This document shows positions 1 through 64,000 of a DNA stretch of 64,000 nucleotides, one piece after another. Source of the DNA: Methylocystis sp. ATCC 49242 (GTDB lineage: Bacteria; Pseudomonadota; Alphaproteobacteria; Rhizobiales; Beijerinckiaceae); NCBI RefSeq assembly GCF_000188155.2, contig NZ_KE124774.1:285501-349500 (forward strand). Reading direction: 5' to 3'. Every line of letters starts with the position of its first letter. The first letter of the stretch is position 1. The translations under genes and the position numbers were made by a program. The notes under the pieces were generated by a model that saw only the letters and a program-made list of their open reading frames with translations, was not told the origin of the DNA and did not search any database.

Positions 1-132
1 CATCATGTCCACATTCTGGAAATGAACGGCGAGAGCTATCGGCTGGCGACCGCAAAGAAAGCGCAACGGCGAAACCGCGATCTCCCCGACGCGCCCGCAA
101 TCGACAAAGGAGGCGCCGACACGACGAACTGA
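1..132 (+). CDS. istB: IS21-family helper ATPase (IstB), C-terminal end only
   Basis: The window opens inside a reading frame that ends at a TGA at 130-132. The 43 visible residues begin HHVHILEMNGESYRL and continue with a basic tail, which matches the usual IstB C-terminus (a hydrophobic strand, then GESYRL, then Lys/Arg-rich residues). IstB is the AAA+ partner of the IS21 transposase. The N-terminal ATPase part lies left of the window. The IS right end follows within 155 bases, which supports the assignment. The call rests on a short stretch, so the family is likely but the exact element is not known. Confidence 0.7.
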   Translation, partial: HHVHILEMNGESYRLATAKKAQRRNRDLPDAPAIDKGGADTTN

Positions 133-286
133 TCGCCGTCGCGCGCGTTGAACCGCGCTGCGCTACGCTCCGCGCGCCTCAACGCCCGCGTCAACTAAAC
201 TACAAGGGCCGTGCGGCCCTTTTCTCGAAACCAGACCGGTACACTTTTACCCCGCCTTCATGCACATTTTGTCCCCGCCATTGACA
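1..286 (+). mobile_element. Right end of an IS21-family insertion sequence
   Basis: After the istB stop, the last ~50 bases hold two related units, ACACTTTTACCCCGCC at about 241-256 and ACATTTTGTCCCCGCC at about 264-279, and the element ends in CATTGACA at 279-286. Multiple terminal repeats and a terminal CA are usual for IS21 elements. Immediately after base 286, coding sequence for the ParB-like protein resumes on the minus strand, so 286/287 is read as the insertion junction. The target duplication cannot be checked because the left end is outside the window. Confidence 0.75.
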
Positions 287-923
287 GGCGGCGGATCTGA
301 TAAGGTTCCTTATTGTAGGAACGCTGGATCGCCTCCCAGACCTGTTCCTGCCGCTCATGGTCGGGATTGACGGTGAAAGCCATCAGCTGGTCGAGCGTCA
401 TGCCATCTTCGGCATAGACTTCGAGAAGCATTGGCGACACGGAGGCGAGCCGCAGCCGCTGCTTGACGACAGCGACGCTGACAAAAAAGGCGGCGGCGAT
501 CTCTTCCTCGCTACTCCCTTTCTCGCGAAGGGTCAGGAAGGCGCGGAACTGATCCAGCGGATGGAGAGGCGCGCGTTGGACGTTCTCGGCCAGGCTGTCC
601 TCCTCGGCCGTTCCCTCTAATCGCACGACGCAGGGGATGGGGGCGTTGCGCGCCAGGCGCTTCTGCTTCATCAGCAGTTCCAGCGCGCGGTAGCGGCGCC
701 CGCCCGCGGGGACTTCGAACATGCCGGTCTCGGCGCCACCTTCGTCGAGCACCGGCCGCACGGTGATGCTCTGTAGAAGCGTGCGGCGCGCGATGTCCTC
801 CGCGAGCTCTTCGATCGAGACGCCCGCCTTGATCTTGCGGACATTGGCCTGCGACAGAACGAGCTTGTTGAAGGGAATGTCGCGCGAGGCGCTGAGCTGG
901 ATTTTTTGAACCGACCTGGTCAT
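258..923 (-). pseudogene. ParB/RepB-type plasmid partition-like protein, 3' end removed by IS21 insertion
   Basis: The N-terminal ParB nuclease-like domain is clear: VLSQANVRK near residue 25, then LLQSITVRPV, the box VPAGGRRYRAL, and ENVQRAPLHPLDQFRAF. A KorB-type helix-turn-helix follows at about residues 130-165. Reading stops after only 221 residues; large plasmid-type relatives run to about 600-700. The last eight residues are encoded by the IS21 end (258-286), so the C-terminal part has been separated by the insertion. The ATG at 923 is preferred to a TTG at 932 because GGAG lies 9 bases upstream of it. A conserved hairpin leader, also present before the DUF932 gene, precedes the start. 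It was probably a plasmid or island accessory ParB, not the chromosomal one. Confidence 0.8.
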
Positions 924-938
924 GGGGATCAACTCCGC

Positions 939-981
939 GACGGGCGGCCGGGAGCCTCTCTCTCGGCCTCGAACCCGTCAC
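939..981 (-). promoter_or_regulatory. Conserved hairpin leader, copy A (before ParB-like gene)
   Basis: Read on the minus strand, GACGGG (979-974) pairs with CCCGTC (944-939), and an inner CCG/CGG pair (966-964 with 950-948) closes a purine-rich loop containing AGAGAGAGGCTCC. The block ends about 16 bases before the start codon. About 34 of 42 bases match copy B before the DUF932 gene, although the two proteins are unrelated. A cis-acting RNA element or a shared regulator site would explain this. Which of the two cannot be told from two copies. Confidence 0.6.
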
Positions 982-1096
982 GAAGCGCAGCGCCACCCTC
1001 TGACTTTGAGGGCGACGCCGGGCGAGCATGGAAAAAAGAGGACGCGATGACGACCGTTCACAGCACAGCGGTCTCCACCGGGCCTTCGGACTAAAC

Positions 1097-2293
1097 CTAC
1101 GCCTCTCGCTCTAAGAGCTTTTTAGCCCTCGCCTCGAGATCAAGCCTTGCGTCCTGGTGGCTCTTGGTCCGCGCGATCGCCGTAATTCCCTGCACGAAGT
1201 CGAAGACGCTTTCGGGCTTGCGCCCTTCCTCGGTCAGCACTGTGTCGATGATCTTCGCGGTCTCGGCTTTCGAGAAGCCGCGCTTGCGCAGGAACTCGGT
1301 GCGGTCGTCGTCGCTGCGTGCGACGATGCACTCCCGCGCCGCCTTGACGCCATTGACGAAGGGCAGGGGCCAGGAATTGGCGAAGCGCGTCAGCGCCGGC
1401 GCTGCCTCATGGGCGAAGCGCGAGGCGGCATATTTTGAATGGCGGATCGTGATCTCTTCGAAATCCTCCACGCCCCAGAGATTGCGGTTCTGACAAACGG
1501 CGCGAAGATAGAAGCTGGCGATGCCGAGCGTCTTGGCGCCGACCTCGGAGTTCCAGCAATAAAACCCTCGAAAGAAGAGGTCGGGCGAGCCGTCTGGCAG
1601 CCACCCGGCTTCGATCGGATTGCGATCGTCGACGAGAAACAGGAAGACGTCACGGTCGGAGGCATAGAGCGTTGTCGTGTCTTGCGTGATATCGACATGA
1701 GGGTTGTAAATTCCGGTCGACCAGTCGAGCACGCCCGGCACTTTCCAGCGCGTGTCACCCGTCCCATTGCCGGCGATGCGCTGGACGGCGGATACGAGTT
1801 CATGATCGTAAATTCGACCATATTCGGGGCCAGTGACTGCCCGCAGTTCAACACGACCCTCTTCGATTTCCAGGGTCTTGACCTGTTCGGCGCGATGCAT
1901 GTTTAGACCATATTGCAGATTGATTCCGGCGAGCGACGCCGGCAACTGACGCAAATAGGTCGCCGGCGCGCCGACGAGGCTCGCGAGCTGGCCGAAGCTC
2001 CAATGCGTCGGCGTGACGGGCGCGTCGGACCCTGGGAGCGTGAGCGCGAGCCGCTCGGAATCGTCGCGGCTTGCTTCTACACGAATAGCGGCGCTCTCGA
2101 CCGTCCGTGTCCGGCAGCGTTCGGTTCGGCCATGGACGGCCGCGAACAGCTCCGATAGCGACAGATAGCGCTCATCTGCCGGGCGTGAAAACCATTCTGA
2201 TGAAACGCGGCCAATCCGCGCTCCGCGGCTCGCATCGACTTTGTAGCCGGCCTCGGGACCGCGAGCGGCGTCGAGAATTTCAACCTGGGTCAT
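1097..2293 (-). CDS. DUF932 domain protein (plasmid/phage accessory)
   Basis: A 398-residue protein with the DUF932 pattern: THWSFGQLASLVGAPATYLRQLP around residues 95-120, GPEYGRIYDHELV near 165, SDRDVFLFLVDD near 215, and RGFYCWNSEVGAKTLGI near 245. Length is normal for the family. DUF932 proteins are common on plasmids, phages and integrative elements; their biochemical role is not established. The gene lies with a ParB-like gene and a helicase fragment on the same strand, typical of accessory plasmid segments. GGAG lies 7 bases before the ATG, and the conserved hairpin leader sits just upstream. I infer it is intact and co-regulated with the ParB-like gene. Confidence 0.85.
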   Translation of the reverse strand: MTQVEILDAARGPEAGYKVDASRGARIGRVSSEWFSRPADERYLSLSELFAAVHGRTERCRTRTVESAAIRVEASRDDSERLALTLPGSDAPVTPTHWSFGQLASLVGAPATYLRQLPASLAGINLQYGLNMHRAEQVKTLEIEEGRVELRAVTGPEYGRIYDHELVSAVQRIAGNGTGDTRWKVPGVLDWSTGIYNPHVDITQDTTTLYASDRDVFLFLVDDRNPIEAGWLPDGSPDLFFRGFYCWNSEVGAKTLGIASFYLRAVCQNRNLWGVEDFEEITIRHSKYAASRFAHEAAPALTRFANSWPLPFVNGVKAARECIVARSDDDRTEFLRKRGFSKAETAKIIDTVLTEEGRKPESVFDFVQGITAIARTKSHQDARLDLEARAKKLLEREA

Positions 2294-2306
2294 GGGATTT
2301 CTCCAT

Positions 2307-2348
2307 GACGGGAGCCGGGAGCCTTTCTCTCGGTCCTCAACCCGTCAC
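2307..2348 (-). promoter_or_regulatory. Conserved hairpin leader, copy B (before DUF932 gene)
   Basis: On the minus strand GACGGG (2346-2341) pairs with CCCGTC (2312-2307), with an inner CCG/CGG pair (2333-2331 with 2317-2315). The loop motif AGAGAAAGGCTCC differs from copy A by one base. Both copies sit at the same place relative to a GGAG ribosome-binding site, and the outer stem is identical. The following ~245 bases (2349-2596) hold no gene that I can support. Confidence 0.6.
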
Positions 2349-2596
2349 GGCAAACGAGTCAGAACTCTAACTTTCCCACTTCCTCGTTCCGTGACACGCG
2401 CACGGCGTTTATCCGCCTTCGGACGTGTCGATCAGGACACGGGATCACAGGCGGTGGCACACCCGCATTTTCGGCGTAGTCAAGAATTACGGCGTCGAAA
2501 GCACTCACCGGCGAGACTTCCCGTGTCGCGCGAGCTCTTGCCGCCGATGGCTTCGCATATAGATAGCTATTATAGCGATAAGCCGTCTCGATGTGA

Positions 2597-3313
2597 CTAC
2601 AGTTTTGAGTCATTAAGGGCTCGGGGTTCGAGCTGGATTTGCAGATCGCCAAACAGGCTGGTGTCCATACCCGCGCCGGCGAGAGTTTGCAGGTATTCCA
2701 CTAGGTCGTCCTGCCGCGGCTGGCCGAAGGCCAAGCGATAGACGGTGAGGCTGCGTTTGAGCCAAGCAAGTCGTGTGACCTCTCGGCTGAAAGGCAGCAT
2801 CGGCACGCGTCGTTCAACCCGGACGGAGCCCTCGTAGATCCAGTACGGGACGATATCTGTATCGACCGCCGCCTCGGATCGCGCGCGCTCGAACATCAGC
2901 TTCCACGGATCGTCAGGCGCCTGCCCACGGCCCCTGACGACGCCGGCCTGGCGCTCGGCCAGGTTGAGGCGCACGGCGTGGCCCTTGAAGCGGTGGACGC
3001 GGCCTTCGCGCTGTTCGAGGTCCACCGGGTTGCCCGGCAGGTTCCAGTGATAGACGCGATAACAATAGGGATGGAAATCCAGCCCTTCCTGGCCGACCGA
3101 CGTGGTGGCGAGAACGAACGGCCGGAAGGGCGAGTTGAACGCATCGCGCACGCCTCCGAGCCGAGCGACGGCGCCGTCCTCGTCCTTGTAGTCGGCTAGC
3201 CGCATCGCGAAGCGTCCGCGCATCTGGAATTTGCTGATGTCGAGGACTTCGTCTGTGAATCGGCGCCCAAAAATGACTCCTTGGAGACTTGATCCTACAG
3301 ACTGATCTGGCAT
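2597..3313 (-). pseudogene. C-terminal fragment of a SNF2/HepA-type superfamily 2 helicase
   Basis: The frame carries only the second helicase lobe. Motif V is seen as LATTSVGQEGLDF, and motif VI as DLEQREGRVHRFKGHA. The DEAH/Walker A lobe is absent. True homology begins at about base 3253. Upstream of that, the first ~20 residues are encoded by the 188-bp mobile element that cut the gene, which also supplies the apparent ATG. The protein is therefore not expected to work as a helicase. Full-length relatives are often about 900-1100 residues and occur on plasmids and in defence islands. I cannot say which type this was. Confidence 0.75.
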
Positions 3314-3441
3314 GACTTTTCCTGATTTTCAGACAAAGTGATCGGCGTTCAATCCTGACCCCGCGCTAGGGGCGAGACATTATTTGATTTCAGCCTCTTA
3401 TAACAGAAGGAGGTCGGGTCAGTGTTGGACGCCGATTCACA
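3254..3441. mobile_element. 188-bp nonautonomous element with IS21-like ends, copy 1
   Basis: The element starts TGTGAATCGGCG and ends CGCCGATTCACA, perfect 12-base inverted ends with the TG...CA termini of IS21 elements. An internal unit, GTGATCGGCGTTCAAT at about 3339, resembles the ends as IS21 multiple terminal repeats do. No transposase is encoded. A copy that is nearly identical in its right two thirds lies at 21112-21298 in the same orientation. Copy 1 cuts the helicase gene. No clear target duplication is seen, so the flanks may have been rearranged after insertion. Confidence 0.75.
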
Positions 3442-3596
3442 CGCGATGGTCGCCCGTCCTTTGTGCCTTCATTTCACGCCAATTCGGGCGCACGTCATTG
3501 CGCGGGCGAGAACTGGCGAGACAACGAGGGAGTATTGTTCAGCGCTCGTTACGTGGCCCAATGGGAAGGAATTGCTGGGGGATCGAAGGGGGATTA

Positions 3597-3854
3597 ATGT
3601 TGCGAAGAGCATCGCTTGTTTTGGCCCTAGCCACAGCTTTATCTTTCCCAACCGCGGCGATGGCCCAGTACGGCGGCTGGGGTTGGGGCTGGGGTGGCCG
3701 TCATGGCGGCTGGGGTCACCAGCATCATCATGGACATTGGGACTATCATCCCAGCGGCCACTGGGATTGGCACGGCAACCATTACGATTGGCACGATACC
3801 AGTCATTATGACTGGCATGGCGGCGGTCATCATGGTCACCACTACGATGATTGA
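3597..3854 (+). CDS. Exported His/Trp/Gly-rich small protein
   Basis: 85 residues. An N-terminal signal peptide (MLRRASLVLALATALSFPTA, then AMA|Q) is followed by a low-complexity domain with GGWGWGWGGR, then repeated units of the type HWDWHG, HYDWHD and HYDWHGG, ending in HHGHHYDD. About a quarter of the mature chain is histidine. A periplasmic metal-binding role (Cu, Ni or Zn) is an inference from composition. No enzyme domain is present. AAGGGGG lies 6 bases before the ATG; an upstream in-frame start would remove the signal peptide from the N-terminus and is rejected. It lies alone between the 188-bp element and a convergent VOC gene. Confidence 0.65.
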   Translation: MLRRASLVLALATALSFPTAAMAQYGGWGWGWGGRHGGWGHQHHHGHWDYHPSGHWDWHGNHYDWHDTSHYDWHGGGHHGHHYDD

Positions 3855-4036
3855 CGCCGCCTCGGCGTAATCTCCCGACGATCGTGTGGCGGCACGGCCG
3901 GCGCTGGCGCTTTGGTTTGACGAGCGCGGGTGGCGGCGGCCGACCGCAGCCCAGCACACCATCGGCGATCCTTCCCTACTCGGGCGGTTGTCGATCGCCT
4001 GGTGGCTCGTAGCTCAACGAGCCTGTGGTCCCTGCA

Positions 4037-4065
4037 CCCCTCCCGCCCGTTGTGGGTGGGAGGGG
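4037..4065 (-). terminator. GC-rich inverted repeat after the VOC gene
   Basis: CCCCTCCCGCCC (4037-4048) pairs with GGGTGGGAGGGG (4054-4065), with one G-T pair and a five-base loop. It begins 8 bases past the VOC stop codon in the direction of minus-strand transcription. No T-run follows, so it is at best a weak or factor-dependent terminator, or a 3'-stabilising hairpin. Confidence 0.4.
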
Positions 4066-4072
4066 ACAGTTG

Positions 4073-4570
4073 TCACTCCGCGGCCTTTCCCGCCTCGGCG
4101 CAACCTTTCTGCATGGCCTCGCGGCCGGCGGCGACCATCTCGTCCGGCGTCATGTTGCGGATGCGCGTCGCGATCGACCACTCATGGCCGAAGGGATCGA
4201 CGACGATTCCATAGCGGTCGCCCCAGAACATGTCGGCAACCGGCATTTTCATCTTCGCCCCGGCGCTGACGGCCTGTGCGAAGACCTCGTCGACATTGGC
4301 TACCGCAAGATGAATCGTCACGGAGGTTCCGTTGCGCGCCTTCGGCCCGAGCGCTCCCCATTGCGGCATTTCGTCGACGAGCATCAGCATCGAGTCGCCG
4401 ATCTTCACGCTGGCGTGCATCAGCTTTCCATCAGGCCCCGGCATGCGCATGAATTCCGTCGCGCCGAAAGCTTTTTTGTAAAATTCGATCGCCTCCGCGG
4501 CGCCCGCGCAGACAATATGCGGCGTGAGCGTATGCAAGCCTTCCGGAACCGATTTCACGTTCTCGCCCAT
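4073..4570 (-). CDS. VOC-superfamily (PhnB/glyoxalase-like) protein
   Basis: 165 residues with the fold signature of PhnB-like VOC proteins: LTPHIVCAGAAEAIEFYKKAFGA at the N-terminus, then GDSMLMLVDE, VTIHLAVANVDEVF, and the C-terminal MFWGDRYGIVVDPFGHEWSIATR. Such proteins often bind a small ligand or metal, but the substrate cannot be named. The ATG at 4570 is chosen because it follows AAAGG. It starts 19 bases after the MarR stop on the same strand, so the two are probably one transcript. A MarR/VOC pairing suggests a response to a reactive or aromatic compound (inference). Confidence 0.8.
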   Translation of the reverse strand: MGENVKSVPEGLHTLTPHIVCAGAAEAIEFYKKAFGATEFMRMPGPDGKLMHASVKIGDSMLMLVDEMPQWGALGPKARNGTSVTIHLAVANVDEVFAQAVSAGAKMKMPVADMFWGDRYGIVVDPFGHEWSIATRIRNMTPDEMVAAGREAMQKGCAEAGKAAE

Positions 4571-4589
4571 GGTGTGGCCTTTCCCTGCG

Positions 4590-5030
4590 TCAACCGAGCT
4601 TTCCAAGCGACATACGCAGGGCCTCGGCGTCCCCCTGCGCAAGCTCTTTCTGCAACGCCGCATGCGTCTCCCGCCAGATCGGGACCGCCGTCGCGAGCGC
4701 CTCCCGCCCGGCCTGCGTGAGCGAGAGCCGGCGGGCGCGCTTGTCCTTCTCGTCGGCGACGACAGCGACGAGTCCTCGCCGCTCCAGCGATTTCAGCGCG
4801 GCCGTCAGCGTTGTGCGGTCCATGGCGAGAAATTCCGCAAGCTTGCCGACTGTCGGCGCCTGCGGGGCGTTCAGCGCCATCATCAGCGAGAACTGCCCGT
4901 TCGTGAGCCCGACAGGCGCGAAGGCGCGGTCGAAACGCCGGGCAAGCTGGCGCGCGGCCCTCTGGGTCGCGAGGCAAAGGCAGGAGTCGCGGATCTCATG
5001 AACGACGTCGAGGGGAAGCATCTTTGACAT
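4590..5030 (-). CDS. MarR-family transcriptional regulator
   Basis: 146 residues. The winged helix-turn-helix is plain: LTNGQFSLMMAL, PTVGKLAEFLAMDRTTLTAALKSLERRGLV, then the wing DKRARRLSLTQAGREAL. Length and dimerisation helices at both ends fit MarR. Three cysteines are present near residues 17-20, but no known redox pattern can be asserted. A perfect 12-base palindrome lies 11 bases upstream of the start codon and is a good candidate for its own operator. The VOC gene follows on the same strand and is the likely target. Confidence 0.88.
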   Translation of the reverse strand: MSKMLPLDVVHEIRDSCLCLATQRAARQLARRFDRAFAPVGLTNGQFSLMMALNAPQAPTVGKLAEFLAMDRTTLTAALKSLERRGLVAVVADEKDKRARRLSLTQAGREALATAVPIWRETHAALQKELAQGDAEALRMSLGKLG

Positions 5031-5041
5031 GGCGTAGGTAT

Positions 5042-5053
5042 GTTGATATCAAC
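5042..5053. promoter_or_regulatory. Palindrome, candidate MarR operator
   Basis: GTTGATATCAAC is a perfect 12-base palindrome 11 bases upstream of the MarR start, within the likely promoter. MarR proteins usually bind palindromes of this kind over their own promoters. Only position and symmetry support it. Confidence 0.5.
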
Positions 5054-5282
5054 CTTTATGGACCTTGTCCAGCCGGAGGAAGCCGCCGATGAGCGCCATA
5101 GTGAGAAGCTGCCCCGCTTTCATCGACTAGGCGGAGAAAACCGCGTGTTTCTTTGTGTCGCCGATCCACGGCTCGGGAACTGCGGCGGTGTTCGCGGCCC
5201 TTCGACCTGATTGGGTCACCGCCAGCATCTGTTCTTAAAATTGGCCGCCTCGAAGGCGGATTCAAAAGCGAAAGGATAAGCA

Positions 5283-5795
5283 ATGACAATTGCAAAGAAC
5301 ACGATCTGCCTGTGGTACGACAAGGACGCCGCGGCTGCAGCCCACTTCTACGCCGAGACTTTCCCGAACAGCAGGGTGATCGCCGTCCACCGTGCGCCCA
5401 GCGACTACCCATCCGGCAAGGCGGGCGATGTGCTGACGGTCGAGTTCATCGTCGCCGGCATCCCCTGTCTCGGCCTCAATGGCGGGCCCGCATTCAAACA
5501 TAACGAAGCCTTCTCGTTCCAGGTCGCCACTGACGATCAGCAGGAGACCGACCGCTATTGGAACGCCATCGTCGGCAATGGCGGGCAGGAAAATGCGTGC
5601 GGCTGGTGCAAGGACAAATGGGGCGTCTCCTGGCAAATCACGCCGCGCGTGCTGACCGAGGCGATTGCCGCCGGCGGCGACGAAGCAAAACGCGCGTTTG
5701 ACGCCATGATGGGTATGATGAAAATCGACGTCGCCGCGATCGAGGCAGCTCGGCGCGGTTGTGCACATGAACGACAGGCCCCGAATGCTTCTTGA
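5283..5795 (+). CDS. VOC-superfamily protein (3-demethylubiquinone methyltransferase-like domain)
   Basis: 170 residues. The pattern NTICLWYDKDAAAAAHFYAETFPNS, VEFIVAGIPCLGLNGGPAF, FSFQVATDDQQETDRYWNAI and WGVSWQITPRVL is that of the PhnB-like/YjdN group. Despite the family name, no SAM site is visible, so it should not be read as a methyltransferase. The family normally ends near AAIEAARRG; here about a dozen extra residues follow, where the downstream sequence has been joined to debris of another gene. AAAGGA precedes the ATG. A small hairpin (CCGCCT/AGGCGG at about 5244-5258) lies in the leader. Confidence 0.75.
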   Translation: MTIAKNTICLWYDKDAAAAAHFYAETFPNSRVIAVHRAPSDYPSGKAGDVLTVEFIVAGIPCLGLNGGPAFKHNEAFSFQVATDDQQETDRYWNAIVGNGGQENACGWCKDKWGVSWQITPRVLTEAIAAGGDEAKRAFDAMMGMMKIDVAAIEAARRGCAHERQAPNAS

Positions 5796-5994
5796 GAATG
5801 CTGACGGCCCGTTTTTGGTCTTCCCCGTCCCACGTTCGCATCCAGAGCAATAACATCCCGTGGTCGAGCTGTTCTTGCTGATTGCGTGCGTGGTGATCGC
5901 CAACCAGGCTGGCTAGAACCGAGCCGATAACTGCGCCCGCGCCGCCCCCTAACACGCCGCCCGCAATCGCCGTCGCCAGTGCGCCAGCAGATGC
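5760..5994 (-). pseudogene. 3' fragment of a glycine-zipper stress-type protein
   Basis: In the minus-strand frame one reads ALATAIAGGVLGGGAGAV, a glycine-zipper segment, then LASLVGDHHARNQQEQLDHG, LLLWMRTWDGEDQKRAVSIL and KKHSGPVVHVH. This resembles the end of hypothetical stress proteins that finish in KKH(S)GxxVHVH. An in-frame stop lies just upstream of the fragment, and no start codon is available. The 3' end overlaps the tail of the VOC gene, so a deletion has joined the two. The family call is moderate; that it is debris is more certain. Confidence 0.45.
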
Positions 5995-6032
5995 TAAACT
6001 CGTCCGCCTCGATCCTCAGATATGCTGCCGAT

Positions 6033-7202
6033 TTAGAAGGCAAAGAACGGCCAATCGGGTGCGAGCCCCAGCATTATCTGCCCCACTGGCTGCAATTTGG
6101 CGGAGTTGATGAAGCCGTGCTGGGTGATGACGTGAATGTCGCGGAAATGCCGGGAGAAGCTGTATTCGTCGCGCACGCCTGACGCGCCGACGATCTCATG
6201 GACGATGTCGACGGCCGCCGCAGCTTCGAGCATGGCGTGCGTTATTGCGAGCTGCATCTTCGCCTTCAGCTCGATGTGGATGGGGCGCCCGGCGACGGCT
6301 TCCGCATACGCCTCCTCGAACGTCTGGTAGAAAAGGGCGCGACCGCCACGCAGCTTTGCTTCGGCGCGTGCGAGTTGCGACTGAGCAACGCCCTGATCCT
6401 TCAGCGTCTTGCCGCCGAAGGCGGGGGTTTTCGCCTTTATGAGCTCGATCGCCTCGTCGATCGCGGCGCGGGCGATGCCAATCGCCGGCGGCGTGAGGGC
6501 CGCAATCGCCGGCCATACTGTGAGACGATAAAGCGGCCCCTCATAGGCGCTCCCCGGCTTTTGCAGCGGCGCCCAAGGGACGGCCCAGTGCGCGGGAACG
6601 AAGGCGTCTTTCATTTCCACGTCGTGACTCCCGGTGCCGCGCATGCCGATGACATTCCAATTGTCGATGATTTCGGCGTCCGCTGCGGGACAGGCAATCA
6701 GGAGCGTTTCCGGCGCGCCGTCCGGACCCGGGCGCAACTTACCGTTCTCGAGGATGTGGGCGTAGCCGAGATAGACGGTCGCCTGATGCGCGCCGCTAAC
6801 GAAAGGCGTTCTGCCCGAAAGCAAATAACCTCCCTCAACGGGAACCGCTTGCCGCGCGGGCTGCTGACCGCCGACGGCAACCGCGTCGCCTCCGAATATT
6901 TCATGCGCGGCGGTGTCGCCGAACCATGCCCCGAAGAGATCATGGGCGATGGATACCTGCAGATTCCAGCTCGCCGCGCTGTCGATGCGGGCCAGTTTCT
7001 CGATGATGCGGAAACCCGTTATGGGGTCGACTTCGAGCCCGCCGAGCGCCTTCGGTCGCCATAGACGATAAAGACCCGCCTCTCGCATCGCGTTGACCAC
7101 CGGCGTCGATAATCTACGATCGCGCTCGGCGACGCCAGCATTTTCCCGAATGAGCGGCTCAATCTTTCGAACGGAGTCCAAGAGTGAATTGATTTGGACC
7201 AT
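6033..7202 (-). CDS. Acyl-CoA dehydrogenase-fold flavoprotein (possible group D monooxygenase)
   Basis: 390 residues with an acyl-CoA-dehydrogenase layout: an N-terminal helical domain (ERDRRLSTPVVNAMREAGLYRLW), a middle beta domain with GGYLLSGRTPFVSGAHQA and NVIGMRGTGSHDVEMKDAFVP, and a C-terminal four-helix domain. The catalytic glutamate of true short-chain dehydrogenases is not evident. The sequence resembles the HpaB/HsaA/DszC-like flavin-dependent hydroxylases that use this fold. GGAGGAGGT immediately before the ATG at 7202 decides the start; a longer frame reaching 7415 has no such site. No flavin reductase gene lies nearby. Substrate unknown. Confidence 0.75.
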   Translation of the reverse strand: MVQINSLLDSVRKIEPLIRENAGVAERDRRLSTPVVNAMREAGLYRLWRPKALGGLEVDPITGFRIIEKLARIDSAASWNLQVSIAHDLFGAWFGDTAAHEIFGGDAVAVGGQQPARQAVPVEGGYLLSGRTPFVSGAHQATVYLGYAHILENGKLRPGPDGAPETLLIACPAADAEIIDNWNVIGMRGTGSHDVEMKDAFVPAHWAVPWAPLQKPGSAYEGPLYRLTVWPAIAALTPPAIGIARAAIDEAIELIKAKTPAFGGKTLKDQGVAQSQLARAEAKLRGGRALFYQTFEEAYAEAVAGRPIHIELKAKMQLAITHAMLEAAAAVDIVHEIVGASGVRDEYSFSRHFRDIHVITQHGFINSAKLQPVGQIMLGLAPDWPFFAF

Positions 7203-7489
7203 GGACCTCCTCCAGTCATGGCGACGCCAACCTTGCCGGATAGAGTCTGGGAGAAACTTCGGTTTTTCAAATTGAATTGAGTTTGAGCGGGCGCGGCCAA
7301 TGGCCACTCCTCTTACACGCGCCACGCTATTTCTCCGAGCTTTGGCGACCGTCTGCGTTCTGGCGTCTTTCACGCCGGCTTTGAAATGTCGCCCTGAATT
7401 CTCCACTTGTAGCAATTCGGGATCTCATTGGATCATTTATCCCTTGCCTGATCGGCATGCCCAAGCTTCTCTTGATCAAGATCCCCTCG

Positions 7490-7740
7490 ACGAACCTTCC
7501 GTCTTGCTTCCGGCGCGCGCGTTTCTTTCGAGCGAAAAAAAAGCCCCTTGCAGCGGCTCGGTGTCGACGATGGAAGACAAGCCGCGTTGCTCACAACAGG
7601 CGAAGGATTCGCCGATCGCGCGGCCACAGGCGCGCGGGTTGCGGATATCGGCGACGAAGAATTCCCAAAAGCGCGTCTGGGCGCGCTCGCCGGCGGAGCG
7701 GACAAGCGCGGGAACCTGGGCGTTGAGACGATCAAGCCCG
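7490..7740 (-). pseudogene. N-terminal fragment of a tyrosine recombinase
   Basis: A minus-strand frame reads LNAQVPALVRSAGERAQTRF, then WEFFVADIRNPRACGRAIGE and SFACCEQRGLSSIVDTEPL. This matches the SAM-like N-terminal domain of phage-type integrases (usual form RFWEFF.A.IRNPHTRRAY.RAV..F..WCE). A few residues around NPHTRRAY are deleted, and the catalytic C-terminal domain is missing. It directly abuts a MucR fragment in a different frame. It is a dead remnant of a mobile element. Confidence 0.5.
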
Positions 7741-7843
7741 GGAGTTCCGCCGCGGGCACCGAATTATTGGCGACAAACGCCGTGACGATCCGCGTTGCCC
7801 GCTCCTGCGTTTTGATGCCTGCTTCCGCATCACCTTGCAACAT
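7741..7843 (-). pseudogene. N-terminal fragment of a MucR/Ros-type regulator
   Basis: From the ATG at 7843 the frame gives MLQGDAEAGIKTQERATRIV and TAFVANNSVPAAELPGLI, which fits the N-terminal domain of MucR proteins (usual form ...EIVAAYVSNNTVPA.ELP.LI). The zinc-finger DNA-binding domain is absent; the sequence changes into an integrase remnant after about residue 38. The frame stays open to 7433, but the later residues have no MucR character. It is most likely a deletion product. Confidence 0.5.
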
Positions 7844-8173
7844 CGCAGCCCCTTCACTATTCGCGGTTGGCGTTCTGATACGCGTCGGTCTGTCAGGCTT
7901 CGAGGGCGTCAACGAATTTTCAAGACATCACAGCCGCGAAATCCGCGACTGCGATTCAGGCTGCTTTCGTTCCATCTCCGTGCCAAGGAATTCAAAACGA
8001 GACAGCGTGGCAATTCACCTCGTTCGTCTTTCAGAAAGGCGCCCGGTCTCACTTCATGTAGCAAGGGACGACAAATAGCGGTTTCTCTCATAAATTCAGA
8101 GGTCTACACCGACGCGCAAGAGTCTTGACCATTCGCAACGGCGTTAGCCGGTCCCATGTGGTAAGCAATCGCC
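7844..8173. other. Intergenic stretch without a supported gene
   Basis: Several short frames are open on both strands, but none has a recognisable domain, a plausible ribosome-binding site and sensible composition together. It lies between two gene remnants and is probably degraded sequence. Confidence 0.5.
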
Positions 8174-8545
8174 ATGCACATCACGACAGCCACGTCAGCC
8201 CGTCACGCGATCATCTCCACATTGAACCGATCCGCGTTTGGCGGCGACGCTGAGGCCGAACTCATCGGCCAGCTACGAGATCGCGGCCTGGCGCTGGTCG
8301 AACGGATGGCGCTTGATGCCGGAGAGATCGTCGGACACATCTTATTCAGTCGGCTCGACGTCGAATGCGAGGCGCAACCGGTCAGGGCCGCTGCGCTGGC
8401 CCCTATGGCCGTGAGGCCGGACCGGCAGCGCGAGGGCATCGGGTCTAGCTTCGTGCGGGACGGACTGACTGCTCTTCGGTCACAAGGCTGCGAGGCGGTT
8501 TACGTCGGCGCTGCATCTTCATGGTCGCCGATTACGAAGCTTTAG
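8174..8545 (+). pseudogene. GNAT N-acetyltransferase, C-terminally truncated
   Basis: The frame shows the first part of a YhbS-like GNAT domain: LNRSAFGGDAEAELIGQLRD, MALDAGEIVGHILFSRLDVE, then the acetyl-CoA binding segment APMAVRPDRQREGIGSSFVR (usual Q/RxxGxG/A). Family members continue with a strand such as VLGDPxYYxRFGF to about 165-170 residues. Here the match stops at about base 8510 and the last dozen residues run into the 3' end of the convergent RND gene (overlap 8532-8545). A deletion that fused the two loci is the simplest reading. Activity is doubtful. Confidence 0.65.
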
Positions 8546-11500
8546 CAAGCGCGGAAGGCTCCGCTGCGTCAGCTTGCGCGGTCTTCGAGTGATCCGCCGC
8601 CAGCACCAGGTAGACGGCGGGAAGAACGAACAGCGTGAAGAGCGTGCCGATGGAAAGGCCTGAGGCGATGACAAGGCCCATATTGTACCGTGAAGCCGCG
8701 CCTGCGCCGCTGGCCAGGATGAGCGGCACTACGCCAAGGACCATCGCCGCGGTGGTCATCAGAATGGGGCGCAGTCGAATGGCGGTCGCCTTGAGAATCG
8801 CCTCGCGTTTCGACGCGCCGGCATGGCGAAGCTCGTTGGCGAATTCGACGATCAATATGCCATGTTTGCTGATCAGCCCCATTAGCGTCACCAGACCGAC
8901 TTGCGTGTAGATGTTGATGCTCGCGCCGCCGAAGCCAAGCAGGATGAACGCCAGCGCGCCGGCGATCGACATAGGAACGGACACAAGGATGATCAGCGGA
9001 TCGCGAAAGCTCTCGAACTGAGCCGCGAGCGCGAGGAAGATAATGATTAGCGCGAAACCGAAGGTCACCAGGAAGCCGCCTGACTCCTGCACGAATTGCC
9101 TCGAGGGGCCCGCGTAGTCGATCGTATAGGTTGAAGGCAATACCTGGCGCGCGGCCTCTCTCAACGCGTCGAGCGCCTCGCCGGCGATGACGCCAGGTGC
9201 GGCCACACCCGATATCGTTACCGAATTGATTTGCTGAAAATGGTTGAGCGACTCGGGAACGATGGTGGTCTCGAGCTTGGCAACGGTCGAAAGCGGCACC
9301 AAGGAGCCGTTCGCCGTCTTGATGTAGTAGTTCAGTATCTGATCCGGATTCAGCCGAAACTGCTGGGCGACCTGCGGAATGACCTTGTAGGAACGGCCGG
9401 CCAGCCCGAAATATTGCGTGTAGCCGCCGCTCAGCGCGGTGGTGAGCGCGCCGCCGACATCAATCATTCTCAACCCGAGTTGCGCTGTCTTTTCGCGGTC
9501 GATGACCAGCGACAACTGCGGCTGATCAATCTTGAGATCGGTGTCGAGGAACATGAACTTTCCCGTCGCCAGAGCTTTCGACAAGAACTCGCGGGAGAGG
9601 CCGTTCATCTTCTCGAAAGGGTCGCTGCTCTGGAAGACGAATTGAATCGGCAAACCCATGGAGCCAGGAAGCGGCGGCGGCTGGAAGGCGACGAAGCGCA
9701 CGCCCGGAACAGCGCTCAGTTCCTGCTGGAGCATATGCTGTAAGTCCTCGGCCCCAACTTTGCGTTCCTCCGACGGCTTGAGCACCATGCCGGCCAGGTT
9801 CGAAGCTGGCGAATTAATCTGAAACACGCTGTCAGTTTCTGGGTGCTTGGCGATGATCTTATACGCCTCATTAGCGTAGTACAGCTTTTGCTGGAGAGTC
9901 GCATTCGGCGCCGGCGTCGCTTGCGCCAGAATAATGCCCTGGTCCTCGTTTGGCGCGAGTTCGCTCTTAGCGTTGGTGTAGAGCCAATAGATGCTCGCAA
10001 GAACCAGTCCGCCGAAGACGAGCGTCACCGGGACGTAATTGAGCGAGGACGCCAGTAGTACCTGATAGCGGTCACGGACGGCGTCCATCCGCGCGTCGAT
10101 AAAACCGATGATGCGGGACTCAAGCGTTTCCGCGCCTTGGATCGGGGGCTTGAGCGCCAATGCGCAGCTCACCGGCGACAGGGTCAGCGCGACAATGCCG
10201 GACACCGTGACCGCCGCCGCGAGAGTGAAAGCGAATTCAACGAAGAGCGCGCCGGTGAGGCCGCCTTGGAACCCGATCGGCACATAGACGGCGATCAGCA
10301 CTATCGTCATGGCGATGATCGGTCCGGCGAGTTCGCGCGCCGCCAGCAACGCGGCGTTGACGGGCGTGAGGCCTTCGGCGAGATGGCGGTTGACGTTTTC
10401 GACGACGATAATCGCGTCGTCGACCACGAGGCCGATCGCCAGCACCAGCGCAAGCAGCGTCAACAGATTGATCGAGAAGCCGAATGCGAGGAGAAACGTC
10501 AGAGAGCCGATGAGCGAAAGCGGTATCGCCATGATCGGGATCAGCACCGAGCGCCATGATCCCAAGAACACGAAGACGACGGCGGTGACGATGAGGACCG
10601 CTTCGATCAGTGTGTGAACCACCTCATCGATGGAGCTGTTCACGAAATTCGTCGTATCGTAGACGATTTCGCTGTTCAAGCCTTTGGGGAGCGTTTTCAA
10701 AATATCCGGATAGGCGTCTTTGACGCCTTTGACGACATCGAGCAAATTCGCGTTCGGCGCCACCAGTATGCCGATATAAACCGCCTTCTTGCCGTCGAAC
10801 GACACCGAGGATTCATAGTCGTCCGCGCCGAGCGTGACATTGGCGACGTCGCGCAGCTTCACATTGGCGCCATTCGCCTGCTTGACGACGAGGTTACGAA
10901 ACTCCTCGAGCGAATGGAGCGAGGTCGCCGCCGAAAGATTGACCTGAACCCATTGGCCCTTGGTCGAGCCGAGGCCGGCAATATAGTCGTTGCCTTGGAG
11001 AGACGCCGCCACTTCGGTGGCGGTGAGACCATAGGCGGCGAGCCTCACCGGATCGAGCCACGCTCGGAGCGCAAAGGTCTTGCCGCCAATAAGCTCCGCC
11101 GTCTGCACGCCTGGCACTGATTGCAGACGCGGCTGCACGACGCGGATAAGATAATCCGTCACCTGGCTCGGCGTGAGGATATCGCTGTTGAAGCCAAGAT
11201 ACATTGCGTCGGTCGTTTGGCCGATCTTGACTGTGATGACAGGGCGCTGCACGGCCTGCGGCAACTGGTTGATCACCGAATCGACCTTGGTGCTGATCTC
11301 GGTCAACGCCTTGCCGGAATCATAGTTCAGCCGGAGATTGGCGGTGATCGTGCTCACGCCGATCTGACTGGTCGAGGTGAGATAGTCGATGCCATTCGCC
11401 TGCGCGATGGCGTTTTCCAGCGGCGTCGTGACGAAACCGGCGACGGTCGCCGGATCGGCGCCGAAATAGGACGTCATCACCGTGACGACGGCGTTCTGCG

Positions 11501-11618
11501 TGCGCGGATATTGCAGCACGGGCAAAGTCGCCAATGATCTCAGGCCAAGCACGAGGATCAGAAGGCTCACGACGCTGGCGAGCACGGGGCGGCGCACGAA
11601 AATGTCAGTGAAACGCAT
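8532..11618 (-). CDS. RND efflux pump inner-membrane permease (AcrB/MexF-like, HAE1)
   Basis: 1028 residues, normal for the family. It begins MRFTDIFVRRPVLASVVSLL (TM1). The first porter loop contains FGADPATVAGFVTTPLENAI. The proton-relay aspartates are present in TM4 (LVVDDAIIVVENV). The C-terminal half repeats the fold with GLISKHGILIVEFANELR and MTTAAMVLGVVPLILA. The ATG at 11618 is chosen; an upstream in-frame start adds 15 unlikely residues. It follows the adaptor gene by 16 bases and ends the operon OMF - adaptor - pump on the minus strand. The substrate is unknown; drugs, solvents or phenolics are typical. Its last bases overlap the broken GNAT frame. Confidence 0.93.
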   Translation of the reverse strand: MRFTDIFVRRPVLASVVSLLILVLGLRSLATLPVLQYPRTQNAVVTVMTSYFGADPATVAGFVTTPLENAIAQANGIDYLTSTSQIGVSTITANLRLNYDSGKALTEISTKVDSVINQLPQAVQRPVITVKIGQTTDAMYLGFNSDILTPSQVTDYLIRVVQPRLQSVPGVQTAELIGGKTFALRAWLDPVRLAAYGLTATEVAASLQGNDYIAGLGSTKGQWVQVNLSAATSLHSLEEFRNLVVKQANGANVKLRDVANVTLGADDYESSVSFDGKKAVYIGILVAPNANLLDVVKGVKDAYPDILKTLPKGLNSEIVYDTTNFVNSSIDEVVHTLIEAVLIVTAVVFVFLGSWRSVLIPIMAIPLSLIGSLTFLLAFGFSINLLTLLALVLAIGLVVDDAIIVVENVNRHLAEGLTPVNAALLAARELAGPIIAMTIVLIAVYVPIGFQGGLTGALFVEFAFTLAAAVTVSGIVALTLSPVSCALALKPPIQGAETLESRIIGFIDARMDAVRDRYQVLLASSLNYVPVTLVFGGLVLASIYWLYTNAKSELAPNEDQGIILAQATPAPNATLQQKLYYANEAYKIIAKHPETDSVFQINSPASNLAGMVLKPSEERKVGAEDLQHMLQQELSAVPGVRFVAFQPPPLPGSMGLPIQFVFQSSDPFEKMNGLSREFLSKALATGKFMFLDTDLKIDQPQLSLVIDREKTAQLGLRMIDVGGALTTALSGGYTQYFGLAGRSYKVIPQVAQQFRLNPDQILNYYIKTANGSLVPLSTVAKLETTIVPESLNHFQQINSVTISGVAAPGVIAGEALDALREAARQVLPSTYTIDYAGPSRQFVQESGGFLVTFGFALIIIFLALAAQFESFRDPLIILVSVPMSIAGALAFILLGFGGASINIYTQVGLVTLMGLISKHGILIVEFANELRHAGASKREAILKATAIRLRPILMTTAAMVLGVVPLILASGAGAASRYNMGLVIASGLSIGTLFTLFVLPAVYLVLAADHSKTAQADAAEPSALAKAS

Positions 11619-11634
11619 ATTGCGGAATCTCCGT

Positions 11635-12816
11635 TCACTGATCCACAGGCTTGGGATCGGCATCGACCGGTGGAGGCGGCGCTTGCGAAATGGCGAGCGG
11701 CGAGCCGTTGTGCAGCTTGACCTGACCGGCAGTGACGACCGTGGCGCCTTCTGACACGCCTTCGAGCACCGACACTTCGTCGCCGCGCGACTCGCCTAGC
11801 CGAACGAAAGCCTGATGCGCGACGAGCCCGGAGCCTTGCGGCGCCTTCTTGTCCGCGCCCTCCTCGCTTTTTTGCGCAAGGAACACCGAATTGCCGAAAG
11901 GCGCATAGACGATCGCCGTTTGCGGCAGCGTGATGAGGCGCTGGGGCTTGCCGGTCGCGATGTCGATCGACGCGAACATGCCGGGCCGCAGCTTGCGTTC
12001 GGCATTTGCGAGGCTCGCGCGAATCTGCACGTTGCGGCTCGCGAGATCCACCTTGGAGCTGATCGCGTCGATCTTGCCCTTGAAGGTCTGGCCGGGAAAG
12101 GCGTCGACGGTCGCGGCGATCGCTTGTCCGACCGAGACGCCATTCAAGTCCTGCTGAGGCAGCACAAAGTCGAGAAAGATCGGATCGAGCGCCTGCAAGG
12201 TCACAATCACCGTTCCGGCGCCGATATATTGACCAAGATCAATCTGGCGGATGCCGAGCCTTCCCGCGAAAGGCGCGAGCAGGGTCTTTTGCGCGATTAC
12301 CGCCTCCTGCTGCACGACTTGCGCGTTCGCGCTTCTCAGATTGGCGACGTCCGTGTCGACCGTCGCCTGGCTCGCAGCGCGAATTTTCAACTGCGCCTGG
12401 TCGCGGCGCAGGTTGATGGCGTTGAGTTCCGCGGCGGCTTTCAATGATTCAAGCCGGGCGTTGTCGGTATCCTTGCGTAACTCAAGGAGAATTTGCCCCG
12501 TCTTTACGTCCTGGCCTGACTGGAAGTGGATCTTCTCGACAATGCCGGAGGTTTCGAGCGCCAGGTCCGCGCCATTGACGGCGCGAAACGTGCCTATCGC
12601 CGATAGCTTCGGGCGCCATTCCCGATAGGTTGCCGTCGTCACCGACACGGTTTGTGGCGGATTGGCCATGGAGGCGAGGAACCGCCCGATCATCATCGAG
12701 CGGAAACTAACGAAGCCGTAAAGACCTCCGAATAGGAGGGCCACGCACGCCAACATGATCATCATTGGCTTGAACATCGATCCGAGACGGTCTTGTAAAA
12801 GCGTATTAACGGGCAC
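11635..12816 (-). CDS. RND periplasmic adaptor (membrane fusion protein)
   Basis: 393 residues. An N-terminal membrane anchor (PMMIMLACVALLFGGLYGFV) precedes a barrel-sandwich hybrid with ALETSGIVEKIHFQSGQDVK, an alpha-helical hairpin (about residues 110-185), the second half of the lipoyl domain LLAPFAGRLGIRQIDLGQYI, and beta-barrel and membrane-proximal domains. It links the inner-membrane pump to the outer-membrane channel. Its start overlaps the end of the outer-membrane factor gene by 11 bases, which indicates translational coupling. The anchor is uncleaved; no lipobox is visible. Confidence 0.92.
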   Translation of the reverse strand: MPVNTLLQDRLGSMFKPMMIMLACVALLFGGLYGFVSFRSMMIGRFLASMANPPQTVSVTTATYREWRPKLSAIGTFRAVNGADLALETSGIVEKIHFQSGQDVKTGQILLELRKDTDNARLESLKAAAELNAINLRRDQAQLKIRAASQATVDTDVANLRSANAQVVQQEAVIAQKTLLAPFAGRLGIRQIDLGQYIGAGTVIVTLQALDPIFLDFVLPQQDLNGVSVGQAIAATVDAFPGQTFKGKIDAISSKVDLASRNVQIRASLANAERKLRPGMFASIDIATGKPQRLITLPQTAIVYAPFGNSVFLAQKSEEGADKKAPQGSGLVAHQAFVRLGESRGDEVSVLEGVSEGATVVTAGQVKLHNGSPLAISQAPPPPVDADPKPVDQ

Positions 12817-14368
12817 GGGAGCGTTCCTCAGCCTCGGCGCGTATGGCCGCCGCGATTGGCAGGGTTGAAATGAGATCGGTGGGTTTGGGTAGCGACGCCG
12901 GAGTCTCGTCGAGACGATTCCACCAACCGCCGCCGAGCGCCTGCATCAGCGCAGCGGTATCGGAGAAGCGCGCCGCCTGCGCCTGGACGCGATTGATCCG
13001 AGCGTTGAGCAGCGTCTGCGCGGCGTTGAGCACCGTCGGATAGGTGGTCGAGCCCGCCGAATATTGAGCCTGCGAGATATTCAGGCTTTCGGCGGCGGCC
13101 TTTTCCGCCGCAACCTGCGAACGCAGCGTTTCCGCATCGTGCTTGATCGCCTGCAGCGCGTCGGCGACATTTTGAAAGGCGCTGATCACCGTCGCGCGAT
13201 ATTGCGCTTCAGCCTGTTCCAGCGCGGCGAGCTTCGCCTCGCGCTGGTGGAACAACCTGCCGGCGTCGAACGCTTGTCCCGACAGCTGCGCCGCAAGATT
13301 GTAGACCGAGGTCTCCGGCAAGAACAATTGCGAGAAATTCGAAGCCTGACTACCGCCATTGCCGGTCAGCGTAATCTGCGGCAGCATATTTGCGGTGGCG
13401 ACTCCGACATCGGCGCTCGCCTGATGCAATTTCGCCTCAGCCGAAAGCACGTCGGGACGCTGACGCACCAGATTGGACGACAGGCTCAACGGCAGATCGC
13501 GCGGCAAATGCAGATGCTCTATGTCGATCGCTTCGCCCTTGTCGTCGTTGGGAAAGCGGCCGAGATAGGCCATGAGCTGATTGCGCGTCTGCGCGCGCGC
13601 CTTTTCGAGCGGCGGCAGCGTCGCTTGCGCCTGAGCGACGAGCGCCTTTTCCGAGACCACGTCGGCTGCGCTCACGGCCCCGAGTTCGAAGCGCTTCTGC
13701 AATATGTCGAGTTGCTTCTGATAGGCGGTGATGAGATCGTGCGTGACCTTGATCTGCGAGGCATAGGAGGAATCGGCGATCGCCGCGGTCACCACATTGG
13801 CGGTCAGCGCCAGATAGGCCGCCTCAAGTTGAAATCGCTGATATTCAGCTGCGGCGAAATCGCTCTCAACCGTACGCATCGTCTTGCCGAAAACGTCGGG
13901 CGTGAACGACACTGCGACATTCGAATTATGGAGCGAGAAGAGCAGCGCCCTCGGCCCACTCGATGAGGAGCTTTGCGCCAAACTGCCGAATTGCGCCGTT
14001 GTCATCTGCTGGCGCGCGACGGTCTGGCCCAACGTGGCTTGCGGAAGGAACGACGCCGCATCGGCTTCCGTGGTTTCTCTGGCCTGGCGCAACGCCGCTT
14101 CTGCGGCGGCGATGTTGGGATGATTCGTCACCGCCTCGGCCACAAGCGCCGAAATTTGCTTCGAGCGGAATAGTCGCCACCATTCGCCCGGAATGTCGCG
14201 GCCAGGCACGAGCCTTTGCGCGCCGCCTCCCGCGATGGGAGACGATTGCGTGACATTCGCAGGCTTACCCGCAGCGTAGCCCGCACCCTGGGGCGCCGCG
14301 GGCGCGATAAAGTTGGGCCCGACGGCGCAACCGGAAAGAATCGCCGCCTGGAGCAGTCCGAGAATCAT
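12806..14368 (-). CDS. Outer-membrane efflux lipoprotein (NodT/OprM family)
   Basis: 520 residues from the preferred ATG at 14368. The start MILGLLQAAILSGCAVGPNF carries a lipobox (ILSGC) and the usual VGPNF after it. Two OEP repeats follow: EWWRLFRSKQISALVAEAVT with AEAALRQARE, and later RPDVLSAEAKLHQASADVGV with ALGGGWW near the C-terminus. The frame is open to 14560, but a start there would bury the lipobox 77 residues in and would overlap an operator-like site at 14531-14547; GAAGG lies about 10 bases before 14368. It is the first gene of the RND operon, transcribed away from the TetR gene. Confidence 0.9.
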   Translation of the reverse strand: MILGLLQAAILSGCAVGPNFIAPAAPQGAGYAAGKPANVTQSSPIAGGGAQRLVPGRDIPGEWWRLFRSKQISALVAEAVTNHPNIAAAEAALRQARETTEADAASFLPQATLGQTVARQQMTTAQFGSLAQSSSSSGPRALLFSLHNSNVAVSFTPDVFGKTMRTVESDFAAAEYQRFQLEAAYLALTANVVTAAIADSSYASQIKVTHDLITAYQKQLDILQKRFELGAVSAADVVSEKALVAQAQATLPPLEKARAQTRNQLMAYLGRFPNDDKGEAIDIEHLHLPRDLPLSLSSNLVRQRPDVLSAEAKLHQASADVGVATANMLPQITLTGNGGSQASNFSQLFLPETSVYNLAAQLSGQAFDAGRLFHQREAKLAALEQAEAQYRATVISAFQNVADALQAIKHDAETLRSQVAAEKAAAESLNISQAQYSAGSTTYPTVLNAAQTLLNARINRVQAQAARFSDTAALMQALGGGWWNRLDETPASLPKPTDLISTLPIAAAIRAEAEERSRAR

Positions 14369-14530
14369 GGCGCCAACCTTCGATCCGCCCGACGTCGGTT
14401 GGCGTCCCTGGCGCGCCGTGATCTGTGGCGCAGTGGGCTGCGCTGGGCAAATCGGACGGGGATCCCGCGCAAGCGGACCGATCAATGGCCGCGATATTTG
14501 TGCCGTCCATTCCATTTCGCACCCAGATAA

Positions 14531-14547
14531 AACTGAACCGTTTGGTT
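14531..14547. promoter_or_regulatory. Operator-like site 1 for the adjacent TetR regulator
   Basis: AACTGAACCGTTTGGTT. Its reverse complement, AACCAAACGGTTCAGTT, agrees with site 2 (AACGAAGCGGTTTAGTT) at 12 of 17 positions, including AAC.AA.CGGTT.AGTT. The pattern is itself an imperfect palindrome, as TetR operators are. It lies on the RND side of the divergent intergenic region. Confidence 0.5.
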
Positions 14548-14584
14548 TTATTCTTGCCATGAGATAGCTGTCAACGCTAAAATG

Positions 14585-14601
14585 AACGAAGCGGTTTAGT
14601 T
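14585..14601. promoter_or_regulatory. Operator-like site 2 for the adjacent TetR regulator
   Basis: AACGAAGCGGTTTAGTT shares the AAC.AA.CGGTT.AGTT pattern with site 1, in opposite orientation, 37 bases away. Two such sites between the RND operon and the TetR gene suggest that one repressor controls transcription in both directions. Confidence 0.5.
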
Positions 14602-14725
14602 GGGATGTTTTCGCAACAAGGCGAAGACGACGCTTCGCCGTTTACGACGTCGCCAAATGTCCGGGTCTGTCGCGACCTGAATTGCTGAGGCTCAAAATGC
14701 GCCTGTGCTCACTGGAGGCCACGAC

Positions 14726-15478
14726 TTGATAACGAAAAAAGTCGGCGGCGCCCCATCCTCGACGACTCAAGCAGCGCAGCCCGCGCTGGCCGATCGGTCC
14801 ACGAAATGTCCATCGCCGGAGACATTGGCGGAGGCGCGTGTTGCGGGACGGAAGGAAAGTTCCGTGATTGCGGCCGCCCGGAAATTATTCCTCGATCAGG
14901 GTTTCGCTGAGACGAGCATGGATGCGATCGCGCGATCCGCGTGCGTGTCCAAAGCGACGCTTTACGCTTACTTTCCGAGTAAGGAAGCTTTGTTTGCCCA
15001 TTTGATCGAAGCGGAATGCCGCTTGAACGCCAGCCGTCTACAGATGCCGGATCTCGACATGGGCCTTGTCGAGGCGCTTCGAAGCTTCGCCCGCCAATTT
15101 GTCGACGTGTACATTACGCCGGAGTCTATGGCGTTCTTTCAGGCGATATCCAGTGAGCGCTCGCGCTTCCCCCAACTTTGCCAGCTCTTTTTTGACAGCG
15201 GGCCGAAAAACGAATTGATGCGCGTTGCAGCGCTGCTCGAAGAGGCCAAAGCCCGAGGTCTTTTGACGTTCTCAGATGCAACTGAGGCTGCAGGCCATTT
15301 TTTGAGTCTTATCCGCGGGGACCTACCGCTTCACACGGCGCTTGGTCTCGAACCGAGAGCCGAGGCCTCTGTCGCCGCGATGGTCGACGCCGGGATTGAA
15401 ACTTTTCTGAGAGCATATAGAGTGGAAGGAGCTCCACGCTTTGGAACGAAGCGTCACAAAAGGATTGCATATAACTAA
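14726..15478 (+). CDS. TetR-family transcriptional regulator
   Basis: About 250 residues. An unusual ~35-residue polar N-terminal extension precedes a classical TetR helix-turn-helix: VIAAARKLFLDQGFAETSMD, AIARSACVSKATLYAYFPSK, EALFAHLIE. The C-terminal ligand domain (FARQFVDVYITPESMAFFQA, SERSRFPQLCQLFFDSGP) resembles the AefR/YbiH group. A TTG start at 14726 is preferred because GGAGG stands 7 bases before it; a GTG at 14705 is the alternative. It is followed after 62 bases by an HlyD/ABC export operon on the same strand and is divergent from the RND operon, so it may control both. Confidence 0.88.
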   Translation: MITKKVGGAPSSTTQAAQPALADRSTKCPSPETLAEARVAGRKESSVIAAARKLFLDQGFAETSMDAIARSACVSKATLYAYFPSKEALFAHLIEAECRLNASRLQMPDLDMGLVEALRSFARQFVDVYITPESMAFFQAISSERSRFPQLCQLFFDSGPKNELMRVAALLEEAKARGLLTFSDATEAAGHFLSLIRGDLPLHTALGLEPRAEASVAAMVDAGIETFLRAYRVEGAPRFGTKRHKRIAYN

Positions 15479-15540
15479 ATATATGATGCGGAGCTCCGTT
15501 CGATTGTATTCGCGCGCTTAGATGTCCGAGGTCTCAAAAT

Positions 15541-16617
15541 ATGCGCTCGATGAACGTGCGGACTTGGGCAATGCGATTGGCCTTGGCCGTGACAATCGCT
15601 GTGGCCGCATATTTCGCTTGGGAGAAGCTAAAGCCGCAAACGCTTCCCCCAGGAATCGCCAGCGCCAATGGGCGAATCGAAGCGACGGAAATCGATATCG
15701 CGACGAAAATCCCTGGCCGTATCGACAGGATATTGGCCGACGAAGGCGATTTCGTTAACGCGGGGCAAGTGCTCGTCGAGATGGACACGCAAACCCTTCG
15801 CGCCCAGCTTCGCCAAGCGCAGGCTGACCATAGACGCGCGGAGTTAAACGTCGACGCCACCCGCGCGCAGGTCGTCCAGCGGAAGGCCGAGAACGAGGCG
15901 GCGTTGGCGGGACGCGCCCAGCGCCAAGCGGAATTGGACGCGGCGCAGAGGCGCTTCGAACGCTCCAAGCAATTGGTGAAGCGTGGCACAGCGGCGGTCG
16001 AAACATTCGACAACGATCGCGCGCGTTTCGAGGGAGCGAAAGCCGCAGTTAGCGCTGCGGAAGCGCAGATCGCCGCCACGCACTCCGCGATCAGCGCCGC
16101 CGCATCCCAAGCCGTCGCCGCGGAGGCGGCGGTCGATGCCGCCAAGGCCGCCATGGATCGCATTCAAGCGGATATCGACGACAGCGCCCTGTCTTCACCG
16201 CGAGACGGCCGCGTGCAATATCGGGTGGCGCAGCCGGGCGAGGTGCTCGGCGCCGGCGGCAAGGCGCTCAATGTCGTTGACCTCAGCGACGTATATATAA
16301 CGTTTTTTCTGCCGACGGAGACTGCCGGACGCGTCGCGATCGGCGCAGAAGCGCGCATAATTCTAGATGTTGCGCCTCAATATATCATTCCGGCGACAGC
16401 GACCTTCGTCGCCGACGTCGCCCAATTCACCCCGAAAACGGTCGAAACGGCGGAGGAACGCCAAAAGCTGACGTTCCGCGTCAAGGCGAAAATTGCGCCA
16501 GAACTTTTGAAGAAATACCTCCGGCAGGTGAAGACCGGGCTCCCGGGCGTCGTTTATGTACGCCTCGATCCCCATGCGAGCTGGCCCGCCCATCTCAAGG
16601 GCGAATTGGTGCAATGA
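15541..16617 (+). CDS. HlyD-type periplasmic adaptor of an ABC-2 exporter (YbhG/YhiI-like)
   Basis: 358 residues. One N-terminal membrane segment ([20 protein letters not shown]) precedes a biotinyl-lipoyl half motif ([20 protein letters not shown] with [14 protein letters not shown]), a long Ala/Gln/Arg-rich coiled-coil hairpin at about residues 85-215, the second lipoyl half ([20 protein letters not shown]), and a beta-barrel. It would bridge the inner-membrane ABC complex to an outer-membrane channel. The stop overlaps the start of the ATPase gene (ATGA at 16614-16617), so the two are coupled. GAGG lies 9 bases before the ATG. Confidence 0.9.
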
Positions 16618-19352
16618 GCACAGGAGCTTATTCGGGCTTCGTCGCGCGCCTGCACGACGTCGGCTTGCGATATGGCGGCGACATTGCGCTCGACTCCATC
16701 ACGCTCGACATTCCCGCCGGCGCGATGGTCGGACTAATCGGACCGGATGGCGTGGGAAAATCAAGCCTGCTCTCGCTCGTCGCCGGCGCGCGCGCCGTAC
16801 AGACCGGCGAGGTCGAGGTGCTCGGCGTCGATATGGCGAGCGCGGCGCACCGCAATGCCGTCTGTCCCCAAATAGCCTATATGCCGCAAGGCCTAGGCAA
16901 GAATCTCTATCCCACCCTGTCGGTCGCCGAGAACATCGATTTCTTCGCCCGCTTGTTCGGTCAGGAGCGACAGGAACGCGAACGACGTATCGCGGACCTC
17001 GTGGAGAATACCGGACTGGCGCCCTTTGTGGATCGGCCGGCGGGAAAACTTTCCGGGGGCATGAAGCAGAAACTCGGGCTCTGTTGCGCCCTGGTGCATG
17101 ATCCCGATCTGCTCATTCTGGACGAACCGACGACGGGCATCGATCCGCTGTCACGCCGGCAGTTCTGGGATTTGATCGACCGCATTCGTCGCGATCGTGC
17201 AGGTATGAGCGTGATCGTCGCGACCGCCTATATGGAGGAAGCGGCGCGTTTCGACTGGCTTGTCACGATGGACGGCGGACGAACGCTCGCGACCGGCACA
17301 GTAGAGGAACTTCTCACGCGCACGAAGGCGCCGACGCTCGAAGCGGCGTTCATCGCTTTGTTGCCAGAGGTACGGCGACGCATGCATCACGCGGTCATCA
17401 TTCCGCCGCGAGACGACAAGGACACGGAAATCGCCATCGAAGCGCGGGATTTGACGATGCGATTCGGCAAATTCGTCGCGGTCGATCATGTCGGCTTCCG
17501 CATCCATCGAGGAGAGATTTTCGGCTTCCTCGGCTCCAATGGCTGCGGCAAGACCACGACGATGAAGATGATCACCGGCCTGCTGCCGCCTTCCGAAGGG
17601 CAGGCCTGGCTCTTCGGCAAGGAGGTAGACCCGCGCGATCTCGCGACCCGCCAGCGCGTCGGCTATATGTCGCAGGCCTTTTCGCTTTATTCAGAACTGA
17701 CGGTTCGGCAAAATCTGGAGCTGCACGCAAGGCTTTTCCGATTGCCGGCCGAAACAATCGACGCGCGCGTCGTCGAGGTCGCCGAACAGTTCGATCTTCG
17801 CGCCATTATGGACGAACTTCCAGGAACGCTTCCTCTGGGGCAGCGGCAACGCCTGTCGCTCGCCGTCGCGATGATTCACGCGCCGGCCATGCTTATCCTC
17901 GACGAACCAACGTCGGGGGTCGATCCGATCGCCCGCGACTCCTTCTGGCAAAGGCTGATCGACTTGTCGCGTCGAGATGGGGTGACGATCTTCATCTCGA
18001 CGCATTTCATGAACGAAGCCGCGCGGTGTGACCGAATTTCGCTAATGCACGCCGGCCGGGTTCTGGTGAGCGGCAAGCCCGACACGATCATCGAGAAACG
18101 CGAAGCGAAGAATCTGGAGGAAGCCTTCATCGGCTATCTGGCGGACGCGGTTGAAAAGGACGACGCTTCGCCCAGCCCCTTTGATCGGCTCGAAGCCCAC
18201 CGGGAGACCTTTGAAAAGACGCCAGCCGATCCGCGAGGGCGCTTCTTCTTCGACCCTAAGCGCATGTTCAGTTATGCGCGTCGGGAGACGCTCGAATTGA
18301 GGCGCGACCCGATACGGGCCGCCATGGCCATGCTCGGCACCGTTTTTTTGATGTTCATCATGGCCTATGGCATCAGCATGGATGTCGAGAATCTGTCCTT
18401 CGCCGTGCTTGACCGGGATCAGACGACGACGAGCCAAAACTATGTCATCAACATCGCCGGATCGCGCTATTTCACCGAACAGGCGCCGCTGGCTGATTAT
18501 GCGGATCTCGATCGGCGCATGCGGAGCGGCAAGCTGACCGTCGCGATCGAAATCCCGCCGGGCTTTGGCCGCGACGCTGCGCGCGGTCGCCCAGTGGAAA
18601 TCGGCGCATGGATCGACGGCTCCATGCCCATGCGGGCCGAGACGGCGCAGGGCTATCTGAAGGCCATGCATGCGCAATGGCTGCGCGCTAAGATCGGCTT
18701 GGCTAGCCCAGTCAATATCGCCATCCGCTATCGTTACAATCCCGACGTGAAGACGATCATGGCGATCGTTCCCGCGGTCATTCCGCTCCTGCTCATGCTC
18801 ATTCCGGCGATGTTGACGGCGCTGAGCGTCACCCGCGAGAAAGAACTTGGCTCGATCATCAATTTTTACGTGACGCCGACGACAAGGCTCGAATTCCTGC
18901 TCGGCAAACAGCTACCCTATTTCGCGCTGGGCCTATTGAATTTCCTGCTCCTGACCTTGCTTTCCGCATTCTGGTTTCAGGTGCCGGTAAAAGGCAGCTT
19001 TCCCGCACTGTTTTTCGGCGCGGGGCTTTATGTCGGCGCGGCGACGGCGATGGGGCTCGTCATGTCCTCCTTCATGCGCAGCCAGGTCGCCGCGATCTTT
19101 GGAACCGCCATAGCGACCCTTATTCCTGCGGTTCAATACAGCGGTTTCATCTATCCGGTGTCGTCGCTCGACGGCGCTGGCGCCTTTATCGGCCGCATCT
19201 ATCCGACGACCCATTTCCTCGTCATCACGCGCGGAGCCTTCTCTAAGGCTCTCCATTTTTTCGACCTGCAAAGCGCCTTCATTCCCCTGTTGATCGCGGC
19301 GCCCCTGCTTCTCGTCGTCTGCGTCCTGCTCCTAAAAAAACAGGAGGTATGA
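16614..19352 (+). CDS. ABC exporter with two ATP-binding domains fused to an ABC-2 permease (RbbA/YhiH type)
   Basis: 912 residues in three parts. NBD1 (about 10-240) has Walker [10 protein letters not shown], signature LSGGMKQKL and Walker [17 protein letters not shown]2 (about 265-500) has Walker [11 protein letters not shown] near 303 and Walker [14 protein letters not shown] near 425, but its signature is LPLGQRQRL rather than LSGGQ. The C-terminal third (about 540-912) is a six-helix ABC-2 permease with a large periplasmic loop ([14 protein letters not shown]) and [21 protein letters not shown]. coli RbbA/YhiH has the same architecture. With the adaptor and the second permease it should form a tripartite exporter. 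Substrate unknown. Confidence 0.92.
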
Positions 19353-19359
19353 TCCTGAC

Positions 19360-20481
19360 ATGCGGTTCGCGAATATCCTGACCCTGAGCGTCAAGGAACT
19401 GCGCAGCCTTGCGCGAGATCCGATCATGATAGCATTGATCGTCTACGCATTCTCCTTTGCGATCTATACAGCCGCAGAGGTGATACCCGAGACGCTCAAC
19501 AAAGCTCCCATCGCCATAGTCGACGAGGATCGCTCCGCTCTCTCCATGCGCATCGGCGCCGCCTTCTACCCACCCTATTTCACACCGCCGATCTTCACGA
19601 CGCTCGCGGAAATGGATTCATTGATGGATAAGGGCCTCATCACTTTCGCCCTTGATATCCCGCCAAACTTTCAGCGCGACGTTCTCGGCGGGGACCAGCC
19701 AACGATACAGCTCAATGTCGACGCGACGCGAATGAGTCAGGCGTTTTCTGGCGGCGGCTACGTCGAAACCATCGCCATGGGCGAAGTCACGGCCTTCTTA
19801 CAACGCTATCGCGCGACAACGATCCCGCCAATCGAACTCGCCCTTCGAACGCGCTTCAACGCCACGCTGAAAAGATCTTGGTTCGGCGCCGTCGTGGAGG
19901 TCATCAATCAAATCACAATGCTGTCGATGGTGCTGACCGGCGCCGCGCTGATCCGCGAACGCGAACATGGAACGATCGAGCATCTGCTGGTCATGCCCGT
20001 CACACCGTTCGAGATCATGGCGAGCAAGGTTCTGGCGATGGGCTTCGTCGTCCTCGTCGCTTCCGCCGCGTCGCTCATTGTTATCATTCAGGGATTGCTT
20101 GCCATGCCCATTCAGGGGTCGATTGCGCTTTTCCTCGTGGGCGCCGTGTTCAATCTCTTCGCCACGACGTCTTTGGGCATTTTTCTCGCGACCACGGCGC
20201 GGTCTATGCCGCAATTCGCGCTACTTTTCATTCTGGTCGCTCTTCCCCTGGAGATGCTGTCGGGCGGCGTAACGCCGTCCGAGAGCATGCCATGGCTCGT
20301 CCGAGACATCATGCTCGCGACGCCGACGACCCATTTTATTCTTCTCGCGCAAAATATTCTTTTCCGCGGCTCTGGCTTTAGCGTCATCTGGCCACAGCTT
20401 GTCGCGCTCAGCGTCATCGGTATGGGGCTCTTTGGAATCGCCTTATCGCGATTCAGAAAGACAATCAGCGAAATGCAATGA
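19360..20481 (+). CDS. ABC-2 type permease (YhhJ-like)
   Basis: 373 residues. One N-terminal helix (RDPIMIALIVYAFSFAIYTA) is followed by a periplasmic domain of about 140 residues (APIAIVDEDRSALSMRI, GLITFALDIPPNFQRDVLGG) and five C-terminal helices, including REREHGTIEHLLVMPVTPFE, the conserved ABC-2 loop. It starts 7 bases after the ATPase-permease stop; AGGAGG lies 12 bases upstream. It is the partner membrane subunit of the exporter and the last gene of the operon. Confidence 0.92.
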   Translation: MRFANILTLSVKELRSLARDPIMIALIVYAFSFAIYTAAEVIPETLNKAPIAIVDEDRSALSMRIGAAFYPPYFTPPIFTTLAEMDSLMDKGLITFALDIPPNFQRDVLGGDQPTIQLNVDATRMSQAFSGGGYVETIAMGEVTAFLQRYRATTIPPIELALRTRFNATLKRSWFGAVVEVINQITMLSMVLTGAALIREREHGTIEHLLVMPVTPFEIMASKVLAMGFVVLVASAASLIVIIQGLLAMPIQGSIALFLVGAVFNLFATTSLGIFLATTARSMPQFALLFILVALPLEMLSGGVTPSESMPWLVRDIMLATPTTHFILLAQNILFRGSGFSVIWPQLVALSVIGMGLFGIALSRFRKTISEMQ

Positions 20482-20885
20482 GCCCCGCGGAAAGCGACAA
20501 CCCGGGCATGGCGTCTTAGAATTCAGTTTGATCGGTTCGATGCCAGAGAAAGCAGGCGGCAAAATAAAAAAGGCGAGCGCAAAGAAAAAAACCAAAGCAG
20601 CGTAACCGAAAAAGCACATCAATAAGCGATGACAATGACACGTGCTTTTGATGAGAAATAGTGTCCGCAGAGAATCTGCAATCAACCGCCATCTAGCATT
20701 TCTCCGCTTCCCAATGACCTGCATATATTATCATCTACCGATGCATATTGCACGATAATCAAGATCAAGACGGCATACCCTATATCCGACAGGCTGAACT
20801 GATGGGGTGGATGCCTTCTCCACCCAGCATTGTGAGATGCTGGAGCGTCGCCGGAGGCGCAGTGAGGAGGACGGGCAAATCTCGG
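20482..20885. other. Intergenic stretch; IS110-type hairpin near its right end
   Basis: No supported gene. A 21-codon frame at 20540-20605 encodes a very Lys-rich peptide without a ribosome-binding site, and I do not call it. At 20794-20825 the sequence CTGAACTGATGGGGTGGA followed by a complementary CCACCC arm forms a hairpin. The same motif recurs at 33015-33047, so it is probably the subterminal hairpin of an IS110-type element whose broken transposase follows. Confidence 0.5.
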
Positions 20886-21111
20886 AAGTTCACGTTTTGG
20901 CGATCGCTTTGGCGAAGCGCAGCTTTCAGGTCTGCGGCGCAGATCGCGGCGGGCGGTTCTGTTCAATCGGAGCATGTCGCGTTCGAAACTCGAACAAACC
21001 CTCCGGGCGCAGCCGCCCTGCATCGTCGCGATGGAAGTATGCGCGACGAGCCATTACTGGGGCCGGATGGCGCTCGCTTGCGGACACGAGGTGCGTCTGA
21101 TCCCTCCGATC
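20886..21111 (+). pseudogene. IS110-family transposase, N-terminal fragment with frameshift
   Basis: One frame reads VHVLAIALAKRSFQVCGADR (usual: AIDLAKxxFQVxGxDxxG). After a one-base loss near 20953 the next frame gives SRSKLEQTLRAQPPCIVAME, VCATSHYWGRMALACGHEVR and LIPP. This is the DEDD transposase N-terminal domain, where LIPPxYVKPFVKRQKNDAADA should follow. The match ends exactly at 21111, where copy 2 of the 188-bp element begins. The gene is dead from both the frameshift and the insertion. Confidence 0.75.
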
Positions 21112-21298
21112 TGTGAATCGGCGTCCAAAAATCACCCCTTGGAGACTTGACCCAACAGACTGATCTGGAATGGCTTTTATTGATTTTCAGACAAAGTGAT
21201 CGGCGTTCAATCGTGACCCCTGCTAGGGGCGAGACATTATTTGATTTCAGCCTCTTATAACAGAAGGAGGTGGGGTCAGTGTTGGACGCCGATTCGCA
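21112..21298. mobile_element. 187-bp nonautonomous element with IS21-like ends, copy 2
   Basis: Begins TGTGAATCGGCG and ends CGCCGATTCGCA, same orientation as copy 1 (3254-3441). The stretch from ATTTTCAGACAAAG to the right end is almost base-for-base identical to copy 1; the left third has scattered differences. It separates an IS110 fragment from an integrase fragment, and no target duplication is obvious. The direct copies bound 17.7 kb of accessory genes, so recombination between them could delete or excise the block. Confidence 0.75.
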
Positions 21299-21663
21299 CC
21301 TTAAGGCTCGAGACGGCTTCGAGAAAACGGACCACTACGTCGGCACTCAGCACGGACGGGAGCTTGCGCGGCTCGCGGGCATAGGCAATCCGCTCCGGGA
21401 TCGTGTCGCAGCCGAGCGTCACCCCGGTAGAAAAAGCGCAGCGCGCAGACGCTCTGATTGAACGACGCCCAGGATATGCCCTTGGAAATGAGATGCACTT
21501 GGAAGGCGCGGACGCCCTCCAGGCCCAGGCGGTCAGGTGAACGGCCGAAATGCCGGCTGAACTTCGCAACGGCGTGGATGTAGGATTGCTGAGTCGCCGG
21601 CGAAAGATTGCGGACTGTCATGTCCTCGATCATGCGACGACGCAGAGGGCTGATCTCGGCCAT
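21299..21663 (-). pseudogene. Tyrosine integrase (mobile-element type), truncated and frameshifted
   Basis: From the ATG at 21663: MAEISPLRRRMIEDMTVRNL, SPATQQSYIHAVAKFSRHFG, VRAFQVHLISKGISWASFNQ and SVCALRFFYR, the SAM-like N-terminal core-binding domain found in integrases that travel with IS91-type and similar elements. A frameshift near 21445 moves the match to another frame (TIPERIAYAREPRKLPSVLS, VVVRFLEAVSSLK), and the gene is then cut by the 188-bp element at 21298. No catalytic R-H-R-Y domain remains. Confidence 0.7.
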
Positions 21664-22005
21664 CTGAAACCTCTTGTCCGAGGGTGGGTTGCAACGCCCA
21701 AATCCTCTCAGACAGGAGGCCAATCACGCGACCTCGCCCCTCCCGCCGCGATCAGCGGCATCGTTCAATCCCAAGAGTCCACAGGACCTAGCGTTTCGTT
21801 CGGCCGCCGTTTCCGAAAAGGTGAGAATGGATGAAAAGCCGGCGAGTAGACCCATGGTCCGAAGTGACCGCGCCCCGACACTATCGCACAGACCATTGTC
21901 GCTTTTTCATATTTAGCCCCGAGCCGTTGGGCATGGGAGCGGACAGCATCCCGTGTTCCGCATCGATCGCCGTCCGGCGTCGAACCCTCGACGACATTGC
22001 GCCGA
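21664..22005. other. Intergenic stretch without a supported gene
   Basis: Between the integrase remnant and the end of the sensor kinase. Short frames on both strands lack domains and ribosome-binding sites. No clear hairpin or repeat was found. Confidence 0.5.
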
Positions 22006-23388
22006 TTAATTCCCGGTCACGGTTGACGGCCCGGGGAGCGAAATCCTGAACGTCGCGCCGCCGCCTGGCGTCTCCTCCACCCATATGCGCCCGCCATGCA
22101 TGTCCATGAGCTCTTTTGCGATCGAGAGGCCGAGTCCCGTCCCGGGCGTCGCCTCGCTCTTGCGCCAGAACGGCTCGAAAATCCTGGCTTTGTCTTGGGG
22201 AGCGACGCCTTCGCCATGGTCGATCACGTCAATCGTCGCGTCGGCGTCGACCCGAACCAGCACTGTTCCTCCGGGAGGCTCGGCACGCAACGCATTATCG
22301 ATGAGATTTCCGACGACGCATTCGATCGCGCGCCGATTGCCCAGTGCAAAAATCTGCGCCTCTCTCGACTCGAATTCGATCCGGCGGCCGCAGTCGACGA
22401 CGAGCGGCATGTAGTCGGATACAAGCTGGCGGATCGCGCCGACAAGCTCCACGCGATCATCGACCGTCGTCTGATTTTCCGTCAGCCGGGCGGCGATGAG
22501 CATCTGCTCGACGATCGACTGTATCTGGCTCGCGTCGCGGACGAGATCGGCGCGGAGATTCGCCTCGTCCGGATCCTCCAGCCGCGCGCGCATGATCGCC
22601 ACGGGCGTTCTGAGTTCATGCGCGGCGTTGGCAGTGAAGCGGCGCATCCGTTTCGCTGCGGCGTCGAGACGTTCCAGCGCCTGATTGACGGCGTTGACGA
22701 GCGGCCTGATCTCCGAGGGGACATTCTCCGCCCTAATGCCCTGGCCGAGCGAATCCATGTCGATGCGCTCCGCCTGCGCTGCAAGCTCGTGAATCGGGGC
22801 CAGCGCCCGCTGCACGGCAAACCATGTCACAATGGCGGCGGCCGCGAAGCCGGAGGCGAAATGCAGCGTCACCGGCGAAATGTCGCTGCGCAAGGTGTAG
22901 AACAGGTCGCTCCAAGCGAACCTGTATCCATAGGCGGCGACATACATGAAGCCGAACGGAGTCAACTTGCGCGATTTCGTGCCCCGCGCGCCCGGCGGGG
23001 CGTCGCCGGGAAGGCTGAAATCCACATAATGCGTCCGGACGATCGACGGATCGCGAAGGGCGCCGAGCAGCTCCTGCGAGGAGCCTTGCGCCGCCTCGCC
23101 TGATTTGGGATCGAAGACTGCGTATTTAAGTCTGGGATTCAGCGCAATCTGCTGTTGCAGATTTTTCGTCGGCGAGATCCGCAACTCGCCGTCATGGCCT
23201 TTCACCAACGAGTCGACGACCAGTTCAGAAATGCGATGATAGGCAAAATCGTCCGGCTCCAGGTTGAAATCGATCGCCACGCCGAAGAACATGAGAAGCG
23301 TGACGGTGAGCCAGGCCACGGCGGACGCCGGAAACTGCGCCATCAGATTATAGAAAAACAGCCGATAGAGCAGGGAAGGTGCTTTCAC
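22006..23388 (-). CDS. Two-component sensor histidine kinase
   Basis: 460 residues from a GTG at 23388 that overlaps the TGA of the regulator gene (GTGA), which couples translation. A membrane segment near the N-terminus (FPASAVAWLTVTLLMFFGVA), a periplasmic sensor of about 130 residues, a second membrane segment (VTLHFASGFAAAAIVTWF) and a HAMP domain lead to the H-box AAHELRTPVAIMRARLE with His near 256. The N-box is VVGNLIDNALRAEPPGG, and the G-boxes are VIDHGEGVAPQD and PGTGLGLSIAKELMDMHGG. A longer frame to 23559 overlaps the regulator and is rejected. The signal is unknown; a divergent TonB-receptor operon suggests a metal or siderophore cue (inference). Confidence 0.9.
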   Translation of the reverse strand: MKAPSLLYRLFFYNLMAQFPASAVAWLTVTLLMFFGVAIDFNLEPDDFAYHRISELVVDSLVKGHDGELRISPTKNLQQQIALNPRLKYAVFDPKSGEAAQGSSQELLGALRDPSIVRTHYVDFSLPGDAPPGARGTKSRKLTPFGFMYVAAYGYRFAWSDLFYTLRSDISPVTLHFASGFAAAAIVTWFAVQRALAPIHELAAQAERIDMDSLGQGIRAENVPSEIRPLVNAVNQALERLDAAAKRMRRFTANAAHELRTPVAIMRARLEDPDEANLRADLVRDASQIQSIVEQMLIAARLTENQTTVDDRVELVGAIRQLVSDYMPLVVDCGRRIEFESREAQIFALGNRRAIECVVGNLIDNALRAEPPGGTVLVRVDADATIDVIDHGEGVAPQDKARIFEPFWRKSEATPGTGLGLSIAKELMDMHGGRIWVEETPGGGATFRISLPGPSTVTGN

Positions 23389-24065
23389 GAAGACGTCGCC
23401 TTCTTGATCATATAGCCGAGCCCGCGCGCCGAATGGAGTTCGACGCCGGCGTCGATCTCCTCGAGCCGCGCGCGCAGACGGGAGGCCAGCGTCGTCAGCG
23501 TATGGGGCTGAACGTCGTCGTCCATGCCGTAGATTTCCGAGATGAGAGTCTCTCTCCACACCACCCGCCCCGAACGGCGCATCAAGGCTTCCAGCAGCGC
23601 GAGTTCGCGACGCAGCAGCGTGGCAGGCCTGCCGTCCACGGTCACTTCGCGCGTTTCGCAGTCATAGGCCAGTTTAGCGAGCAGGATCTGCGGCGATCCC
23701 TTCTTGCCCGCGCGGCGCAGGCTGGCGCGAATGCGCGCCACGAGCTCGTCGAGATGAAAGGGCTTGGTCAGATAATCGTCGGCGCCGGCGTCGAGCCCCT
23801 CGATCCTGTTGTCGACGGCGTCGAGCGCCGTCAGGATCATGATGCGGCTTTCGGGCTGCATCTGGCGGATCTTCGGAATGAGACGCAGGCCGTCGCCGTC
23901 TGGAAGCCGCCGGTCGAGTAGCGCGACCGAATAGGGACGTCCGACGAGCGCCTGCGCCGCCGCCTCGATCGTGTCGACGTGATCGACGTCGAAACCCGCC
24001 TGTCTGACGCGCTTCGCAACCCGGCTCGCGAGTTCGAGATGATCTTCAACCAACAGAATTCGCAT
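23385..24065 (-). CDS. OmpR-family response regulator
   Basis: 226 residues. The receiver domain has the acidic pair (LLVEDH), the phospho-acceptor Asp in YSVALLDRRLPDGDGL near residue 51, and the Lys in DDYLTKPFHLDELVARI. The C-terminal winged helix is of OmpR type (VDGRPATLLRRELALLEALM, HTLTTLASRLRARLEE). It is first in the pair with the kinase and divergent from the DUF2946/TonB-receptor operon, its likely target. A 7-base inverted repeat lies upstream of its start. Confidence 0.92.
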   Translation of the reverse strand: MRILLVEDHLELASRVAKRVRQAGFDVDHVDTIEAAAQALVGRPYSVALLDRRLPDGDGLRLIPKIRQMQPESRIMILTALDAVDNRIEGLDAGADDYLTKPFHLDELVARIRASLRRAGKKGSPQILLAKLAYDCETREVTVDGRPATLLRRELALLEALMRRSGRVVWRETLISEIYGMDDDVQPHTLTTLASRLRARLEEIDAGVELHSARGLGYMIKKATSS

Positions 24066-24093
24066 GGGCGCCGCTCCCAGCTTTTTCCTGCAT

Positions 24094-24110
24094 TCGAAAC
24101 GCTGTTTCGA
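24094..24110. promoter_or_regulatory. Inverted repeat upstream of the response regulator
   Basis: TCGAAAC-GCT-GTTTCGA lies about 28 bases before the regulator's start, followed by another half-like TTCGAA. It sits in the ~285-base divergent region (24066-24352), which holds no other gene. It may be a binding site for the regulator or a global repressor. Only symmetry and position support it. Confidence 0.4.
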
Positions 24111-24352
24111 TTCGAAAATGTCTCATCCCTTTCTGATCCTGAAAAATGCGGGACGCAACTAGGGTCGCCGGGCGCGTCGCACGGCGAAGCCGAATGTTGC
24201 ATTTGCGCCACATGACCCGCTTTTTCAGGCAAAGCTTGTCCATGTAACCTTCAGGGGACATTCGACCGTTATTGCTGTGACGTCTCGAGAGGCGCAACGC
24301 GAAGCATTCGCCATTGCGTGCGCCTCCCGGCTAAAAGGCCAACGCAACGGTG

Positions 24353-24754
24353 ATGAAAGAGAAGAGAACGAGACGAGCGATTTTCGGGCGGCGATTCGTC
24401 GCGGCCATTACGCTTCAATTCGTTCTGCTGCAATCGCTCGCCGCCGTCGGCTTCTCCGTTTCGCATTCGGCCGACGCGGGCGCAGTCTTCGCGCTCGACC
24501 CGGCCTGCGCACGAGACGCCGGACATCCATACGCGCCGCATCAGGCGCACGACCACGGACATTGCTGCATTCTGTGTGATACGGTCGCGCGCCTCGCTGC
24601 GCCTCCTCCGATCGTGTCGACGCTTTCCGGCGCGCTCCCCGCGCCTTCCGCCCATCATTACCCGGACATTGAAAGTCTCTCCATCGGCGGCCGCGAACGC
24701 CAGATCGGCTGGGGAACGTCCTGGTCGTCGCAGGCGCCGCCGTCGTTGACCTGA
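24353..24754 (+). CDS. DUF2946-like exported His/Cys-rich protein
   Basis: About 133 residues. An Arg-rich N-terminus leads into one hydrophobic segment (FVAAITLQFVLLQSLAAVGF). The mature part has HQAHDHGHCCILCDTV, a dense His/Cys cluster similar to those in DUF2946 proteins that lie beside copper and TonB genes. No enzyme domain is seen. A metal-binding or chaperone role is inferred. It starts the operon with two TonB receptors and a PepSY protein, 75 bases upstream of the first receptor. Two adjacent ATGs exist (24350, 24353). Confidence 0.6.
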   Translation: MKEKRTRRAIFGRRFVAAITLQFVLLQSLAAVGFSVSHSADAGAVFALDPACARDAGHPYAPHQAHDHGHCCILCDTVARLAAPPPIVSTLSGALPAPSAHHYPDIESLSIGGRERQIGWGTSWSSQAPPSLT

Positions 24755-24829
24755 CGCGGTCGTCCGCCTTTCACACGCAAACGATCATTTCAGCGCGCGC
24801 CCCTGGTCGCGCCCGGGATACCGACTCCA

Positions 24830-27130
24830 ATGACACGCATCGATTTACTGCGCGGCGCAACCGCCGGCGCGTTCTCACTTGTTTTCGTCGCCTCGCTCGC
24901 CCAAGCGCAACAGACCCTGCCCACGATCGACGTCGGCGGCGCCAGGGGCCGTCAATCCGGCAACGGCCCCCGGACGCCGGGCAATGGCGTCCGCGTGCGA
25001 CCTGCTTCGGGCGCCGCCGTCACGGCGCAGACGTCGAGGCCAAAGGTTGATCCGACCGCCTATTCGGTTCCTGACGCCACGACCGCGCTCAAGACCGACA
25101 CGCCCATCCTGCAGACGCCGTTTTCGATACAGGTCGTGCCGCAACAGGTGCTGCAGGACCAGCAGGCGACGCGCGTCGAGGATGCGGTCCAGAATGTCAG
25201 CGGCGTGCAAATTCCCTGGACGGGCGGACAGTATCAAGACTTCATCATTCGCGGCTTCGGCACGAACAATGTGCGTTTCCGTAACGGGATTCGTCTGCCC
25301 GCCAACAGGTTCGACATGGCCAATGTCGATCGTATCGAGGTCTTGAAAGGCCCGGCGGCGATGCTCTATGGGCGAACCGAACCCGGCGGCATGATAAACG
25401 TCGTCACCCGTCAGCCGCAGGCGACGCCCGGGCATTACATTCAGCAGCAATTCGGCAATTTCGACTATTACCGCACCGTGCTCGGCTCGACGGGCAAGCT
25501 CAAAGAGGACGGTTCGCTCCTTTATCGCTTCGACGGATCATACTGGAACGCCGGCTCCTTTCGAGACTTCGTGAGCAACCAGCGCGTCTTTCTCGCGCCG
25601 AACGTCACGTGGAAACCGACCGCGGACGACGACTTCAACGTCAACTTCGAATATCAGCACGATCTCTCGGTCGGCGACACCGGCATTCCTGCAATTTACG
25701 GCCACATCGCCGATGTGCCAATCAGCCGGAATTTCAGCAACCCCGGCTTCGGCAGGGATCCGATCGACAGCCGTCTGATCGATGCGAGCTGGACGCACCG
25801 CTTCAACGAGGACTGGAAGCTTCACTCCGGTGGAGTCGTGAACTGGATCGACTACACATTCCACGACAATCCTGTCGCCTATTTCCAGTTCGCGCTCGAG
25901 GACACGCCCAACCCCGCCGTGCGGCGCGGAATCTATTTCGAGGATTTCCACCGTCGCGCGATCACGGCCTATTCCGATCTTACCGGCAAGTTCCACACAG
26001 GACAGCTGAAGCACGAGGTCCTGCTCGGCGGCAATTATTACGTCCAGCGTCTGAACAACAAGGGATTTTTCGGACTCAACGCCCTGTTCGATCCCCTGCT
26101 TCCGGAAGACTGGTTCACCAACGTCGGTCTCTACAATCCGGTCTACCCGGCGCTGCCTTTCGGCTATTTCGACGCGCGGCGAAAATTCGCGCCCAACGAC
26201 TATGGCCTCAACAAGGATGAATGGGCGTCGATCTATTTCCATGACCAGATCAGCTTCGGTGACTGGATTCACGTGCTGGGAGGCGGCCGCTACGACTGGT
26301 CGAGTTCGATCCAGGGCGTTTCGACGATCGTTCCATGGCTTCCCGTTACCTCTGGCGACACGTCCATCCGACGCACCGATCGCTTCAGCCCCAAGGCCGG
26401 CGTCGTGCTCAATCCCCTGCCCAATATCTCTGTCTATGGCAGCTATGCGGAAGGTTTCGGCTCCAATAATTTCGGGCGCTCCGCGACGGGAGGCGTCCTG
26501 CCGCCCGAGACCTCGCGGCAATTCGAATGGGGAGTGAAAGGCGAGTTTCTCGACAGGCGCGTCCTCGCGACGCTCGCCTTTTACGAAATAAACAAAAAGA
26601 ATGTCGCGACGCTCGCAGGCGACGGCGCCTCTTTCGAGGCGATCGGCGCGGCGCGCAGCCGAGGCGTCGAGTTCGATCTCGCAGGCAAAGTCACAGACGC
26701 GCTCAGCCTCATCGCGAGTTTCGCCTATACCGACGCGCGCTATGTCAGAACCGCCTTTGGCGACGACCATTACGGCCGGCATCTGCCGGGCGTGGCGCCA
26801 AGCGCCGGCAGCATCTGGGCGAAATATGACTTCCAGCAACCGGAGCTGAACGGATTCAGCGTCGGCGCCGGCGTCTATGCGGCAAGCGACCGTGCGGGCG
26901 ACAAGGGCTATTCAACTTACTATTACACACTGCCCGCCTATGCGCGGGTCGATCTCATGGCTGCTTACAAGTTCGACTACATGGGCAAGAAGCTCACGGC
27001 GCAGCTCAACATCAACAACGTCAACAATTCGCGATATTTCGCTCCCTGCCTCCCCTACAACTGCTCGAAGGCCTTCAACGCCGTCGGCGAGCCGCTGACG
27101 GTGAAGGGAGAACTCCGGGCTGAATTTTAG
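24830..27130 (+). CDS. TonB-dependent outer-membrane receptor (siderophore type)
   Basis: 766 residues. After a signal peptide (FSLVFVASLAQAQ) and a TonB-box-like segment (TLPTIDVGG) comes a linker and a complete plug: ILQTPFSIQVVPQQVLQDQQ, VEDAVQNVSGVQIPW, FIIRGFGTNNVRFRNG, IEVLKGPAAMLYGRTEPGGM and INVVTRQP. The beta-barrel has the usual paired aromatic strands and ends VKGELRAEF with a terminal Phe, as barrel assembly requires. Ferric-siderophore receptors such as FpvA/FhuA have this form; copper-chelate receptors are also possible. It is followed after 14 bases by a PepSY protein, often the partner that reduces or strips the imported chelate. Confidence 0.9.
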   Translation: MTRIDLLRGATAGAFSLVFVASLAQAQQTLPTIDVGGARGRQSGNGPRTPGNGVRVRPASGAAVTAQTSRPKVDPTAYSVPDATTALKTDTPILQTPFSIQVVPQQVLQDQQATRVEDAVQNVSGVQIPWTGGQYQDFIIRGFGTNNVRFRNGIRLPANRFDMANVDRIEVLKGPAAMLYGRTEPGGMINVVTRQPQATPGHYIQQQFGNFDYYRTVLGSTGKLKEDGSLLYRFDGSYWNAGSFRDFVSNQRVFLAPNVTWKPTADDDFNVNFEYQHDLSVGDTGIPAIYGHIADVPISRNFSNPGFGRDPIDSRLIDASWTHRFNEDWKLHSGGVVNWIDYTFHDNPVAYFQFALEDTPNPAVRRGIYFEDFHRRAITAYSDLTGKFHTGQLKHEVLLGGNYYVQRLNNKGFFGLNALFDPLLPEDWFTNVGLYNPVYPALPFGYFDARRKFAPNDYGLNKDEWASIYFHDQISFGDWIHVLGGGRYDWSSSIQGVSTIVPWLPVTSGDTSIRRTDRFSPKAGVVLNPLPNISVYGSYAEGFGSNNFGRSATGGVLPPETSRQFEWGVKGEFLDRRVLATLAFYEINKKNVATLAGDGASFEAIGAARSRGVEFDLAGKVTDALSLIASFAYTDARYVRTAFGDDHYGRHLPGVAPSAGSIWAKYDFQQPELNGFSVGAGVYAASDRAGDKGYSTYYYTLPAYARVDLMAAYKFDYMGKKLTAQLNINNVNNSRYFAPCLPYNCSKAFNAVGEPLTVKGELRAEF

Positions 27131-27144
27131 CACGAGGGCCGACG

Positions 27145-28377
27145 ATGACCGCTCGATCTTTCTGCGTAATCGCCCATCGGTGGGCCGGGCTCTCGATCTC
27201 CGGCTTCGTGATCGTCGTCGGCCTCAGCGGCGCCCTGCTCGCATTTTTTGGCGAGTTCAATCGCTGGCTTTCGCCCGAACTCTTCCCGCCGCCGCACCCG
27301 GGCGCGACCCTCGACGCCGCAACGCTCGCGCGCCGCGCCGAGGCAATCGCGCCGCAGGCGCGTATCGACACGATCTATCTCGGCAATCCGGGGACGGTCG
27401 TTATCGGCGTCTCGGCGCGCCCGGGAGGCGCGCCGCTCTCCTACAATCAACTCTTTCTCGATCCCGTGAGCGGGGCGGAGCTCGGGCGTCGCAAGATCGG
27501 CGCATGGCCGCGACGTCTGCAGGAGGCAATGCCCTTCGTCTACCGACTGCACATGACGCTCGCCGTGGGCGAGATCGGCGCATGGCTGCTCGGCGTCGCG
27601 TCGCTCGTCTGGACGATCGATTGTTTCGCAGCCTTCTATCTTACCCTGCCGCCGCCCGGCGAACATGCGCGGAAGAGCTATTTGCAGCGCTGGCGCGCTT
27701 CGTGGGTCTTGAAGCGCTCCGGCTCCTTTTATCGCCTGAACGTCGATCTCCACCGCGCTGGCGGCTTGTGGCTGTGGGCGGCGTTGTTCGTCTTCGCCTG
27801 GTCCGGCGTCTACATGAATCTCAATAGCGTCTATTCGCGCGTGACCGAAACCTTTTTCGACTATCAGCAGCCCCTCTATTTTCTCGACGCGGCGCCGACG
27901 CATGAGCGCGAGGCGCCGATGTCCTGGGAGGCTGCGCGAGAGAGAGGCCGCGCTCTACTCGACGAAAAAGCGACGGCGCATGGCTTCACCGTTTTGGCCG
28001 AAGTCGCCCTTTATCGCCTGCATGAAAGCGGCCTCTACGAGTATCGCGTGCGCTCTTCGCGCGACATTGGCGAGAAATACGGACAGACAGCCGTCTGGTT
28101 CGACGCCGCCACCGGCGCGCTGCGGCAATTTGCGCTCCCCACTGGACTGCGCGCTGGCAATACGCTTACGACATGGCTCTATGAATTGCACAAGGCCAAT
28201 GTCTTCGGTCTCCCCTACCGCATTTTCGTCGCGATCACAGGTCTTGCTACCGTCGTCCTTTCCGTCACCGGCGTTTATATCTGGCTGAAGAAACGCACGG
28301 CGCGACGGGCGGCGGCGCGCGACGGGAGGCGCGCTCTTCGCGGAATACCGGCCGCCGCGACGCAGGGGCGACATTGA
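27145..28377 (+). CDS. PepSY-associated transmembrane protein
   Basis: 410 residues with the PepSY-TM layout: a first helix with a conserved His (CVIAHRWAGLSISGFVIVVG), a large periplasmic PepSY region (LFLDPVSGAELGRRKIGAWP), HMTLAVGEIGAWLLGVASLV, a helix with LHRAGGLWLWAALFVFAWSG, a second periplasmic part (VWFDAATGALRQFALPTG), and a last helix (IFVAITGLATVVLSVTGVYI). The helix histidines suit haem binding, and relatives are thought to reduce imported ferric chelates in the periplasm. Its stop overlaps the TTG start of the second receptor. Confidence 0.88.
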   Translation: MTARSFCVIAHRWAGLSISGFVIVVGLSGALLAFFGEFNRWLSPELFPPPHPGATLDAATLARRAEAIAPQARIDTIYLGNPGTVVIGVSARPGGAPLSYNQLFLDPVSGAELGRRKIGAWPRRLQEAMPFVYRLHMTLAVGEIGAWLLGVASLVWTIDCFAAFYLTLPPPGEHARKSYLQRWRASWVLKRSGSFYRLNVDLHRAGGLWLWAALFVFAWSGVYMNLNSVYSRVTETFFDYQQPLYFLDAAPTHEREAPMSWEAARERGRALLDEKATAHGFTVLAEVALYRLHESGLYEYRVRSSRDIGEKYGQTAVWFDAATGALRQFALPTGLRAGNTLTTWLYELHKANVFGLPYRIFVAITGLATVVLSVTGVYIWLKKRTARRAAARDGRRALRGIPAAATQGRH

Positions 28378-30416
28378 TCTTTCTTGCGGGCGCGGCGCGG
28401 CTGGCGCGACGCCTCCCGCAGTTCGCCTTGGTCTGCGCGTTTCTTCCGGGCGGCGCGCTTGCGGATGACGGATCCCCTGCGCAAACCGGGAAACAGAGGG
28501 AAAAGCGCCAGAAGGAAAGCAAGGTCCAGGCGCAGACTCTCGGCAAGGACCAGAGCGGCGTTTTCGTGAATTCGACCGCGTCGAATTCCGGCTATTCACC
28601 GAGCTTCGTCATGCGCGGCTTTCCGAGCGGCCTAACGCTCTTCGACGGCGCGGCGCATGGTTTCACCTCGCAAGACGTCGATCTTTCAACGGTTGATCAC
28701 GTCGAATTCTACAAGGGGCCGAGCGCCATGCTGGTCGGCAAGGCGCCCGGCGGTTATGGCGGCGCGGCAAATTACATAAGGAAAGCGCCGACCGACGGGA
28801 CCTTCACTAACGCCGCCGCGACCTTGGGCGCCTTCGGCGTGCGACGCCTGACGCTAGACGCCAATGCGCCGTTGAACGACGCCGGAAACCTGCAGTTCCG
28901 CGTCACCGGCTCCGCGCAGACGATCGGAAGCTTCGTGGATTTCGTGCGCGCGCGCGGCTTCGACATCGCGCCGGCGCTCGCCTTCACGGCGGACAATGGC
29001 GATCGGATCACTCTGAGAGCCGAACACAACGCCTCGCGGCTCGTCTGGCGCGACGGCGTTCCTGCCAATCCGGTCTTCTTCGGCGCACCGCGCGAATTCT
29101 ATGCCGGCGTCCCGGCCAACGAGCATGAAACGCCCTTCTTCGACGACGTGACGCTGAACTGGGAACACGCCCTGACTGACAATTGGCGGCTCACGGCCAA
29201 TATCGATCATTATCTCAATGCGAGTCATTTCGGCTGGTTCACCGAATGGGGCTATGACGGCTATCGCTCCATCACCTTCGGGCAGCCCGTGCGCACGCGC
29301 GTCGGCGTCCGTAATTTCGACGCGCAACTGCGACTGAACGGCCGCTTCGACGCCGGGCCGTTCGAGCACACGGCCTTTCTCGGCCTCGAACATTGGGATT
29401 ATTATTTCGGCTATTCCAGCGACATCGGACGTCAGGCGCTCGCGCCGCTCGACATTTTTCATCCGGCCTATCCTCCCGCGATCGATTACGCCGGCGCCTA
29501 CTGGTCGAATGGAACGGCGCGCGCCTACAGCGAGTCGATTTATGCGCAGGATCTGATCGATTTTAGCGAGAAGTGGCGCATATTGCTTGGCGGCCGCTAC
29601 GATCTCCTCGCGCAGCGCGAGCGCGTTCTCGATCCCTTCGGCGCATTGGCCGGCGAACCCATCGCGAGCCTGAGCAAGGGCGCCAACGGGTATTTCTCGC
29701 CGCGCGCCGGCGTGATGTTCCAGCCAGACGAAGACACGCAAATCTTCGCCGCCTTCGGAAAGTCGCTGGTCCCGAACACCGGCGTCCGCATCCAGAGCGG
29801 AGAAGCGCCGCCGCCGCAACAGGACACGCAGTACGAGATCGGATTCAAGCGTCACTTTTCCGACAGGCGCATGAGCTTCGAACTGGGTCTCTTCGACATC
29901 ACGCGCGACAATGTCGCGATCCCCAATCCGCTGAACCCCTCCGGATTCTATTCCGTGGTCACCGGTCAGCAGCACAGCCACGGCGTCGAAGCGAATATTG
30001 GCGGCGACATCCTGCCCAATCTGCATGTGAACGCCGTCGCGACCTTCCTGCACGCCGTCGTCTCGAAGGACTCGAACATCCCCTCGCAGCAGGGCAGCGA
30101 CCTTCTGGGCGCGCCGCGGCGCATCTACAGCCTGTCGGCGACGTATAAATTCGACCAGGGCGACATGAAGGGTCTGGAGCTTGGCGCGAGCTATTATTAC
30201 GCGAGCCGCGCGGAGGCGACGCTGCCGAATACGCCCGGCTTCACCCTCGCGCCGCAGCAGATGCTCGGCCTGTCGCTCGCCTATGACATCAGCGACCGGG
30301 TCAAGCTCGAAGCCAGCGCCAGCAATATCACGAACCGTCCCAATTTCACCTCCAACGGGGCCCTCTACCACGGAGAGCCGCGCGGATTCAGCGTCAGTCT
30401 CAACTGCAAATATTGA
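28374..30416 (+). CDS. Second TonB-dependent receptor, shortened plug
   Basis: 680 residues from a TTG overlapping the PepSY stop (TTGA). The signal peptide (LPQFALVCAFLPGGALA) is followed by a basic linker and then directly by the later plug: SPSFVMRGFPSGLTLFDGAA, VDHVEFYKGPSAMLVGKAPG and AANYIRKAP. The usual early plug part (PxxIxVVPxxxIxDQ, the partner segment with NVSGV) is missing, so about 50-60 residues are lost relative to the first receptor, and no TonB box is evident. The barrel is full length and ends FSVSLNCKY. It could be a divergent receptor, a non-transporting porin-like form, or a decaying paralogue. Confidence 0.82.
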   Translation: MIFLAGAARLARRLPQFALVCAFLPGGALADDGSPAQTGKQREKRQKESKVQAQTLGKDQSGVFVNSTASNSGYSPSFVMRGFPSGLTLFDGAAHGFTSQDVDLSTVDHVEFYKGPSAMLVGKAPGGYGGAANYIRKAPTDGTFTNAAATLGAFGVRRLTLDANAPLNDAGNLQFRVTGSAQTIGSFVDFVRARGFDIAPALAFTADNGDRITLRAEHNASRLVWRDGVPANPVFFGAPREFYAGVPANEHETPFFDDVTLNWEHALTDNWRLTANIDHYLNASHFGWFTEWGYDGYRSITFGQPVRTRVGVRNFDAQLRLNGRFDAGPFEHTAFLGLEHWDYYFGYSSDIGRQALAPLDIFHPAYPPAIDYAGAYWSNGTARAYSESIYAQDLIDFSEKWRILLGGRYDLLAQRERVLDPFGALAGEPIASLSKGANGYFSPRAGVMFQPDEDTQIFAAFGKSLVPNTGVRIQSGEAPPPQQDTQYEIGFKRHFSDRRMSFELGLFDITRDNVAIPNPLNPSGFYSVVTGQQHSHGVEANIGGDILPNLHVNAVATFLHAVVSKDSNIPSQQGSDLLGAPRRIYSLSATYKFDQGDMKGLELGASYYYASRAEATLPNTPGFTLAPQQMLGLSLAYDISDRVKLEASASNITNRPNFTSNGALYHGEPRGFSVSLNCKY

Positions 30417-30529
30417 CGTTCACGATTGGTGATCAGCGCGTCCTGCCCAGCTTCCGATTTACCGGGAATGCCTGCCTCGTGGTGAAAATCGTCGAGATGC
30501 TCTTCCCGCAGGATCGACACCGCCGCCCG

Positions 30530-30960
30530 CGCCGGCGGACCGGACTGGCAATCGCGCATCAATGCGCCGCCAGTCCTTGAGTTTGGCGATGAGGTTCTCG
30601 ATCTTGTGGCGCTGACAATTGAGCTCCTTGTCGTAATTGAGCGGCTTCGTCCGGTTTTTGGTCGGAGGAGCGCAGGGCTCCGTCCCGCGCGCCTCGTGAA
30701 ACCAGTCGCCGCCATTGCCGCGATCCGCGATCATGTTCTTGGCTTCATGCAGCGCTTTAAGCATCTACCATGCGCCTTTGGGGCCGCTCATGTGTCCTGC
30801 TGTCAGCAGCATGATCCGTGGCTTTACAGTGCCGTCACAGGCAAAGTGATGTTTCGAGTTCAGCCTGCCTTTCATGCGGCTGATAGAAACCCTTTCTCAG
30901 GAGGCGCCGCTGCTGGGCTGACGCCATCCAGCACGACGAACGCCAAAACACGGACCAACT
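30530..30960 (-). pseudogene. IS5-family transposase remnant
   Basis: On the minus strand one reads VSISRMKGRLNSKHHFACDG, KPRIMLLTAGHMSGPKGAW, an in-frame TAG, then MLKALHEAKNMIADRGNGGD, TKNRTKPLNYDKELNCQRHK and IENLIAKLKDWRRI. These are the DDE-domain blocks of IS5-type transposases (ADRGYD, and the RHxIENxxxxLKDxRR(I) region with the last Glu). The expected continuation (ATRYDR...) is deleted. With an internal stop, a deleted end and no recognisable inverted ends, it is inactive. The ~560 bases between the second receptor and the next gene hold nothing else. Confidence 0.75.
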
Positions 30961-30982
30961 TGGCGGATGGCCGCTCGCGGCG

Positions 30983-31387
30983 TCATTCCTTTCGTGAAAT
31001 GGCCCAGCAGCTCGGCATGTGTTTCATCCCGATCCTCGGGTAGCAGCCTTCGGCGGCGGGCGCGGAGACGAGGATCAGGCTCGTGCCGGGCCCCGCGGCT
31101 TCATGCGTTTCTTCGACCAGCCGTTTGCCTATTCCGCGCCGCTGATACTTTTGGTCGACCGCGAGATCGGAGAGATAGCAGCAGTAAGAAAAGTCGGTGA
31201 TAGCCCGCGAAACGCCGACGAGCTTTCCGGCGTCGCGAGCGGCGACGATAAGATCGGCCTGCCGCAGCATTCTGTCCAGCCGGACCAAATCATGAGCCGG
31301 CCGCCTTTCGGCAAGCGTCGACGCTACGAGTATTTTCCGGAATTCCTCGGCTGATAGATCAGGTTCGAGAGTGTATCGAATGTTCAT
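30983..31387 (-). CDS. GNAT-family N-acetyltransferase
   Basis: 134 residues from the ATG at 31387. A compact GNAT domain with LVGVSRAITDFSYCCYLSDL and the acetyl-CoA loop AVDQKYQRRGIGKRLVEETH (R-R-G-I-G), ending EGCYPRIGMKHMPSCWAISR. This matches a small widespread subgroup whose members end in (Y/C)YxxIGMxxxxSCW, so the gene seems complete. The substrate is unknown. A longer frame to 31726 has no coding character. It is divergent from the NTF2-like gene. Confidence 0.82.
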   Translation of the reverse strand: MNIRYTLEPDLSAEEFRKILVASTLAERRPAHDLVRLDRMLRQADLIVAARDAGKLVGVSRAITDFSYCCYLSDLAVDQKYQRRGIGKRLVEETHEAAGPGTSLILVSAPAAEGCYPRIGMKHMPSCWAISRKE

Positions 31388-31510
31388 CACAGTTCGTGAA
31401 GTTGAATCGAGGCCTGCGGCGCCACGCGCGGCTGAAGCCCGCAATAACAGATTGTTCGTCGACCACGACTGCGTCGGGGTCGATCGGAGTGACGATACGG
31501 GAGAAGGAAG

Positions 31511-31891
31511 ATGAATTCCTGCATTTCCGATCCTGTCGCCTTCGCGCGCCAATGGGCCGAGAACTGGAACGCCCGCAACGTCGAGGCTGTGCTCGCTCAC
31601 TGCCACGATGACGTTATTTTCACTTCGCCGATCGCGGCGACGATCGATCCCTCCGGCGGCGGCGTCGTCAGGGGAAAGGCTGCGCTGCGCGACTACTGGT
31701 CCGCCGCGCTGGCCAAAAACCCCCATCTCTCATTCACGGTGACATCGGTGTTTGCTGGCGTCGATTGCCTCCTGATCGGATTCCGCACGCAGAAGGGCGA
31801 GGATCGAATCGAGGTCCTGCGGTTCCGCGATGGCCTGGTGTTCGAGGGACATGGAACTTTCGGCGTCTCCTCCGGCGCGCGGCCGGTCTGA
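31511..31891 (+). CDS. SnoaL/NTF2-like protein
   Basis: 126 residues with a cone-shaped NTF2 fold signature: FARQWAENWNARNVEAVLAH followed by DDVIFTSPIAA, VVRGKAALRDYWSAALAKNP and VLRFRDGLVFEGHGTFG. Such proteins are small-molecule isomerases, hydrolases or binding proteins. No catalytic assignment is possible. GGAGAAGGAAG directly precedes the ATG. Confidence 0.75.
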   Translation: MNSCISDPVAFARQWAENWNARNVEAVLAHCHDDVIFTSPIAATIDPSGGGVVRGKAALRDYWSAALAKNPHLSFTVTSVFAGVDCLLIGFRTQKGEDRIEVLRFRDGLVFEGHGTFGVSSGARPV

Positions 31892-31937
31892 AGGCGGCGC
31901 GCGAATGCGGTCGCCTTCGAAATACTCCGGCGCGTCG

Positions 31938-32354
31938 CTATGCCGAGCGCCGTGACGTTTCGACGTAACGCGCGAAATTGTTCAAAATCGCTTGCCAGCC
32001 GGCGCGCTGCTGCTCGATCGGATGCGTGGTTTCCGCGTCGAACGTCACACGCACGTCGACGCCTTTCTCGCCTTCCGTGAATTCAACCCGCGCGGCGCGG
32101 TCGCCGAAGGTGAATTCGATGAGCTTTTGCGGTTCGATCCTCGTGTATATGCCGGCGAAATCGAAGCCCATGCTGCCGTCCTTCGCCTCCATCCGCGAGG
32201 AGAAAGCGCCGCCCTCGCGCAGATCGACCGATGCGGCGGTCGTGCGCCAATCGTCCGACGCCGCGTTCCATTCCCTGATGTCCTCGGGCGTGGTGTAGAT
32301 GCGCCAGACGTCGGCGATCGGCGCGGCCACCGTCGCTTCAACCGTGATCTTCAT
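31938..32354 (-). CDS. SRPBCC / AHSA1-like domain protein
   Basis: 138 residues from the ATG at 32354: MKITVEATVAAPIADVWRIY, TTPEDIREWNAASDDWRT, FDFAGIYTRIEPQKLIEFTF, VRVTFDAETTHPIEQQRAGW and QAILNNFARYVE. This is the START-like fold of the AHSA1 group, which binds hydrophobic ligands and is frequent in stress-related gene sets. It is convergent with the NTF2-like gene. Confidence 0.85.
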   Translation of the reverse strand: MKITVEATVAAPIADVWRIYTTPEDIREWNAASDDWRTTAASVDLREGGAFSSRMEAKDGSMGFDFAGIYTRIEPQKLIEFTFGDRAARVEFTEGEKGVDVRVTFDAETTHPIEQQRAGWQAILNNFARYVETSRRSA

Positions 32355-32452
32355 TTGCGTGCCTTTCAAGCGTTGATGGTCAAACAAAACGTGGGTCAGG
32401 ATCCATGAACCGAACGAAAAACCCGAATGGCGACCTCGAGCCGGGGAGGGCC

Positions 32453-32977
32453 TCAATCGGCCGGCCGATGCGCGCCGGCGTAGACCGCCAATTGAGCGTC
32501 GAAAGCCCGCCCGTAGGAAGGACGCGCCTCGCCGCGGGCGACATAGGCGCGCAGGTTGCGATATTCGTCCAGAATGCCGGATGCTTTCAACCTGAGCAGC
32601 ACCGACGCCATCATCAGGTCGCCCGCGCTGAATGCGCCATCGAGCCAGTCGGCGTCTCCCAGGCGCACGGAAAGCTGGTTCAGCCGCTCGCGGACGCGGT
32701 TCTCGACCAGAGGCAGGCGCTCCTCATACCAGCTGCTGTCGCCCTCCAGGAGCCTGGCGGTTTCGCGTTCAAGGATCGGCGGCTCCATCGTGTTGAGCGC
32801 GGCGAACATCCATGCGATGGCGCGCGCCCGGGCGTTGGCGTCGTCCGGAAGCAGGCCCTCGTGGCGCTCCGCGATATGGAGCACGATCGCGCCGGTCTCG
32901 AACAGGGCGAGATCGCCTTCCTCATAGGTCGGAATCTGACCGAAAGGATGAAGCGCCCGATTTGCGGGCTCCTTCAT
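32453..32977 (-). pseudogene. Glutathione S-transferase lacking its N-terminus
   Basis: 174 residues covering the second half of the thioredoxin-like domain (ALHPFGQIPTYEEGDLALFE, TGAIVLHIAE) and the full helical C-domain. The first beta-alpha unit, with the catalytic Ser/Cys/Tyr, is missing: upstream an in-frame TGA stands three codons before FRAMKEPANRA. About 40 residues are lost. An IS110-type terminal hairpin at 33015-33047 lies just beyond the break, so an insertion probably removed the 5' end. An internal start is possible, but enzyme activity is not expected. Confidence 0.65.
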
Positions 32978-33014
32978 CGCACGGAATCAAAGCAGGTGAA
33001 CCTCGTAAGGTTGA

Positions 33015-33047
33015 CTGAACTGATGGGGTGGAGGGGGCATCCACCCC
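33015..33047. repeat. IS110-type terminal hairpin (solo end)
   Basis: CTGAACTGATGGGGTGGA followed by TCCACCCC makes an 8-base stem. The first 18 bases are identical to those at 20794-20811, beside the broken IS110 transposase. No transposase is present here. It marks the left boundary of the glycan cluster and the break in the GST gene. Confidence 0.55.
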
Positions 33048-33357
33048 GTAGTTCAAACGGCGAAAAGACGCCGGCCTTGATCGGATCCGATCGCGCGATC
33101 ACGCGTCATCGCGCGCGTTATCGCGGAACAAGAAAAAGCGAACAGTCAGTGCACACGAACTGCACACGTGGCGACTCAAATATATGAAATATTATACTTT
33201 GTTCTCCAATCCATCATGGGCGCGACGGAAAAGCGTATGTCTTCGGGGCGTATCATCGGGAATTGGGGCTCTCGTGGCGCTCTTGCCTTTGCTGGCAACG
33301 TGCCGTACGAACCCCCTAAAATGCAAGCAAATCATGCGCCGCGCGCCGGGGATCGGG

Positions 33358-34731
33358 ATGACGCCGAAGGAAAAGATCGACGCATTTCTGCGCGCCGAGC
33401 TCGACAAGGAGCAGGCGCTGACCGATCTGCGCGTGAGGTTTCTGGCGGGCAAGGCGCGCGAACTCTACTGGACGCTGTCGCGGCTGGTTGGGTTGAGCCG
33501 CCTGCATGACGGGCGTTGGCGCAGGCCGGGGCACGCGGAGGCCGCGAGCCTGCGGCCCGTGCTCGATGGCGATATTCCGACGCCGCCCGAACAGGGTCGG
33601 CTTCTCATCGATGTGACGGCGACGCATCGTTACCGCAAGCACACTGGCGTTCAACGCGTGGTGCGGGAGATCGCGCGCGCCTGCGTCGAAAGCGGAAGCG
33701 GGCTGCCGGTGTTCATCGAAGACGGGCGCCTCTACTCTCATTTCAGACATCAGCGATTGCCCGACGAAGTCATGATGGGCGCGGGAGACAAGCTCCTGCT
33801 GCTCGACTCGGGTTGGGGATTTTTCGACGAATATCCGCCGCTCATGGATAGCGCACGATTGGCGGGCGCGCGTGTCGTCGGCTGTCTCTATGACATCATT
33901 CCCCTGCTTTATCCCGACGCGGCCGAGTCGGCGAATGGTCGATCCTTCGCGGTCTGGTTCGAGACCGTGCTGATGAAATGCGATGCGCTGATGTGCATCT
34001 CAAAAAGCGTTGCCGGTGATCTTGTCGGTCATTTGCGGGATACGGGCCGGGAGGCGCCCGCAAATATGCAAATCGGCTGGTGGCCGCTCGGCGCGGATTT
34101 TCGCGCGCCGCCGGATGCGACGCCATCGGCGCGGGCCCTCGAAATCACGGCGTCGCCGACGCCATATTTCATGAGCGTCGGCACGCTGGAGCCGCGCAAG
34201 GCCTATCCTGTGGCGCTCGCGGCCTTCGAGAAATTATGGGCCGACGGTCGCGACCTGCGTTATGTGGTCGTCGGCAGGCCGGGATGGAACACTCGCGCCT
34301 TGCAGCGTCGCATACGCAGGCATGCGGAATATGGGCGCCGCCTCATCTGGCTCGACAATGCGAGCGACGCGGATCTGTTTCATCTTTATCGCCATGCGCG
34401 CGCGCTCGTCTTTCCTTCCTTCGCGGAGGGATTCGGCATGCCCCTCGTCGAGGCTGCGCATCATGGCGCGAGGGTGATTGCTAGCGACATTCCTGTCTTC
34501 CGCGAAATTGGCGGCGATCACGTGACCTACTTTCCGCTGCTCGACGCTGCGGCGCTTGCGGAGCGGATCGGGGAGGAGCAGGCGGTCGCGAACGCCGTGC
34601 AACCGACAAAAGTCGTCAACTGGCGCGAGTCGGCCGCAATACTTGCAGATATTGTCCGCAACGAAAAATATCAGATCGACGCCGCCACATTGCAAAACGC
34701 CATGCGCGCCCCCGCATCCGAACTCAATTGA
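33358..34731 (+). CDS. GT4-family glycosyltransferase
   Basis: 457 residues from the ATG at 33358. A helical N-terminal part of ~90 residues precedes a GT-B fold: LLIDVTATHRYRKHTGVQRV, VVGCLYDIIPLLYPD, ALMCISKSVAGDLV, then the C-terminal nucleotide-sugar domain PYFMSVGTLEPRKAYPVALA, and VFPSFAEGFGMPLVEAAHHG with the conserved E-x7-E pair, then ASDIPVFREIGGDHVTYF. These are the signatures of retaining GT4 enzymes that build surface polysaccharides. The frame opens at 33184, but the first 58 codons look non-coding. Donor and acceptor unknown. Confidence 0.85.
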   Translation: MTPKEKIDAFLRAELDKEQALTDLRVRFLAGKARELYWTLSRLVGLSRLHDGRWRRPGHAEAASLRPVLDGDIPTPPEQGRLLIDVTATHRYRKHTGVQRVVREIARACVESGSGLPVFIEDGRLYSHFRHQRLPDEVMMGAGDKLLLLDSGWGFFDEYPPLMDSARLAGARVVGCLYDIIPLLYPDAAESANGRSFAVWFETVLMKCDALMCISKSVAGDLVGHLRDTGREAPANMQIGWWPLGADFRAPPDATPSARALEITASPTPYFMSVGTLEPRKAYPVALAAFEKLWADGRDLRYVVVGRPGWNTRALQRRIRRHAEYGRRLIWLDNASDADLFHLYRHARALVFPSFAEGFGMPLVEAAHHGARVIASDIPVFREIGGDHVTYFPLLDAAALAERIGEEQAVANAVQPTKVVNWRESAAILADIVRNEKYQIDAATLQNAMRAPASELN

Positions 34732-34858
34732 CGAAAGAGCCCCTCGCGCGGCCGCAGGCGCGCAGATTGCTTCCGTTCCTTCTCTCCATTAATCTTTTTA
34801 TCGAAGCAAATGGCCGATCGGGCCAGGGGAACGGTTTGGGAATGAGGGCGGCGCGCTT

Positions 34859-35899
34859 ATGAAGCCAACACTATCCATAAGCATTCCGATCTATAATTTC
34901 GCCAAATTCGTTCCGGAGACGCTCGACTCCATTCTCGGGCAGGATGGCGCGAGCAAGGTCGAGATCGTCATTCTCGACGGCGCGTCGACCGACAACACCG
35001 CCGAGGTCATCGAAGGATACAGAGCCCGCCACGGCGCCATAAGATACGTCCGCATGCCGCAGAAAGGCGGCATCGATCGCGACATGGCGCATTCCGTGAC
35101 GCATGCGACGGGAGATTACGTCTGGCTCTTCAGCGGCGACGACTGGATGTTGCCCGGCGCGCTGTCCAAAGCGCTGGAACAAATCAAAAGCGGCTATGAT
35201 CTTTATCTCACGCGGCACATGGAATGGATCGACGACCGTTCGGAATGGATCGAATGGCCGACCGTCAATGCTGCGACAGACACGGTTTTCGATCTTTCGG
35301 ACCCGGCTCAGCGCCGCGACTATTTCAGCAAGGCCGTGAATACGGAAGCCTTCTTCAGCTTCATCGGCGGCTTGATCGTGAAGCGCGCGACATGGGAGCG
35401 CGTGCCGCTGAACGAGAATTTCGTCGGCGGCTGCTGGGCGCATGCGGCGCGGCTGTGCGAGCTCATGTCCGGCGGGCTTACTGTAAAGACGCTGACGGAG
35501 CCCTATCTGAAGCGCCGTCCCGACAATGACTCATTCGCCAATCGTGGGCTGGTGAATCGCTTCCGCATCGCCATCGACGGTTATCACCAGATTGCGGACG
35601 AGATTTTCGGCCACGACAGCTTCGAAGCGCTGCAAATGCGCCGCGCCGTGCGCAGCGAGTATCATCCGCTGGTGATGTTGCTCGGCAAATATCTCTGCGC
35701 CATCGATCCCGAGCATGAGGACAGGAAGCTCATGGATCGCCTTCTGCGCAAGACCTATTGCGATCGCTCGATGGAGGCGCTGCGCACGCGGATCAGCTAT
35801 GCGCTGATGACGCCCGCGCGTTTTCGCCGCCAGCAACCCGAGCTGTGCCGGAAATTCGACAGGCTGAAGGCGGAGCTTCGCGGACAGGCGGGCGCCTGA
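34859..35899 (+). CDS. GT2-family glycosyltransferase
   Basis: 346 residues. An N-terminal GT-A domain: LSISIPIYNFAKFVPETLDS, VEIVILDGASTDNTAEVIEG, YVRMPQKGGIDRDMAHSVTH, and GDYVWLFSGDDWMLPGAL with the metal-binding D-D pair. It resembles WbbD/colanic-acid-type sugar transferases. GAGGG lies 11 bases upstream of the ATG. A 127-base gap separates it from the GT4 gene on the same strand, so they may share a transcript. Substrate unknown. Confidence 0.87.
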   Translation: MKPTLSISIPIYNFAKFVPETLDSILGQDGASKVEIVILDGASTDNTAEVIEGYRARHGAIRYVRMPQKGGIDRDMAHSVTHATGDYVWLFSGDDWMLPGALSKALEQIKSGYDLYLTRHMEWIDDRSEWIEWPTVNAATDTVFDLSDPAQRRDYFSKAVNTEAFFSFIGGLIVKRATWERVPLNENFVGGCWAHAARLCELMSGGLTVKTLTEPYLKRRPDNDSFANRGLVNRFRIAIDGYHQIADEIFGHDSFEALQMRRAVRSEYHPLVMLLGKYLCAIDPEHEDRKLMDRLLRKTYCDRSMEALRTRISYALMTPARFRRQQPELCRKFDRLKAELRGQAGA

Positions 35900-35904
35900 G
35901 CGCC

Positions 35905-36603
35905 TCACAGTCCAAGCATCGACCTGATGCGGGCCCACAGCGATCGCTGCGCCTCTAGGGCTTTCATCTCGACATAGACGTCATTGGGCTCGAGGCGTTT
36001 CCAGAGCCCGTAGCCGCGGCTGCGCATGTAGTCGACATACTCATCCTTCTTGAAGAGATTTTCCAGGATGATGACGCGGGGCTGAAATTTCTCGATCGAG
36101 AAGCCGCGCATGACGCTGAGCTCCCAGCCTTCGACATCGACGGCGACAATGTCGACCGTTTTCACGTCCGGCTCATGCTCGGCGAGGATCGTGTCGAGGC
36201 GGCGGACCTTCACCGGAATCTTGCGGACCTGCGTGTTGTTCTTCACCGTATCGTAGAGCTCGGAAAATTCGTTCTGGATTCCGAGCGAGGAGAAGGACTC
36301 GAAGGAAACATTGCCGCCCTGATATTCGGCCCCTTTCGAGTCGACGACGAAGAATTCCACGTCGTCGAGATCTGCGTCGCTGCAGGCGTATTCATGAACT
36401 TCGTAGCCGAGGTCGCGATGCAGCTTGCAAAATTCGGGATTGGGCTCGACGGAGATCACTTTCCATCCGAGCTTGCGAAAGCTCGCGCTCACGGAAAGAT
36501 AGTCCGGTCGCGCCGCGCCGATTTCGACGAAGATGCCCGGCTCCTTCTTGTCCTTGAAAAATGTTTCGCGGACCTCCCGGTCGACGTCCATCTCGGCGGC
36601 CAT
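35905..36603 (-). CDS. FkbM-family methyltransferase
   Basis: 232 residues. The SAM site is GIFVEIGAARPDYLSVSASF followed by KVISVEPNPEFC; then VRRLDTILAEHEPDVKTVDI and VDVEGWELSVMRGFSIEKFQ, the hallmark DVEG(W/A)E block of FkbM proteins, which often O-methylate sugars. It is first described here on the minus strand of the glycan cluster and lies 19 bases after the fused glycosyltransferase gene, so the two are probably co-transcribed. Confidence 0.85.
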   Translation of the reverse strand: MAAEMDVDREVRETFFKDKKEPGIFVEIGAARPDYLSVSASFRKLGWKVISVEPNPEFCKLHRDLGYEVHEYACSDADLDDVEFFVVDSKGAEYQGGNVSFESFSSLGIQNEFSELYDTVKNNTQVRKIPVKVRRLDTILAEHEPDVKTVDIVAVDVEGWELSVMRGFSIEKFQPRVIILENLFKKDEYVDYMRSRGYGLWKRLEPNDVYVEMKALEAQRSLWARIRSMLGL

Positions 36604-36622
36604 GGCCTTCTACTCCGGTAAT

Positions 36623-38389
36623 CTAGTTTTTCGAGAACCAGCGCTTGATGGCTGACATTGGTCTGATCGTCGTCATCTTGTCCGCCGCGGCCGCCTTCTT
36701 GCCGCCGCGCTGAGCGTCTGCGAGCATCTCGCGCCAGACGGGCGTGACATTGGCGCGACGCACGGACGCCGCGTCGAGCTTGCGGAAGACGAAGCCGGCG
36801 AAACCATATTGCGAACCTTCATATTCGAAATCCTCGACGCCTTCCGCCCAGCGGGGAGGATCGACGAGGACGCAGTCGCCGATCGCCGGCATCAGGCGGT
36901 CGCAGATGTCGCGGGTCGTGTAGAGGCGGAAGTCGACGATCGGCTTGTTGGCGCCGGGCTTCCATTTTTCCGCGAAATCGACGGTAAGCACCGCCAGGCC
37001 GCCGGGGCGCAAAAATTCGCTGATGATGCGCACGAACTGCTCGTCGTCGGCGACATGCTCGAGCACCGAGACGCTCACGACGAGATCGTAGGAGCCAAGC
37101 TGCGCCTTCGACGAGACGTAGAAGTCCTGCAGCGTCATGCCGTTGACGTTGGGGTCGATCTCGTCGATGCGATAACCCATGTTGCGCAGGGATTCGACGG
37201 CGGTGTCCTCGAAGGAGCCGGCTGCGAGGATGCGGGCGTTGGGATGGTCGGCGAGAAAACGCTTGCAGACGTCGAGCCCGAAAGCCTGCTGGATATTCGC
37301 GCGCTCGATCTTTCGCGCGATCATTTCCGGCGCGTATCTGGCGAGATCCGCCAGCGCTTCGGTGTAGGCGGCGCGCGAGCGATCGTCGAGGATCTTGTTA
37401 TAGCCTCGTCCATCCGGCGTCGTACGCGCCGCTTTCGTCGAACCTATCGCTTCGAGGATAGAGAGGTTCCACTCTTTCGCGGCCGCCTCCGGCAGCGCTT
37501 CGGCGCGCGCTGCGTCGAGCATCCTGGTGTCGCCCGCCGCGATGTCGGAGAGCTTGCGATCCTCGATGAACACCGATGGATTCAGATGGAACAGATTGCG
37601 GAACATCGACGTTCGCGTGAGCGCGAAGGGCCTGCCTGACGCCAGCGCGAAATCCACGCAGCTCGAGATGCCGGTCGAAGGAGAGTCTTCGTAGAGGAAT
37701 GCGTTGATCGTGTTTTCGCCGAGGAATTTGACGATGTCGGCGTTGCTCCAGAAATGATGCGTGATTTCAAGTTCGACGCCGGGCTTGGTGATGGCGGTGC
37801 GGCACTTGTCGACCACCGCCTTCATCATGGTGTCGGGAAGGAGCGACGGATCGTCGTGAACCGGCATGTTGATGCGGATTCTGGCGCGATCGAATTCGGC
37901 GTTCACCATTGCGCAGAGCCGGTCGAATCCCTTGGTCGGCGTCGCAAAGCCGAAGGAGCCGACCGTGAAGATTTCCGGCGGCGCCGGCGGCGTCGCGGGA
38001 TTGACGGGCAGGAAACGCGGCGCGCGAAGAATGCGCGGATTGCGCGCGACGAGCGTGGGATCGAGACAGATGAGGAAATCGAAGGGCGCGGGATCGGCCG
38101 CGTCCGCGATCTCCTGGCTCACCTGATGCAGCAGGCCGAAGAGCGGCGCATTGCCCAGCTCCCTCACCGGCGCGCCGGCGAGCCAGGGCATTGTGTAAGG
38201 GTGATGATTGAAGAGGATCGCGTCCGGCCCCATCTTGGCGACGACCGTCTTCAATTCATCGAAGCTCGAACATTCGCAATAGGACCACGCGATTTCCTTC
38301 GCCCGCGACAACGTCTCGAACAGATTGCGTCCGAACTGGAATACGCCGCAATGTTCGCCCTTGTGGGATACGATAAGGCCGCGTGTCAT
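36623..38389 (-). CDS. Glycosyltransferase fused to a SAM methyltransferase
   Basis: 588 residues in two parts. The first ~300 residues look like a GT-B glycosyltransferase without a strong family motif: RGLIVSHKGEHCGVFQFGRN, FTVGSFGFATPTKGFDRLCA, VELEITHHFWSNADIVKFLG, and a terminal-sugar region DSPSTGISSCVDFALASGRP. From about residue 390 comes a class I methyltransferase: ARILAAGSFEDTAVESLRNM, VVSVSVLEHVADDEQFVRII and LRPGGLAVLTVDF. The fusion suggests addition and methylation of a sugar by one protein, perhaps as a chain-ending step (inference). It lies between two other methyltransferase genes on the same strand. Confidence 0.82.
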   Translation of the reverse strand: MTRGLIVSHKGEHCGVFQFGRNLFETLSRAKEIAWSYCECSSFDELKTVVAKMGPDAILFNHHPYTMPWLAGAPVRELGNAPLFGLLHQVSQEIADAADPAPFDFLICLDPTLVARNPRILRAPRFLPVNPATPPAPPEIFTVGSFGFATPTKGFDRLCAMVNAEFDRARIRINMPVHDDPSLLPDTMMKAVVDKCRTAITKPGVELEITHHFWSNADIVKFLGENTINAFLYEDSPSTGISSCVDFALASGRPFALTRTSMFRNLFHLNPSVFIEDRKLSDIAAGDTRMLDAARAEALPEAAAKEWNLSILEAIGSTKAARTTPDGRGYNKILDDRSRAAYTEALADLARYAPEMIARKIERANIQQAFGLDVCKRFLADHPNARILAAGSFEDTAVESLRNMGYRIDEIDPNVNGMTLQDFYVSSKAQLGSYDLVVSVSVLEHVADDEQFVRIISEFLRPGGLAVLTVDFAEKWKPGANKPIVDFRLYTTRDICDRLMPAIGDCVLVDPPRWAEGVEDFEYEGSQYGFAGFVFRKLDAASVRRANVTPVWREMLADAQRGGKKAAAADKMTTIRPMSAIKRWFSKN

Positions 38390-38427
38390 GAGGTTCTTTC
38401 TGTTCCTGGCTGCGTGAGCGCTGGGGC

Positions 38428-39657
38428 TCAGACGATCTCGATTTCAGGGAAGGGGAAGATCATCTTGCCGCCGCCGGCGAGATATTCCTGTTCGCGCTGC
38501 AGGATGCCGTCCTTGAAGTGCCAGGGCAGGACAAGGAAATAGTCCGGTTTCATGGCGCGCGCTTCGGCCTCCGAGATGATCGGAATATGCGTGCCGGGCG
38601 TGAAGCAGCCGAACTTGTCCGGATTGACTTCGGCGATCGCCTCGACGAGGTCGGGGCCGAGACCGCAGAACTGCAGCACGACATTGCCCTTCGTGGAGGC
38701 GCCGTAGCCTAACACGCGCTTGCCGTCGTCCTTCAGCGCCTGCAGGAGGCGGCGCAGGTCTTCGCGGTGGCGGAAAACGCGCTCCTCGAAATCGCGATAC
38801 GGGCGCGGCGTGTGAAGCCCCATGCGTTCTTCCTGCTCCAGCAGCCAGTCGATGACCGCGAGATTGCGCTTGTGCGGCGCGCCGCGATGACCTGCGGTGA
38901 CGGCGAAGCTGCCGCCGTTGATCGCATTCATCTGCACGTCGAGGATCTGCAGATCGGCGGCGTCGAGAATGGTCTTGATGACGCCGAGCGAATAATATTC
39001 GACATGCTCGTGGCAGATCGTGTCATAGGAGGTGAGACGCAGCATCGACGGCATGTAGCTCTGCTCGAAATGCCAGACGCCGTCGGGCGCCAGCGCCTTC
39101 GCGATCTCCCGCGCGAACCAGATCGGGTCTTCGAGATCGTAGAACATCGCGATCGACGTGATGACCTTCGCGCGATTGGTCCCGAATTTCTCGAAATTCT
39201 TCGATGAGAAGAAATCCGGCACGAGCTTGATGTCGTCGGGATAATACTGGCGGAACTTCTCGCCGGTCGGGTCGATGCCGATACGCGTCAGGCCTTGCGT
39301 CTTGTATGCCTTGAGAGACGTGGCGTCGTTGGAGCCGATGTCGAGAACCACGTCGCCGGGCTTGAGATCCGCAAGCTTTTCGAGATTGCCGATCTTCTGC
39401 GTGAGATGGCGCACCATCGACTGGTTGAGGCCGGAGCGGTAGCCGTAATTCTCGCCATACATCTCGTCCGGCTCATAGACATGGGCGAGCTGCAGCAGGC
39501 CGGAGTCCGGGCACCAGACGAGCTCCAGAGGTCCGACAGTCACGGGCGTTTCCCGCGACGTCGGGAACACGCCGGTCAGGGCCTGGTCGCCCAGCGACAG
39601 GACGGAAATGAGATTCGTGGAGCCGCTGATCCGGCACTTGGTGATTTTCTTGGTCAT
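38428..39657 (-). CDS. Three-domain sugar C-methyltransferase-like protein
   Basis: 409 residues. The N-terminus resembles the zinc-binding Methyltransf_13 domain (KITKCRISGSTNLISVLSLG, then LVWCPDSGLLQLAHVYEPDE), but only two of the usual cysteines are clear. A SAM domain follows (DVVLDIGSNDATSLKAYKTQ, VITSIAMFYDLEDPIWFARE, ICHEHVEYYSLGVIKTILDA). The C-terminal Methyltransf_14-type domain has LGYGASTKGNVVLQFCGLGP, NPDKFGCFTPGTHIPIIS and YFLVLPWHFKDGILQREQEY. This is the layout of TylC3-like NDP-hexose C-methyltransferases, with the tandem His/Glu (CHEHVEYY) region intact. It probably makes a branched or C-methyl sugar. Confidence 0.85.
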   Translation of the reverse strand: MTKKITKCRISGSTNLISVLSLGDQALTGVFPTSRETPVTVGPLELVWCPDSGLLQLAHVYEPDEMYGENYGYRSGLNQSMVRHLTQKIGNLEKLADLKPGDVVLDIGSNDATSLKAYKTQGLTRIGIDPTGEKFRQYYPDDIKLVPDFFSSKNFEKFGTNRAKVITSIAMFYDLEDPIWFAREIAKALAPDGVWHFEQSYMPSMLRLTSYDTICHEHVEYYSLGVIKTILDAADLQILDVQMNAINGGSFAVTAGHRGAPHKRNLAVIDWLLEQEERMGLHTPRPYRDFEERVFRHREDLRRLLQALKDDGKRVLGYGASTKGNVVLQFCGLGPDLVEAIAEVNPDKFGCFTPGTHIPIISEAEARAMKPDYFLVLPWHFKDGILQREQEYLAGGGKMIFPFPEIEIV

Positions 39658-39754
39658 TGTCCAACCCCGGGGACGGAATCTAGCAGCCGACGAATGGCGT
39701 TTTCATGTGCGCGTTCATGGGCCGAAGTCGGCGGATAAGTCAATTGGCCGGCCT

Positions 39755-41338
39755 TTAGAACGGATGGTACTGGAACATCCAGTATTCCGAGAGAATCGTG
39801 TCGCCATTCTTCAGATAGAGGCGCATCTCGACGGGCTCGATCCCCTCGACCGTCAGGTCGAATTGCGCGCGCCAGTGGCCGGGCACGTCGTCGAAGACGG
39901 CCTCCGTGAAGATGTAGGAGAAGGTTCCGCGCGAAGCCCAGAGCACTGGCTCCGGCTTCACGCCGGAAGGTAGCTTCGTCAGCGGCTCGCCGAGGAACTC
40001 CACCATGAATTTGCGCACGCCTTTGGGGCGCGGGCGGCCGGGTTGGCCGCCATTGCCGAGCCGCGTGGCGACGCAGCGCGCGAGCGGGGTCGGATAGGGC
40101 TCGTCGGCGAGCCAGTGCAGGCGATAGGAGTATTCGAACGTCGCGCCCGGAACGGCCGGTTTTTCGGGAACCCACATTGCGACGATATTGTCGTGGATTT
40201 CGTCGTCCGTCGGAATTTCGATCAGATGGATCGCGCCCTTTCCCCAGTCGCCCTTGGGCTCGATCCACACGCTCGGGCGGCGGTCATAGAACACGCCGTC
40301 GAGATAATGGTCGAAATTGCGGTCGCGCTGCATCAGGCCGAAGCCCCTGGGATTATTGTCCATGAAGGCCGAGGCCATCACGCGGCCGGGATTGTTCAGC
40401 GGACGCCAGAGCCGCTCGCCAGACCCGGTCCACATGCTGAGGCCGTCCGAATCATGCACCTCGGGGCGCCAGTCGATCGCGGTGGGTTTTACCGTCTCCG
40501 AGAACCAGTACATCGAAGTGAGCGGCGCAATGCCGAAGCGCGTGAAGGAGCCGCGCAGATAGAGCGCGCAGTCGATGTCCATCACGACGCCCTTGCCGCG
40601 CGTCATCAGGAACCTGTAGGCGCCGACGATCGAGGGGCCTTCGAGCAGCGCGTGCAGCACCACCCCGTCCCCGGTCTCCGGCCCGATATAGATTTGGGTG
40701 AAGTCGGGGAATTCCTCGTTGGCGCCCGCCTGCCAGGTGTCGAGCGCAACGCCGCGGGCCGACATGCCGTATTGCCGCAACTCGCCGATGGCCCGGAAAT
40801 AGGAGGCGCCGAGGAAGGCGATCCAGTCGTTCTTCTTCCAGTCGAGCGGGCCGTCCTTCGACTCCTGGATGCGGAATCCGGCAAATCCCGCCCCCTGCGG
40901 CAGCCGCCGCGCGATGGAGTCGGCGGGCATGTTGAAATAGACCGGATCGTAAAGGACTTCACGCGCCTCGCCGTTCTCGACGACATGGATGCCCACGGCC
41001 TTCTTGAAGAACATGCCGAGATGGAAGAACTCGATCGGGAAGCGCTCCTTCGTGTCGGCGAAAAGCGCATGATCGGTGTTGTAGGTGATATGCCCCCATT
41101 TCTCGTAGTCGATCTGCGAGGTGATCTCGGGGGAGGGGATATTGGGCTGGCGGTAGGGCTCCCTGACGAGCCTTTGGGCTTGCTGCTTCAGCGCCTCGAA
41201 AGAAAAGGGTTGCGCGTCGCCGAGCTTGACGTTGGAGATCTGCGTCGCCGCTTCGCCCGGGCCGGCCCCCACGGCGCCCAACGCGCTGGTCGCCGCCGCG
41301 ACCTTGAGGAAGGAACGGCGATCCTGATTGTCGATCAT
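39755..41338 (-). CDS. opgD: Tat-exported glucan biosynthesis protein (OpgD/OpgG family)
   Basis: 527 residues. A twin-arginine signal (DRRSFLKVAAATSALGAVGA) suggests Tat export, as for OpgD; OpgG uses Sec. The MdoG domain is complete: LVREPYRQPNIPSPEITSQI, IEFFHLGMFFKKAVGIHVVE, FAGFRIQESKDGPLDWKKND, IAFLGASYFRAIGELRQYGM, FGLMQRDRNFDHYLDG, and an Ig-like C-terminal domain from about residue 400. The family acts in the periplasm on osmoregulated beta-glucan backbones. No opgH is in the window, so the OpgD rather than OpgG name rests on the signal type alone. Confidence 0.85.
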   Translation of the reverse strand: MIDNQDRRSFLKVAAATSALGAVGAGPGEAATQISNVKLGDAQPFSFEALKQQAQRLVREPYRQPNIPSPEITSQIDYEKWGHITYNTDHALFADTKERFPIEFFHLGMFFKKAVGIHVVENGEAREVLYDPVYFNMPADSIARRLPQGAGFAGFRIQESKDGPLDWKKNDWIAFLGASYFRAIGELRQYGMSARGVALDTWQAGANEEFPDFTQIYIGPETGDGVVLHALLEGPSIVGAYRFLMTRGKGVVMDIDCALYLRGSFTRFGIAPLTSMYWFSETVKPTAIDWRPEVHDSDGLSMWTGSGERLWRPLNNPGRVMASAFMDNNPRGFGLMQRDRNFDHYLDGVFYDRRPSVWIEPKGDWGKGAIHLIEIPTDDEIHDNIVAMWVPEKPAVPGATFEYSYRLHWLADEPYPTPLARCVATRLGNGGQPGRPRPKGVRKFMVEFLGEPLTKLPSGVKPEPVLWASRGTFSYIFTEAVFDDVPGHWRAQFDLTVEGIEPVEMRLYLKNGDTILSEYWMFQYHPF

Positions 41339-41434
41339 CTCGAAATCCCTGCCGAAACTCCGAATATATACGGCTCCCTACGCGCGCCCGACCCATGGCC
41401 GCAAGCGTTGCGTGACGCGGGACGAACGAAAATC

Positions 41435-41668
41435 TCAGCCGCGGATCGGCTCGTTGCGGATAGCTGTCCGCATGAAGAAATACAGGCCGACGAGGCCGAG
41501 GACCGAGAAAAGCGCCTCGAGCCCGCGACTCACCATCGGGTCGAGCTGAAACAGGCCGCCCAAGGCCCAGCCCGCGGCCCAGGAGGCGCCGACGAGTTCC
41601 GTTCCCACGAGGATCGCAACCGCGACCAGCGTGGAAAGATGCAGGAAGTTGATCGGCTTCTGGCTCAT
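41435..41668 (-). CDS. Small two-helix membrane protein
   Basis: 77 residues with two hydrophobic segments, STLVAVAILVGTELVGASWA and ALFSVLGLVGLYFFMRTAI, and a polar N-terminus (MSQKPINFLHL). No known domain. It lies between the OpgD-like gene and the tad genes on the same strand. A similar small membrane protein often precedes opg genes in related bacteria, as I recall, so a link to glucan synthesis is possible but unproven. Confidence 0.6.
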   Translation of the reverse strand: MSQKPINFLHLSTLVAVAILVGTELVGASWAAGWALGGLFQLDPMVSRGLEALFSVLGLVGLYFFMRTAIRNEPIRG

Positions 41669-41760
41669 GGCGTGCTCTCGAGCTTGGCTCTCGGAGGGGA
41701 CGCGGCCGGGCCGCGCTTCGCTTGCAGTGGTGCTATATCAAAGGACAACCCAAGGCAATA

Positions 41761-41782
41761 CCGGCCCCGGGGGCGGGGCCGG
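41761..41782 (-). terminator. GC-rich hairpin after tadG
   Basis: CCGGCCCC (41761-41768) pairs with GGGGCCGG (41775-41782), just past the tadG stop in the direction of transcription. There is no T-run on the minus strand, so it is only a possible terminator. Confidence 0.35.
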
Positions 41783-41799
41783 CGGCGGGGGCGCGGCGG

Positions 41800-43248
41800 C
41801 TACTGCGTCAGCCGGGCCGACTGCACGGCCTGTTCGAACATCTTCTTCATCGCGTCGGCGATGCCCTCGGGCGTGTCCGCCATGAAGTAGAAATTCGGCG
41901 AGGCGCAGGCCCGCATTGCCCCCGAGAGATTCGGGACGGCGTCATTGGCCTTGAACTCCTGGGCGGCGGCGAAGGGCTTGGGGTTGGTGAAGGTCGGATA
42001 GGGAATCTCCAGCACCGAGACGGTGATTCCGCGAGCTTTCAGCACGTTGCAGAGAGTCGGGTCCATGGCGCGGATCGAGACGGTCTGGCCGGGCGGCGTC
42101 GGATAGGGCGTCACCCCCGGCCAGGTGCCTGTCGCGCTGACGAAGGACTGGCTGTTCTGCATGCCGTCGGAGACGAAGAAGACGAAAGGTTGCGGGCTGG
42201 ACGCGCCGGAGCCGTCGCCGACGCTCGGGATCTTGGCGTTGATGTCCTGGAAGATGTTGTGGATATGCGAGCCGCCGGCGCCCATCGGCGTGACGTCCGC
42301 CGGGATGTTCGGATTGGCCTTGTAATTCGGGTTCAGGTCGCGGGCGAACACCCAGTCCTTGCCCGCGTCGAGCAGCCTGCCGAAATCGGTGGTCCGCGTC
42401 GCCGGGTCGTAGTTGATCGCCGACTCGACCGAATACTGGTCGCCGCGAAGATTGTCGGTGAGATCGACGAAAGCGTTGGCGTGGGTCACGAAAGGATATA
42501 CGCCGACGCGATACTGCTTGGGCAGCGTCGCCGTGTCCTTGGCCTTCTCCATGAGCTGCGCGACGGCCGCGCCGACCGCGTCGATGCGCAGTTGAATATT
42601 GTTGGCGCGCGACACGTTGTAGCCCTGCGACCCGGCGAAGTGACAGGCGAAGCGGCAGCCGGTCGGATATTGCGCGAGGTCGTCCGGGTTCTTCGCCGCG
42701 AGCGCGGCCTCGCCGGCGGGAGTCGAGGGCAGGCCCATGGAGCCGGACACGTCGAGCAGCAGGTAGAAGTCGAGGAACTTCGCCATGGTCAGCTGTGCCC
42801 CCGCGCCGCCATTGTAGTTCATCAGCTTGACGCCCGCGATCCTGCCGAAGTTCGACGGCATGGCGGCGCTGTAGGCGACATTGGCCGTCACTTCCTGACC
42901 CTTGATCTGCACGTCGATCGCCGGCTTGCCGAGGAGATCCGCAGCGCGTTTGCCGGCCTGGGCGTAGAAGGACTTTTCGGCCTGCGACATCGCCGCCGCG
43001 ATGGCCTGCGGCCTGGGGTTCGGGTTCGTCGCCGAGAGTTCGGCGATCGTGGTCTGCGCGGTCTTGATCGCGGCGAGGGCGGCGGCGTCGGCCGAGGCGT
43101 CGAGCCGCGACTTGGCCGCCTGCACGATCGCGTAATCGGCCGCGAGGCCGGAGGCGAGCACCAGCGGAATGACCGCAAGGCCCATGATGATGGCGACGCC
43201 GCCCTTGTCGTCGCGGGTAAAACCGGCGATTTTTCCGAAATGACTCAT
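41800..43248 (-). CDS. TadG-like pilus assembly protein with von Willebrand A domain
   Basis: 482 residues. The N-terminus has the Flp/TadG motif (FTRDDKGGVAIIMGLAVIPL, LDASADAAALAAIKT) with one membrane helix. A vWA domain follows: DFYLLLDVSGSMGLPS holds the metal-ion site D-x-S-x-S, and a long insertion precedes FVFFVSDGMQNSQSF. TadG proteins are minor pseudopilins of the tight-adherence secretion system, and the vWA domain probably meets the surface or other proteins. It is third in a run of three tad genes, 9 bases after the previous one. Confidence 0.88.
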   Translation of the reverse strand: MSHFGKIAGFTRDDKGGVAIIMGLAVIPLVLASGLAADYAIVQAAKSRLDASADAAALAAIKTAQTTIAELSATNPNPRPQAIAAAMSQAEKSFYAQAGKRAADLLGKPAIDVQIKGQEVTANVAYSAAMPSNFGRIAGVKLMNYNGGAGAQLTMAKFLDFYLLLDVSGSMGLPSTPAGEAALAAKNPDDLAQYPTGCRFACHFAGSQGYNVSRANNIQLRIDAVGAAVAQLMEKAKDTATLPKQYRVGVYPFVTHANAFVDLTDNLRGDQYSVESAINYDPATRTTDFGRLLDAGKDWVFARDLNPNYKANPNIPADVTPMGAGGSHIHNIFQDINAKIPSVGDGSGASSPQPFVFFVSDGMQNSQSFVSATGTWPGVTPYPTPPGQTVSIRAMDPTLCNVLKARGITVSVLEIPYPTFTNPKPFAAAQEFKANDAVPNLSGAMRACASPNFYFMADTPEGIADAMKKMFEQAVQSARLTQ

Positions 43249-43257
43249 GGCACGCTC

Positions 43258-43917
43258 TCAGGAACAGGTTGTGACAAGGGTGTCGCCGCCGGCCACCGCA
43301 TAGGACAAGGTCGAGACGTAGCGCGGCTGCAGATAGCTGGAGCGGCGGATCGTTACGCCGCCGAAGATCTTCTCGGCGAAGAGCGGCTTGTAGGTGTAAG
43401 CGAGATCCACGACGATGATCGAATTCGGCCCGAAGGCGTCGGTCGGCAGCGTCGTCGGGCTCGGCGTGGCGTTGTTGGGCGCCGGCGTCAGCGGCGTGTT
43501 GCAGGGGCGGCGCGACGTGCCGCCGCTCCAGCCGACCTTCGCCTGATAGGTGCAACTCGCGACGCAGCCCGGCGCGGTCGGCGTGAAACCGACGGTCGTC
43601 ATAGAGACCGAAATGTCGTCGCTCCATTTATGGCCCTGACGGGCGCTGTCCTGAAGCACGCGCGGGAAAAGCACCATCACGGAATCCTGCGCGGCTCTCA
43701 GGTCGACGGGCTCGACGCGGGTCGTCTGCGACAGCATCTGGGCGATGGAGTGCGCCGTATTCTCGAGCTGGCGCCCGGCCCAGGCGTAGCGATCGAGCTC
43801 GATGAAGCCGAGCAGCATGAGGCCGAGCACCGGAAGCGCGAGTCCGAATTCGACCGCCGCGAAGCCGCGGGCGTCGTGCAGGAGATTCTTGTTCATCGGC
43901 AAGGCGTCGCGCGTCAT
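43258..43917 (-). CDS. TadE-family minor pilin
   Basis: 219 residues from the ATG at 43917, which lies one base after the stop of the gene before it. The TadE signature is present: LLHDARGFAAVEFGLALPVL then GLMLLGFIELDRYAWAGRQ, with the processing site before FAAVEFG. The mature part contains two Cys pairs (CVASC; CNTP; terminal CS). In the Tad system such pseudopilins prime or anchor the Flp pilus. A start 36 bases further up overlaps the upstream gene and is less likely. Confidence 0.87.
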   Translation of the reverse strand: MTRDALPMNKNLLHDARGFAAVEFGLALPVLGLMLLGFIELDRYAWAGRQLENTAHSIAQMLSQTTRVEPVDLRAAQDSVMVLFPRVLQDSARQGHKWSDDISVSMTTVGFTPTAPGCVASCTYQAKVGWSGGTSRRPCNTPLTPAPNNATPSPTTLPTDAFGPNSIIVVDLAYTYKPLFAEKIFGGVTIRRSSYLQPRYVSTLSYAVAGGDTLVTTCS

Positions 43918-43918
43918 G

Positions 43919-44533
43919 TCAGCACCCGACGTTGGAGGTGGGGAAGGGTTCATTCTTGAACGTCGCCGTCGACTGGACGAGCCGGGTCTTGCGGCCCTTG
44001 TAGGTCGTGCTGCTGGGGAAAATCAGCGCGGTGGTGAGCAGCGGCGCGGGATAGGCGGCGCGGATCACCACATATTTTTTCGCGCCGCCGACGCAGTAGG
44101 CGTTCTTCGAGTTGTCGAGCTGCGGAGGCTTCAGTCCGCTCTTCGTCGCATTGACGAAACTGCCGTAGTCCGGCGTGTCGAAGGCCTGCACGTCGACATA
44201 GAGATCGGCGCAATTCATGATCGCCGGCAGTTTGGGGCACATGATCTTCGTGCGGAACTGATTGGCGTCGAGCGCCTTGCCGCCGACCGACTGGTTCTGC
44301 ACATAGCCCGTCATGATCTGGCGCGACGCCTGCTGCACGACGGCGTCGAGGCGCGACTGGGCGAAATTGCCGTAGCTGTATTCGAGGATGGCGACGATCA
44401 GCAGGAGAAAGGGCAGGGCGATCAGCCCGAATTCGACCGCCGCGAAGCCACGGGAATCATGAATCAAATTGGCGCAATTGCGCGGAGACGGACCGGCGAG
44501 GCGCCGGAAGGAACTGTTAACGCGTCCGATCAT
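43919..44533 (-). CDS. TadE-family minor pilin; start codon lies in the attachment site
   Basis: 204 residues. IHDSRGFAAVEFGLIALPFL followed by LLIVAILEYSYGNFAQSRL is the TadE signal and helix; ASRQIMTGYVQNQSVGGKAL and several Cys follow. It begins MIGRVN, and these six codons are the 17-base repeat that ends the integrated element. Upstream DNA is now AT-rich element sequence without a Shine-Dalgarno motif, whereas the native upstream DNA lies at 59423 and beyond. Expression of this gene and the two tad genes downstream must depend on read-through from the element or on a weak new promoter. Confidence 0.87.
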   Translation of the reverse strand: MIGRVNSSFRRLAGPSPRNCANLIHDSRGFAAVEFGLIALPFLLLIVAILEYSYGNFAQSRLDAVVQQASRQIMTGYVQNQSVGGKALDANQFRTKIMCPKLPAIMNCADLYVDVQAFDTPDYGSFVNATKSGLKPPQLDNSKNAYCVGGAKKYVVIRAAYPAPLLTTALIFPSSTTYKGRKTRLVQSTATFKNEPFPTSNVGC

Positions 44534-44534
44534 T
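44518..44534. repeat. attL: 17-base core inside tadE start
   Basis: TAACGCGTCCGATCATT, identical to 59406-59422. On the minus strand it reads A-ATG-ATC-GGA-CGC-GTT-A, i.e. the tadE start codon and the next codons. A CGCCAGTTGA motif at 44591-44600, inside the element, is repeated at 59391-59400 beside the other core copy and may be an integrase arm site. Confidence 0.85.
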
Positions 44535-44555
44535 AACAGTATTATGTTATTGTTT

Positions 44556-44816
44556 TTATTTGATATTATTTTGAACCAGCGCCATCAACCCGCCAGTTGA
44601 TCCGCCATTTTGGCGCGATTGTAGGCGAACGGTAGCGAACAAGCCGCCCCGCTCTTTCTTCGCCCTTGGCGGATAGCAGATGGCATGATGCGCCGCGCAG
44701 TAGGGCGAGCCCGTGGCGGAAGCCTCGCCACAGAAGAGCGCCGGCGGATCGTCAATGCTCCCCAGGGCGAACTTGCACTGGCCGTGCTTCAGATCGAGGA
44801 AGGGAACGCCGATCAT
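44556..44816 (-). CDS. GcrA-like C-terminal domain protein
   Basis: 86 residues from the ATG at 44816, which follows GAGGG by 7 bases. MIGVPFLDLKHGQCKFALGS leads to LFCGEASATGSPYCAAHHAI and CYPP. The Cys/His spacing C-x(n)-CG-x(8)-YC-x2-H and the trailing Tyr resemble the sigma70-binding C-terminal module of the alphaproteobacterial cell-cycle regulator GcrA; the N-terminal DNA-binding part is absent. It may be a phage GcrA mimic (inference). An earlier in-frame ATG at 44855 lies inside a terminator and is rejected. There is no terminator between this gene and tadE, 23 bases downstream. Confidence 0.6.
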   Translation of the reverse strand: MIGVPFLDLKHGQCKFALGSIDDPPALFCGEASATGSPYCAAHHAICYPPRAKKERGGLFATVRLQSRQNGGSTGGLMALVQNNIK

Positions 44817-44833
44817 ATCGAGGCCCTCGATAG

Positions 44834-44869
44834 AAAAAACCCCGCGCCAGTTCATCCGTGGTCGCGGGG
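44834..44869 (-). terminator. Intrinsic terminator upstream of the GcrA-like gene
   Basis: On the minus strand CCCCGCG (44869-44863) pairs with CGCGGGG (44846-44840), followed directly by TTTTTT (44839-44834). It should end the long minus-strand transcripts of the element before they reach the GcrA-like gene and tadE, unless anti-terminated. Confidence 0.75.
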
Positions 44870-44912
44870 CTCTCGTGTTCCGGCGAATGGACGACGCCGG
44901 CGTTTGCTCAAC

Positions 44913-45419
44913 CTAAACAGGCAAGCCGCAAGCCGCAACCTCGTCCCCTATCGGGGTTTTCTCCAAAGAGCTTGCCGGGAGTCGGCCCGAGCGCGGGTTG
45001 TTAGGGGACGCGCTCGGGCCACGCCCTCGGCGAGAGGCTGATAACGCCGCTGGCCGGTTCATGCTCGCCGGTGGCGAGCATCCTTGCAAGCGTCGCAGAA
45101 ATATCACGCCGCGCCCGGAAGCGCCGACGACCTTCGCAGCCTGTTCGCTGGACTTGCCGTCCTTAGCTTGTCGCAGGTCTGCGACAAGCTTTTCTTGCCC
45201 TCGCCCGAATTGCTTTCCGGCTTCGACCTGCCTTTTCTTCGCGTCTTCGGCGAAGAGTTTTTCGAGATCGAGGGCCCGCCGTTGCTTTGCCGCCGCCCAT
45301 GCCGTCGAGAGGCATTGCGACCAGCTCCACCCGAGCCCGAGGCGCTTGCCGTCCCTGTAGCGCTTGTGAGCGTCGCGCATGATCGCGGCCCTGTCATATC
45401 CGCCTGCGGGCGTCGCCAT
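44913..45419 (-). CDS. Element protein with KAWRTAK-like N-terminus and ParB-accessory-type segment
   Basis: 168 residues. The N-terminal 45 residues (YDRAAIMRDAHKRYRDGKRL, WSWSQCLSTAWAAAKQRR) resemble a short domain common in phages of this class. The middle (ALDLEKLFAEDAKKRQV, SSEQAAKVVGASGRGV) matches a plus-strand remnant at 47709-48017 and resembles proteins found with plasmid partition genes. After GRGV the similarity stops and the last ~65 residues are basic, low in complexity and cross two hairpins, so the true 3' end may have been altered. It is coupled to the 49-residue gene upstream (stop and start 4 bases apart). Confidence 0.5.
   Translation of the reverse strand: MATPAGGYDRAAIMRDAHKRYRDGKRLGLGWSWSQCLSTAWAAAKQRRALDLEKLFAEDAKKRQVEAGKQFGRGQEKLVADLRQAKDGKSSEQAAKVVGASGRGVIFLRRLQGCSPPASMNRPAALSASRRGRGPSASPNNPRSGRLPASSLEKTPIGDEVAACGLPV
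44984..45081. repeat. Two strong hairpins at the 3' end of the 168-residue gene
   Basis: GGCCCGAGCGCG (44984-44995) pairs with CGCGCTCGGGCC (45009-45020): 12 perfect pairs and a 13-base loop. A second, ATGCTCGCC-GGT-GGCGAGCAT, lies at 45061-45081. Neither has a T-run on either strand. They may shape mRNA or act as protein-binding sites. Confidence 0.6.
45106..45272 (-). repeat. Inverted repeat arm 1 (partner at 47743-47923)
   Basis: 45106-45152 is the exact reverse complement of 47877-47923 (47 bases), and 45224-45272 matches 47745-47793 with about two mismatches. Between these blocks the two arms differ, but each contains a perfect palindrome at the same place. The arms flank 2.5-2.7 kb with the RepA-like gene, small genes and the repressor. 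Confidence 0.75.
45165..45190. repeat. Perfect palindrome within the 168-residue gene
   Basis: AGCTTGTCGCAG (45165-45176), spacer GT, then CTGCGACAAGCT (45179-45190). The paralogous segment at 47832-47853 has a different palindrome around the same GCAG-AC-CTGC core, so symmetry rather than sequence is kept. Confidence 0.6.
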
Positions 45420-45422
45420 GTC

Positions 45423-45572
45423 TCACGTCCTCGGGGCGAGCCGCTCCCCGAGCGCCACGAGCGCCCGGCCGGCGGTAATGGTGAGCGTCCCGGCTTTAAG
45501 GGCCCATCCGGCGAGCCTGATGCGCCACAGCAACGCGGCCAGCTCGGGCAGTGTTTTATCTCGAAGGTTCAT
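45423..45572 (-). CDS. Small element protein, 49 residues
   Basis: MNLRDKTLPELAALLWRIRL, then AGWALKAGTLTITAGRALVA and a short basic tail. GGAG lies 9 bases before the ATG. One amphipathic or weakly membrane-like helix is predicted by eye. It precedes the 168-residue gene by 3 bases on the same strand. No family recognised. The ribosome-binding site and the tight spacing are the support. Confidence 0.5.
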   Translation of the reverse strand: MNLRDKTLPELAALLWRIRLAGWALKAGTLTITAGRALVALGERLAPRT

Positions 45573-45600
45573 CTTCTAACTCCGGGTTGAGCCTCCGGCC

Positions 45601-45720
45601 CATAGGTGGCCAAAAGCGGCTATCTCTTTTTTTGGCCACCTATGGGCATCTTTGGTGGTCTCGCTCATAGGTGGCCATAGGTGGCCAAGTTTTTCGCGTG
45701 GCCATCTTTGGCCACCTATG
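45601..45720. repeat. Iteron-like cluster: five copies of CATAGGTGGCCA
   Basis: Perfect 12-base copies lie at 45601-45612, 45666-45677 and 45676-45687 (plus), and 45633-45644 and 45709-45720 (minus). A partial copy is near 45699. Between them is an AT-richer patch with a TTTTTTT run. The cluster follows the RepA-like ATPase gene and overlaps its stop codon. Clusters like this serve as replication origins or repressor arrays in plasmids and satellites. One half-match (AGGTGGCC) recurs at about 51231. Confidence 0.7.
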
Positions 45721-46849
45721 GTTGAAGGCTCCACGTCCATTGCCCTTCCGGTCCGAATCCAGAGCGAGCCACCTTCACGCCAAGCGCCTTCTGCGCCCGC
45801 CTCACTGTCCGCCACGCCAGCCCATTCGCCTCGGCCGCCTCCTTCACGTCCTTCGCCGCCATCGGCCCGTCGGCAAGCAACGCCTTCAGGAACGTCTCGG
45901 CGTCGCTTTCGGCGCGCCCCTTGTCGTCGTCGGGCTCGCCAAGCAACTCGCGCGGGCTTCCCTTCACCGCTTCGCCCCATTCGACATAGGAGGTTTCGAC
46001 GCCCGGATGCCCGACAATGCCCGTCTGGCATATTTCATAGGTGAAGCCATTGCCGTCGGGGCCGATGTTCGATTTCACGCGACAGACGATGCGCGGCGCT
46101 GGCCCGTCGTCCTCTGCCTTCTTCGCCGCCATCAGGACAATTCGCGCCACGGCGCCGAAGGCCAGCGAGCCGGAGAGGCGCTCCAGGGGCTCCCGTCCCG
46201 CCGAGCCTTTCGCGACATGCGTCACCCCGATCAGGGCCGCGTCCGTCGCCGCCGCAAGGTCCACGAGCGGCTGAAGCCCGCGCCTCGTTTCCGTGTTTTT
46301 GTGGCTGTCGCCGGTCACGGCGTTCACGATAGGGTCCACGATTATCAACGCCGCGCCTCCCGCCCGTTCGATCGCCGCCTGCAAGGGGCCAATGTCGCGG
46401 GAAGGATCGAAGGCGCGGGCGATATCGCCGCTGTAGACGCCGCCGACGAAGAAGATGCGCCGCATATCCGCGCCCGAGGCTATCAGGCGAGGAACAAGAG
46501 TGTCGGCGGGGTCATCCTCGCCGGACCAGATGACGACGTTGCCAATGGGCGCGTGTGAGCCGTCGGGCCATGCGCCACCCGTCGAGACGGTCGCGGACAT
46601 GCGCAGGCAGATGGTGGTTTTCCCGGCGCCGGGCGAGCCGCCGATGATGTGCAGCTTGCCCTTCGCCATCCAGCCGGGCCAGAGCCAACGAATGGGCTCG
46701 GGCTCGATTGCGTCGGCGCGGACCAGTTCGACTTGTGGCGCGGCCGGAAGCCCGACGACGATGCGCGACCGGTCGCCGCGTTGCTCGTGATATTCGGCGG
46801 CGGCGGCCGCGAGAATTGCGGGGTCAACGGTCAACGATTTCCTCCACAT
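45716..46849 (-). CDS. RepA-like hexameric helicase/ATPase (AAA_25, RecA fold)
   Basis: 377 residues. After ~55 N-terminal residues, IRWLWPGWMAKGKLHIIGGS leads to Walker A GGSPGAGKTT near 72-81. Then NVVIWSGEDDPADTLVPRLI, Walker B AALIIVDPIVNAV, and a sensor block ALIGVTHVAKGSAGREPLER followed by SGSLAFGAVARIVL. This is the RSF1010 RepA-type replicative helicase group. The C-terminal ~90 residues include a winged-helix-like part (MAAKDVKEAAEANGLAWRTV). The start overlaps the previous 48-residue gene by 26 bases. The iteron-like cluster at its 3' end suggests a replication module. Confidence 0.82.
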   Translation of the reverse strand: MWRKSLTVDPAILAAAAAEYHEQRGDRSRIVVGLPAAPQVELVRADAIEPEPIRWLWPGWMAKGKLHIIGGSPGAGKTTICLRMSATVSTGGAWPDGSHAPIGNVVIWSGEDDPADTLVPRLIASGADMRRIFFVGGVYSGDIARAFDPSRDIGPLQAAIERAGGAALIIVDPIVNAVTGDSHKNTETRRGLQPLVDLAAATDAALIGVTHVAKGSAGREPLERLSGSLAFGAVARIVLMAAKKAEDDGPAPRIVCRVKSNIGPDGNGFTYEICQTGIVGHPGVETSYVEWGEAVKGSPRELLGEPDDDKGRAESDAETFLKALLADGPMAAKDVKEAAEANGLAWRTVRRAQKALGVKVARSGFGPEGQWTWSLQP

Positions 46850-46970
46850 CGTCGTCTTCTAGGTCCGCGTCGCCGTCCAACTGGTCGAGAAGGTCAAGCA
46901 GCAGGTCGACCACGGCTTCGAGGCGGTGGCGGAGGTTGCCGTCCAGTTCGACAAATAGGCGCTGGGTCAC
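46824..46970 (-). CDS. Small acidic element protein, 48 residues
   Basis: Starts with GTG at 46970, overlapping the TGA of the 90-residue gene (GTGA). It reads VTQRLFVELDGNLRHRLEAV, VDLLLDLLDQLDGDADLEDD, then DVEEIVDR: a Leu/Asp-rich helix with a strongly acidic end. The frame is too short for automatic calling, but coupling on both sides supports it. Similar small acidic proteins accompany RepA-like genes in phages. Function unknown. Confidence 0.5.
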   Translation of the reverse strand: MTQRLFVELDGNLRHRLEAVVDLLLDLLDQLDGDADLEDDDVEEIVDR

Positions 46971-47239
46971 GGCTCCCTCCCGTCGCTAAAGATGCGCTCG
47001 ATGCGCGGCTCGCCTCTCTCGCGCTTGGCCTTGTCTTGGTCTGTCAGGTTGTCGGACAGCTCTTCGAGGTCCGCCCGGACGAAGAAGATGAAGTCGCCAA
47101 GGGCGCCCGCCACGTCTTTTGAGAGCCCCGCGCCTTTGATGGCAAGGTCGAGCGCGATCAAGCGACATGCGGCCCGATCGAGAGCATCGATAATGTCGAG
47201 TTCCTCCAGCTCTTCGGTTTGCTGCGTCGCTTCAGTCAC
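46967..47239 (-). CDS. Element protein, 90 residues, unknown function
   Basis: Begins with GTG at 47239 inside GTGACTGA, where the TGA ends the previous gene. The sequence is helical and acidic (EELEELDIIDALDRAACRLI, GDFIFFVRADLEELSDNLTD), with a basic C-terminal third. No domain recognised. It lies in the coupled run 47348-45716 leading to the RepA-like ATPase. Confidence 0.55.
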   Translation of the reverse strand: MTEATQQTEELEELDIIDALDRAACRLIALDLAIKGAGLSKDVAGALGDFIFFVRADLEELSDNLTDQDKAKRERGEPRIERIFSDGREP

Positions 47240-47348
47240 GGCGGCGGCCTCCCTTGATCGAGGCGACGGCCCGGCTCGCCTCATAGGCGACGAAGGCCAG
47301 CCAAAGCAGGCTGAAGGGGGCGAGGGCGAAATAAAAGGCGGGGTCCAT
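47232..47348 (-). CDS. Single-helix membrane peptide, 38 residues
   Basis: MDPAFYFALAPFSLLWLAFV is a hydrophobic helix, followed by AYEASRAVASIKGGRRRD, an amphipathic and basic tail. GGAGG stands 9 bases before the ATG. It is the first gene of the leftward run next to the divergent repressor promoter. A small membrane toxin or anchor is possible, but nothing shows that. Confidence 0.5.
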   Translation of the reverse strand: MDPAFYFALAPFSLLWLAFVAYEASRAVASIKGGRRRD

Positions 47349-47467
47349 TGGGCAAGCCTCCGGCGTTCGCGGAAATGGTGTTTCCGCGTTGTGTGGAATT
47401 GATGAGAAGTTGTTGGCCTGATATAAAATACTCAGTCGCGTTGCTTCGTCAATAGGAAATAATCGGC
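47349..47467. promoter_or_regulatory. Divergent promoter region between the leftward run and the repressor
   Basis: 119 bases, AT-rich compared with its surroundings (TGATATAAAATACT, AATAGGAAATAATC), between oppositely oriented genes. This is the expected place for the switch promoters of the element. No repeated operator could be picked with confidence. Confidence 0.45.
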
Positions 47468-47722
47468 GTGATAAAATATAATCACATAACCGGGCGTCAG
47501 ATAGCGGCGGCGCTTGGCCTTGCGCGCATGACACAGGCGGAATTGGCGAAGGCAGCCAACGTTTCCATTCCGACGATCGGCCGCATGATTGCCAGCGAAG
47601 GCCCAGCCGTAGGCATGGCCAATAACGTCGCCGCGATCCGCGCCGCCCTCGAGGCGGCGGGCGTCGAGTTCATTGCCGAAAATGGCGGCGGGCCAGGCGT
47701 GAGGCTGAAGAAGGCGGAATGA
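47468..47722 (+). CDS. Cro/CI-type helix-turn-helix repressor
   Basis: 84 residues from a GTG at 47468. The N-terminal domain ITGRQIAAALGLARMTQAEL, AKAANVSIPTIGRMIASEGP is a clear XRE-type HTH, and VAAIRAALEAAGVEFIAENG with GGPGVRLKK is the common short C-terminal strand of this subgroup. It is one of only two plus-strand units in the element and stands alone against the leftward genes, as lysogenic repressors do. GAAAT precedes the start, so the ribosome-binding site is weak. Confidence 0.82.
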   Translation: MIKYNHITGRQIAAALGLARMTQAELAKAANVSIPTIGRMIASEGPAVGMANNVAAIRAALEAAGVEFIAENGGGPGVRLKKAE

Positions 47723-47831
47723 ACGCCAGCTCGCCCTCATCGCGCTCGACCTCGAAAAGCTCTTCGCCGAAGACGCGAAGAAAAGGCAGGTCGCCGGGCT
47801 CAAGAAGGGCAATAGTCAAGATAAAGTCCCC

Positions 47832-47853
47832 GTTCCCGCAGACCTGCGGGAAC
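47832..47853. repeat. Perfect palindrome in the plus-strand paralogue
   Basis: GTTCCCGCAG (47832-47841), AC, CTGCGGGAAC (47844-47853). It shares only the central GCAG-AC-CTGC with the palindrome at 45165-45190. Confidence 0.6.
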
Positions 47854-47958
47854 AGACGACACGTCGCCAGAATGAATCCAGCGAACAGGCTGCGAAGGTC
47901 GTCGGCGCTTCCGGGCGCGGCGTCCAGATGGCGAAGAAGGTCGCGGCCCCACGATTTT

Positions 47959-47980
47959 CACTCCCCAAAATTGGGGAGTG
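47959..47980. repeat. 22-base perfect palindrome between convergent genes
   Basis: CACTCCCCAAA followed by its exact complement TTTGGGGAGTG. It lies just before the stop codon of the tape-measure-like gene and inside the end of the plus-strand paralogue. A bidirectional hairpin terminator or a protein site is possible; there is no T-run. Confidence 0.6.
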
Positions 47981-47988
47981 GACTTTGC

Positions 47989-50598
47989 CTATTCGCCCTT
48001 CTGCGCCGACGCCGTGAAGTTGCGATTTTGCTCGGCCCGAATGGTGCCGATCTTCGCCGACGCGGCGCCAGCCGCCGCGCTCAAAGCGTTGACCTTGCCC
48101 GTCGCCCCCGACGCCGCCGCGCCGACCTGGTGAAGGAGCCCGAGTAAGGTTTGAACCTTGCCGATTCCCGCGTCTACGCTGCCCGTATCGACATGCGGCG
48201 CGACGGACAGGTTCAGCCCCTCGAACGCCGTGCGCGCGCCTTCCGCTGCGCCCTTCGCCGCCTCTGCGCTCGATGCGTCCACTTGCGGTGTCACTGTCGT
48301 GTTGAGTGCGGCGAAGCGATCGGACGCCCCCTCAATCGATCCCTTGAAGGCGTCGAGCGGCCCAACATCTACACGGGGCGTGACGACCATCTCCTGCGGA
48401 GGAATAGGCGGGATATCTTCGACCTTGGGAGTGACGCGAAGCTCTTGCGGCGTGAACGGCGGGACAGGCTCGACTTTCGGAGTGACGACCATCTCCTGCG
48501 CCGCAGGAGCTTGCGCCGCCGGGATCGGCCGCGCCTTCGCGTCCTCGCGCAACATGCGCGGGGCGAGCGTCGGGGCGGGCTTTGGTGGCAAGATCGCTTG
48601 TGGAGTAATGACAGGCGCCGCCGGCGGAACGCGCTCCACATCCTTCGCCCGGAGGCTCAGCGGGCGCACGGTGGGCGCGGCCGGCGCGGGCTTTTCGGCA
48701 GGCGCGGGTCGCTCCGCAACCGCAGCCGAATTTTCGCCCGTTTTGTCAACCGGCGCATGTCGCAGGCCGTGCGTGTAGCCGCCGGGCTGGCGCGGCGGCT
48801 GCGCCGTGATCTTCGTGCCAGGCAGTTCCAATTGCGCTTTCGCAGCGTCGAGTGCGCTGGCGTCGAGCGTGATCGGTATTCCCTGCATCTTGCGAAACGC
48901 CGGAAGGTTGCTCGCGCTTATGCCGCCGGCGACGCCCATCGGGCCAGCGTCCTTGCTCTTCGCCCAGTCCTTCGCCTTGACAGATATTTGCGGCAATTGC
49001 TGAAACACGGGACGGGGCGGCTCGGGAGCCGCCGGCGGCTGATTGATCTTCAGCCGCTTCTCCAAGTCAACCACGGACTCGCCGACAGGCGTGGCGCGGG
49101 AGCGGGCCTTCTCGCTCTCTTCGGTCGCCGCGCGCATCCGGTTTGCAGCCGACGCCCATTTATCGGCGATGCTGTCGAGCCACGGGAGAACAACCGGCTT
49201 CGCGGCCTGCGCGGCGATATCCAGAAGCGACTGCTTCAGCTTTTCGAGCTTCGCTTCGGTCGTCCCGGTTTCGATATCCATGGCGCCCTGCATGGATTTG
49301 CGCCACGTTCCGCCGCCAAGATAATCGAGCAGGCGAATGATCTCGGGAAGCGCTTGCTGCATGCGTGTGGCTTCGTCCCACCATTCGGCGCCTACCAGCG
49401 ATTTCATGGTGCCGACGGAATTTTTCGCCTTTCCGACGCGCTCAAGGAGATCAATCATCGTCTCCATTGGCTTTGTCTGCATTCCTTCTTCGACTTGCTT
49501 GCCGGACAGTCCAATTTCCTTGAATGCAGCGGCCGCACCTTTCCCGAGCGTTGACGCGGTGCGCAGCTTCGACGTGAACGCTGTCAGAAACCGCGCCGCC
49601 ACGTCGGTTTCCATCCCGACGCCGCGGAGGGCGGTCATCATCGCGAGGGCGTCATTCTCGCCGACGCCCGCCGCCTTCATGCCTGCCATGGCGCGCTGCG
49701 ACATCGCGCCAATGTCTTTTTCAGCCGCCGCAGACACGTCGCCCAAGCCGTTGATCTTGTCGGCGAACACTTCGAGGTCTGCGATAGATTTGCCCGTCTG
49801 CGCCCTCACCTCGGTCAGCATCTGCGCAGCCTCACGGGCGCTAATGTCCCAAGCAGTCGAGACCTTCGCGCCAAGCAGGGCAAAGGCGTCCAAATCCTTA
49901 TAGGCAACGCCCGACTGCCCGCCCTGCGCGAAGATGGCGGCCACATCCTGATAGCTCTTGCCGATGCTCGTCGAGACGTTCGCGATCTTGCGGTCGAGCG
50001 TTGACCAGCTATCGCCCGCGTCGAGCGTGACCTTCTTCTGAATTTCCGCGAACGCCTTGTTGCGGCTGATCGCCTCTTTGATCGCGACCGTGGAGACGCC
50101 GCCGACCGCCGCGCCAGCAACCGCCGCGCCGCCCATGCCAACCATCATGCCGGCCGCGCCCGGCAGGGCAAACGAGGCAACGTCGGACGCTTTTGCGCCG
50201 ATACCGCTGAACCGGCCGACGCCATGCGTGGCAGATGCGGCGATGGCCTTGTTCAACGCTATCCGCTCGCGCACGGACGCCTTTGCCGCCGCGAGGATCT
50301 GCTTCTCCTTCGCGAGCATCATCGCGGGGCCCTTAGACGACCACGCTTGCGCGCCCATCGCCTGCTTTTGCGCCCGCGCATAGGCCAGCCATTCCGCGCG
50401 CACGTCGCGCAGCTCGGCGCCGGTGAGTTTCAAGCTCGCGAGCTGACGGCGAAACGGATCAGAGCCCGCCTTTCCCATGCCTTTGGCTACAGCCGCCGCC
50501 GCCTTCTCGGCGTCCTTGAGCGCCTGCGCGACCGTGCGCGCCGGCCGGGAAACGTCGTCAATGAGACGGACGGTTAAGGAGCTTGTGAGGGAAGCCAT
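47989..50598 (-). CDS. Phage tail tape-measure-like protein
   Basis: 869 residues. The N-terminal ~110 residues are helical (TVAQALKDAEKAAAAVAKGM). A hydrophobic Gly/Ala stretch (GAAGMMVGMGGAAVAGAAVG) leads into the TP901-type core: TLDRKIANVSTSIGKSYQDV, AIFAQGGQSGVAYKDLDAFA, MLTEVRAQTGKSIADLEVFA and LRGVGMETDVAARFLTAFTS. The C-terminal third is Pro-rich with three imperfect repeats around VTPKVEPVPP and VTPRVDVGP, then a helical end. Tape measures set tail length and are injected with the DNA. No other tail gene is adjacent, which is odd. AAAGGA precedes the ATG. Confidence 0.75.
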   Translation of the reverse strand: MASLTSSLTVRLIDDVSRPARTVAQALKDAEKAAAAVAKGMGKAGSDPFRRQLASLKLTGAELRDVRAEWLAYARAQKQAMGAQAWSSKGPAMMLAKEKQILAAAKASVRERIALNKAIAASATHGVGRFSGIGAKASDVASFALPGAAGMMVGMGGAAVAGAAVGGVSTVAIKEAISRNKAFAEIQKKVTLDAGDSWSTLDRKIANVSTSIGKSYQDVAAIFAQGGQSGVAYKDLDAFALLGAKVSTAWDISAREAAQMLTEVRAQTGKSIADLEVFADKINGLGDVSAAAEKDIGAMSQRAMAGMKAAGVGENDALAMMTALRGVGMETDVAARFLTAFTSKLRTASTLGKGAAAAFKEIGLSGKQVEEGMQTKPMETMIDLLERVGKAKNSVGTMKSLVGAEWWDEATRMQQALPEIIRLLDYLGGGTWRKSMQGAMDIETGTTEAKLEKLKQSLLDIAAQAAKPVVLPWLDSIADKWASAANRMRAATEESEKARSRATPVGESVVDLEKRLKINQPPAAPEPPRPVFQQLPQISVKAKDWAKSKDAGPMGVAGGISASNLPAFRKMQGIPITLDASALDAAKAQLELPGTKITAQPPRQPGGYTHGLRHAPVDKTGENSAAVAERPAPAEKPAPAAPTVRPLSLRAKDVERVPPAAPVITPQAILPPKPAPTLAPRMLREDAKARPIPAAQAPAAQEMVVTPKVEPVPPFTPQELRVTPKVEDIPPIPPQEMVVTPRVDVGPLDAFKGSIEGASDRFAALNTTVTPQVDASSAEAAKGAAEGARTAFEGLNLSVAPHVDTGSVDAGIGKVQTLLGLLHQVGAAASGATGKVNALSAAAGAASAKIGTIRAEQNRNFTASAQKGE

Positions 50599-50618
50599 TG
50601 GTTATCCTTTCACCTGGT

Positions 50619-51125
50619 CTAAGGCGCCAATTCGTCCGCGCGCCGCTCAAAATCGGCTCGGGCTTCGTCGAGAGCCTCTTCAAGCCGCGCCTCGATCGTC
50701 TCTCGCAAGTTCAGATCGCGTGTGCACGCCGCCGGGACGCCCGCCAGCCGGGAGCGAAGCGAGCCAAGGATGTCGGAAAAGACAGGCTCGATTTCCGTCA
50801 TAGGGATGAGCTCGCCTTGTTTGATGGCGACGCGGAGGCGGATTTCTTCGGCGCGTGCTCTTTGGACTTCGGCGGCCGCTTCAGATTTCGACGTCTTCTT
50901 CGACTCGGTCTTCAAATTCTCGGTATAGGCGGCAATCACTTCGCCGATCGGGACAACGCCGGGCCCCTCCTTCGTCACGCGGCCATCCGTGCATAGCTGG
51001 CGCACCCACCTGTCCGTCACGCCAAGCAAATCGGCGGCGTTCCGAATTGTGACGAGCGTGCGGCTATGGATCGTCTGAATGGCCCGTTCCGCCGGTCCCG
51101 TCGCCCCTCTTTTTCGTGTCGTCAT
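50619..51125 (-). CDS. Small terminase-like DNA-packaging protein (Nu1-type)
   Basis: 168 residues. An N-terminal winged-helix (TLVTIRNAADLLGVTDRWVR, QLCTDGRVTKEGPGVVPIGE, VIAAYTENL) is followed by a long charged helix (AEVQRARAEEIRLRVAIKQG, ELIPMTEIEPVFSDILGSLR, SRLAGVPA). The run from helix-turn-helix to K-x-G-E-L(I/V)P...V...LxSRLxxxPxR is what phage Nu1-like small terminases show. A small terminase without a large one is the usual way satellites redirect packaging. GGGGA lies 7 bases before the ATG. Confidence 0.75.
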   Translation of the reverse strand: MTTRKRGATGPAERAIQTIHSRTLVTIRNAADLLGVTDRWVRQLCTDGRVTKEGPGVVPIGEVIAAYTENLKTESKKTSKSEAAAEVQRARAEEIRLRVAIKQGELIPMTEIEPVFSDILGSLRSRLAGVPAACTRDLNLRETIEARLEEALDEARADFERRADELAP

Positions 51126-51416
51126 CGGGCAATCCCCATTGTTTTATCGACCTTTTCGATAGACTAGACCGGAACGGAACCGGAAAAATCAAAAAATCGA
51201 ATATAATCAACGATCGGGGTCGCCGCCCGCAGGTGGCCGAAAAAATGGCCAAAAGGAACCATCAATTATTTCAATTACTTAGCCGATGCTGGTTGCGGAA
51301 TGGCTCAGCATATGCTTGCAATGGCAAAGGCAATGCTTGTTCGGCGGCGGCTGGGATGAGCGCGCCCCGGCCGCCGCCTTCGCCACGGGTGATCTAAGTC
51401 CGTGGCGAATCCTCTG
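51126..51416. other. Intergenic stretch upstream of the terminase-like gene
   Basis: 291 bases without a supported gene. It contains an AT-rich patch (about 51176-51215) and a half-match to the iteron-like unit near 51231 (AGGTGGCCGAAAAAATGGCC). A promoter for the terminase-like and tape-measure-like genes is expected here. The packaging site (cos or pac) could also be here, but I cannot identify one. Confidence 0.45.
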
Positions 51417-51785
51417 TTAGCGTCCGTGCGAGATAATAGCCCCGGCCTGGCGGGCCCCGATCGAAGACGACGACACCATCGTGCGCAGGGCGCCGATGGC
51501 CTGTTCGGCGCTCATCTCCGTCTCGAAGGCGAGGTGCCGCGCCGCTGCCTCTCGTCCGCGTGCGGCGTCGCTCGTCAAGATTGCGGTTATGCGGGCGCGC
51601 TCGTCCTTTGCCCCAAGTGTAAGCCCCTCCGCGAAGCCGGCCTCGCGGCCCTCCGCGAGCCCCGTCAATTTTCCGTCGAGAAAGCCCTGGTCAAATGACC
51701 CGTCGTCGTGCGCTTGCTGCAATCCCTCGGCGCGACCGAGTGCGCGTTGACGTTCGAGTTCTTCGCCGTCGTAAAGTTTGCTCAT
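51417..51785 (-). CDS. Capsid scaffold-like protein without protease domain
   Basis: 122 residues from the ATG at 51785 (GGAG six bases before). The N-terminal half is a polar coiled region (GRAEGLQQAHDDGSFDQGFL, TGLAEGREAGFAEGLTLGAK). The C-terminal half, KDERARITAILTSDAARGRE, AAARHLAFETEMSAEQAIGA, matches the scaffold tail that in many alphaproteobacterial phages is fused to the S49/ClpP prohead protease. Here the protease part is absent, and no capsid gene follows. A stand-alone scaffold is what capsid-size-changing satellites encode (inference). A remnant of a protease gene is the alternative. Confidence 0.6.
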   Translation of the reverse strand: MSKLYDGEELERQRALGRAEGLQQAHDDGSFDQGFLDGKLTGLAEGREAGFAEGLTLGAKDERARITAILTSDAARGREAAARHLAFETEMSAEQAIGALRTMVSSSSIGARQAGAIISHGR

Positions 51786-51794
51786 TTTCATCTC

Positions 51795-52163
51795 CTATTG
51801 TGTCTTGATAAGTTGCTTGATCGTGATCATGCCCGCTGCGACGACTGACGGGCCTTCATTCGGGACAACCCGGATCTGATAAAAGTATTTGCCCGGAATG
51901 GTCTTCGTGTCTTCTTCCTCGAAGTAGACGTAAAGCACCCACCATTGAACGCCGCCGATGTTCTCTTGCAGGACAGACGCCCCTGACGCCGGAGACGATT
52001 TCGACAGAACTGGAACGCCATCGAGCGTCGCCGCCATCCTGAAATGCCCGACCGGGCTCGTGAGCGCCGCCGGGGCGAGCCCGGTTCCATCGGCAAGGGG
52101 GAATCGAAGGGTGACGCGGTCGCCAGCGTAAAACGAAACATTCTGGTTTTCCCTCGCGCCCAT
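51795..52163 (-). CDS. Phage-like beta-rich protein, 122 residues
   Basis: The sequence is rich in beta-strand patterns: NVSFYAGDRVTLRFPLADGT, VGHFRMAATLDGVPVLSK, VQWWVLYVYFEEEDTKTIPG and KYFYQIRVVPNEGPSVVAAG. This resembles small structural or baseplate-associated proteins of tailed phages with an Ig-like fold, but no family can be named. It lies 15 bases after the 341-residue gene and 9 bases before the scaffold-like gene, so it is in the same transcript. Confidence 0.55.
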   Translation of the reverse strand: MGARENQNVSFYAGDRVTLRFPLADGTGLAPAALTSPVGHFRMAATLDGVPVLSKSSPASGASVLQENIGGVQWWVLYVYFEEEDTKTIPGKYFYQIRVVPNEGPSVVAAGMITIKQLIKTQ

Positions 52164-52178
52164 TTCCGATCCCCTTGA

Positions 52179-53204
52179 TCAGCTATCGCGCGGCGCCGGC
52201 GCGGTGTCGGAGAGGCCCAAAACCGCCCTCGGATCGCATTCGGGGCGGCGATGGATTGTGAGACCGGCTTCCTGCGCCGCCGCGATCAACGATTCCTCGT
52301 CGCGCTCGGCGGCGAGAATTGCGGATTTGCACTGCGCGGTTTTCTTCGCGCGGGTCTCGGGCGAAAGCGCCGATGCGTCGTCGGAATTTTCGTCAATCTC
52401 GCGTTCGATCGCGGCGATGAGCGAGTCGCGGTGCAGCCAACAAAACATCGACTCAGTGTCTGTGACGCGATGAAACGGCAGGGAGACCATCTTCCCCTCG
52501 ACTGCGACGGCGCCGCCGCCCGCGATGACAGTGGGAAATTCGAACGGTCGGCCAGCTTCGATCGAGATAAGCGTGTTCGGCCGGCCGCGCTCGGCGAGGG
52601 CTTCGATTTTTGTCCGCGCCATCTGTTTTGCGACGCTCGAATGAATAGGTGCGTCGGCGACCGCCTGCGCGTCCTCGCGCAATTTTTCCAATTGCTTGCG
52701 CACGCGCGCGACCGCCTGCTGATGAGTCTCGCCCTTGCCGAGCGTCGCGGCAACAGGCGGAGCTGCCTCGACCGGGTCGCTCAGGCGCTTGATATAACTT
52801 TCGAGGGTCTCGCGCACGGCGGCGAGGTGACGCCATTTCGCCGCGCGCTCGTCATACGCGGCCTGCAAGCGATCGATTTCCGCTGTCAGTTTCGCGATTT
52901 TTTCGCGTTCGCGGACGATCGCGGGGTCGTCTTCGCGATGTGCGCGACCATCATGGCGCCCGTTAATGTAAGAGCCGATCCACACTTCAGAGCGCTGGCG
53001 CTTTTCGCGCAATTCGGTCAGCTCGTCTTGCAAAGGTCGCAACACCGCGTGCGCGTCGGACGCCTCACGCCGGATTGATCGGAGCTTGTCTGCGGCGGGA
53101 GGAGGAAGGCGGTCGATCGGATCGGCGACGAATGTCGGATTGGAGCCCTTGCCGGGCTCGCGGACTTCGGCGGACTCGGTGCGGAAGGGGTTGAGAAAGT
53201 TCAT
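52179..53204 (-). CDS. Coiled-coil element protein, 341 residues, unknown
   Basis: Residues about 40-190 form a long charged coiled coil (KLRSIRREASDAHAVLRPLQ, DELTELREKRQRSEVWIG, REREKIAKLTAEIDRLQAAY). After it comes a compact part (LISIEAGRPFEFPTVIAGGG, MVSLPFHRVTDTESMFCWLH) with possible beta structure, and a Pro-rich end. Hypothetical proteins of this kind occur in alphaproteobacterial phages next to the head genes. I do not recognise the family. GAGG precedes the ATG. It is the first large gene of the morphogenesis-like group. Confidence 0.6.
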   Translation of the reverse strand: MNFLNPFRTESAEVREPGKGSNPTFVADPIDRLPPPAADKLRSIRREASDAHAVLRPLQDELTELREKRQRSEVWIGSYINGRHDGRAHREDDPAIVREREKIAKLTAEIDRLQAAYDERAAKWRHLAAVRETLESYIKRLSDPVEAAPPVAATLGKGETHQQAVARVRKQLEKLREDAQAVADAPIHSSVAKQMARTKIEALAERGRPNTLISIEAGRPFEFPTVIAGGGAVAVEGKMVSLPFHRVTDTESMFCWLHRDSLIAAIEREIDENSDDASALSPETRAKKTAQCKSAILAAERDEESLIAAAQEAGLTIHRRPECDPRAVLGLSDTAPAPRDS

Positions 53205-53219
53205 GTGGGCCTCGTTAGT

Positions 53220-53543
53220 TCACATCAACTTGCGCCGACTCCATCGCCAAGAAAACCCCGTCGCGCTCGCCAAATTCGCCAAATTCGCCAACGCCGGATT
53301 TTTTCTAAGAAACGCACGCAAGCCTCGTTCCGAAAACTGCCAACTACCGGTCGGTAGTTTCCATCCGAAACCGTGCTGACGTGCGTCGCGGTAGAGTGAT
53401 GAGAACGATCGTTTAGCGATCCTCGAGGCCTCGTTAGTTGAGAGCGTGCGATCCGGCTTCGCGGTAGACTTTTCCCTCGCTTCGAGTTCGTCGGCGAGCT
53501 GCGCGGCGAGGCGGGCCAGCTCTCGAAGTTCATCGGCGTTCAT
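53220..53543 (-). CDS. Helix-turn-helix protein, 107 residues
   Basis: From the ATG at 53543: a helical N-terminus (ELRELARLAAQLADELEARE), then LSTNEASRIAKRSFSSLYRD, ARQHGFGWKLPTGSWQFSER and GLRAFLRKNP. The second part looks like a winged or excisionase-type DNA-binding fold with S/T-rich entry helix and tryptophan in the wing. A tandem unit in the DNA (AAATTCGCC repeated at about 53273-53291) encodes the LANLANLA run. Its start overlaps the end of the gene before it by 14 bases. Confidence 0.55.
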   Translation of the reverse strand: MNADELRELARLAAQLADELEAREKSTAKPDRTLSTNEASRIAKRSFSSLYRDARQHGFGWKLPTGSWQFSERGLRAFLRKNPALANLANLASATGFSWRWSRRKLM

Positions 53544-53763
53544 TGCGCGTCCCCCGATTGCGGCCACAGGGGACCGCTGGCGAGTTTTTCGATGTGTGCG
53601 CTAGCGTGGTAGCGGGCGCTCGCGTTTCGCGCACGAGCGGGTCGTTTTTGGCGATCTGGCGCAGGGCGAATGCGATCTCGGCGCGCTCCTCGAAAAAGGA
53701 ATGCGGATCGCGGCGAGATGGGGAGAGGCGCTCCACGCGCGCGGCGAGTTCGGAAAGCGTCAT
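53530..53763 (-). CDS. Element protein, 77 residues, unknown
   Basis: The ATG at 53763 overlaps the previous stop (ATGA). MTLSELAARVERLSPSRRDP and HSFFEERAEIAFALRQIAKN are shared features of short hypothetical phage proteins; the C-terminal third is basic. It is the third gene in a chain of four overlapping short genes. Function unknown. Confidence 0.5.
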   Translation of the reverse strand: MTLSELAARVERLSPSRRDPHSFFEERAEIAFALRQIAKNDPLVRETRAPATTLAHTSKNSPAVPCGRNRGTRNERR

Positions 53764-53993
53764 CTCATTTCCTCCTCGACGACGGTCATGACGGCCTTTT
53801 GCAACTCGAGCATCGTGTCGGGGTCCGGCCGGTCGAAGGTCGCGAGCATCTCGCGGGCGCACTGTCTCGATCGGGCGGCGATTAGTGCGTTGTTCGCGTC
53901 ATCCGGGAGATGGGCGACGACGCGCTCGACGACGGCGAGCCTGAATGCGAGGCTCGCGGTGAGGTCGCGTGTGAGCGGCGGCCGGCGGGTCAT
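53760..53993 (-). CDS. Element protein, 77 residues, helical
   Basis: MTRRPPLTRDLTASLAFRLA then VVERVVAHLPDDANNALIAA, REMLATFDRP and LELQKAVMTVVEEEMR. All-helical by pattern. ATGA overlaps with both neighbours show coupled translation. No family recognised. Confidence 0.5.
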   Translation of the reverse strand: MTRRPPLTRDLTASLAFRLAVVERVVAHLPDDANNALIAARSRQCAREMLATFDRPDPDTMLELQKAVMTVVEEEMR

Positions 53994-54271
53994 CCGAGCA
54001 CCTCGATGCGGTCGGCGCGAAGGTCGAGGCGAAGGCGCGGACTGTGAGAGCTGTCGTCGATACGGAAGCTCGGGACGCCGACGACGCGGACGCGCTGGCC
54101 AGGTCGTAGGGCCATGGCGGCGGCGCGCACCGCGTCTTCGACCGCGACGACGTTCCAGCTCCGCCCCTGCTTCTCCCGCGCCACGAGTTTGGCGAAAGGC
54201 CTCCCGTCGAAGCGGGCCTCGATCCGGGCGAGTGAGTGGACGAAGGCGGTAACTTCAGCTTGACAGCTCAT
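53990..54271 (-). CDS. Small OB-fold-like protein, 93 residues
   Basis: MSCQAEVTAFVHSLARIEAR, DGRPFAKLVAREKQ, WNVVAVEDAVRAAAMALRPG and QRVRVVGVPSFRIDD, RLRLDLRADRIEVLG. The order of strands and the phrase ALRPGQRVRVVG resemble primosomal/SSB-like OB folds. As it lies beside the Prim-Pol/helicase gene, it could be the single-strand-binding partner of the element (inference). AGGAG stands 8 bases before the ATG. Confidence 0.5.
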   Translation of the reverse strand: MSCQAEVTAFVHSLARIEARFDGRPFAKLVAREKQGRSWNVVAVEDAVRAAAMALRPGQRVRVVGVPSFRIDDSSHSPRLRLDLRADRIEVLG

Positions 54272-54304
54272 CGGCGGCTCCTGATTTTATTGTTAAGGTC
54301 GCGT

Positions 54305-54428
54305 CCGCACCTTCCGCACCTTAGGTGCGGATGAAGTGCGGAGGGTTCGGCAAAACCGCATCCGCCGCACCTCCCTTATAGGGGTGCGGGGTGCGGTGCG
54401 GATGCGAGGCGCGGGAAGTAAGGTGCGG
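54305..54428. repeat. Iteron-like cluster: eight GGTGCGG heptamers
   Basis: GGTGCGG occurs at 54324, 54383, 54390, 54395 and 54422; its complement CCGCACC at 54305, 54314 and 54365. An inverted pair, CCGCACCTTAGGTGCGG, lies at 54314-54330. The cluster fills the gap between the Prim-Pol/helicase gene and the OB-fold-like gene. It may be the element's replication origin or a repressor array. The sequence differs from the GGTGGCCA cluster at 45.6 kb. Confidence 0.65.
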
Positions 54429-54429
54429 A

Positions 54430-56595
54430 TCATGCGCGCACCCCGACGGTGATGTATTGCCTGTCTCGGCCGTCGCGCGGGCTATGACGGGCCTCAATTT
54501 TCAGCACGCCGTTTTTTAGCCAAACCTTGAGCAGCGATTTGACACGCGCCTTGTCGGCTGCGTTCTCGATATCCAGGCAGAGCGCTTCGGCGACGGCGCG
54601 ACCGGCCCAGTTGGCCGCCTGCACGTTTGCGGCATGCTCGCCCTCCGCGAGGGCGTCCTGCACCTTGCGCAAGTCGTCAGTGCATAGGCCGTCAAGCGCG
54701 TCCGGCCACTGCCACGGCGTCACGACGCCAACCATGTCGCCCTCCCGCATTCCGCCGTTGCCGAGCGGCACGGACACCATTCGAAACCAGTCTGACCCTT
54801 CCGGCGGCGGCGCCAGGTTTGCCTTTCCGTTGTCGGCGCGAAAGTAAAGTTTGTGATTATCAACTCCGGCGCGTGCGCCCTCGTCTTCTGTCATCGAATT
54901 AAGGACGCGCGCCGATCGCACCGCTCCGAGCAGCGCGGACGCGCCGCGAGCGTGTTCGACCGTCACCTCTCCGCCGCCGGTCTTGCGTGAGTGATGCACC
55001 AGCTCGATCGCGCAGCCGGTTTCGTCGGCGATCTTCGCCCAGGCCTTCACAACCGCGTCGATTGCGCCGTTATCGTTCTCGACGACGCGGTGACACGACA
55101 CAAACGGGTCGATGCGCAACACGTCGATGCGGCAGTCACTGATCGCCTGCTTTACGGCTGAGACGACGGGCGTAGCGATGGTGAAGCCGTTGCGCTCGGC
55201 GCGAGCAATGATGATTTCTTGGTCGCGCCCCGAGTCGAGGAAGAGCCGCCCGCCGATCTCTTCGGGTCGCACGTGATAATGCAGACAGATCGCCGCGATG
55301 CGCCTTTCCAGCTCTTCGAGAGGATCCTCGCCGTTCCACGACCAAACACTCAGCTCCGATTCAATGCTTTGACCGAGGATCGACCGCCCGCTCGTCATCG
55401 CCACGTCTTCAGCGAGCCCGAGAGCGGACTTTCCGACGCCTGGAAGCGCAATGGTCGAAGAAACGAATTTGCGGATCAGGCGGCGACCGTAGAGCCATTG
55501 GCGCATGGGGATGGTCGCCGGGTCGCGCCAAACGAACGGCGTCGGGCGAATGATGCGCGGATGCAACGCCTGATTTGCTTGTGGCTGCGACAAAATCTCG
55601 CCCGTCTCGGCGTCGGCCACCACGCCGTCCTGGACGATCGTCGCGCGAGGTTTTGGCCCGAGAAGAGATTGCCCGAAGTCGGCGCCGCTCTCGTCGAGAC
55701 GAAGCCAATCCGCCACGGCGCGCCCGATCGCGTCGCCGAACGTGTCGCACAATGTCGGTAAGCCGGAAAATTGCGACCCCGAATTTGCGCGCGCATGCGT
55801 GCTTCTGATCGCCGCCTGAAAGTCTCTCACGTCTTCGTCGTCGACGGCGCGGGCGAGCGCTTCAGCGAATAGCTTGCTCTCGCTCTCAGAAAATCCGGCG
55901 CGGACCAAGACGCCGCCGACAGCAAGGCGCGCGTCATGGCGAGCGCCATGCGCCGGCCAATGCCGCGCGAGAAGCGAACATGCGGCGAGGCGCTCGACGC
56001 GACGCAAAAGGTCGTCGCATTCGACGCGCGCAGGCTCGCCGTCACATCCCGGCTCCCAAGCGATCGGCTCGCTTGTGTCTTCGTGTGCCGAGCCCGGAAA
56101 GACTGTCTGGACTTTCGGCCCAAGCCGCAAATCGACAAGGCGCGCCTTTGCGCCACGCTCCTTGGCGATCGGATCGTCAAAGTAGACGTTGGCGGAAAGA
56201 TTTACACTAGCTGAGTTAGTGTAATAGAGCCAATGCGACGCGCGCGCCGTCTCGCGACCGAAGATCGCTGCGGTTTTTTGAAGAAAATACGGCGCGGCCG
56301 CGATGGCTTCGCGGCAATCCAGATCAACGTCAACTAGTCCGCCAGAGACTTCGCCGAGCGCCACGCCGATGTTGCATGGCGCGCCGTTAAAATAGCGTGA
56401 CGCCTCGTCGGCGCTGATCCGGAGGTCCGTCCAGCCGGGGAGTGATGGCGCTTTCGATCGGAAGCTAATCGGGATCGGCGACCAGCCGCGCTCGATGTAG
56501 TCGAGCGCGACGGCGAGGGGCGACGGGGCGTCGTCAGTCGGCGCGGGAGGCGGCGACGGCTGGCGACGCCAGGGGGGCGAGGGCGCGAGCGTCAT
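54430..56595 (-). CDS. Prim-Pol primase fused to a RepA-like helicase
   Basis: 721 residues from the ATG at 56595, which overlaps the previous stop (ATGA). The N-terminal bifunctional primase-polymerase domain (about 25-200) has ALDYIERGWSPIPISFRSKA, the metal motif LVDVDLDCREAIAA, and the later QTVFPGSAHEDTSEPIAW. The helicase part has Walker A ALPGVGKSALGLAEDVA, WSWNGEDPLEELERRIAAIC, Walker B DVLRIDPFVSCHRV, and LVHHSRKTGGGEVTVEHARG, the RepA/AAA_25 pattern. A longer frame to 57138 overlaps two upstream genes and is rejected. Such fusions replicate satellites and plasmids without host primase. Confidence 0.85.
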   Translation of the reverse strand: MTLAPSPPWRRQPSPPPAPTDDAPSPLAVALDYIERGWSPIPISFRSKAPSLPGWTDLRISADEASRYFNGAPCNIGVALGEVSGGLVDVDLDCREAIAAAPYFLQKTAAIFGRETARASHWLYYTNSASVNLSANVYFDDPIAKERGAKARLVDLRLGPKVQTVFPGSAHEDTSEPIAWEPGCDGEPARVECDDLLRRVERLAACSLLARHWPAHGARHDARLAVGGVLVRAGFSESESKLFAEALARAVDDEDVRDFQAAIRSTHARANSGSQFSGLPTLCDTFGDAIGRAVADWLRLDESGADFGQSLLGPKPRATIVQDGVVADAETGEILSQPQANQALHPRIIRPTPFVWRDPATIPMRQWLYGRRLIRKFVSSTIALPGVGKSALGLAEDVAMTSGRSILGQSIESELSVWSWNGEDPLEELERRIAAICLHYHVRPEEIGGRLFLDSGRDQEIIIARAERNGFTIATPVVSAVKQAISDCRIDVLRIDPFVSCHRVVENDNGAIDAVVKAWAKIADETGCAIELVHHSRKTGGGEVTVEHARGASALLGAVRSARVLNSMTEDEGARAGVDNHKLYFRADNGKANLAPPPEGSDWFRMVSVPLGNGGMREGDMVGVVTPWQWPDALDGLCTDDLRKVQDALAEGEHAANVQAANWAGRAVAEALCLDIENAADKARVKSLLKVWLKNGVLKIEARHSPRDGRDRQYITVGVRA

Positions 56596-56936
56596 TTTTG
56601 CCCCCACGAAAGACTCGTCGAAACCGATCGCGGAGCCCTCACGCGACGACGCGGGACAACGGCGAGCATTTGACGCAACACCGTGACTATATGCGGACCT
56701 TCGGCGACCATCTCGACAAACGCGACGAAAAAGGAATCTTCCTCGATCCTTGCGAGCAGTGCGCGGTCTTCGTCGTCTTTTCCCAACAGGACGACCGCAC
56801 GGTCGCGATATCGGAAAGCTCGAATAACTTCGCCGTCTGTGCAGGACATGTGCTCGATTATGCCACTCAGAAAGAGGCGGATTCCGCGCCGTCTGGCGAG
56901 CGTTCTGGTCGTTTCGAAAGATGTTTTTGCGGTCAT
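56592..56936 (-). CDS. Element protein, 114 residues, unknown
   Basis: The ATG at 56936 overlaps the stop before it (TGATG). TAKTSFETTRTLARRRGIRL, FLSGIIEHMSCTDGEVIRAF, DRAVVLLGKDDEDRALLARI and FVAFVEMVAEGPHIVTVLRQ suggest a small alpha/beta protein. No family recognised. It is coupled to the Prim-Pol gene and may aid replication. Confidence 0.5.
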   Translation of the reverse strand: MTAKTSFETTRTLARRRGIRLFLSGIIEHMSCTDGEVIRAFRYRDRAVVLLGKDDEDRALLARIEEDSFFVAFVEMVAEGPHIVTVLRQMLAVVPRRRVRAPRSVSTSLSWGQK

Positions 56937-57151
56937 CACGCCACCCCCTCAAATGCGAGGCTCGCGACCGCCGCAGCCATCGTAGGAGTGAGGCGGAAAC
57001 GGCGCGCGAGGAAGGCGACGCGGATTTCTTGAATGGACGGAAGGCTTGCGCTATTTGAAACATCGAAAGCGCCAGCCAGCCTTTCGACGTTCCGACGCCC
57101 GCTTCCCGCATTCCGCCGGATTGCGGGCGTCTCCGCATTCGGAGGCGCCAT
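56936..57151 (-). CDS. Element protein, 71 residues, unknown
   Basis: MAPPNAETPAIRRNAGSGRR then LPSIQEIRVAFLARRFRLTP and TMAAAVASLAFEGVA. The C-terminal half resembles a helix-turn-helix (RLTPTMAAAVASLAFEG). The ATG at 57151 lies 2 bases after the AlpA-like stop; a TTG at 57157 that overlaps it is the alternative. Confidence 0.5.
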   Translation of the reverse strand: MAPPNAETPAIRRNAGSGRRNVERLAGAFDVSNSASLPSIQEIRVAFLARRFRLTPTMAAAVASLAFEGVA

Positions 57152-57153
57152 TC

Positions 57154-57360
57154 TCAAGCGACCTTCGCCGTCTTATCGGCGTCGCCGGCCTTCTTCAAAT
57201 ACTTCTCGAGTAGAGCCTCGGCGTCCTGGCGGCGAATCAGAGTTTTTGACGCGATCTTCACGACTGGAAGATCGCCAGAATTTATCAGCTCATACGTGAG
57301 GGTTTTGCCGATCTTTGCCCAAGCGCAAAATTCGGAAACCGTGAACGCGCCGCTATCCAT
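57154..57360 (-). CDS. AlpA/excisionase-like DNA-binding protein
   Basis: 68 residues from the ATG at 57360. FTVSEFCAWAKIGKTLTYEL and INSGDLPVVKIASKTLIRRQ, DAEALLEKYLKK form a MerR-like winged helix of the excisionase family (first helix, turn, then G-x-L-P-x-x-x-I/V-G/A-x-x-x-x-I/V). P4-like elements use AlpA both to activate int and to aid excision. It heads a tightly coupled run to the Prim-Pol/helicase. A frame extending to 57441 lacks a good start. Confidence 0.78.
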   Translation of the reverse strand: MDSGAFTVSEFCAWAKIGKTLTYELINSGDLPVVKIASKTLIRRQDAEALLEKYLKKAGDADKTAKVA

Positions 57361-57465
57361 TTCGCTCGCTCCTTCCGCCCGGACAATTCCGAACGTGGGC
57401 AAAAGTTGGCGAGCTTTTCGCGCGGCGTCTAAGGGACACAACGCCGTGAAATTTGGCGTTATGTC

Positions 57466-58050
57466 TTAGGTCTTTCTTTGCAATGCCTTAGCAATTGCGG
57501 CGTCTGAAATTTCAACGCCGGCCGCAGTGAAAATGTGGCGGCAAAAATTCAGAAACCCGCCCGAATGAACTTCGGTCTCGGGGTCGTATGTGACGCTTGC
57601 CCGGCTTCCAAAACGATAGAGGAAAGCGCCCGCCAATGTCTGGCGGACGAAGTGCGCAAAACCGCGATCGGTCTTCGCGGCCACATCATAATTTGCCGCC
57701 TCATGCCGAAATTGCTTCTCGGCTTTTTCGAGCGCGGAGATCATTTCGCTCGCGCGCAATGCCGAATAATCGCCGAGAGCCGGCGAGTATCCGTAGGTAT
57801 CGACAAATGCGCTCAATTTCTGCGCCAGCGCCGCCGCTTGTTTTTCGATGTGCTTCGCGGCGTCCCGCCGCTTTGATTGGGCGCCCTGTTGCACGCGAAA
57901 ATTTATCCGTTGTGCCTCGGCGACAAGGAAGCCGCAGTGCTCTCCGAAGGCGCGATGTGTGCAATTCACAAGGGCGATGCCGACGGCTTCTTCGGCGCGC
58001 CGCCCCTGCGCCTCGAATGTGGCGGCGTCTTCGCGATCTAGGTCGATCAT
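57466..58050 (-). CDS. Element protein, 194 residues, unknown
   Basis: The start overlaps the integrase stop (ATGA at 58047-58050). AEEAVGIALVNCTHRAFGEH, a helical coiled middle (RRDAAKHIEKQAAALAQKLS), and RQTLAGAFLYRFGSRASVTY, SGGFLNFCRHIFTAAGVEIS. Small proteins of similar pattern follow P4-type integrases in alphaproteobacterial islands. No domain recognised. It is coupled to int and may modulate it. Confidence 0.55.
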   Translation of the reverse strand: MIDLDREDAATFEAQGRRAEEAVGIALVNCTHRAFGEHCGFLVAEAQRINFRVQQGAQSKRRDAAKHIEKQAAALAQKLSAFVDTYGYSPALGDYSALRASEMISALEKAEKQFRHEAANYDVAAKTDRGFAHFVRQTLAGAFLYRFGSRASVTYDPETEVHSGGFLNFCRHIFTAAGVEISDAAIAKALQRKT

Positions 58051-59324
58051 TCGCGAGTGACCTTGAACTGAAGAATGTCAGCGCCGCCGGCCGCTTTAGG
58101 TTCGATGTAGCTCGCCCACGTTTCCATGAGCGCCCGGCGCTTCTCCAAGGCGTCGCCGCGCCGGTAGGCTTGTTCCGCCTTGTCGCCAACAACGTGCGCC
58201 AGCGCGGCCTCGGCAACCTCGCGCGGAAAGTTAGTTTCGTTTCCGGCCCAGTCGCGGAAAGCGGAACGGAAGCCGTGAACCGTGACGTCGGTATCTCCTA
58301 TCTGTTTCACCAAATTCCACATCGCGGCATGGCACATTGCTCCGCCGCGCGCGCGGCCGGGAAAGACATGACTGCCGATTTGCGTCGCAGACAGCTTTTC
58401 GAGAATTTCCAGGGCCCGGCCCGAGAGTGGAACGCGATGTTCGCGCCCGGCTTTCATACGCTCGGCGGGAATCGTCCATACCCGGCCCGCCGTGTCGATT
58501 TCCGACCATTGCGCGCCTAGCACTTCGCCGCTTCTTGCGGCCGTGAGGATCGCGAATTCGAGGGCCAGCGCGGCGACGCTTTCACGGTCGCGCAGCTTGA
58601 CGACGAAGGCCGGAACATCCTCGTATGGGAGCGCCGCATGATGAGCCCGCGCAAGCCGCCCCCGCTTCGGCAAAAGGTGCGCCAGATGGCCACGCCATCG
58701 CGCCGGATTCTCGCCCGATCGCAGCCCCTGCGCCTTGGCAGCGTCCAAGACTGATTCGATTCGTCCCCGCAGGCGCGATGCTGTTTCCGGCGTCGCATGC
58801 CACATAGGCGTTAGGACGGCGAGAATCGCACCCGTGTCGACCTCGTCAACCGGGATCTGGCGCAGCGGCGCGGCGATATGCGATAGCGCTTGGCGCCATT
58901 GGTCTCGATGCTTCTCACTCCCCCACTGGATTGCCTTCGATTCGATAAACCGATCGGCAATCTCTCCGAACGTCGGCTTGGCCTCACTGGCGCGCCTCGC
59001 CTCCCGCCGGACCTCGATCGGGTTGCGGCCGGAACGCAGGATCCGGCGGGCCTCGTCTCTGGCGCCCCGCGCTTCGGCGAGGGTCACGCCTTCGTCAAAG
59101 CTCCCGAGCCCCATTTCAGGGCGCCTGCCTCTGAAGGAAAACCGAAAAACCCATGTCTTGCGCCCCGACTCGCTGACGCAAAGATAGAGCCCGCCGCCGT
59201 CCGGGTAGAGCCCAGGTCCGGCCGTCTGCACCTTGCGCGCGGTCAATCTTCCGATCAATTCAGCGCCCCGCCAGTTGGTCCCCCATGTAAACACGAATTT
59301 AGGCGCATCGCGGCGAACGCGCAA
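58047..59324 (-). CDS. int: P4-type tyrosine integrase
   Basis: 425 residues as an upper limit. The DUF4102 arm-binding domain opens with LTARKVQTAGPGLYPDGGGL and SGRKTWVFRFSFRGRRPEMG, the core-binding domain with FGEIADRFIESKAIQWGSEK, and the catalytic domain with LEFAILTAARSGEVLGAQWS (Arg I), HRVPLSGRALEIL, VTVHGFRSAFRDWAGNE (HGFR) and AALAHVVGDKAEQAYRRGD (His/Trp position and Tyr). All catalytic residues seem present. The first ~22 residues look non-coding, so a TTG at 59258 may be the real start. It lies just inside attR and points away from it, so a host promoter to the right would transcribe it. Confidence 0.9.
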   Translation of the reverse strand: MRVRRDAPKFVFTWGTNWRGAELIGRLTARKVQTAGPGLYPDGGGLYLCVSESGRKTWVFRFSFRGRRPEMGLGSFDEGVTLAEARGARDEARRILRSGRNPIEVRREARRASEAKPTFGEIADRFIESKAIQWGSEKHRDQWRQALSHIAAPLRQIPVDEVDTGAILAVLTPMWHATPETASRLRGRIESVLDAAKAQGLRSGENPARWRGHLAHLLPKRGRLARAHHAALPYEDVPAFVVKLRDRESVAALALEFAILTAARSGEVLGAQWSEIDTAGRVWTIPAERMKAGREHRVPLSGRALEILEKLSATQIGSHVFPGRARGGAMCHAAMWNLVKQIGDTDVTVHGFRSAFRDWAGNETNFPREVAEAALAHVVGDKAEQAYRRGDALEKRRALMETWASYIEPKAAGGADILQFKVTRE

Positions 59325-59421
59325 GAACGGTCACGGCCGGAATACACAAGGAATCAGTTGATTGGACGAACGCCCAAAAACGCCTGCGAACGCCAGTTGA
59401 GCGGATAACGCGTCCGATCAT
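59299..59421 (-). other. Orphan frame begun by the native tadE start codon at attR
   Basis: At the right end, the old tadE start (MIGRV) is joined to element DNA and runs for 40 codons (then IRSTGVRRRFWAF...), ending inside the 5' end of the integrase frame. It is not expected to have a function of its own, but shows that the native tadE start and leader now lead into int. Confidence 0.5.
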
Positions 59422-59422
59422 T
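59406..59422. repeat. attR: 17-base core next to integrase
   Basis: TAACGCGTCCGATCATT, the same 17 bases as at 44518-44534; the next bases differ on both sides. The arm-like CGCCAGTTGA lies six bases inside, at 59391-59400. The reconstructed uninterrupted site would give ...GAGCGGGTAAA-ATG-ATC-GGA-CGC-GTT-AAC-AGT-TCC..., an intact tadE start with a purine-rich leader. Confidence 0.85.
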
Positions 59423-59793
59423 TTACCCGCTCGTCTGTCAACAGGCGGCGCCGCTAATGGCGGCGCCTTCGCTGGTTTTCCGCCGGTTTCAGCCCCGCCG
59501 AGGCGCGGCTGAGACACAGCTTGTGACGTGCGAGAGTGTTAGCGTTTCCTTAACGAATCCTTCCGCCGATATTTGAAACTTCGAGACAATTGAAACTAGT
59601 TTTGACGCATCTGCCCTTAAGGTTAAGTCCGGCGGCGCCGCGCGGGACCCGCAGGCAGGCGTTGTGTTGACAAATATGTATACATGTCCAATGGTTTGCC
59701 TAGCCCGATCCGGGTAGCTTGCTTGCGCCGATCCGCGCGAGCGGCCGGGGTCCGGACGCCTGTAGCGATCTCGCCATTTTCTGTTGAAACGCG
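59423..59793. other. Displaced native upstream region of the tadE operon
   Basis: 371 bases without a supported gene. It contains a GC-rich imperfect inverted repeat (AGGCGGCGCC...GGCGGCGCCT, 59443-59468) and a TTGACA about 14 bases before the old start codon. Minus-strand promoters here would originally have served tadE and now read into int. The palindromic repeat may instead be a terminator for the exported-protein gene to the right. Confidence 0.5.
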
Positions 59794-60183
59794 CTACCGG
59801 ACGCCGCTGTCGCAACGGATTGTGATTTCCGTAAAGGCTCCGGGCGCCACGACAATCGGCTCATTGCTCTGGCAGCGCGGCAGGATGGTCGTGGAGCGTA
59901 TCTGATAGCGTCCGGGCGGCAGCGCGATTTCGAACCGTCCCTCGGCGTTCGAGGAAAACTTCCAGCTGCGCCGGGACCCCGCAAGGCTCTCCACTATCAG
60001 AGAAGCGGCGAACTTCCTCTCGGCGCATCCCGGCTCGGGCGGAAAGGACTCGGCGCCACAACGAGGCCCCAGGGCGACGAGTCCGCGAATTCCCTGCGCG
60101 CCGGGCTGGGCCGCCATCCCCGTCGTCGTGACCGCCGCAAAAGCAAGGGCGAGCGCGACACGGAAACGACGGCCTGAAAACAT
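59794..60183 (-). CDS. Exported protein with carboxypeptidase-regulatory-like domain
   Basis: 129 residues. Signal peptide (RVALALAFAAVTTTGMAAQ), then a small beta-sandwich: IRGLVALGPRCG, SWKFSSNAEGRFEIALPPGR and YQIRSTTILPRC, IVVAPGAFTEITIRCD. Four Cys in the mature chain suggest two disulphides. The GRFxIxLPPGxY phrase is typical of CarboxypepD_reg folds that often bind surface polymers. Function unknown; it lies between ssb and the displaced tad promoter region on the same strand. Confidence 0.7.
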   Translation of the reverse strand: MFSGRRFRVALALAFAAVTTTGMAAQPGAQGIRGLVALGPRCGAESFPPEPGCAERKFAASLIVESLAGSRRSWKFSSNAEGRFEIALPPGRYQIRSTTILPRCQSNEPIVVAPGAFTEITIRCDSGVR

Positions 60184-60192
60184 GACCTTCTC

Positions 60193-60708
60193 CTAGAACG
60201 GAATATCGTCGTCGAGCTGGTCGGAGAGCCGGCCGGCGGGGGCTGACGGGCGCCGCTCGGCGGGGGCCCGCTCCATTGGCGACGAGCGTCCAAAGGAGCC
60301 GCCGCCGCTCTGGCCGTAGCCGCCGCCCTCATAGTCGCCCTCGCCGCGGCCGCCGCCCTTGCTGTCGAGGAGGGTCATCTCGCCCCTGAAGCGCGGCACG
60401 ACGACCTCGGTCACCTTGCGCTGATTGCCGTCCTTGTCCGTATATTCGCGGGTCTGCAGCTGGCCTTCGAGATAGATCTTGGCGCCCTTGCGGCAATATT
60501 GCTCGGCGATCTTGCCCAGCGCCTCATTGAAGATCTGGACATTGTGCCACTCGGTGCGGTCCTTGCGTTCGCCGGTCGCCTTGTCGCGCCAGGACTCGGT
60601 CGTTGCGAGCGAGAAGGAAACGACGCGGTCGCCGGAAGGAAAGGTCCGCACCTCGGGGTCGCGGCCCAGATTGCCGACCAGAATGACCTTGTTGACGCTG
60701 CCCGCCAT
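60193..60708 (-). CDS. ssb: Single-stranded DNA-binding protein
   Basis: 171 residues from the ATG at 60708 (GGAGAGAG upstream). The OB fold is canonical: MAGSVNKVILVGNLGRDPEV, GDRVVSFSLATTESWRDKAT, RTEWHNVQIFNEALGKIAEQ and YCRKGAKIYLEGQLQTREYT. A Gly-rich linker leads to the acidic tip DQLDDDIPF, which binds partner proteins. It binds ssDNA as a tetramer in replication and repair. The neighbouring uvrA is divergent, separated here by dctA. Confidence 0.96.
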   Translation of the reverse strand: MAGSVNKVILVGNLGRDPEVRTFPSGDRVVSFSLATTESWRDKATGERKDRTEWHNVQIFNEALGKIAEQYCRKGAKIYLEGQLQTREYTDKDGNQRKVTEVVVPRFRGEMTLLDSKGGGRGEGDYEGGGYGQSGGGSFGRSSPMERAPAERRPSAPAGRLSDQLDDDIPF

Positions 60709-60868
60709 GACTCTCTCCAATTGCTGAGATGCGCGGCACTCTAGTCCAATCGAGGACAATCTGGCGCACGCCCGCGCCTTGTCCACAGATCATCCATGCG
60801 CAGCGCCCTTGCACAGCCGATATGTTCCTTTTTTGTTCTAGCAGCCCGGGTCTGGCGGCGCAAGCGCG

Positions 60869-62182
60869 TCATTCCGTCGAGACGGCGGTTTCCACGTTCG
60901 ACGGGTCTATCCGCCGTTTCAGCCCTTCCTGCAGCTTGTCGCGGTCCAGCTCGCCCTCCCAGGCGGAAACGACGATCGTCGCCACGCCATTGCCGATGAA
61001 ATTGGTCAGCGCGCGGCACTCCGCCATGAACTTGTCGATGCCGAGCACCAGCGACATGCCCGGCGCGAGCTGCGGATCGACGGCGGCGAGCGTCGCGGCG
61101 AGGGTGACGAAGCCCGCCCCGGAGACCCCGCTCGCGCCCTTGGAGGTCAGCATGGCGACGACGAGGATCGTCGCCTGATGCGCGAAATCCAGCTCGACGC
61201 CCATCGCCCGCGCGATGAAAAGCGTCGTCAGCGTCATGTAGATGTTCGTGCCGTCGAGATTGAAGGAGTAGCCGGTCGGCACGACCAGCCCAACGACCGG
61301 CTTGGAGCAGCCGAGCCGCTCCAGCTTCTCCATCAGCGGGGGCAGGGCGCTCTCGGATGAAGAAGTGCCGAGAACGATGAGGATTTCATCCTTAAGATAG
61401 GCAAGCAGCCGAAAGATGTTGAAGCCGACAGTCGCGGCGATGAGCCCAAGCACGACGGCGATGAAAAGCGCCGCCGTCAGATAGAAGGAGCCGATCAGTC
61501 CCGCGAGCGACAGCAATGCGGCGGAGCCATATTTGCCGACCGTATAGGCCATGGCCCCGAAGGCGCCGACGGGCGCGGCTTTCATCACGATGGCGATGAC
61601 GCCGAACATGGCGTGGCCGGCGTCGTCGACGAATGTGCGCATGCCCCGGCCGCGCTCGCCCAGCGTCAGCAGCGCGAAGCCGAACAGAAGGGAGAAGAGC
61701 AGCACCTGCAATATTTCTCCCCTGGCGAAAGCGCCGATCGCGCTGTCGGGGATGATGTCGAGAACGAAATCCACGCCGCTGCGCTTTGCGGCGAGTTCCG
61801 TATATTTCGTAATGGCGGAGGGGTCCGGCTTGCCGGCGAAGCCCGCGCCGGCTTTCAGAATATTGCCGACGAGAAGGCCGATGACGAGCGCGAAAGTCGA
61901 GACAATCTCGAAATAAATCAGCGCTTTGACCCCGACGCGGCCGACTTTTCTGGCGTCCTCTATGTGCGCGACGCCCGAGACGACCGTGCAGAAGATGATC
62001 GGCGCGATCACCATCTTGATGAGCTTGATGAAACCGTCGCCGAGCGCCTTCACCCATTCCTGCGCGGCGGTCTGGGGCGCCAGCCAGCCGAACAGCGCGC
62101 CGAGCAGAATGGCGACAAGCACCTGGACATAGAGGTGGTGGTGGAGGGGCTTTTTCGCCGGGGCGGTGGACTGCGCTGTCAT
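60869..62182 (-). CDS. dctA: Dicarboxylate/cation symporter (DctA family)
   Basis: 437 residues. The DAACS family motifs are present: [40 protein letters not shown] (the serine-rich re-entrant loop), [20 protein letters not shown] (substrate and Na+/H+ site), and [20 protein letters not shown]. It imports C4-dicarboxylates (succinate, malate, fumarate) across the inner membrane. The ATG at 62182 is preferred; an upstream start adds 14 unlikely residues. It is divergent from uvrA with a 124-base gap. No dctBD pair is in the window. Confidence 0.93.
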
Positions 62183-62306
62183 GGCGCCGCTGATAGGCCC
62201 GGCGGGACGACAGGGCAACTGCAAGCAAGGTGGATTTGCGGCGCGGTCCGTGGCAGGAAAGGCGCAGGCGTCGGGCGCCGGCGCCGATCATGCAAGTTCT
62301 CAAGAC

Positions 62307-64000
62307 ATGGCGAGCAGCACAAGGAAATCCGCCCAGGTGGTGGAGAAGGTTTTTTCCGACTCGAAGACCATCGCCATTCGTGGCGCGCGCGAGCACAATC
62401 TCAAGAATGTCGATCTGACGATCCCGCGCGACAAATTCGTGGTGTTCACGGGCCTGTCCGGCTCGGGCAAGTCGTCGCTCGCCTTCGACACGATCTACGC
62501 CGAGGGGCAGCGCCGTTACGTCGAGTCGCTCTCCGCATACGCCCGGCAGTTTCTGGAGATGATGCAGAAGCCGGACGTCGACCAGATCGACGGGCTCTCG
62601 CCGGCGATTTCCATCGAGCAGAAGACGACATCGAAAAATCCGCGCTCCACCGTCGGCACCGTGACGGAAATTCACGATTACATGCGCCTCCTGTGGGCGC
62701 GCGTCGGCGTTCCTTATTCGCCGGCGACGGGACTGCCCATCGAGAGCCAGACCGTCTCGCAGATGGTCGACCGCGTGCTGGCTCTGCCGGAAGGTTCGCG
62801 GCTCTATCTGCTCGCGCCCGTCGTGCGCGGCCGCAAGGGCGAATACAAAAAGGAGATCGCGGAATATGCGCGGCGCGGCTTCCAGCGCCTCAAGATCGAC
62901 GGGGCTTTTTGCGAGATCGCCGACGCGCCGCCGCTCGACAAGAAACTGAAACACGACATCGACGTGGTGGTGGACCGCATCGTCGTGCGCAAGGACATGT
63001 CTGCGCGGCTTGCCGACAGTTTCGAAATGGCGCTCGATCTGTCACAGGGCCTCGCGGTGATCGAATTCGCGGACAACAAGTCGGGCGAGACAGCGAAGAC
63101 GCTCGCGCCGGCGCCGGCGTCGGCCGCCAATGTCTCGACGCATTATGCGCCCGGACACATCCTGTTCTCGTCGAAGTTCGCTTGCCCCGTTTCCGGTTTC
63201 ACCATCCCCGAGATCGAGCCGCGTCTCTTCTCCTTCAACAATCCTTTCGGCGCCTGTCCGACCTGCGGCGGCATCGGCCATGAGCAGAAGGTCGACGCCG
63301 ATCTCGTCGTGCCCAATCCGCGGCTGACCTTGCGCAAGGGCGCCGTCGCCCCTTGGGCGAAATCCACCTCGCCCTATTACATGCAGACGCTGGAGGCGCT
63401 CGGCAGGCATTACAAGTTCCGCCTCGACACGCCGTGGGAGGATCTGCCCGAGAAGGCGAAGAACGTCATTCTCTTCGGTTCAGGCAAGGAAGAGATCAAA
63501 TTCTCCTATGACGACAGTTTCCGCGCCTATGACGTGAAGAAGCCGTTCGAGGGCGTCGTCATCAATCTGGAGCGGCGCTATCTCGAAACCGACAGCGAAT
63601 GGGCGCGCGAGGAGATCGGGCGTTTCATGTCGGCGACGCCATGTCTCGCCTGCGAAGGCTTTCGCCTGAAGCCGGAGGCGCTCGCGGTGAAGATCGCCGG
63701 CAAGCATATCGGCGAAGTGTCGGAGCTTTCGGTGCGCATGGCGCTCGACTGGTTCTCGAAGCTGCCGGGCGAACTCGACAAGAAGCGCAATGAGATCGCC
63801 TTTCGCATCCTCAAGGAAATCCGCGACCGGCTCACCTTCCTCGTCGACGTCGGTCTCGATTATCTGACGCTTTCGCGCAACTCCGGCACGCTGTCGGGTG
63901 GCGAGAGCCAGCGAATCCGTCTTGCCTCGCAGATCGGCTCGGGTCTGACCGGCGTGCTTTACGTGCTCGACGAGCCGTCGATCGGCTTGCATCAGCGCGA
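62307..64000 (+). CDS. uvrA: Excinuclease ABC subunit A, 5' part (runs off the window)
   Basis: The frame from the ATG at 62307 is open to the window end, giving 564 residues of about 960-1000. Seen are the first ATPase half [20 protein letters not shown], Walker [37 protein letters not shown], the zinc/insert region [20 protein letters not shown] with [14 protein letters not shown], and the signature [20 protein letters not shown] followed by [16 protein letters not shown]. The first zinc pair is C-P-V-S instead of C-x-x-C, which I believe is usual in related alphaproteobacteria. It recognises DNA damage with UvrB in nucleotide excision repair. Confidence 0.96.

Follow-up and report, generated by a model that had tools for sequence, protein, structure and literature searches.

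Integrative elements that part a gene from its promoter at the 5′ end have been described. In Streptococcus pyogenes, islands termed SpyCI are found at mutL. The island lies at the gene's 5′ end, where it severs mutL and the other genes of its operon from their promoter, which lies before mutS, and excision restores transcription; the dependence of excision on growth comes from experiments (PMC3430984). With SpyCIM5, transcription from the element into mutL is also reported (PMC3430984). HK022, at torS of Escherichia coli, integrates close to the start of the gene, whose native control region is thereby cut off, and new transcripts arise from phage DNA (PMC6814406). Helper-embedded PICIs (HE-PICIs) display int, AlpA and primase genes co-directional with the gene that they split, and a late zone with captured phage genes (PMC10111431).

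Host cell-cycle regulators have been connected with mobile elements as well. In CtrA-controlled alphaproteobacterial phages, in the system called lytic deferment, host CtrA sites time mobile-element genes (PMC9437464). The phiCbK-like Caulobacter phages encode a PF07750 protein for which an effect on the host cell cycle has been proposed (PMC3556154), and phage- or prophage-borne GcrA homologues are also represented by a table entry in PMC12429752. The GcrA component of the locus described below is therefore not new.

The locus is found in an alphaproteobacterium of the Methylocystis group, where a phage-satellite-like island occupies the start codon of a Tad pilin-family gene. As with SpyCI, the island is at a gene 5′ end and cuts the gene and its operon partners from the promoter; it differs in the gene, in the host, in having int on the promoter side and in being known from sequence alone. 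It shares with HK022 the loss of a native control region near the gene start; HK022, however, is a phage, and the promoter that it re-supplies has at most a possible counterpart here. HE-PICIs have a similar gene order but reside inside prophage late genes, whereas this element is in a host pilin operon. No element at tadE was among the matches listed from the open-licence literature. The original prediction held such an arrangement to be unusual; with SpyCI/mutL, HK022/torS and the helper-embedded PICIs as close precedents, it is less so than proposed.

The attachment core and the empty site

The element, of ~14.9 kb, is bounded by an exact 17 bp direct repeat, TAACGCGTCCGATCATT, at 44518..44534 and 59406..59422 (plus strand) of the window, which is the whole 64,000-nucleotide stretch analysed. 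The repeat is present at these two places only in the window, even at three mismatches, and in two exact copies only in the 4.73-Mb genome; a reversed-core control gave no exact match in the genome. As originally claimed, the left core contains the start codon of tadE, the ATG being the complement of 44531-44533. Comparison of words shared by the two ends revealed a putative integrase arm site, CGCCAGTTG, at 44591..44599, 59269..59277 and 59391..59399 (plus strand); a repeat search with each end taken alone gave no common arm repeats. One IMG/VR contig matches the core with one degenerate base; neither blastn nor tblastx shows any similarity between this contig and the window at E 0.001, and the match is considered a chance one.

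When the two flanks are joined, they align across the core with two genus relatives, G022 (865 bp, 78%) and G009 (846 bp, 74%), both of which keep 16 of the 17 core bases. An uninterrupted tadE was to be looked for in close relatives, and in both it is present, with the start codon used here and not one elsewhere. Overall, four other genus genomes have a close tadE, uninterrupted in three and at a contig end that begins inside the gene in the fourth; the insertion was seen in no other genome. The arrangement is that of SpyCI, with an insertion between the upstream control region and the gene 5′ end and an intact empty site in relatives.

The displaced operon begins with tadE (43919..44533, minus strand; PF07811), which is 77% and 75% identical to the G022 and G009 genes. 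It is followed on the same strand by a second TadE-domain gene in the tadF position (43258..43953; PF07811) and a Tad/TadG-like gene (41800..43248; PF13400). All three are open frames with Pfam matches above cut-off, and their native leader is found beyond the element, in agreement with the proposal that tadE and two following tad genes retain their coding sequence and lose their leader. The sequence comparison shows that the insertion keeps the tadE frame and removes the leader, together with the presumed ribosome-binding region and a promoter-like block of conserved sequence. The separation of tadE from its leader by an integrated element is confirmed. The native leader has 69% GC and the 45 bp now preceding tadE have 18%, and no Shine-Dalgarno-like sequence is visible by eye before the gene. 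The original description of this DNA as AT-rich and devoid of a ribosome-binding motif stands, but it omitted a gene that is also found there.

Gene content and sibling islands

This gene, the last of the element (44556..44816, minus strand, with the start set by sibling comparison), encodes a free-standing protein that resembles the sigma-interacting domain of GcrA. It matches positions 103-153 of the 155-position PF07750 profile (E 9e-9, above cut-off) and the GcrA of PDB 5yix (E 1.1e-5), but reaches 23 bits with the NCBIfam GcrA equivalog, far below the cut-off of 280. A full GcrA has an N-terminal DNA-binding and a sigma-interacting domain (borders as given in PMC7403470), and the sigma-interacting end alone matches here; the phiCbK-like phage homologues share the PF07750 family with it (PMC3556154). 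The GcrA-tail gene is conserved in all five sibling islands and stops 22 bp upstream of tadE, on the same strand. Just before it is a terminator-like hairpin with a U-tract (44829..44890, minus strand; -25.1 kcal/mol, z -3.2), which is absent from the consensus scan output.

At the other end is a tyrosine integrase gene (58047..59258, minus strand) with Arm-DNA-bind_3, Phage_int_M and Phage_integrase matches and no internal stop; six relatives of the integrase come from viral contigs. Further genes on the minus strand are one without a family match that the tRNA-Ser sibling also has next to int (57466..58050), an AlpA/excisionase-like HTH gene (57154..57441) and a gene for a Prim-Pol/AAA replication protein (54430..57138; PF09250, PF13481), whose true start is probably inside the frame. 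The HTH protein matches HTH_17 at 25.5 bits (cut-off 27) and TIGR01764 excise at 24.1 bits (cut-off 28.8); it has no match to Phage_AlpA at E 0.001 but is a related small HTH protein. In this it departs from the HE-PICIs, for which Phage_AlpA is a satellite signature that recognised AlpA in 462 of 476 model satellites (PMC10111431).

The remainder of the minus strand carries an unknown gene common to the five siblings (52179..53204), a terminase small subunit-like gene (50619..51125; phrog_57, E 1.2e-23), a tail tape-measure-like protein gene (47989..50598; PF10145, TIGR01760), a gene for an AAA_25 protein that is 98.9-99.2% identical in the four siblings (45716..46849; PF13481) and an unknown gene partly repeated in siblings (44913..45419). 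An HTH regulator gene (47468..47722, plus strand) is opposite to the other assigned element genes; its four weak HTH matches are all below cut-offs, and it has relatives in all four siblings. No capsid, portal or large terminase match was found in 19 chosen element frames searched with Pfam, 9 of them also with PHROGs, and Phage_min_tail is not among the Pfam matches of these 19. Judging by its name and tape-measure role, we take PhageMin_Tail (PF10145) to be a distinct model.

The int, AlpA-like, primase and tad genes are all on one strand. As in Gram-negative PICIs, int and primase are co-directional with an alpA-type gene (here HTH_17/excisionase-like, with matches under cut-off), and the length of 14.9 kb, without a full phage structural gene set, is that of a PICI. 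The element, with its tyrosine integrase, is called PICI-like, or phage-satellite-like, and not a PICI, because mobilisation by a helper phage is a matter for induction experiments.

The same genome harbours four sibling islands, each at a tRNA gene, and the tadE island is the only one of the five that separates a protein-coding gene and its leader. This set of five offers a natural comparison: one island has a pilin start codon as its target, where the leader is lost, and the rest have tRNA genes. The hairpin before the GcrA-tail gene has the same sequence in three of the four siblings and is missing from the one at tRNA-Asn. At three other integrase loci (L125, L127 and L128), no attachment repeats were found by script.

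The captured leader and the integrase

The displaced native leader of tadE (59423..59640, minus strand) was aligned with those of G022, G009 and G024. Leader alignment and a genus search delineate a conserved 23 bp block (59538..59560, minus strand) that consists of GANTC plus a CtrA-like TTAA-N7-CTAAC. It is identical in G022 and G024 (23/23) and matches at 22/23 in G009, where the change preserves GANTC; the remaining aligned leader matches at 147/201 (G022), 92/168 (G024) and 131/200 (G009). The block looks like a CtrA site with a GANTC site next to it. Its CtrA-like part, conserved in four genomes, has one mismatch to the CtrA consensus TTAA-N7-TTAA (PMC9437464), and the pattern TTAA-N7-YTAAC arose in 6 of 100 window shuffles. 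Unlike the CtrA sites of lytic deferment, which are in phage DNA, this putative site is captured host DNA.

Of 39 genus genomes, four have the block, each as a single copy, and these are the ones in which a close tadE and leader could be seen; it is likewise present in 4 of 55 regions upstream of tadE genes, a set that includes the joined site of this genome and two short regions. Among these 55, a looser CtrA-like box without the block is found at L087 and L090, and as a second box in L007. The box is absent from a second Tad locus of this genome (L067) and from neighbouring DNA (L146); the motif is therefore not shared by Tad loci in general here.

The integrase gene is downstream of the captured leader and on the same strand, as predicted, but the proposed distance of 82 bases was counted to the frame's first TTG (59324); by comparison with homologues, the start is TTG 59258, 147 bp from the core. 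A hybrid frame of 40 codons (59299..59421, minus strand) opens with the captured start codon of tadE, continues into element DNA and ends 40 bp before int. A hairpin at 59440-59485 was rejected as an int terminator, there being no U-tract on the int strand. Within the 147 bp preceding its start, int may have a promoter of its own, a point against the view that int depends on a host promoter.

Fate of the tad operon

Of the original interpretation, three points are borne out: insertion is site-specific and falls at the tadE start, the leader is displaced, and int lies behind it in the same direction. The mechanism proposed on this basis is that tadE-tadF-tadG would be turned down or re-timed while the PICI-like element is integrated at the 17 bp site spanning the tadE start codon. 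A host promoter, perhaps of the CtrA/GANTC cell-cycle type, would read via the hybrid frame into int; in keeping with this, the genome has genes for a complete GcrA and for one RAMA-domain protein. Int and the AlpA/Xis-like protein would then excise the element, which would restore the operon and take int off the host promoter. We infer from these steps that the element may switch the tad operon reversibly. The promoter-separation reading as a whole is given about an even chance. If its steps are true, a satellite-like element would control Tad pilin-family genes of a methanotroph, and perhaps surface attachment, and would time its own integrase by a host cell-cycle-type promoter.

It is possible, although rather doubtful, that the element re-supplies transcription to tadEFG, either by read-through from further inside or from a promoter located at the GcrA-tail gene, at the AT-rich left end or close to them, in which case the operon is rewired and not silenced. 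Such outcomes are known from HK022/torS and SpyCIM5/mutL (PMC6814406, PMC3430984), and the co-directional GcrA-tail gene so close to tadE, the low GC content of the 45 bp before tadE and the open tad frames are consistent with it, as is a promoter-like site on the minus strand inside the element (47452-47425), from a scan at chance level. The terminator-like hairpin upstream of the GcrA-tail gene argues against re-supply, as do the missing Shine-Dalgarno-like sequence and the lack of a consensus promoter on the tad strand at 44400-45000. This silence means little, however, because the scan over 44300-59800 is at chance level (3 found, 2.1 expected) and is also blank at 59200-59800, where the native promoter is expected. 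The matching end of the tRNA-Ser sibling is AT-rich by eye, so the AT-rich stretch before tadE may simply belong to the attachment site. Own-branch dN/dS is below 1 in the three tad frames (about 0.38, 0.39 and 0.24), which, with the frames open, does not indicate long silence; the integration may, however, be a recent one, and the ratio does not decide for or against silencing.

An equally doubtful alternative is an incidental or fixed insertion at a new integrase site, with int using its own promoter, excision no longer taking place and tadEFG lost because a second Tad locus suffices. It is compatible with silencing, and its probability overlaps that of promoter separation. The presence of a locus with TadE-domain and secretin genes ~150 kb away favours it, and with this locus Tad pili could still be made if tadEFG are lost. 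That the insertion was seen in no other genome points the same way, as do the mosaic siblings, which suggest recombination, and the own-branch dN/dS, which, as ratios only, slightly exceeds that of both other branches in tadE and tadF and falls between them in tadG. Against it, int, the AlpA-like gene, both cores and the three tad frames are all intact.

An extension of the promoter-separation reading, judged quite improbable, is an element clocked by the host cell cycle. The captured CtrA/CcrM-GcrA-type promoter would drive the integrase, the GcrA-tail protein would modulate this promoter class, and excision and pilin restoration would be tied to a cell-cycle stage.

Element ends and the uninterrupted tad locus

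The PICI-like island at the tadE start spans ~14.9 kb (44518-59422). Its 17 bp attachment core, TAACGCGTCCGATCATT, is found in the window as an exact repeat at 44518-44534 and 59406-59422, and a search of the whole host genome (4.73 Mb, six contigs) detects two exact copies, both at the element ends, and no others. The original prediction of a core-bounded element at tadE is thus borne out, with two corrections. Copies of CGCCAGTTG at 44591, 59269 and 59391, all in one orientation, look like putative arm sites of the integrase; one extra window copy lies on the opposite strand at 34617. The integrase displays matches to arm, central and catalytic domain models. Comparison with homologues places the int start at TTG 59258, and int is therefore 147 bp from the core; its position near the native tadE leader stands, but the predicted distance of 82 bases does not.

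Some tadE match is present in 33 of 61 genomes (the host and 60 relatives), with four genomes besides the host, G022, G009, G034 and G024, at 51-77% identity. These are also, with the host, the best five of 54 genomes with tadE matches among 397 of the family (E 1e-20). In the relatives G022 and G009, ssb, leader, tadE, tadF and tadG follow one another as in the host, with no element between them. The host flanks, when joined, align through the core over 865 bp (78%) to G022 and 846 bp (74%) to G009, and the tadE start in both relatives, which the original prediction had made its point of comparison, reads ATGATCGAACGCGTTA. In G024 the leader is uninterrupted, but the first codons differ and the core is absent; the G034 contig starts inside tadE and is uninformative on insertion. 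A tad match near the integrase was found in none of 29 loci from other genomes (flanks of ~1.5 kb or less). A small gene between ssb and the tad leader (59794-60183) displays a sub-threshold carboxypeptidase-regulatory-like match; tblastn detects no counterpart of it at the loci of G022 and G009.

The tad side of the insertion

The 45 bp upstream of the tadE start are now 18% GC, versus 69% in the native leader, which confirms that AT-rich element DNA precedes the gene. A consensus promoter scan of the tad strand (44400-45000) finds no site. This silence counts little, because the native leader is also blank and the scan over the whole element is at chance level, with one minus-strand site at 47452-47425. 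The last gene of the element (44556-44816), which matches only the sigma-interacting domain of GcrA, ends 22 bp upstream of tadE and has a terminator-like hairpin upstream. The anatomy of the proposed promoter swap is firm, and its regulatory consequences are ones that we infer; the interpretation as a whole is partly supported.

Descriptive branch dN/dS values, from a three-taxon split, are ~0.38, ~0.39 and ~0.24 for tadE, tadF and tadG in the host, 0.26, 0.12 and 0.11 in G022, and 0.20, 0.27 and 0.37 in G009; ssb on the host branch is at ~0.02. TadE-domain and secretin genes are also present together at another locus of the host genome, ~150 kb away.

The displaced leader and the integrase

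The leader now on the int side contains a 23 bp conserved block, GGAWTCGTTAAGGAAACGCTAAC, found once each in four of 39 genus genomes (the host, G022, G009 and G024) with up to two mismatches tolerated. The same four account for all occurrences among 55 tadE upstream regions, two of which (L087 and L090) have a looser CtrA-like box without the block. Identity to the host is 23/23 in G022, 22/23 in G009 and 23/23 in G024, versus 147/201, 131/200 and 92/168 over the rest of the aligned leader. GANTC is the site of CcrM, a protein that bears a RAMA domain. The block consists of GANTC, left intact by the single G009 change, followed by TTAA-N7-CTAAC; the CtrA consensus is given as TTAA-N7-TTAA (PMC9437464). 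The window has a single TTAA-N7-YTAAC, and 6 of 100 shuffles contain one or more. The joint GANTC and CtrA-like pattern has a single occurrence in the host genome, but it was derived from this very site, so the evidence for the block is its conservation and not the genome count. The host encodes a full-length GcrA match by profile search, with a model that among 14 control genomes matches Caulobacter and, unexpectedly, Sulfolobus, and one RAMA-domain protein, with a model that matches solely Caulobacter among 14.

A hybrid frame of 40 codons begins at the captured tadE start codon and stops 40 bp short of the int start. A tRNA gene is found within the fetched flanks of integrase relatives at three of 30 loci and in a sibling island at tRNA-Ser, in each case upstream of int and in the same orientation. 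An integrase gene placed behind a host gene is therefore a recurring geometry; what sets the tadE insertion apart is the cut at the 5′ end of the host gene. At locus L129 (genome G004), with an integrase 62% identical and reverse-strand repeat copies at 6471 and 15938, the insertion appears to lie inside the coding region of an unrelated protein gene, as judged by open frames alone.

Published accounts describe SpyCIM1, which cuts mutL and its operon from their promoter and excises with growth, and SpyCIM5, where a cryptic promoter within int rescues mutL (PMC3430984); HK022, whose insertion cuts torS off from its native control, with torS transcripts coming from a phage promoter (PMC6814406); and HE-PICIs, whose int, AlpA and primase are co-directional with the split gene (PMC10111431). 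Given these precedents, reversible switching of a gene through an element at its 5′ end is a known idea. Among the literature matches listed, none shows insertion at tadE, int behind a captured host leader that is conserved and cell-cycle-like, or such an element with a GcrA-tail gene at its opposite end; phage-borne GcrA homologues are known (PMC3556154).

Sibling islands in the host genome

Four further islands share most genes with the element. They lie at tRNA-Ser, tRNA-Val(GAC), tRNA-Val(CAC) and tRNA-Asn, with direct repeats of 15, 55, 53 and 51 bp, respectively. All four have an AAA_25 protein with 98.9-99.2% identity to that of the element. The integration modules differ: the integrase of the tRNA-Ser island is 66% identical, those of the tRNA-Val(GAC) and tRNA-Asn islands are 31-34% identical along part of the protein, and the element integrase as query has no match in the tRNA-Val(CAC) island. 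The differing modules and targets suggest module swapping inside one chromosome. The five satellite-like siblings (44518-59422 in the window; L121, L122/L130, L123/L131 and L124/L132) have several near-identical genes at different target sites. A shared gene at 52179-53204 is found in seven of 298 family genomes, the host included; outside the host, identity is 40% for the best match and 51% for a partial one. The terminase small subunit is in three of 39 genus genomes, again including the host.

The GcrA-tail gene is present in all five siblings, at the end opposite int (window 44556-44816; host genome, C6 positions 410470, 1331645, 1522612 and 3663389), and possibly acts as a sigma-factor modulator. 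Partial GcrA matches, besides the full-length one, are found in nine of 13 genus genomes searched (host included). A tape-measure-like gene (47989-50598), the sole tail gene among scanned element frames, is in three of the five siblings. GGTGGCC-type repeats, direct and inverted, cluster at 45600-45720, before and into the AAA_25 gene end; their fold is very stable (z -8.7 and -10.9), and they perhaps represent a replication origin.
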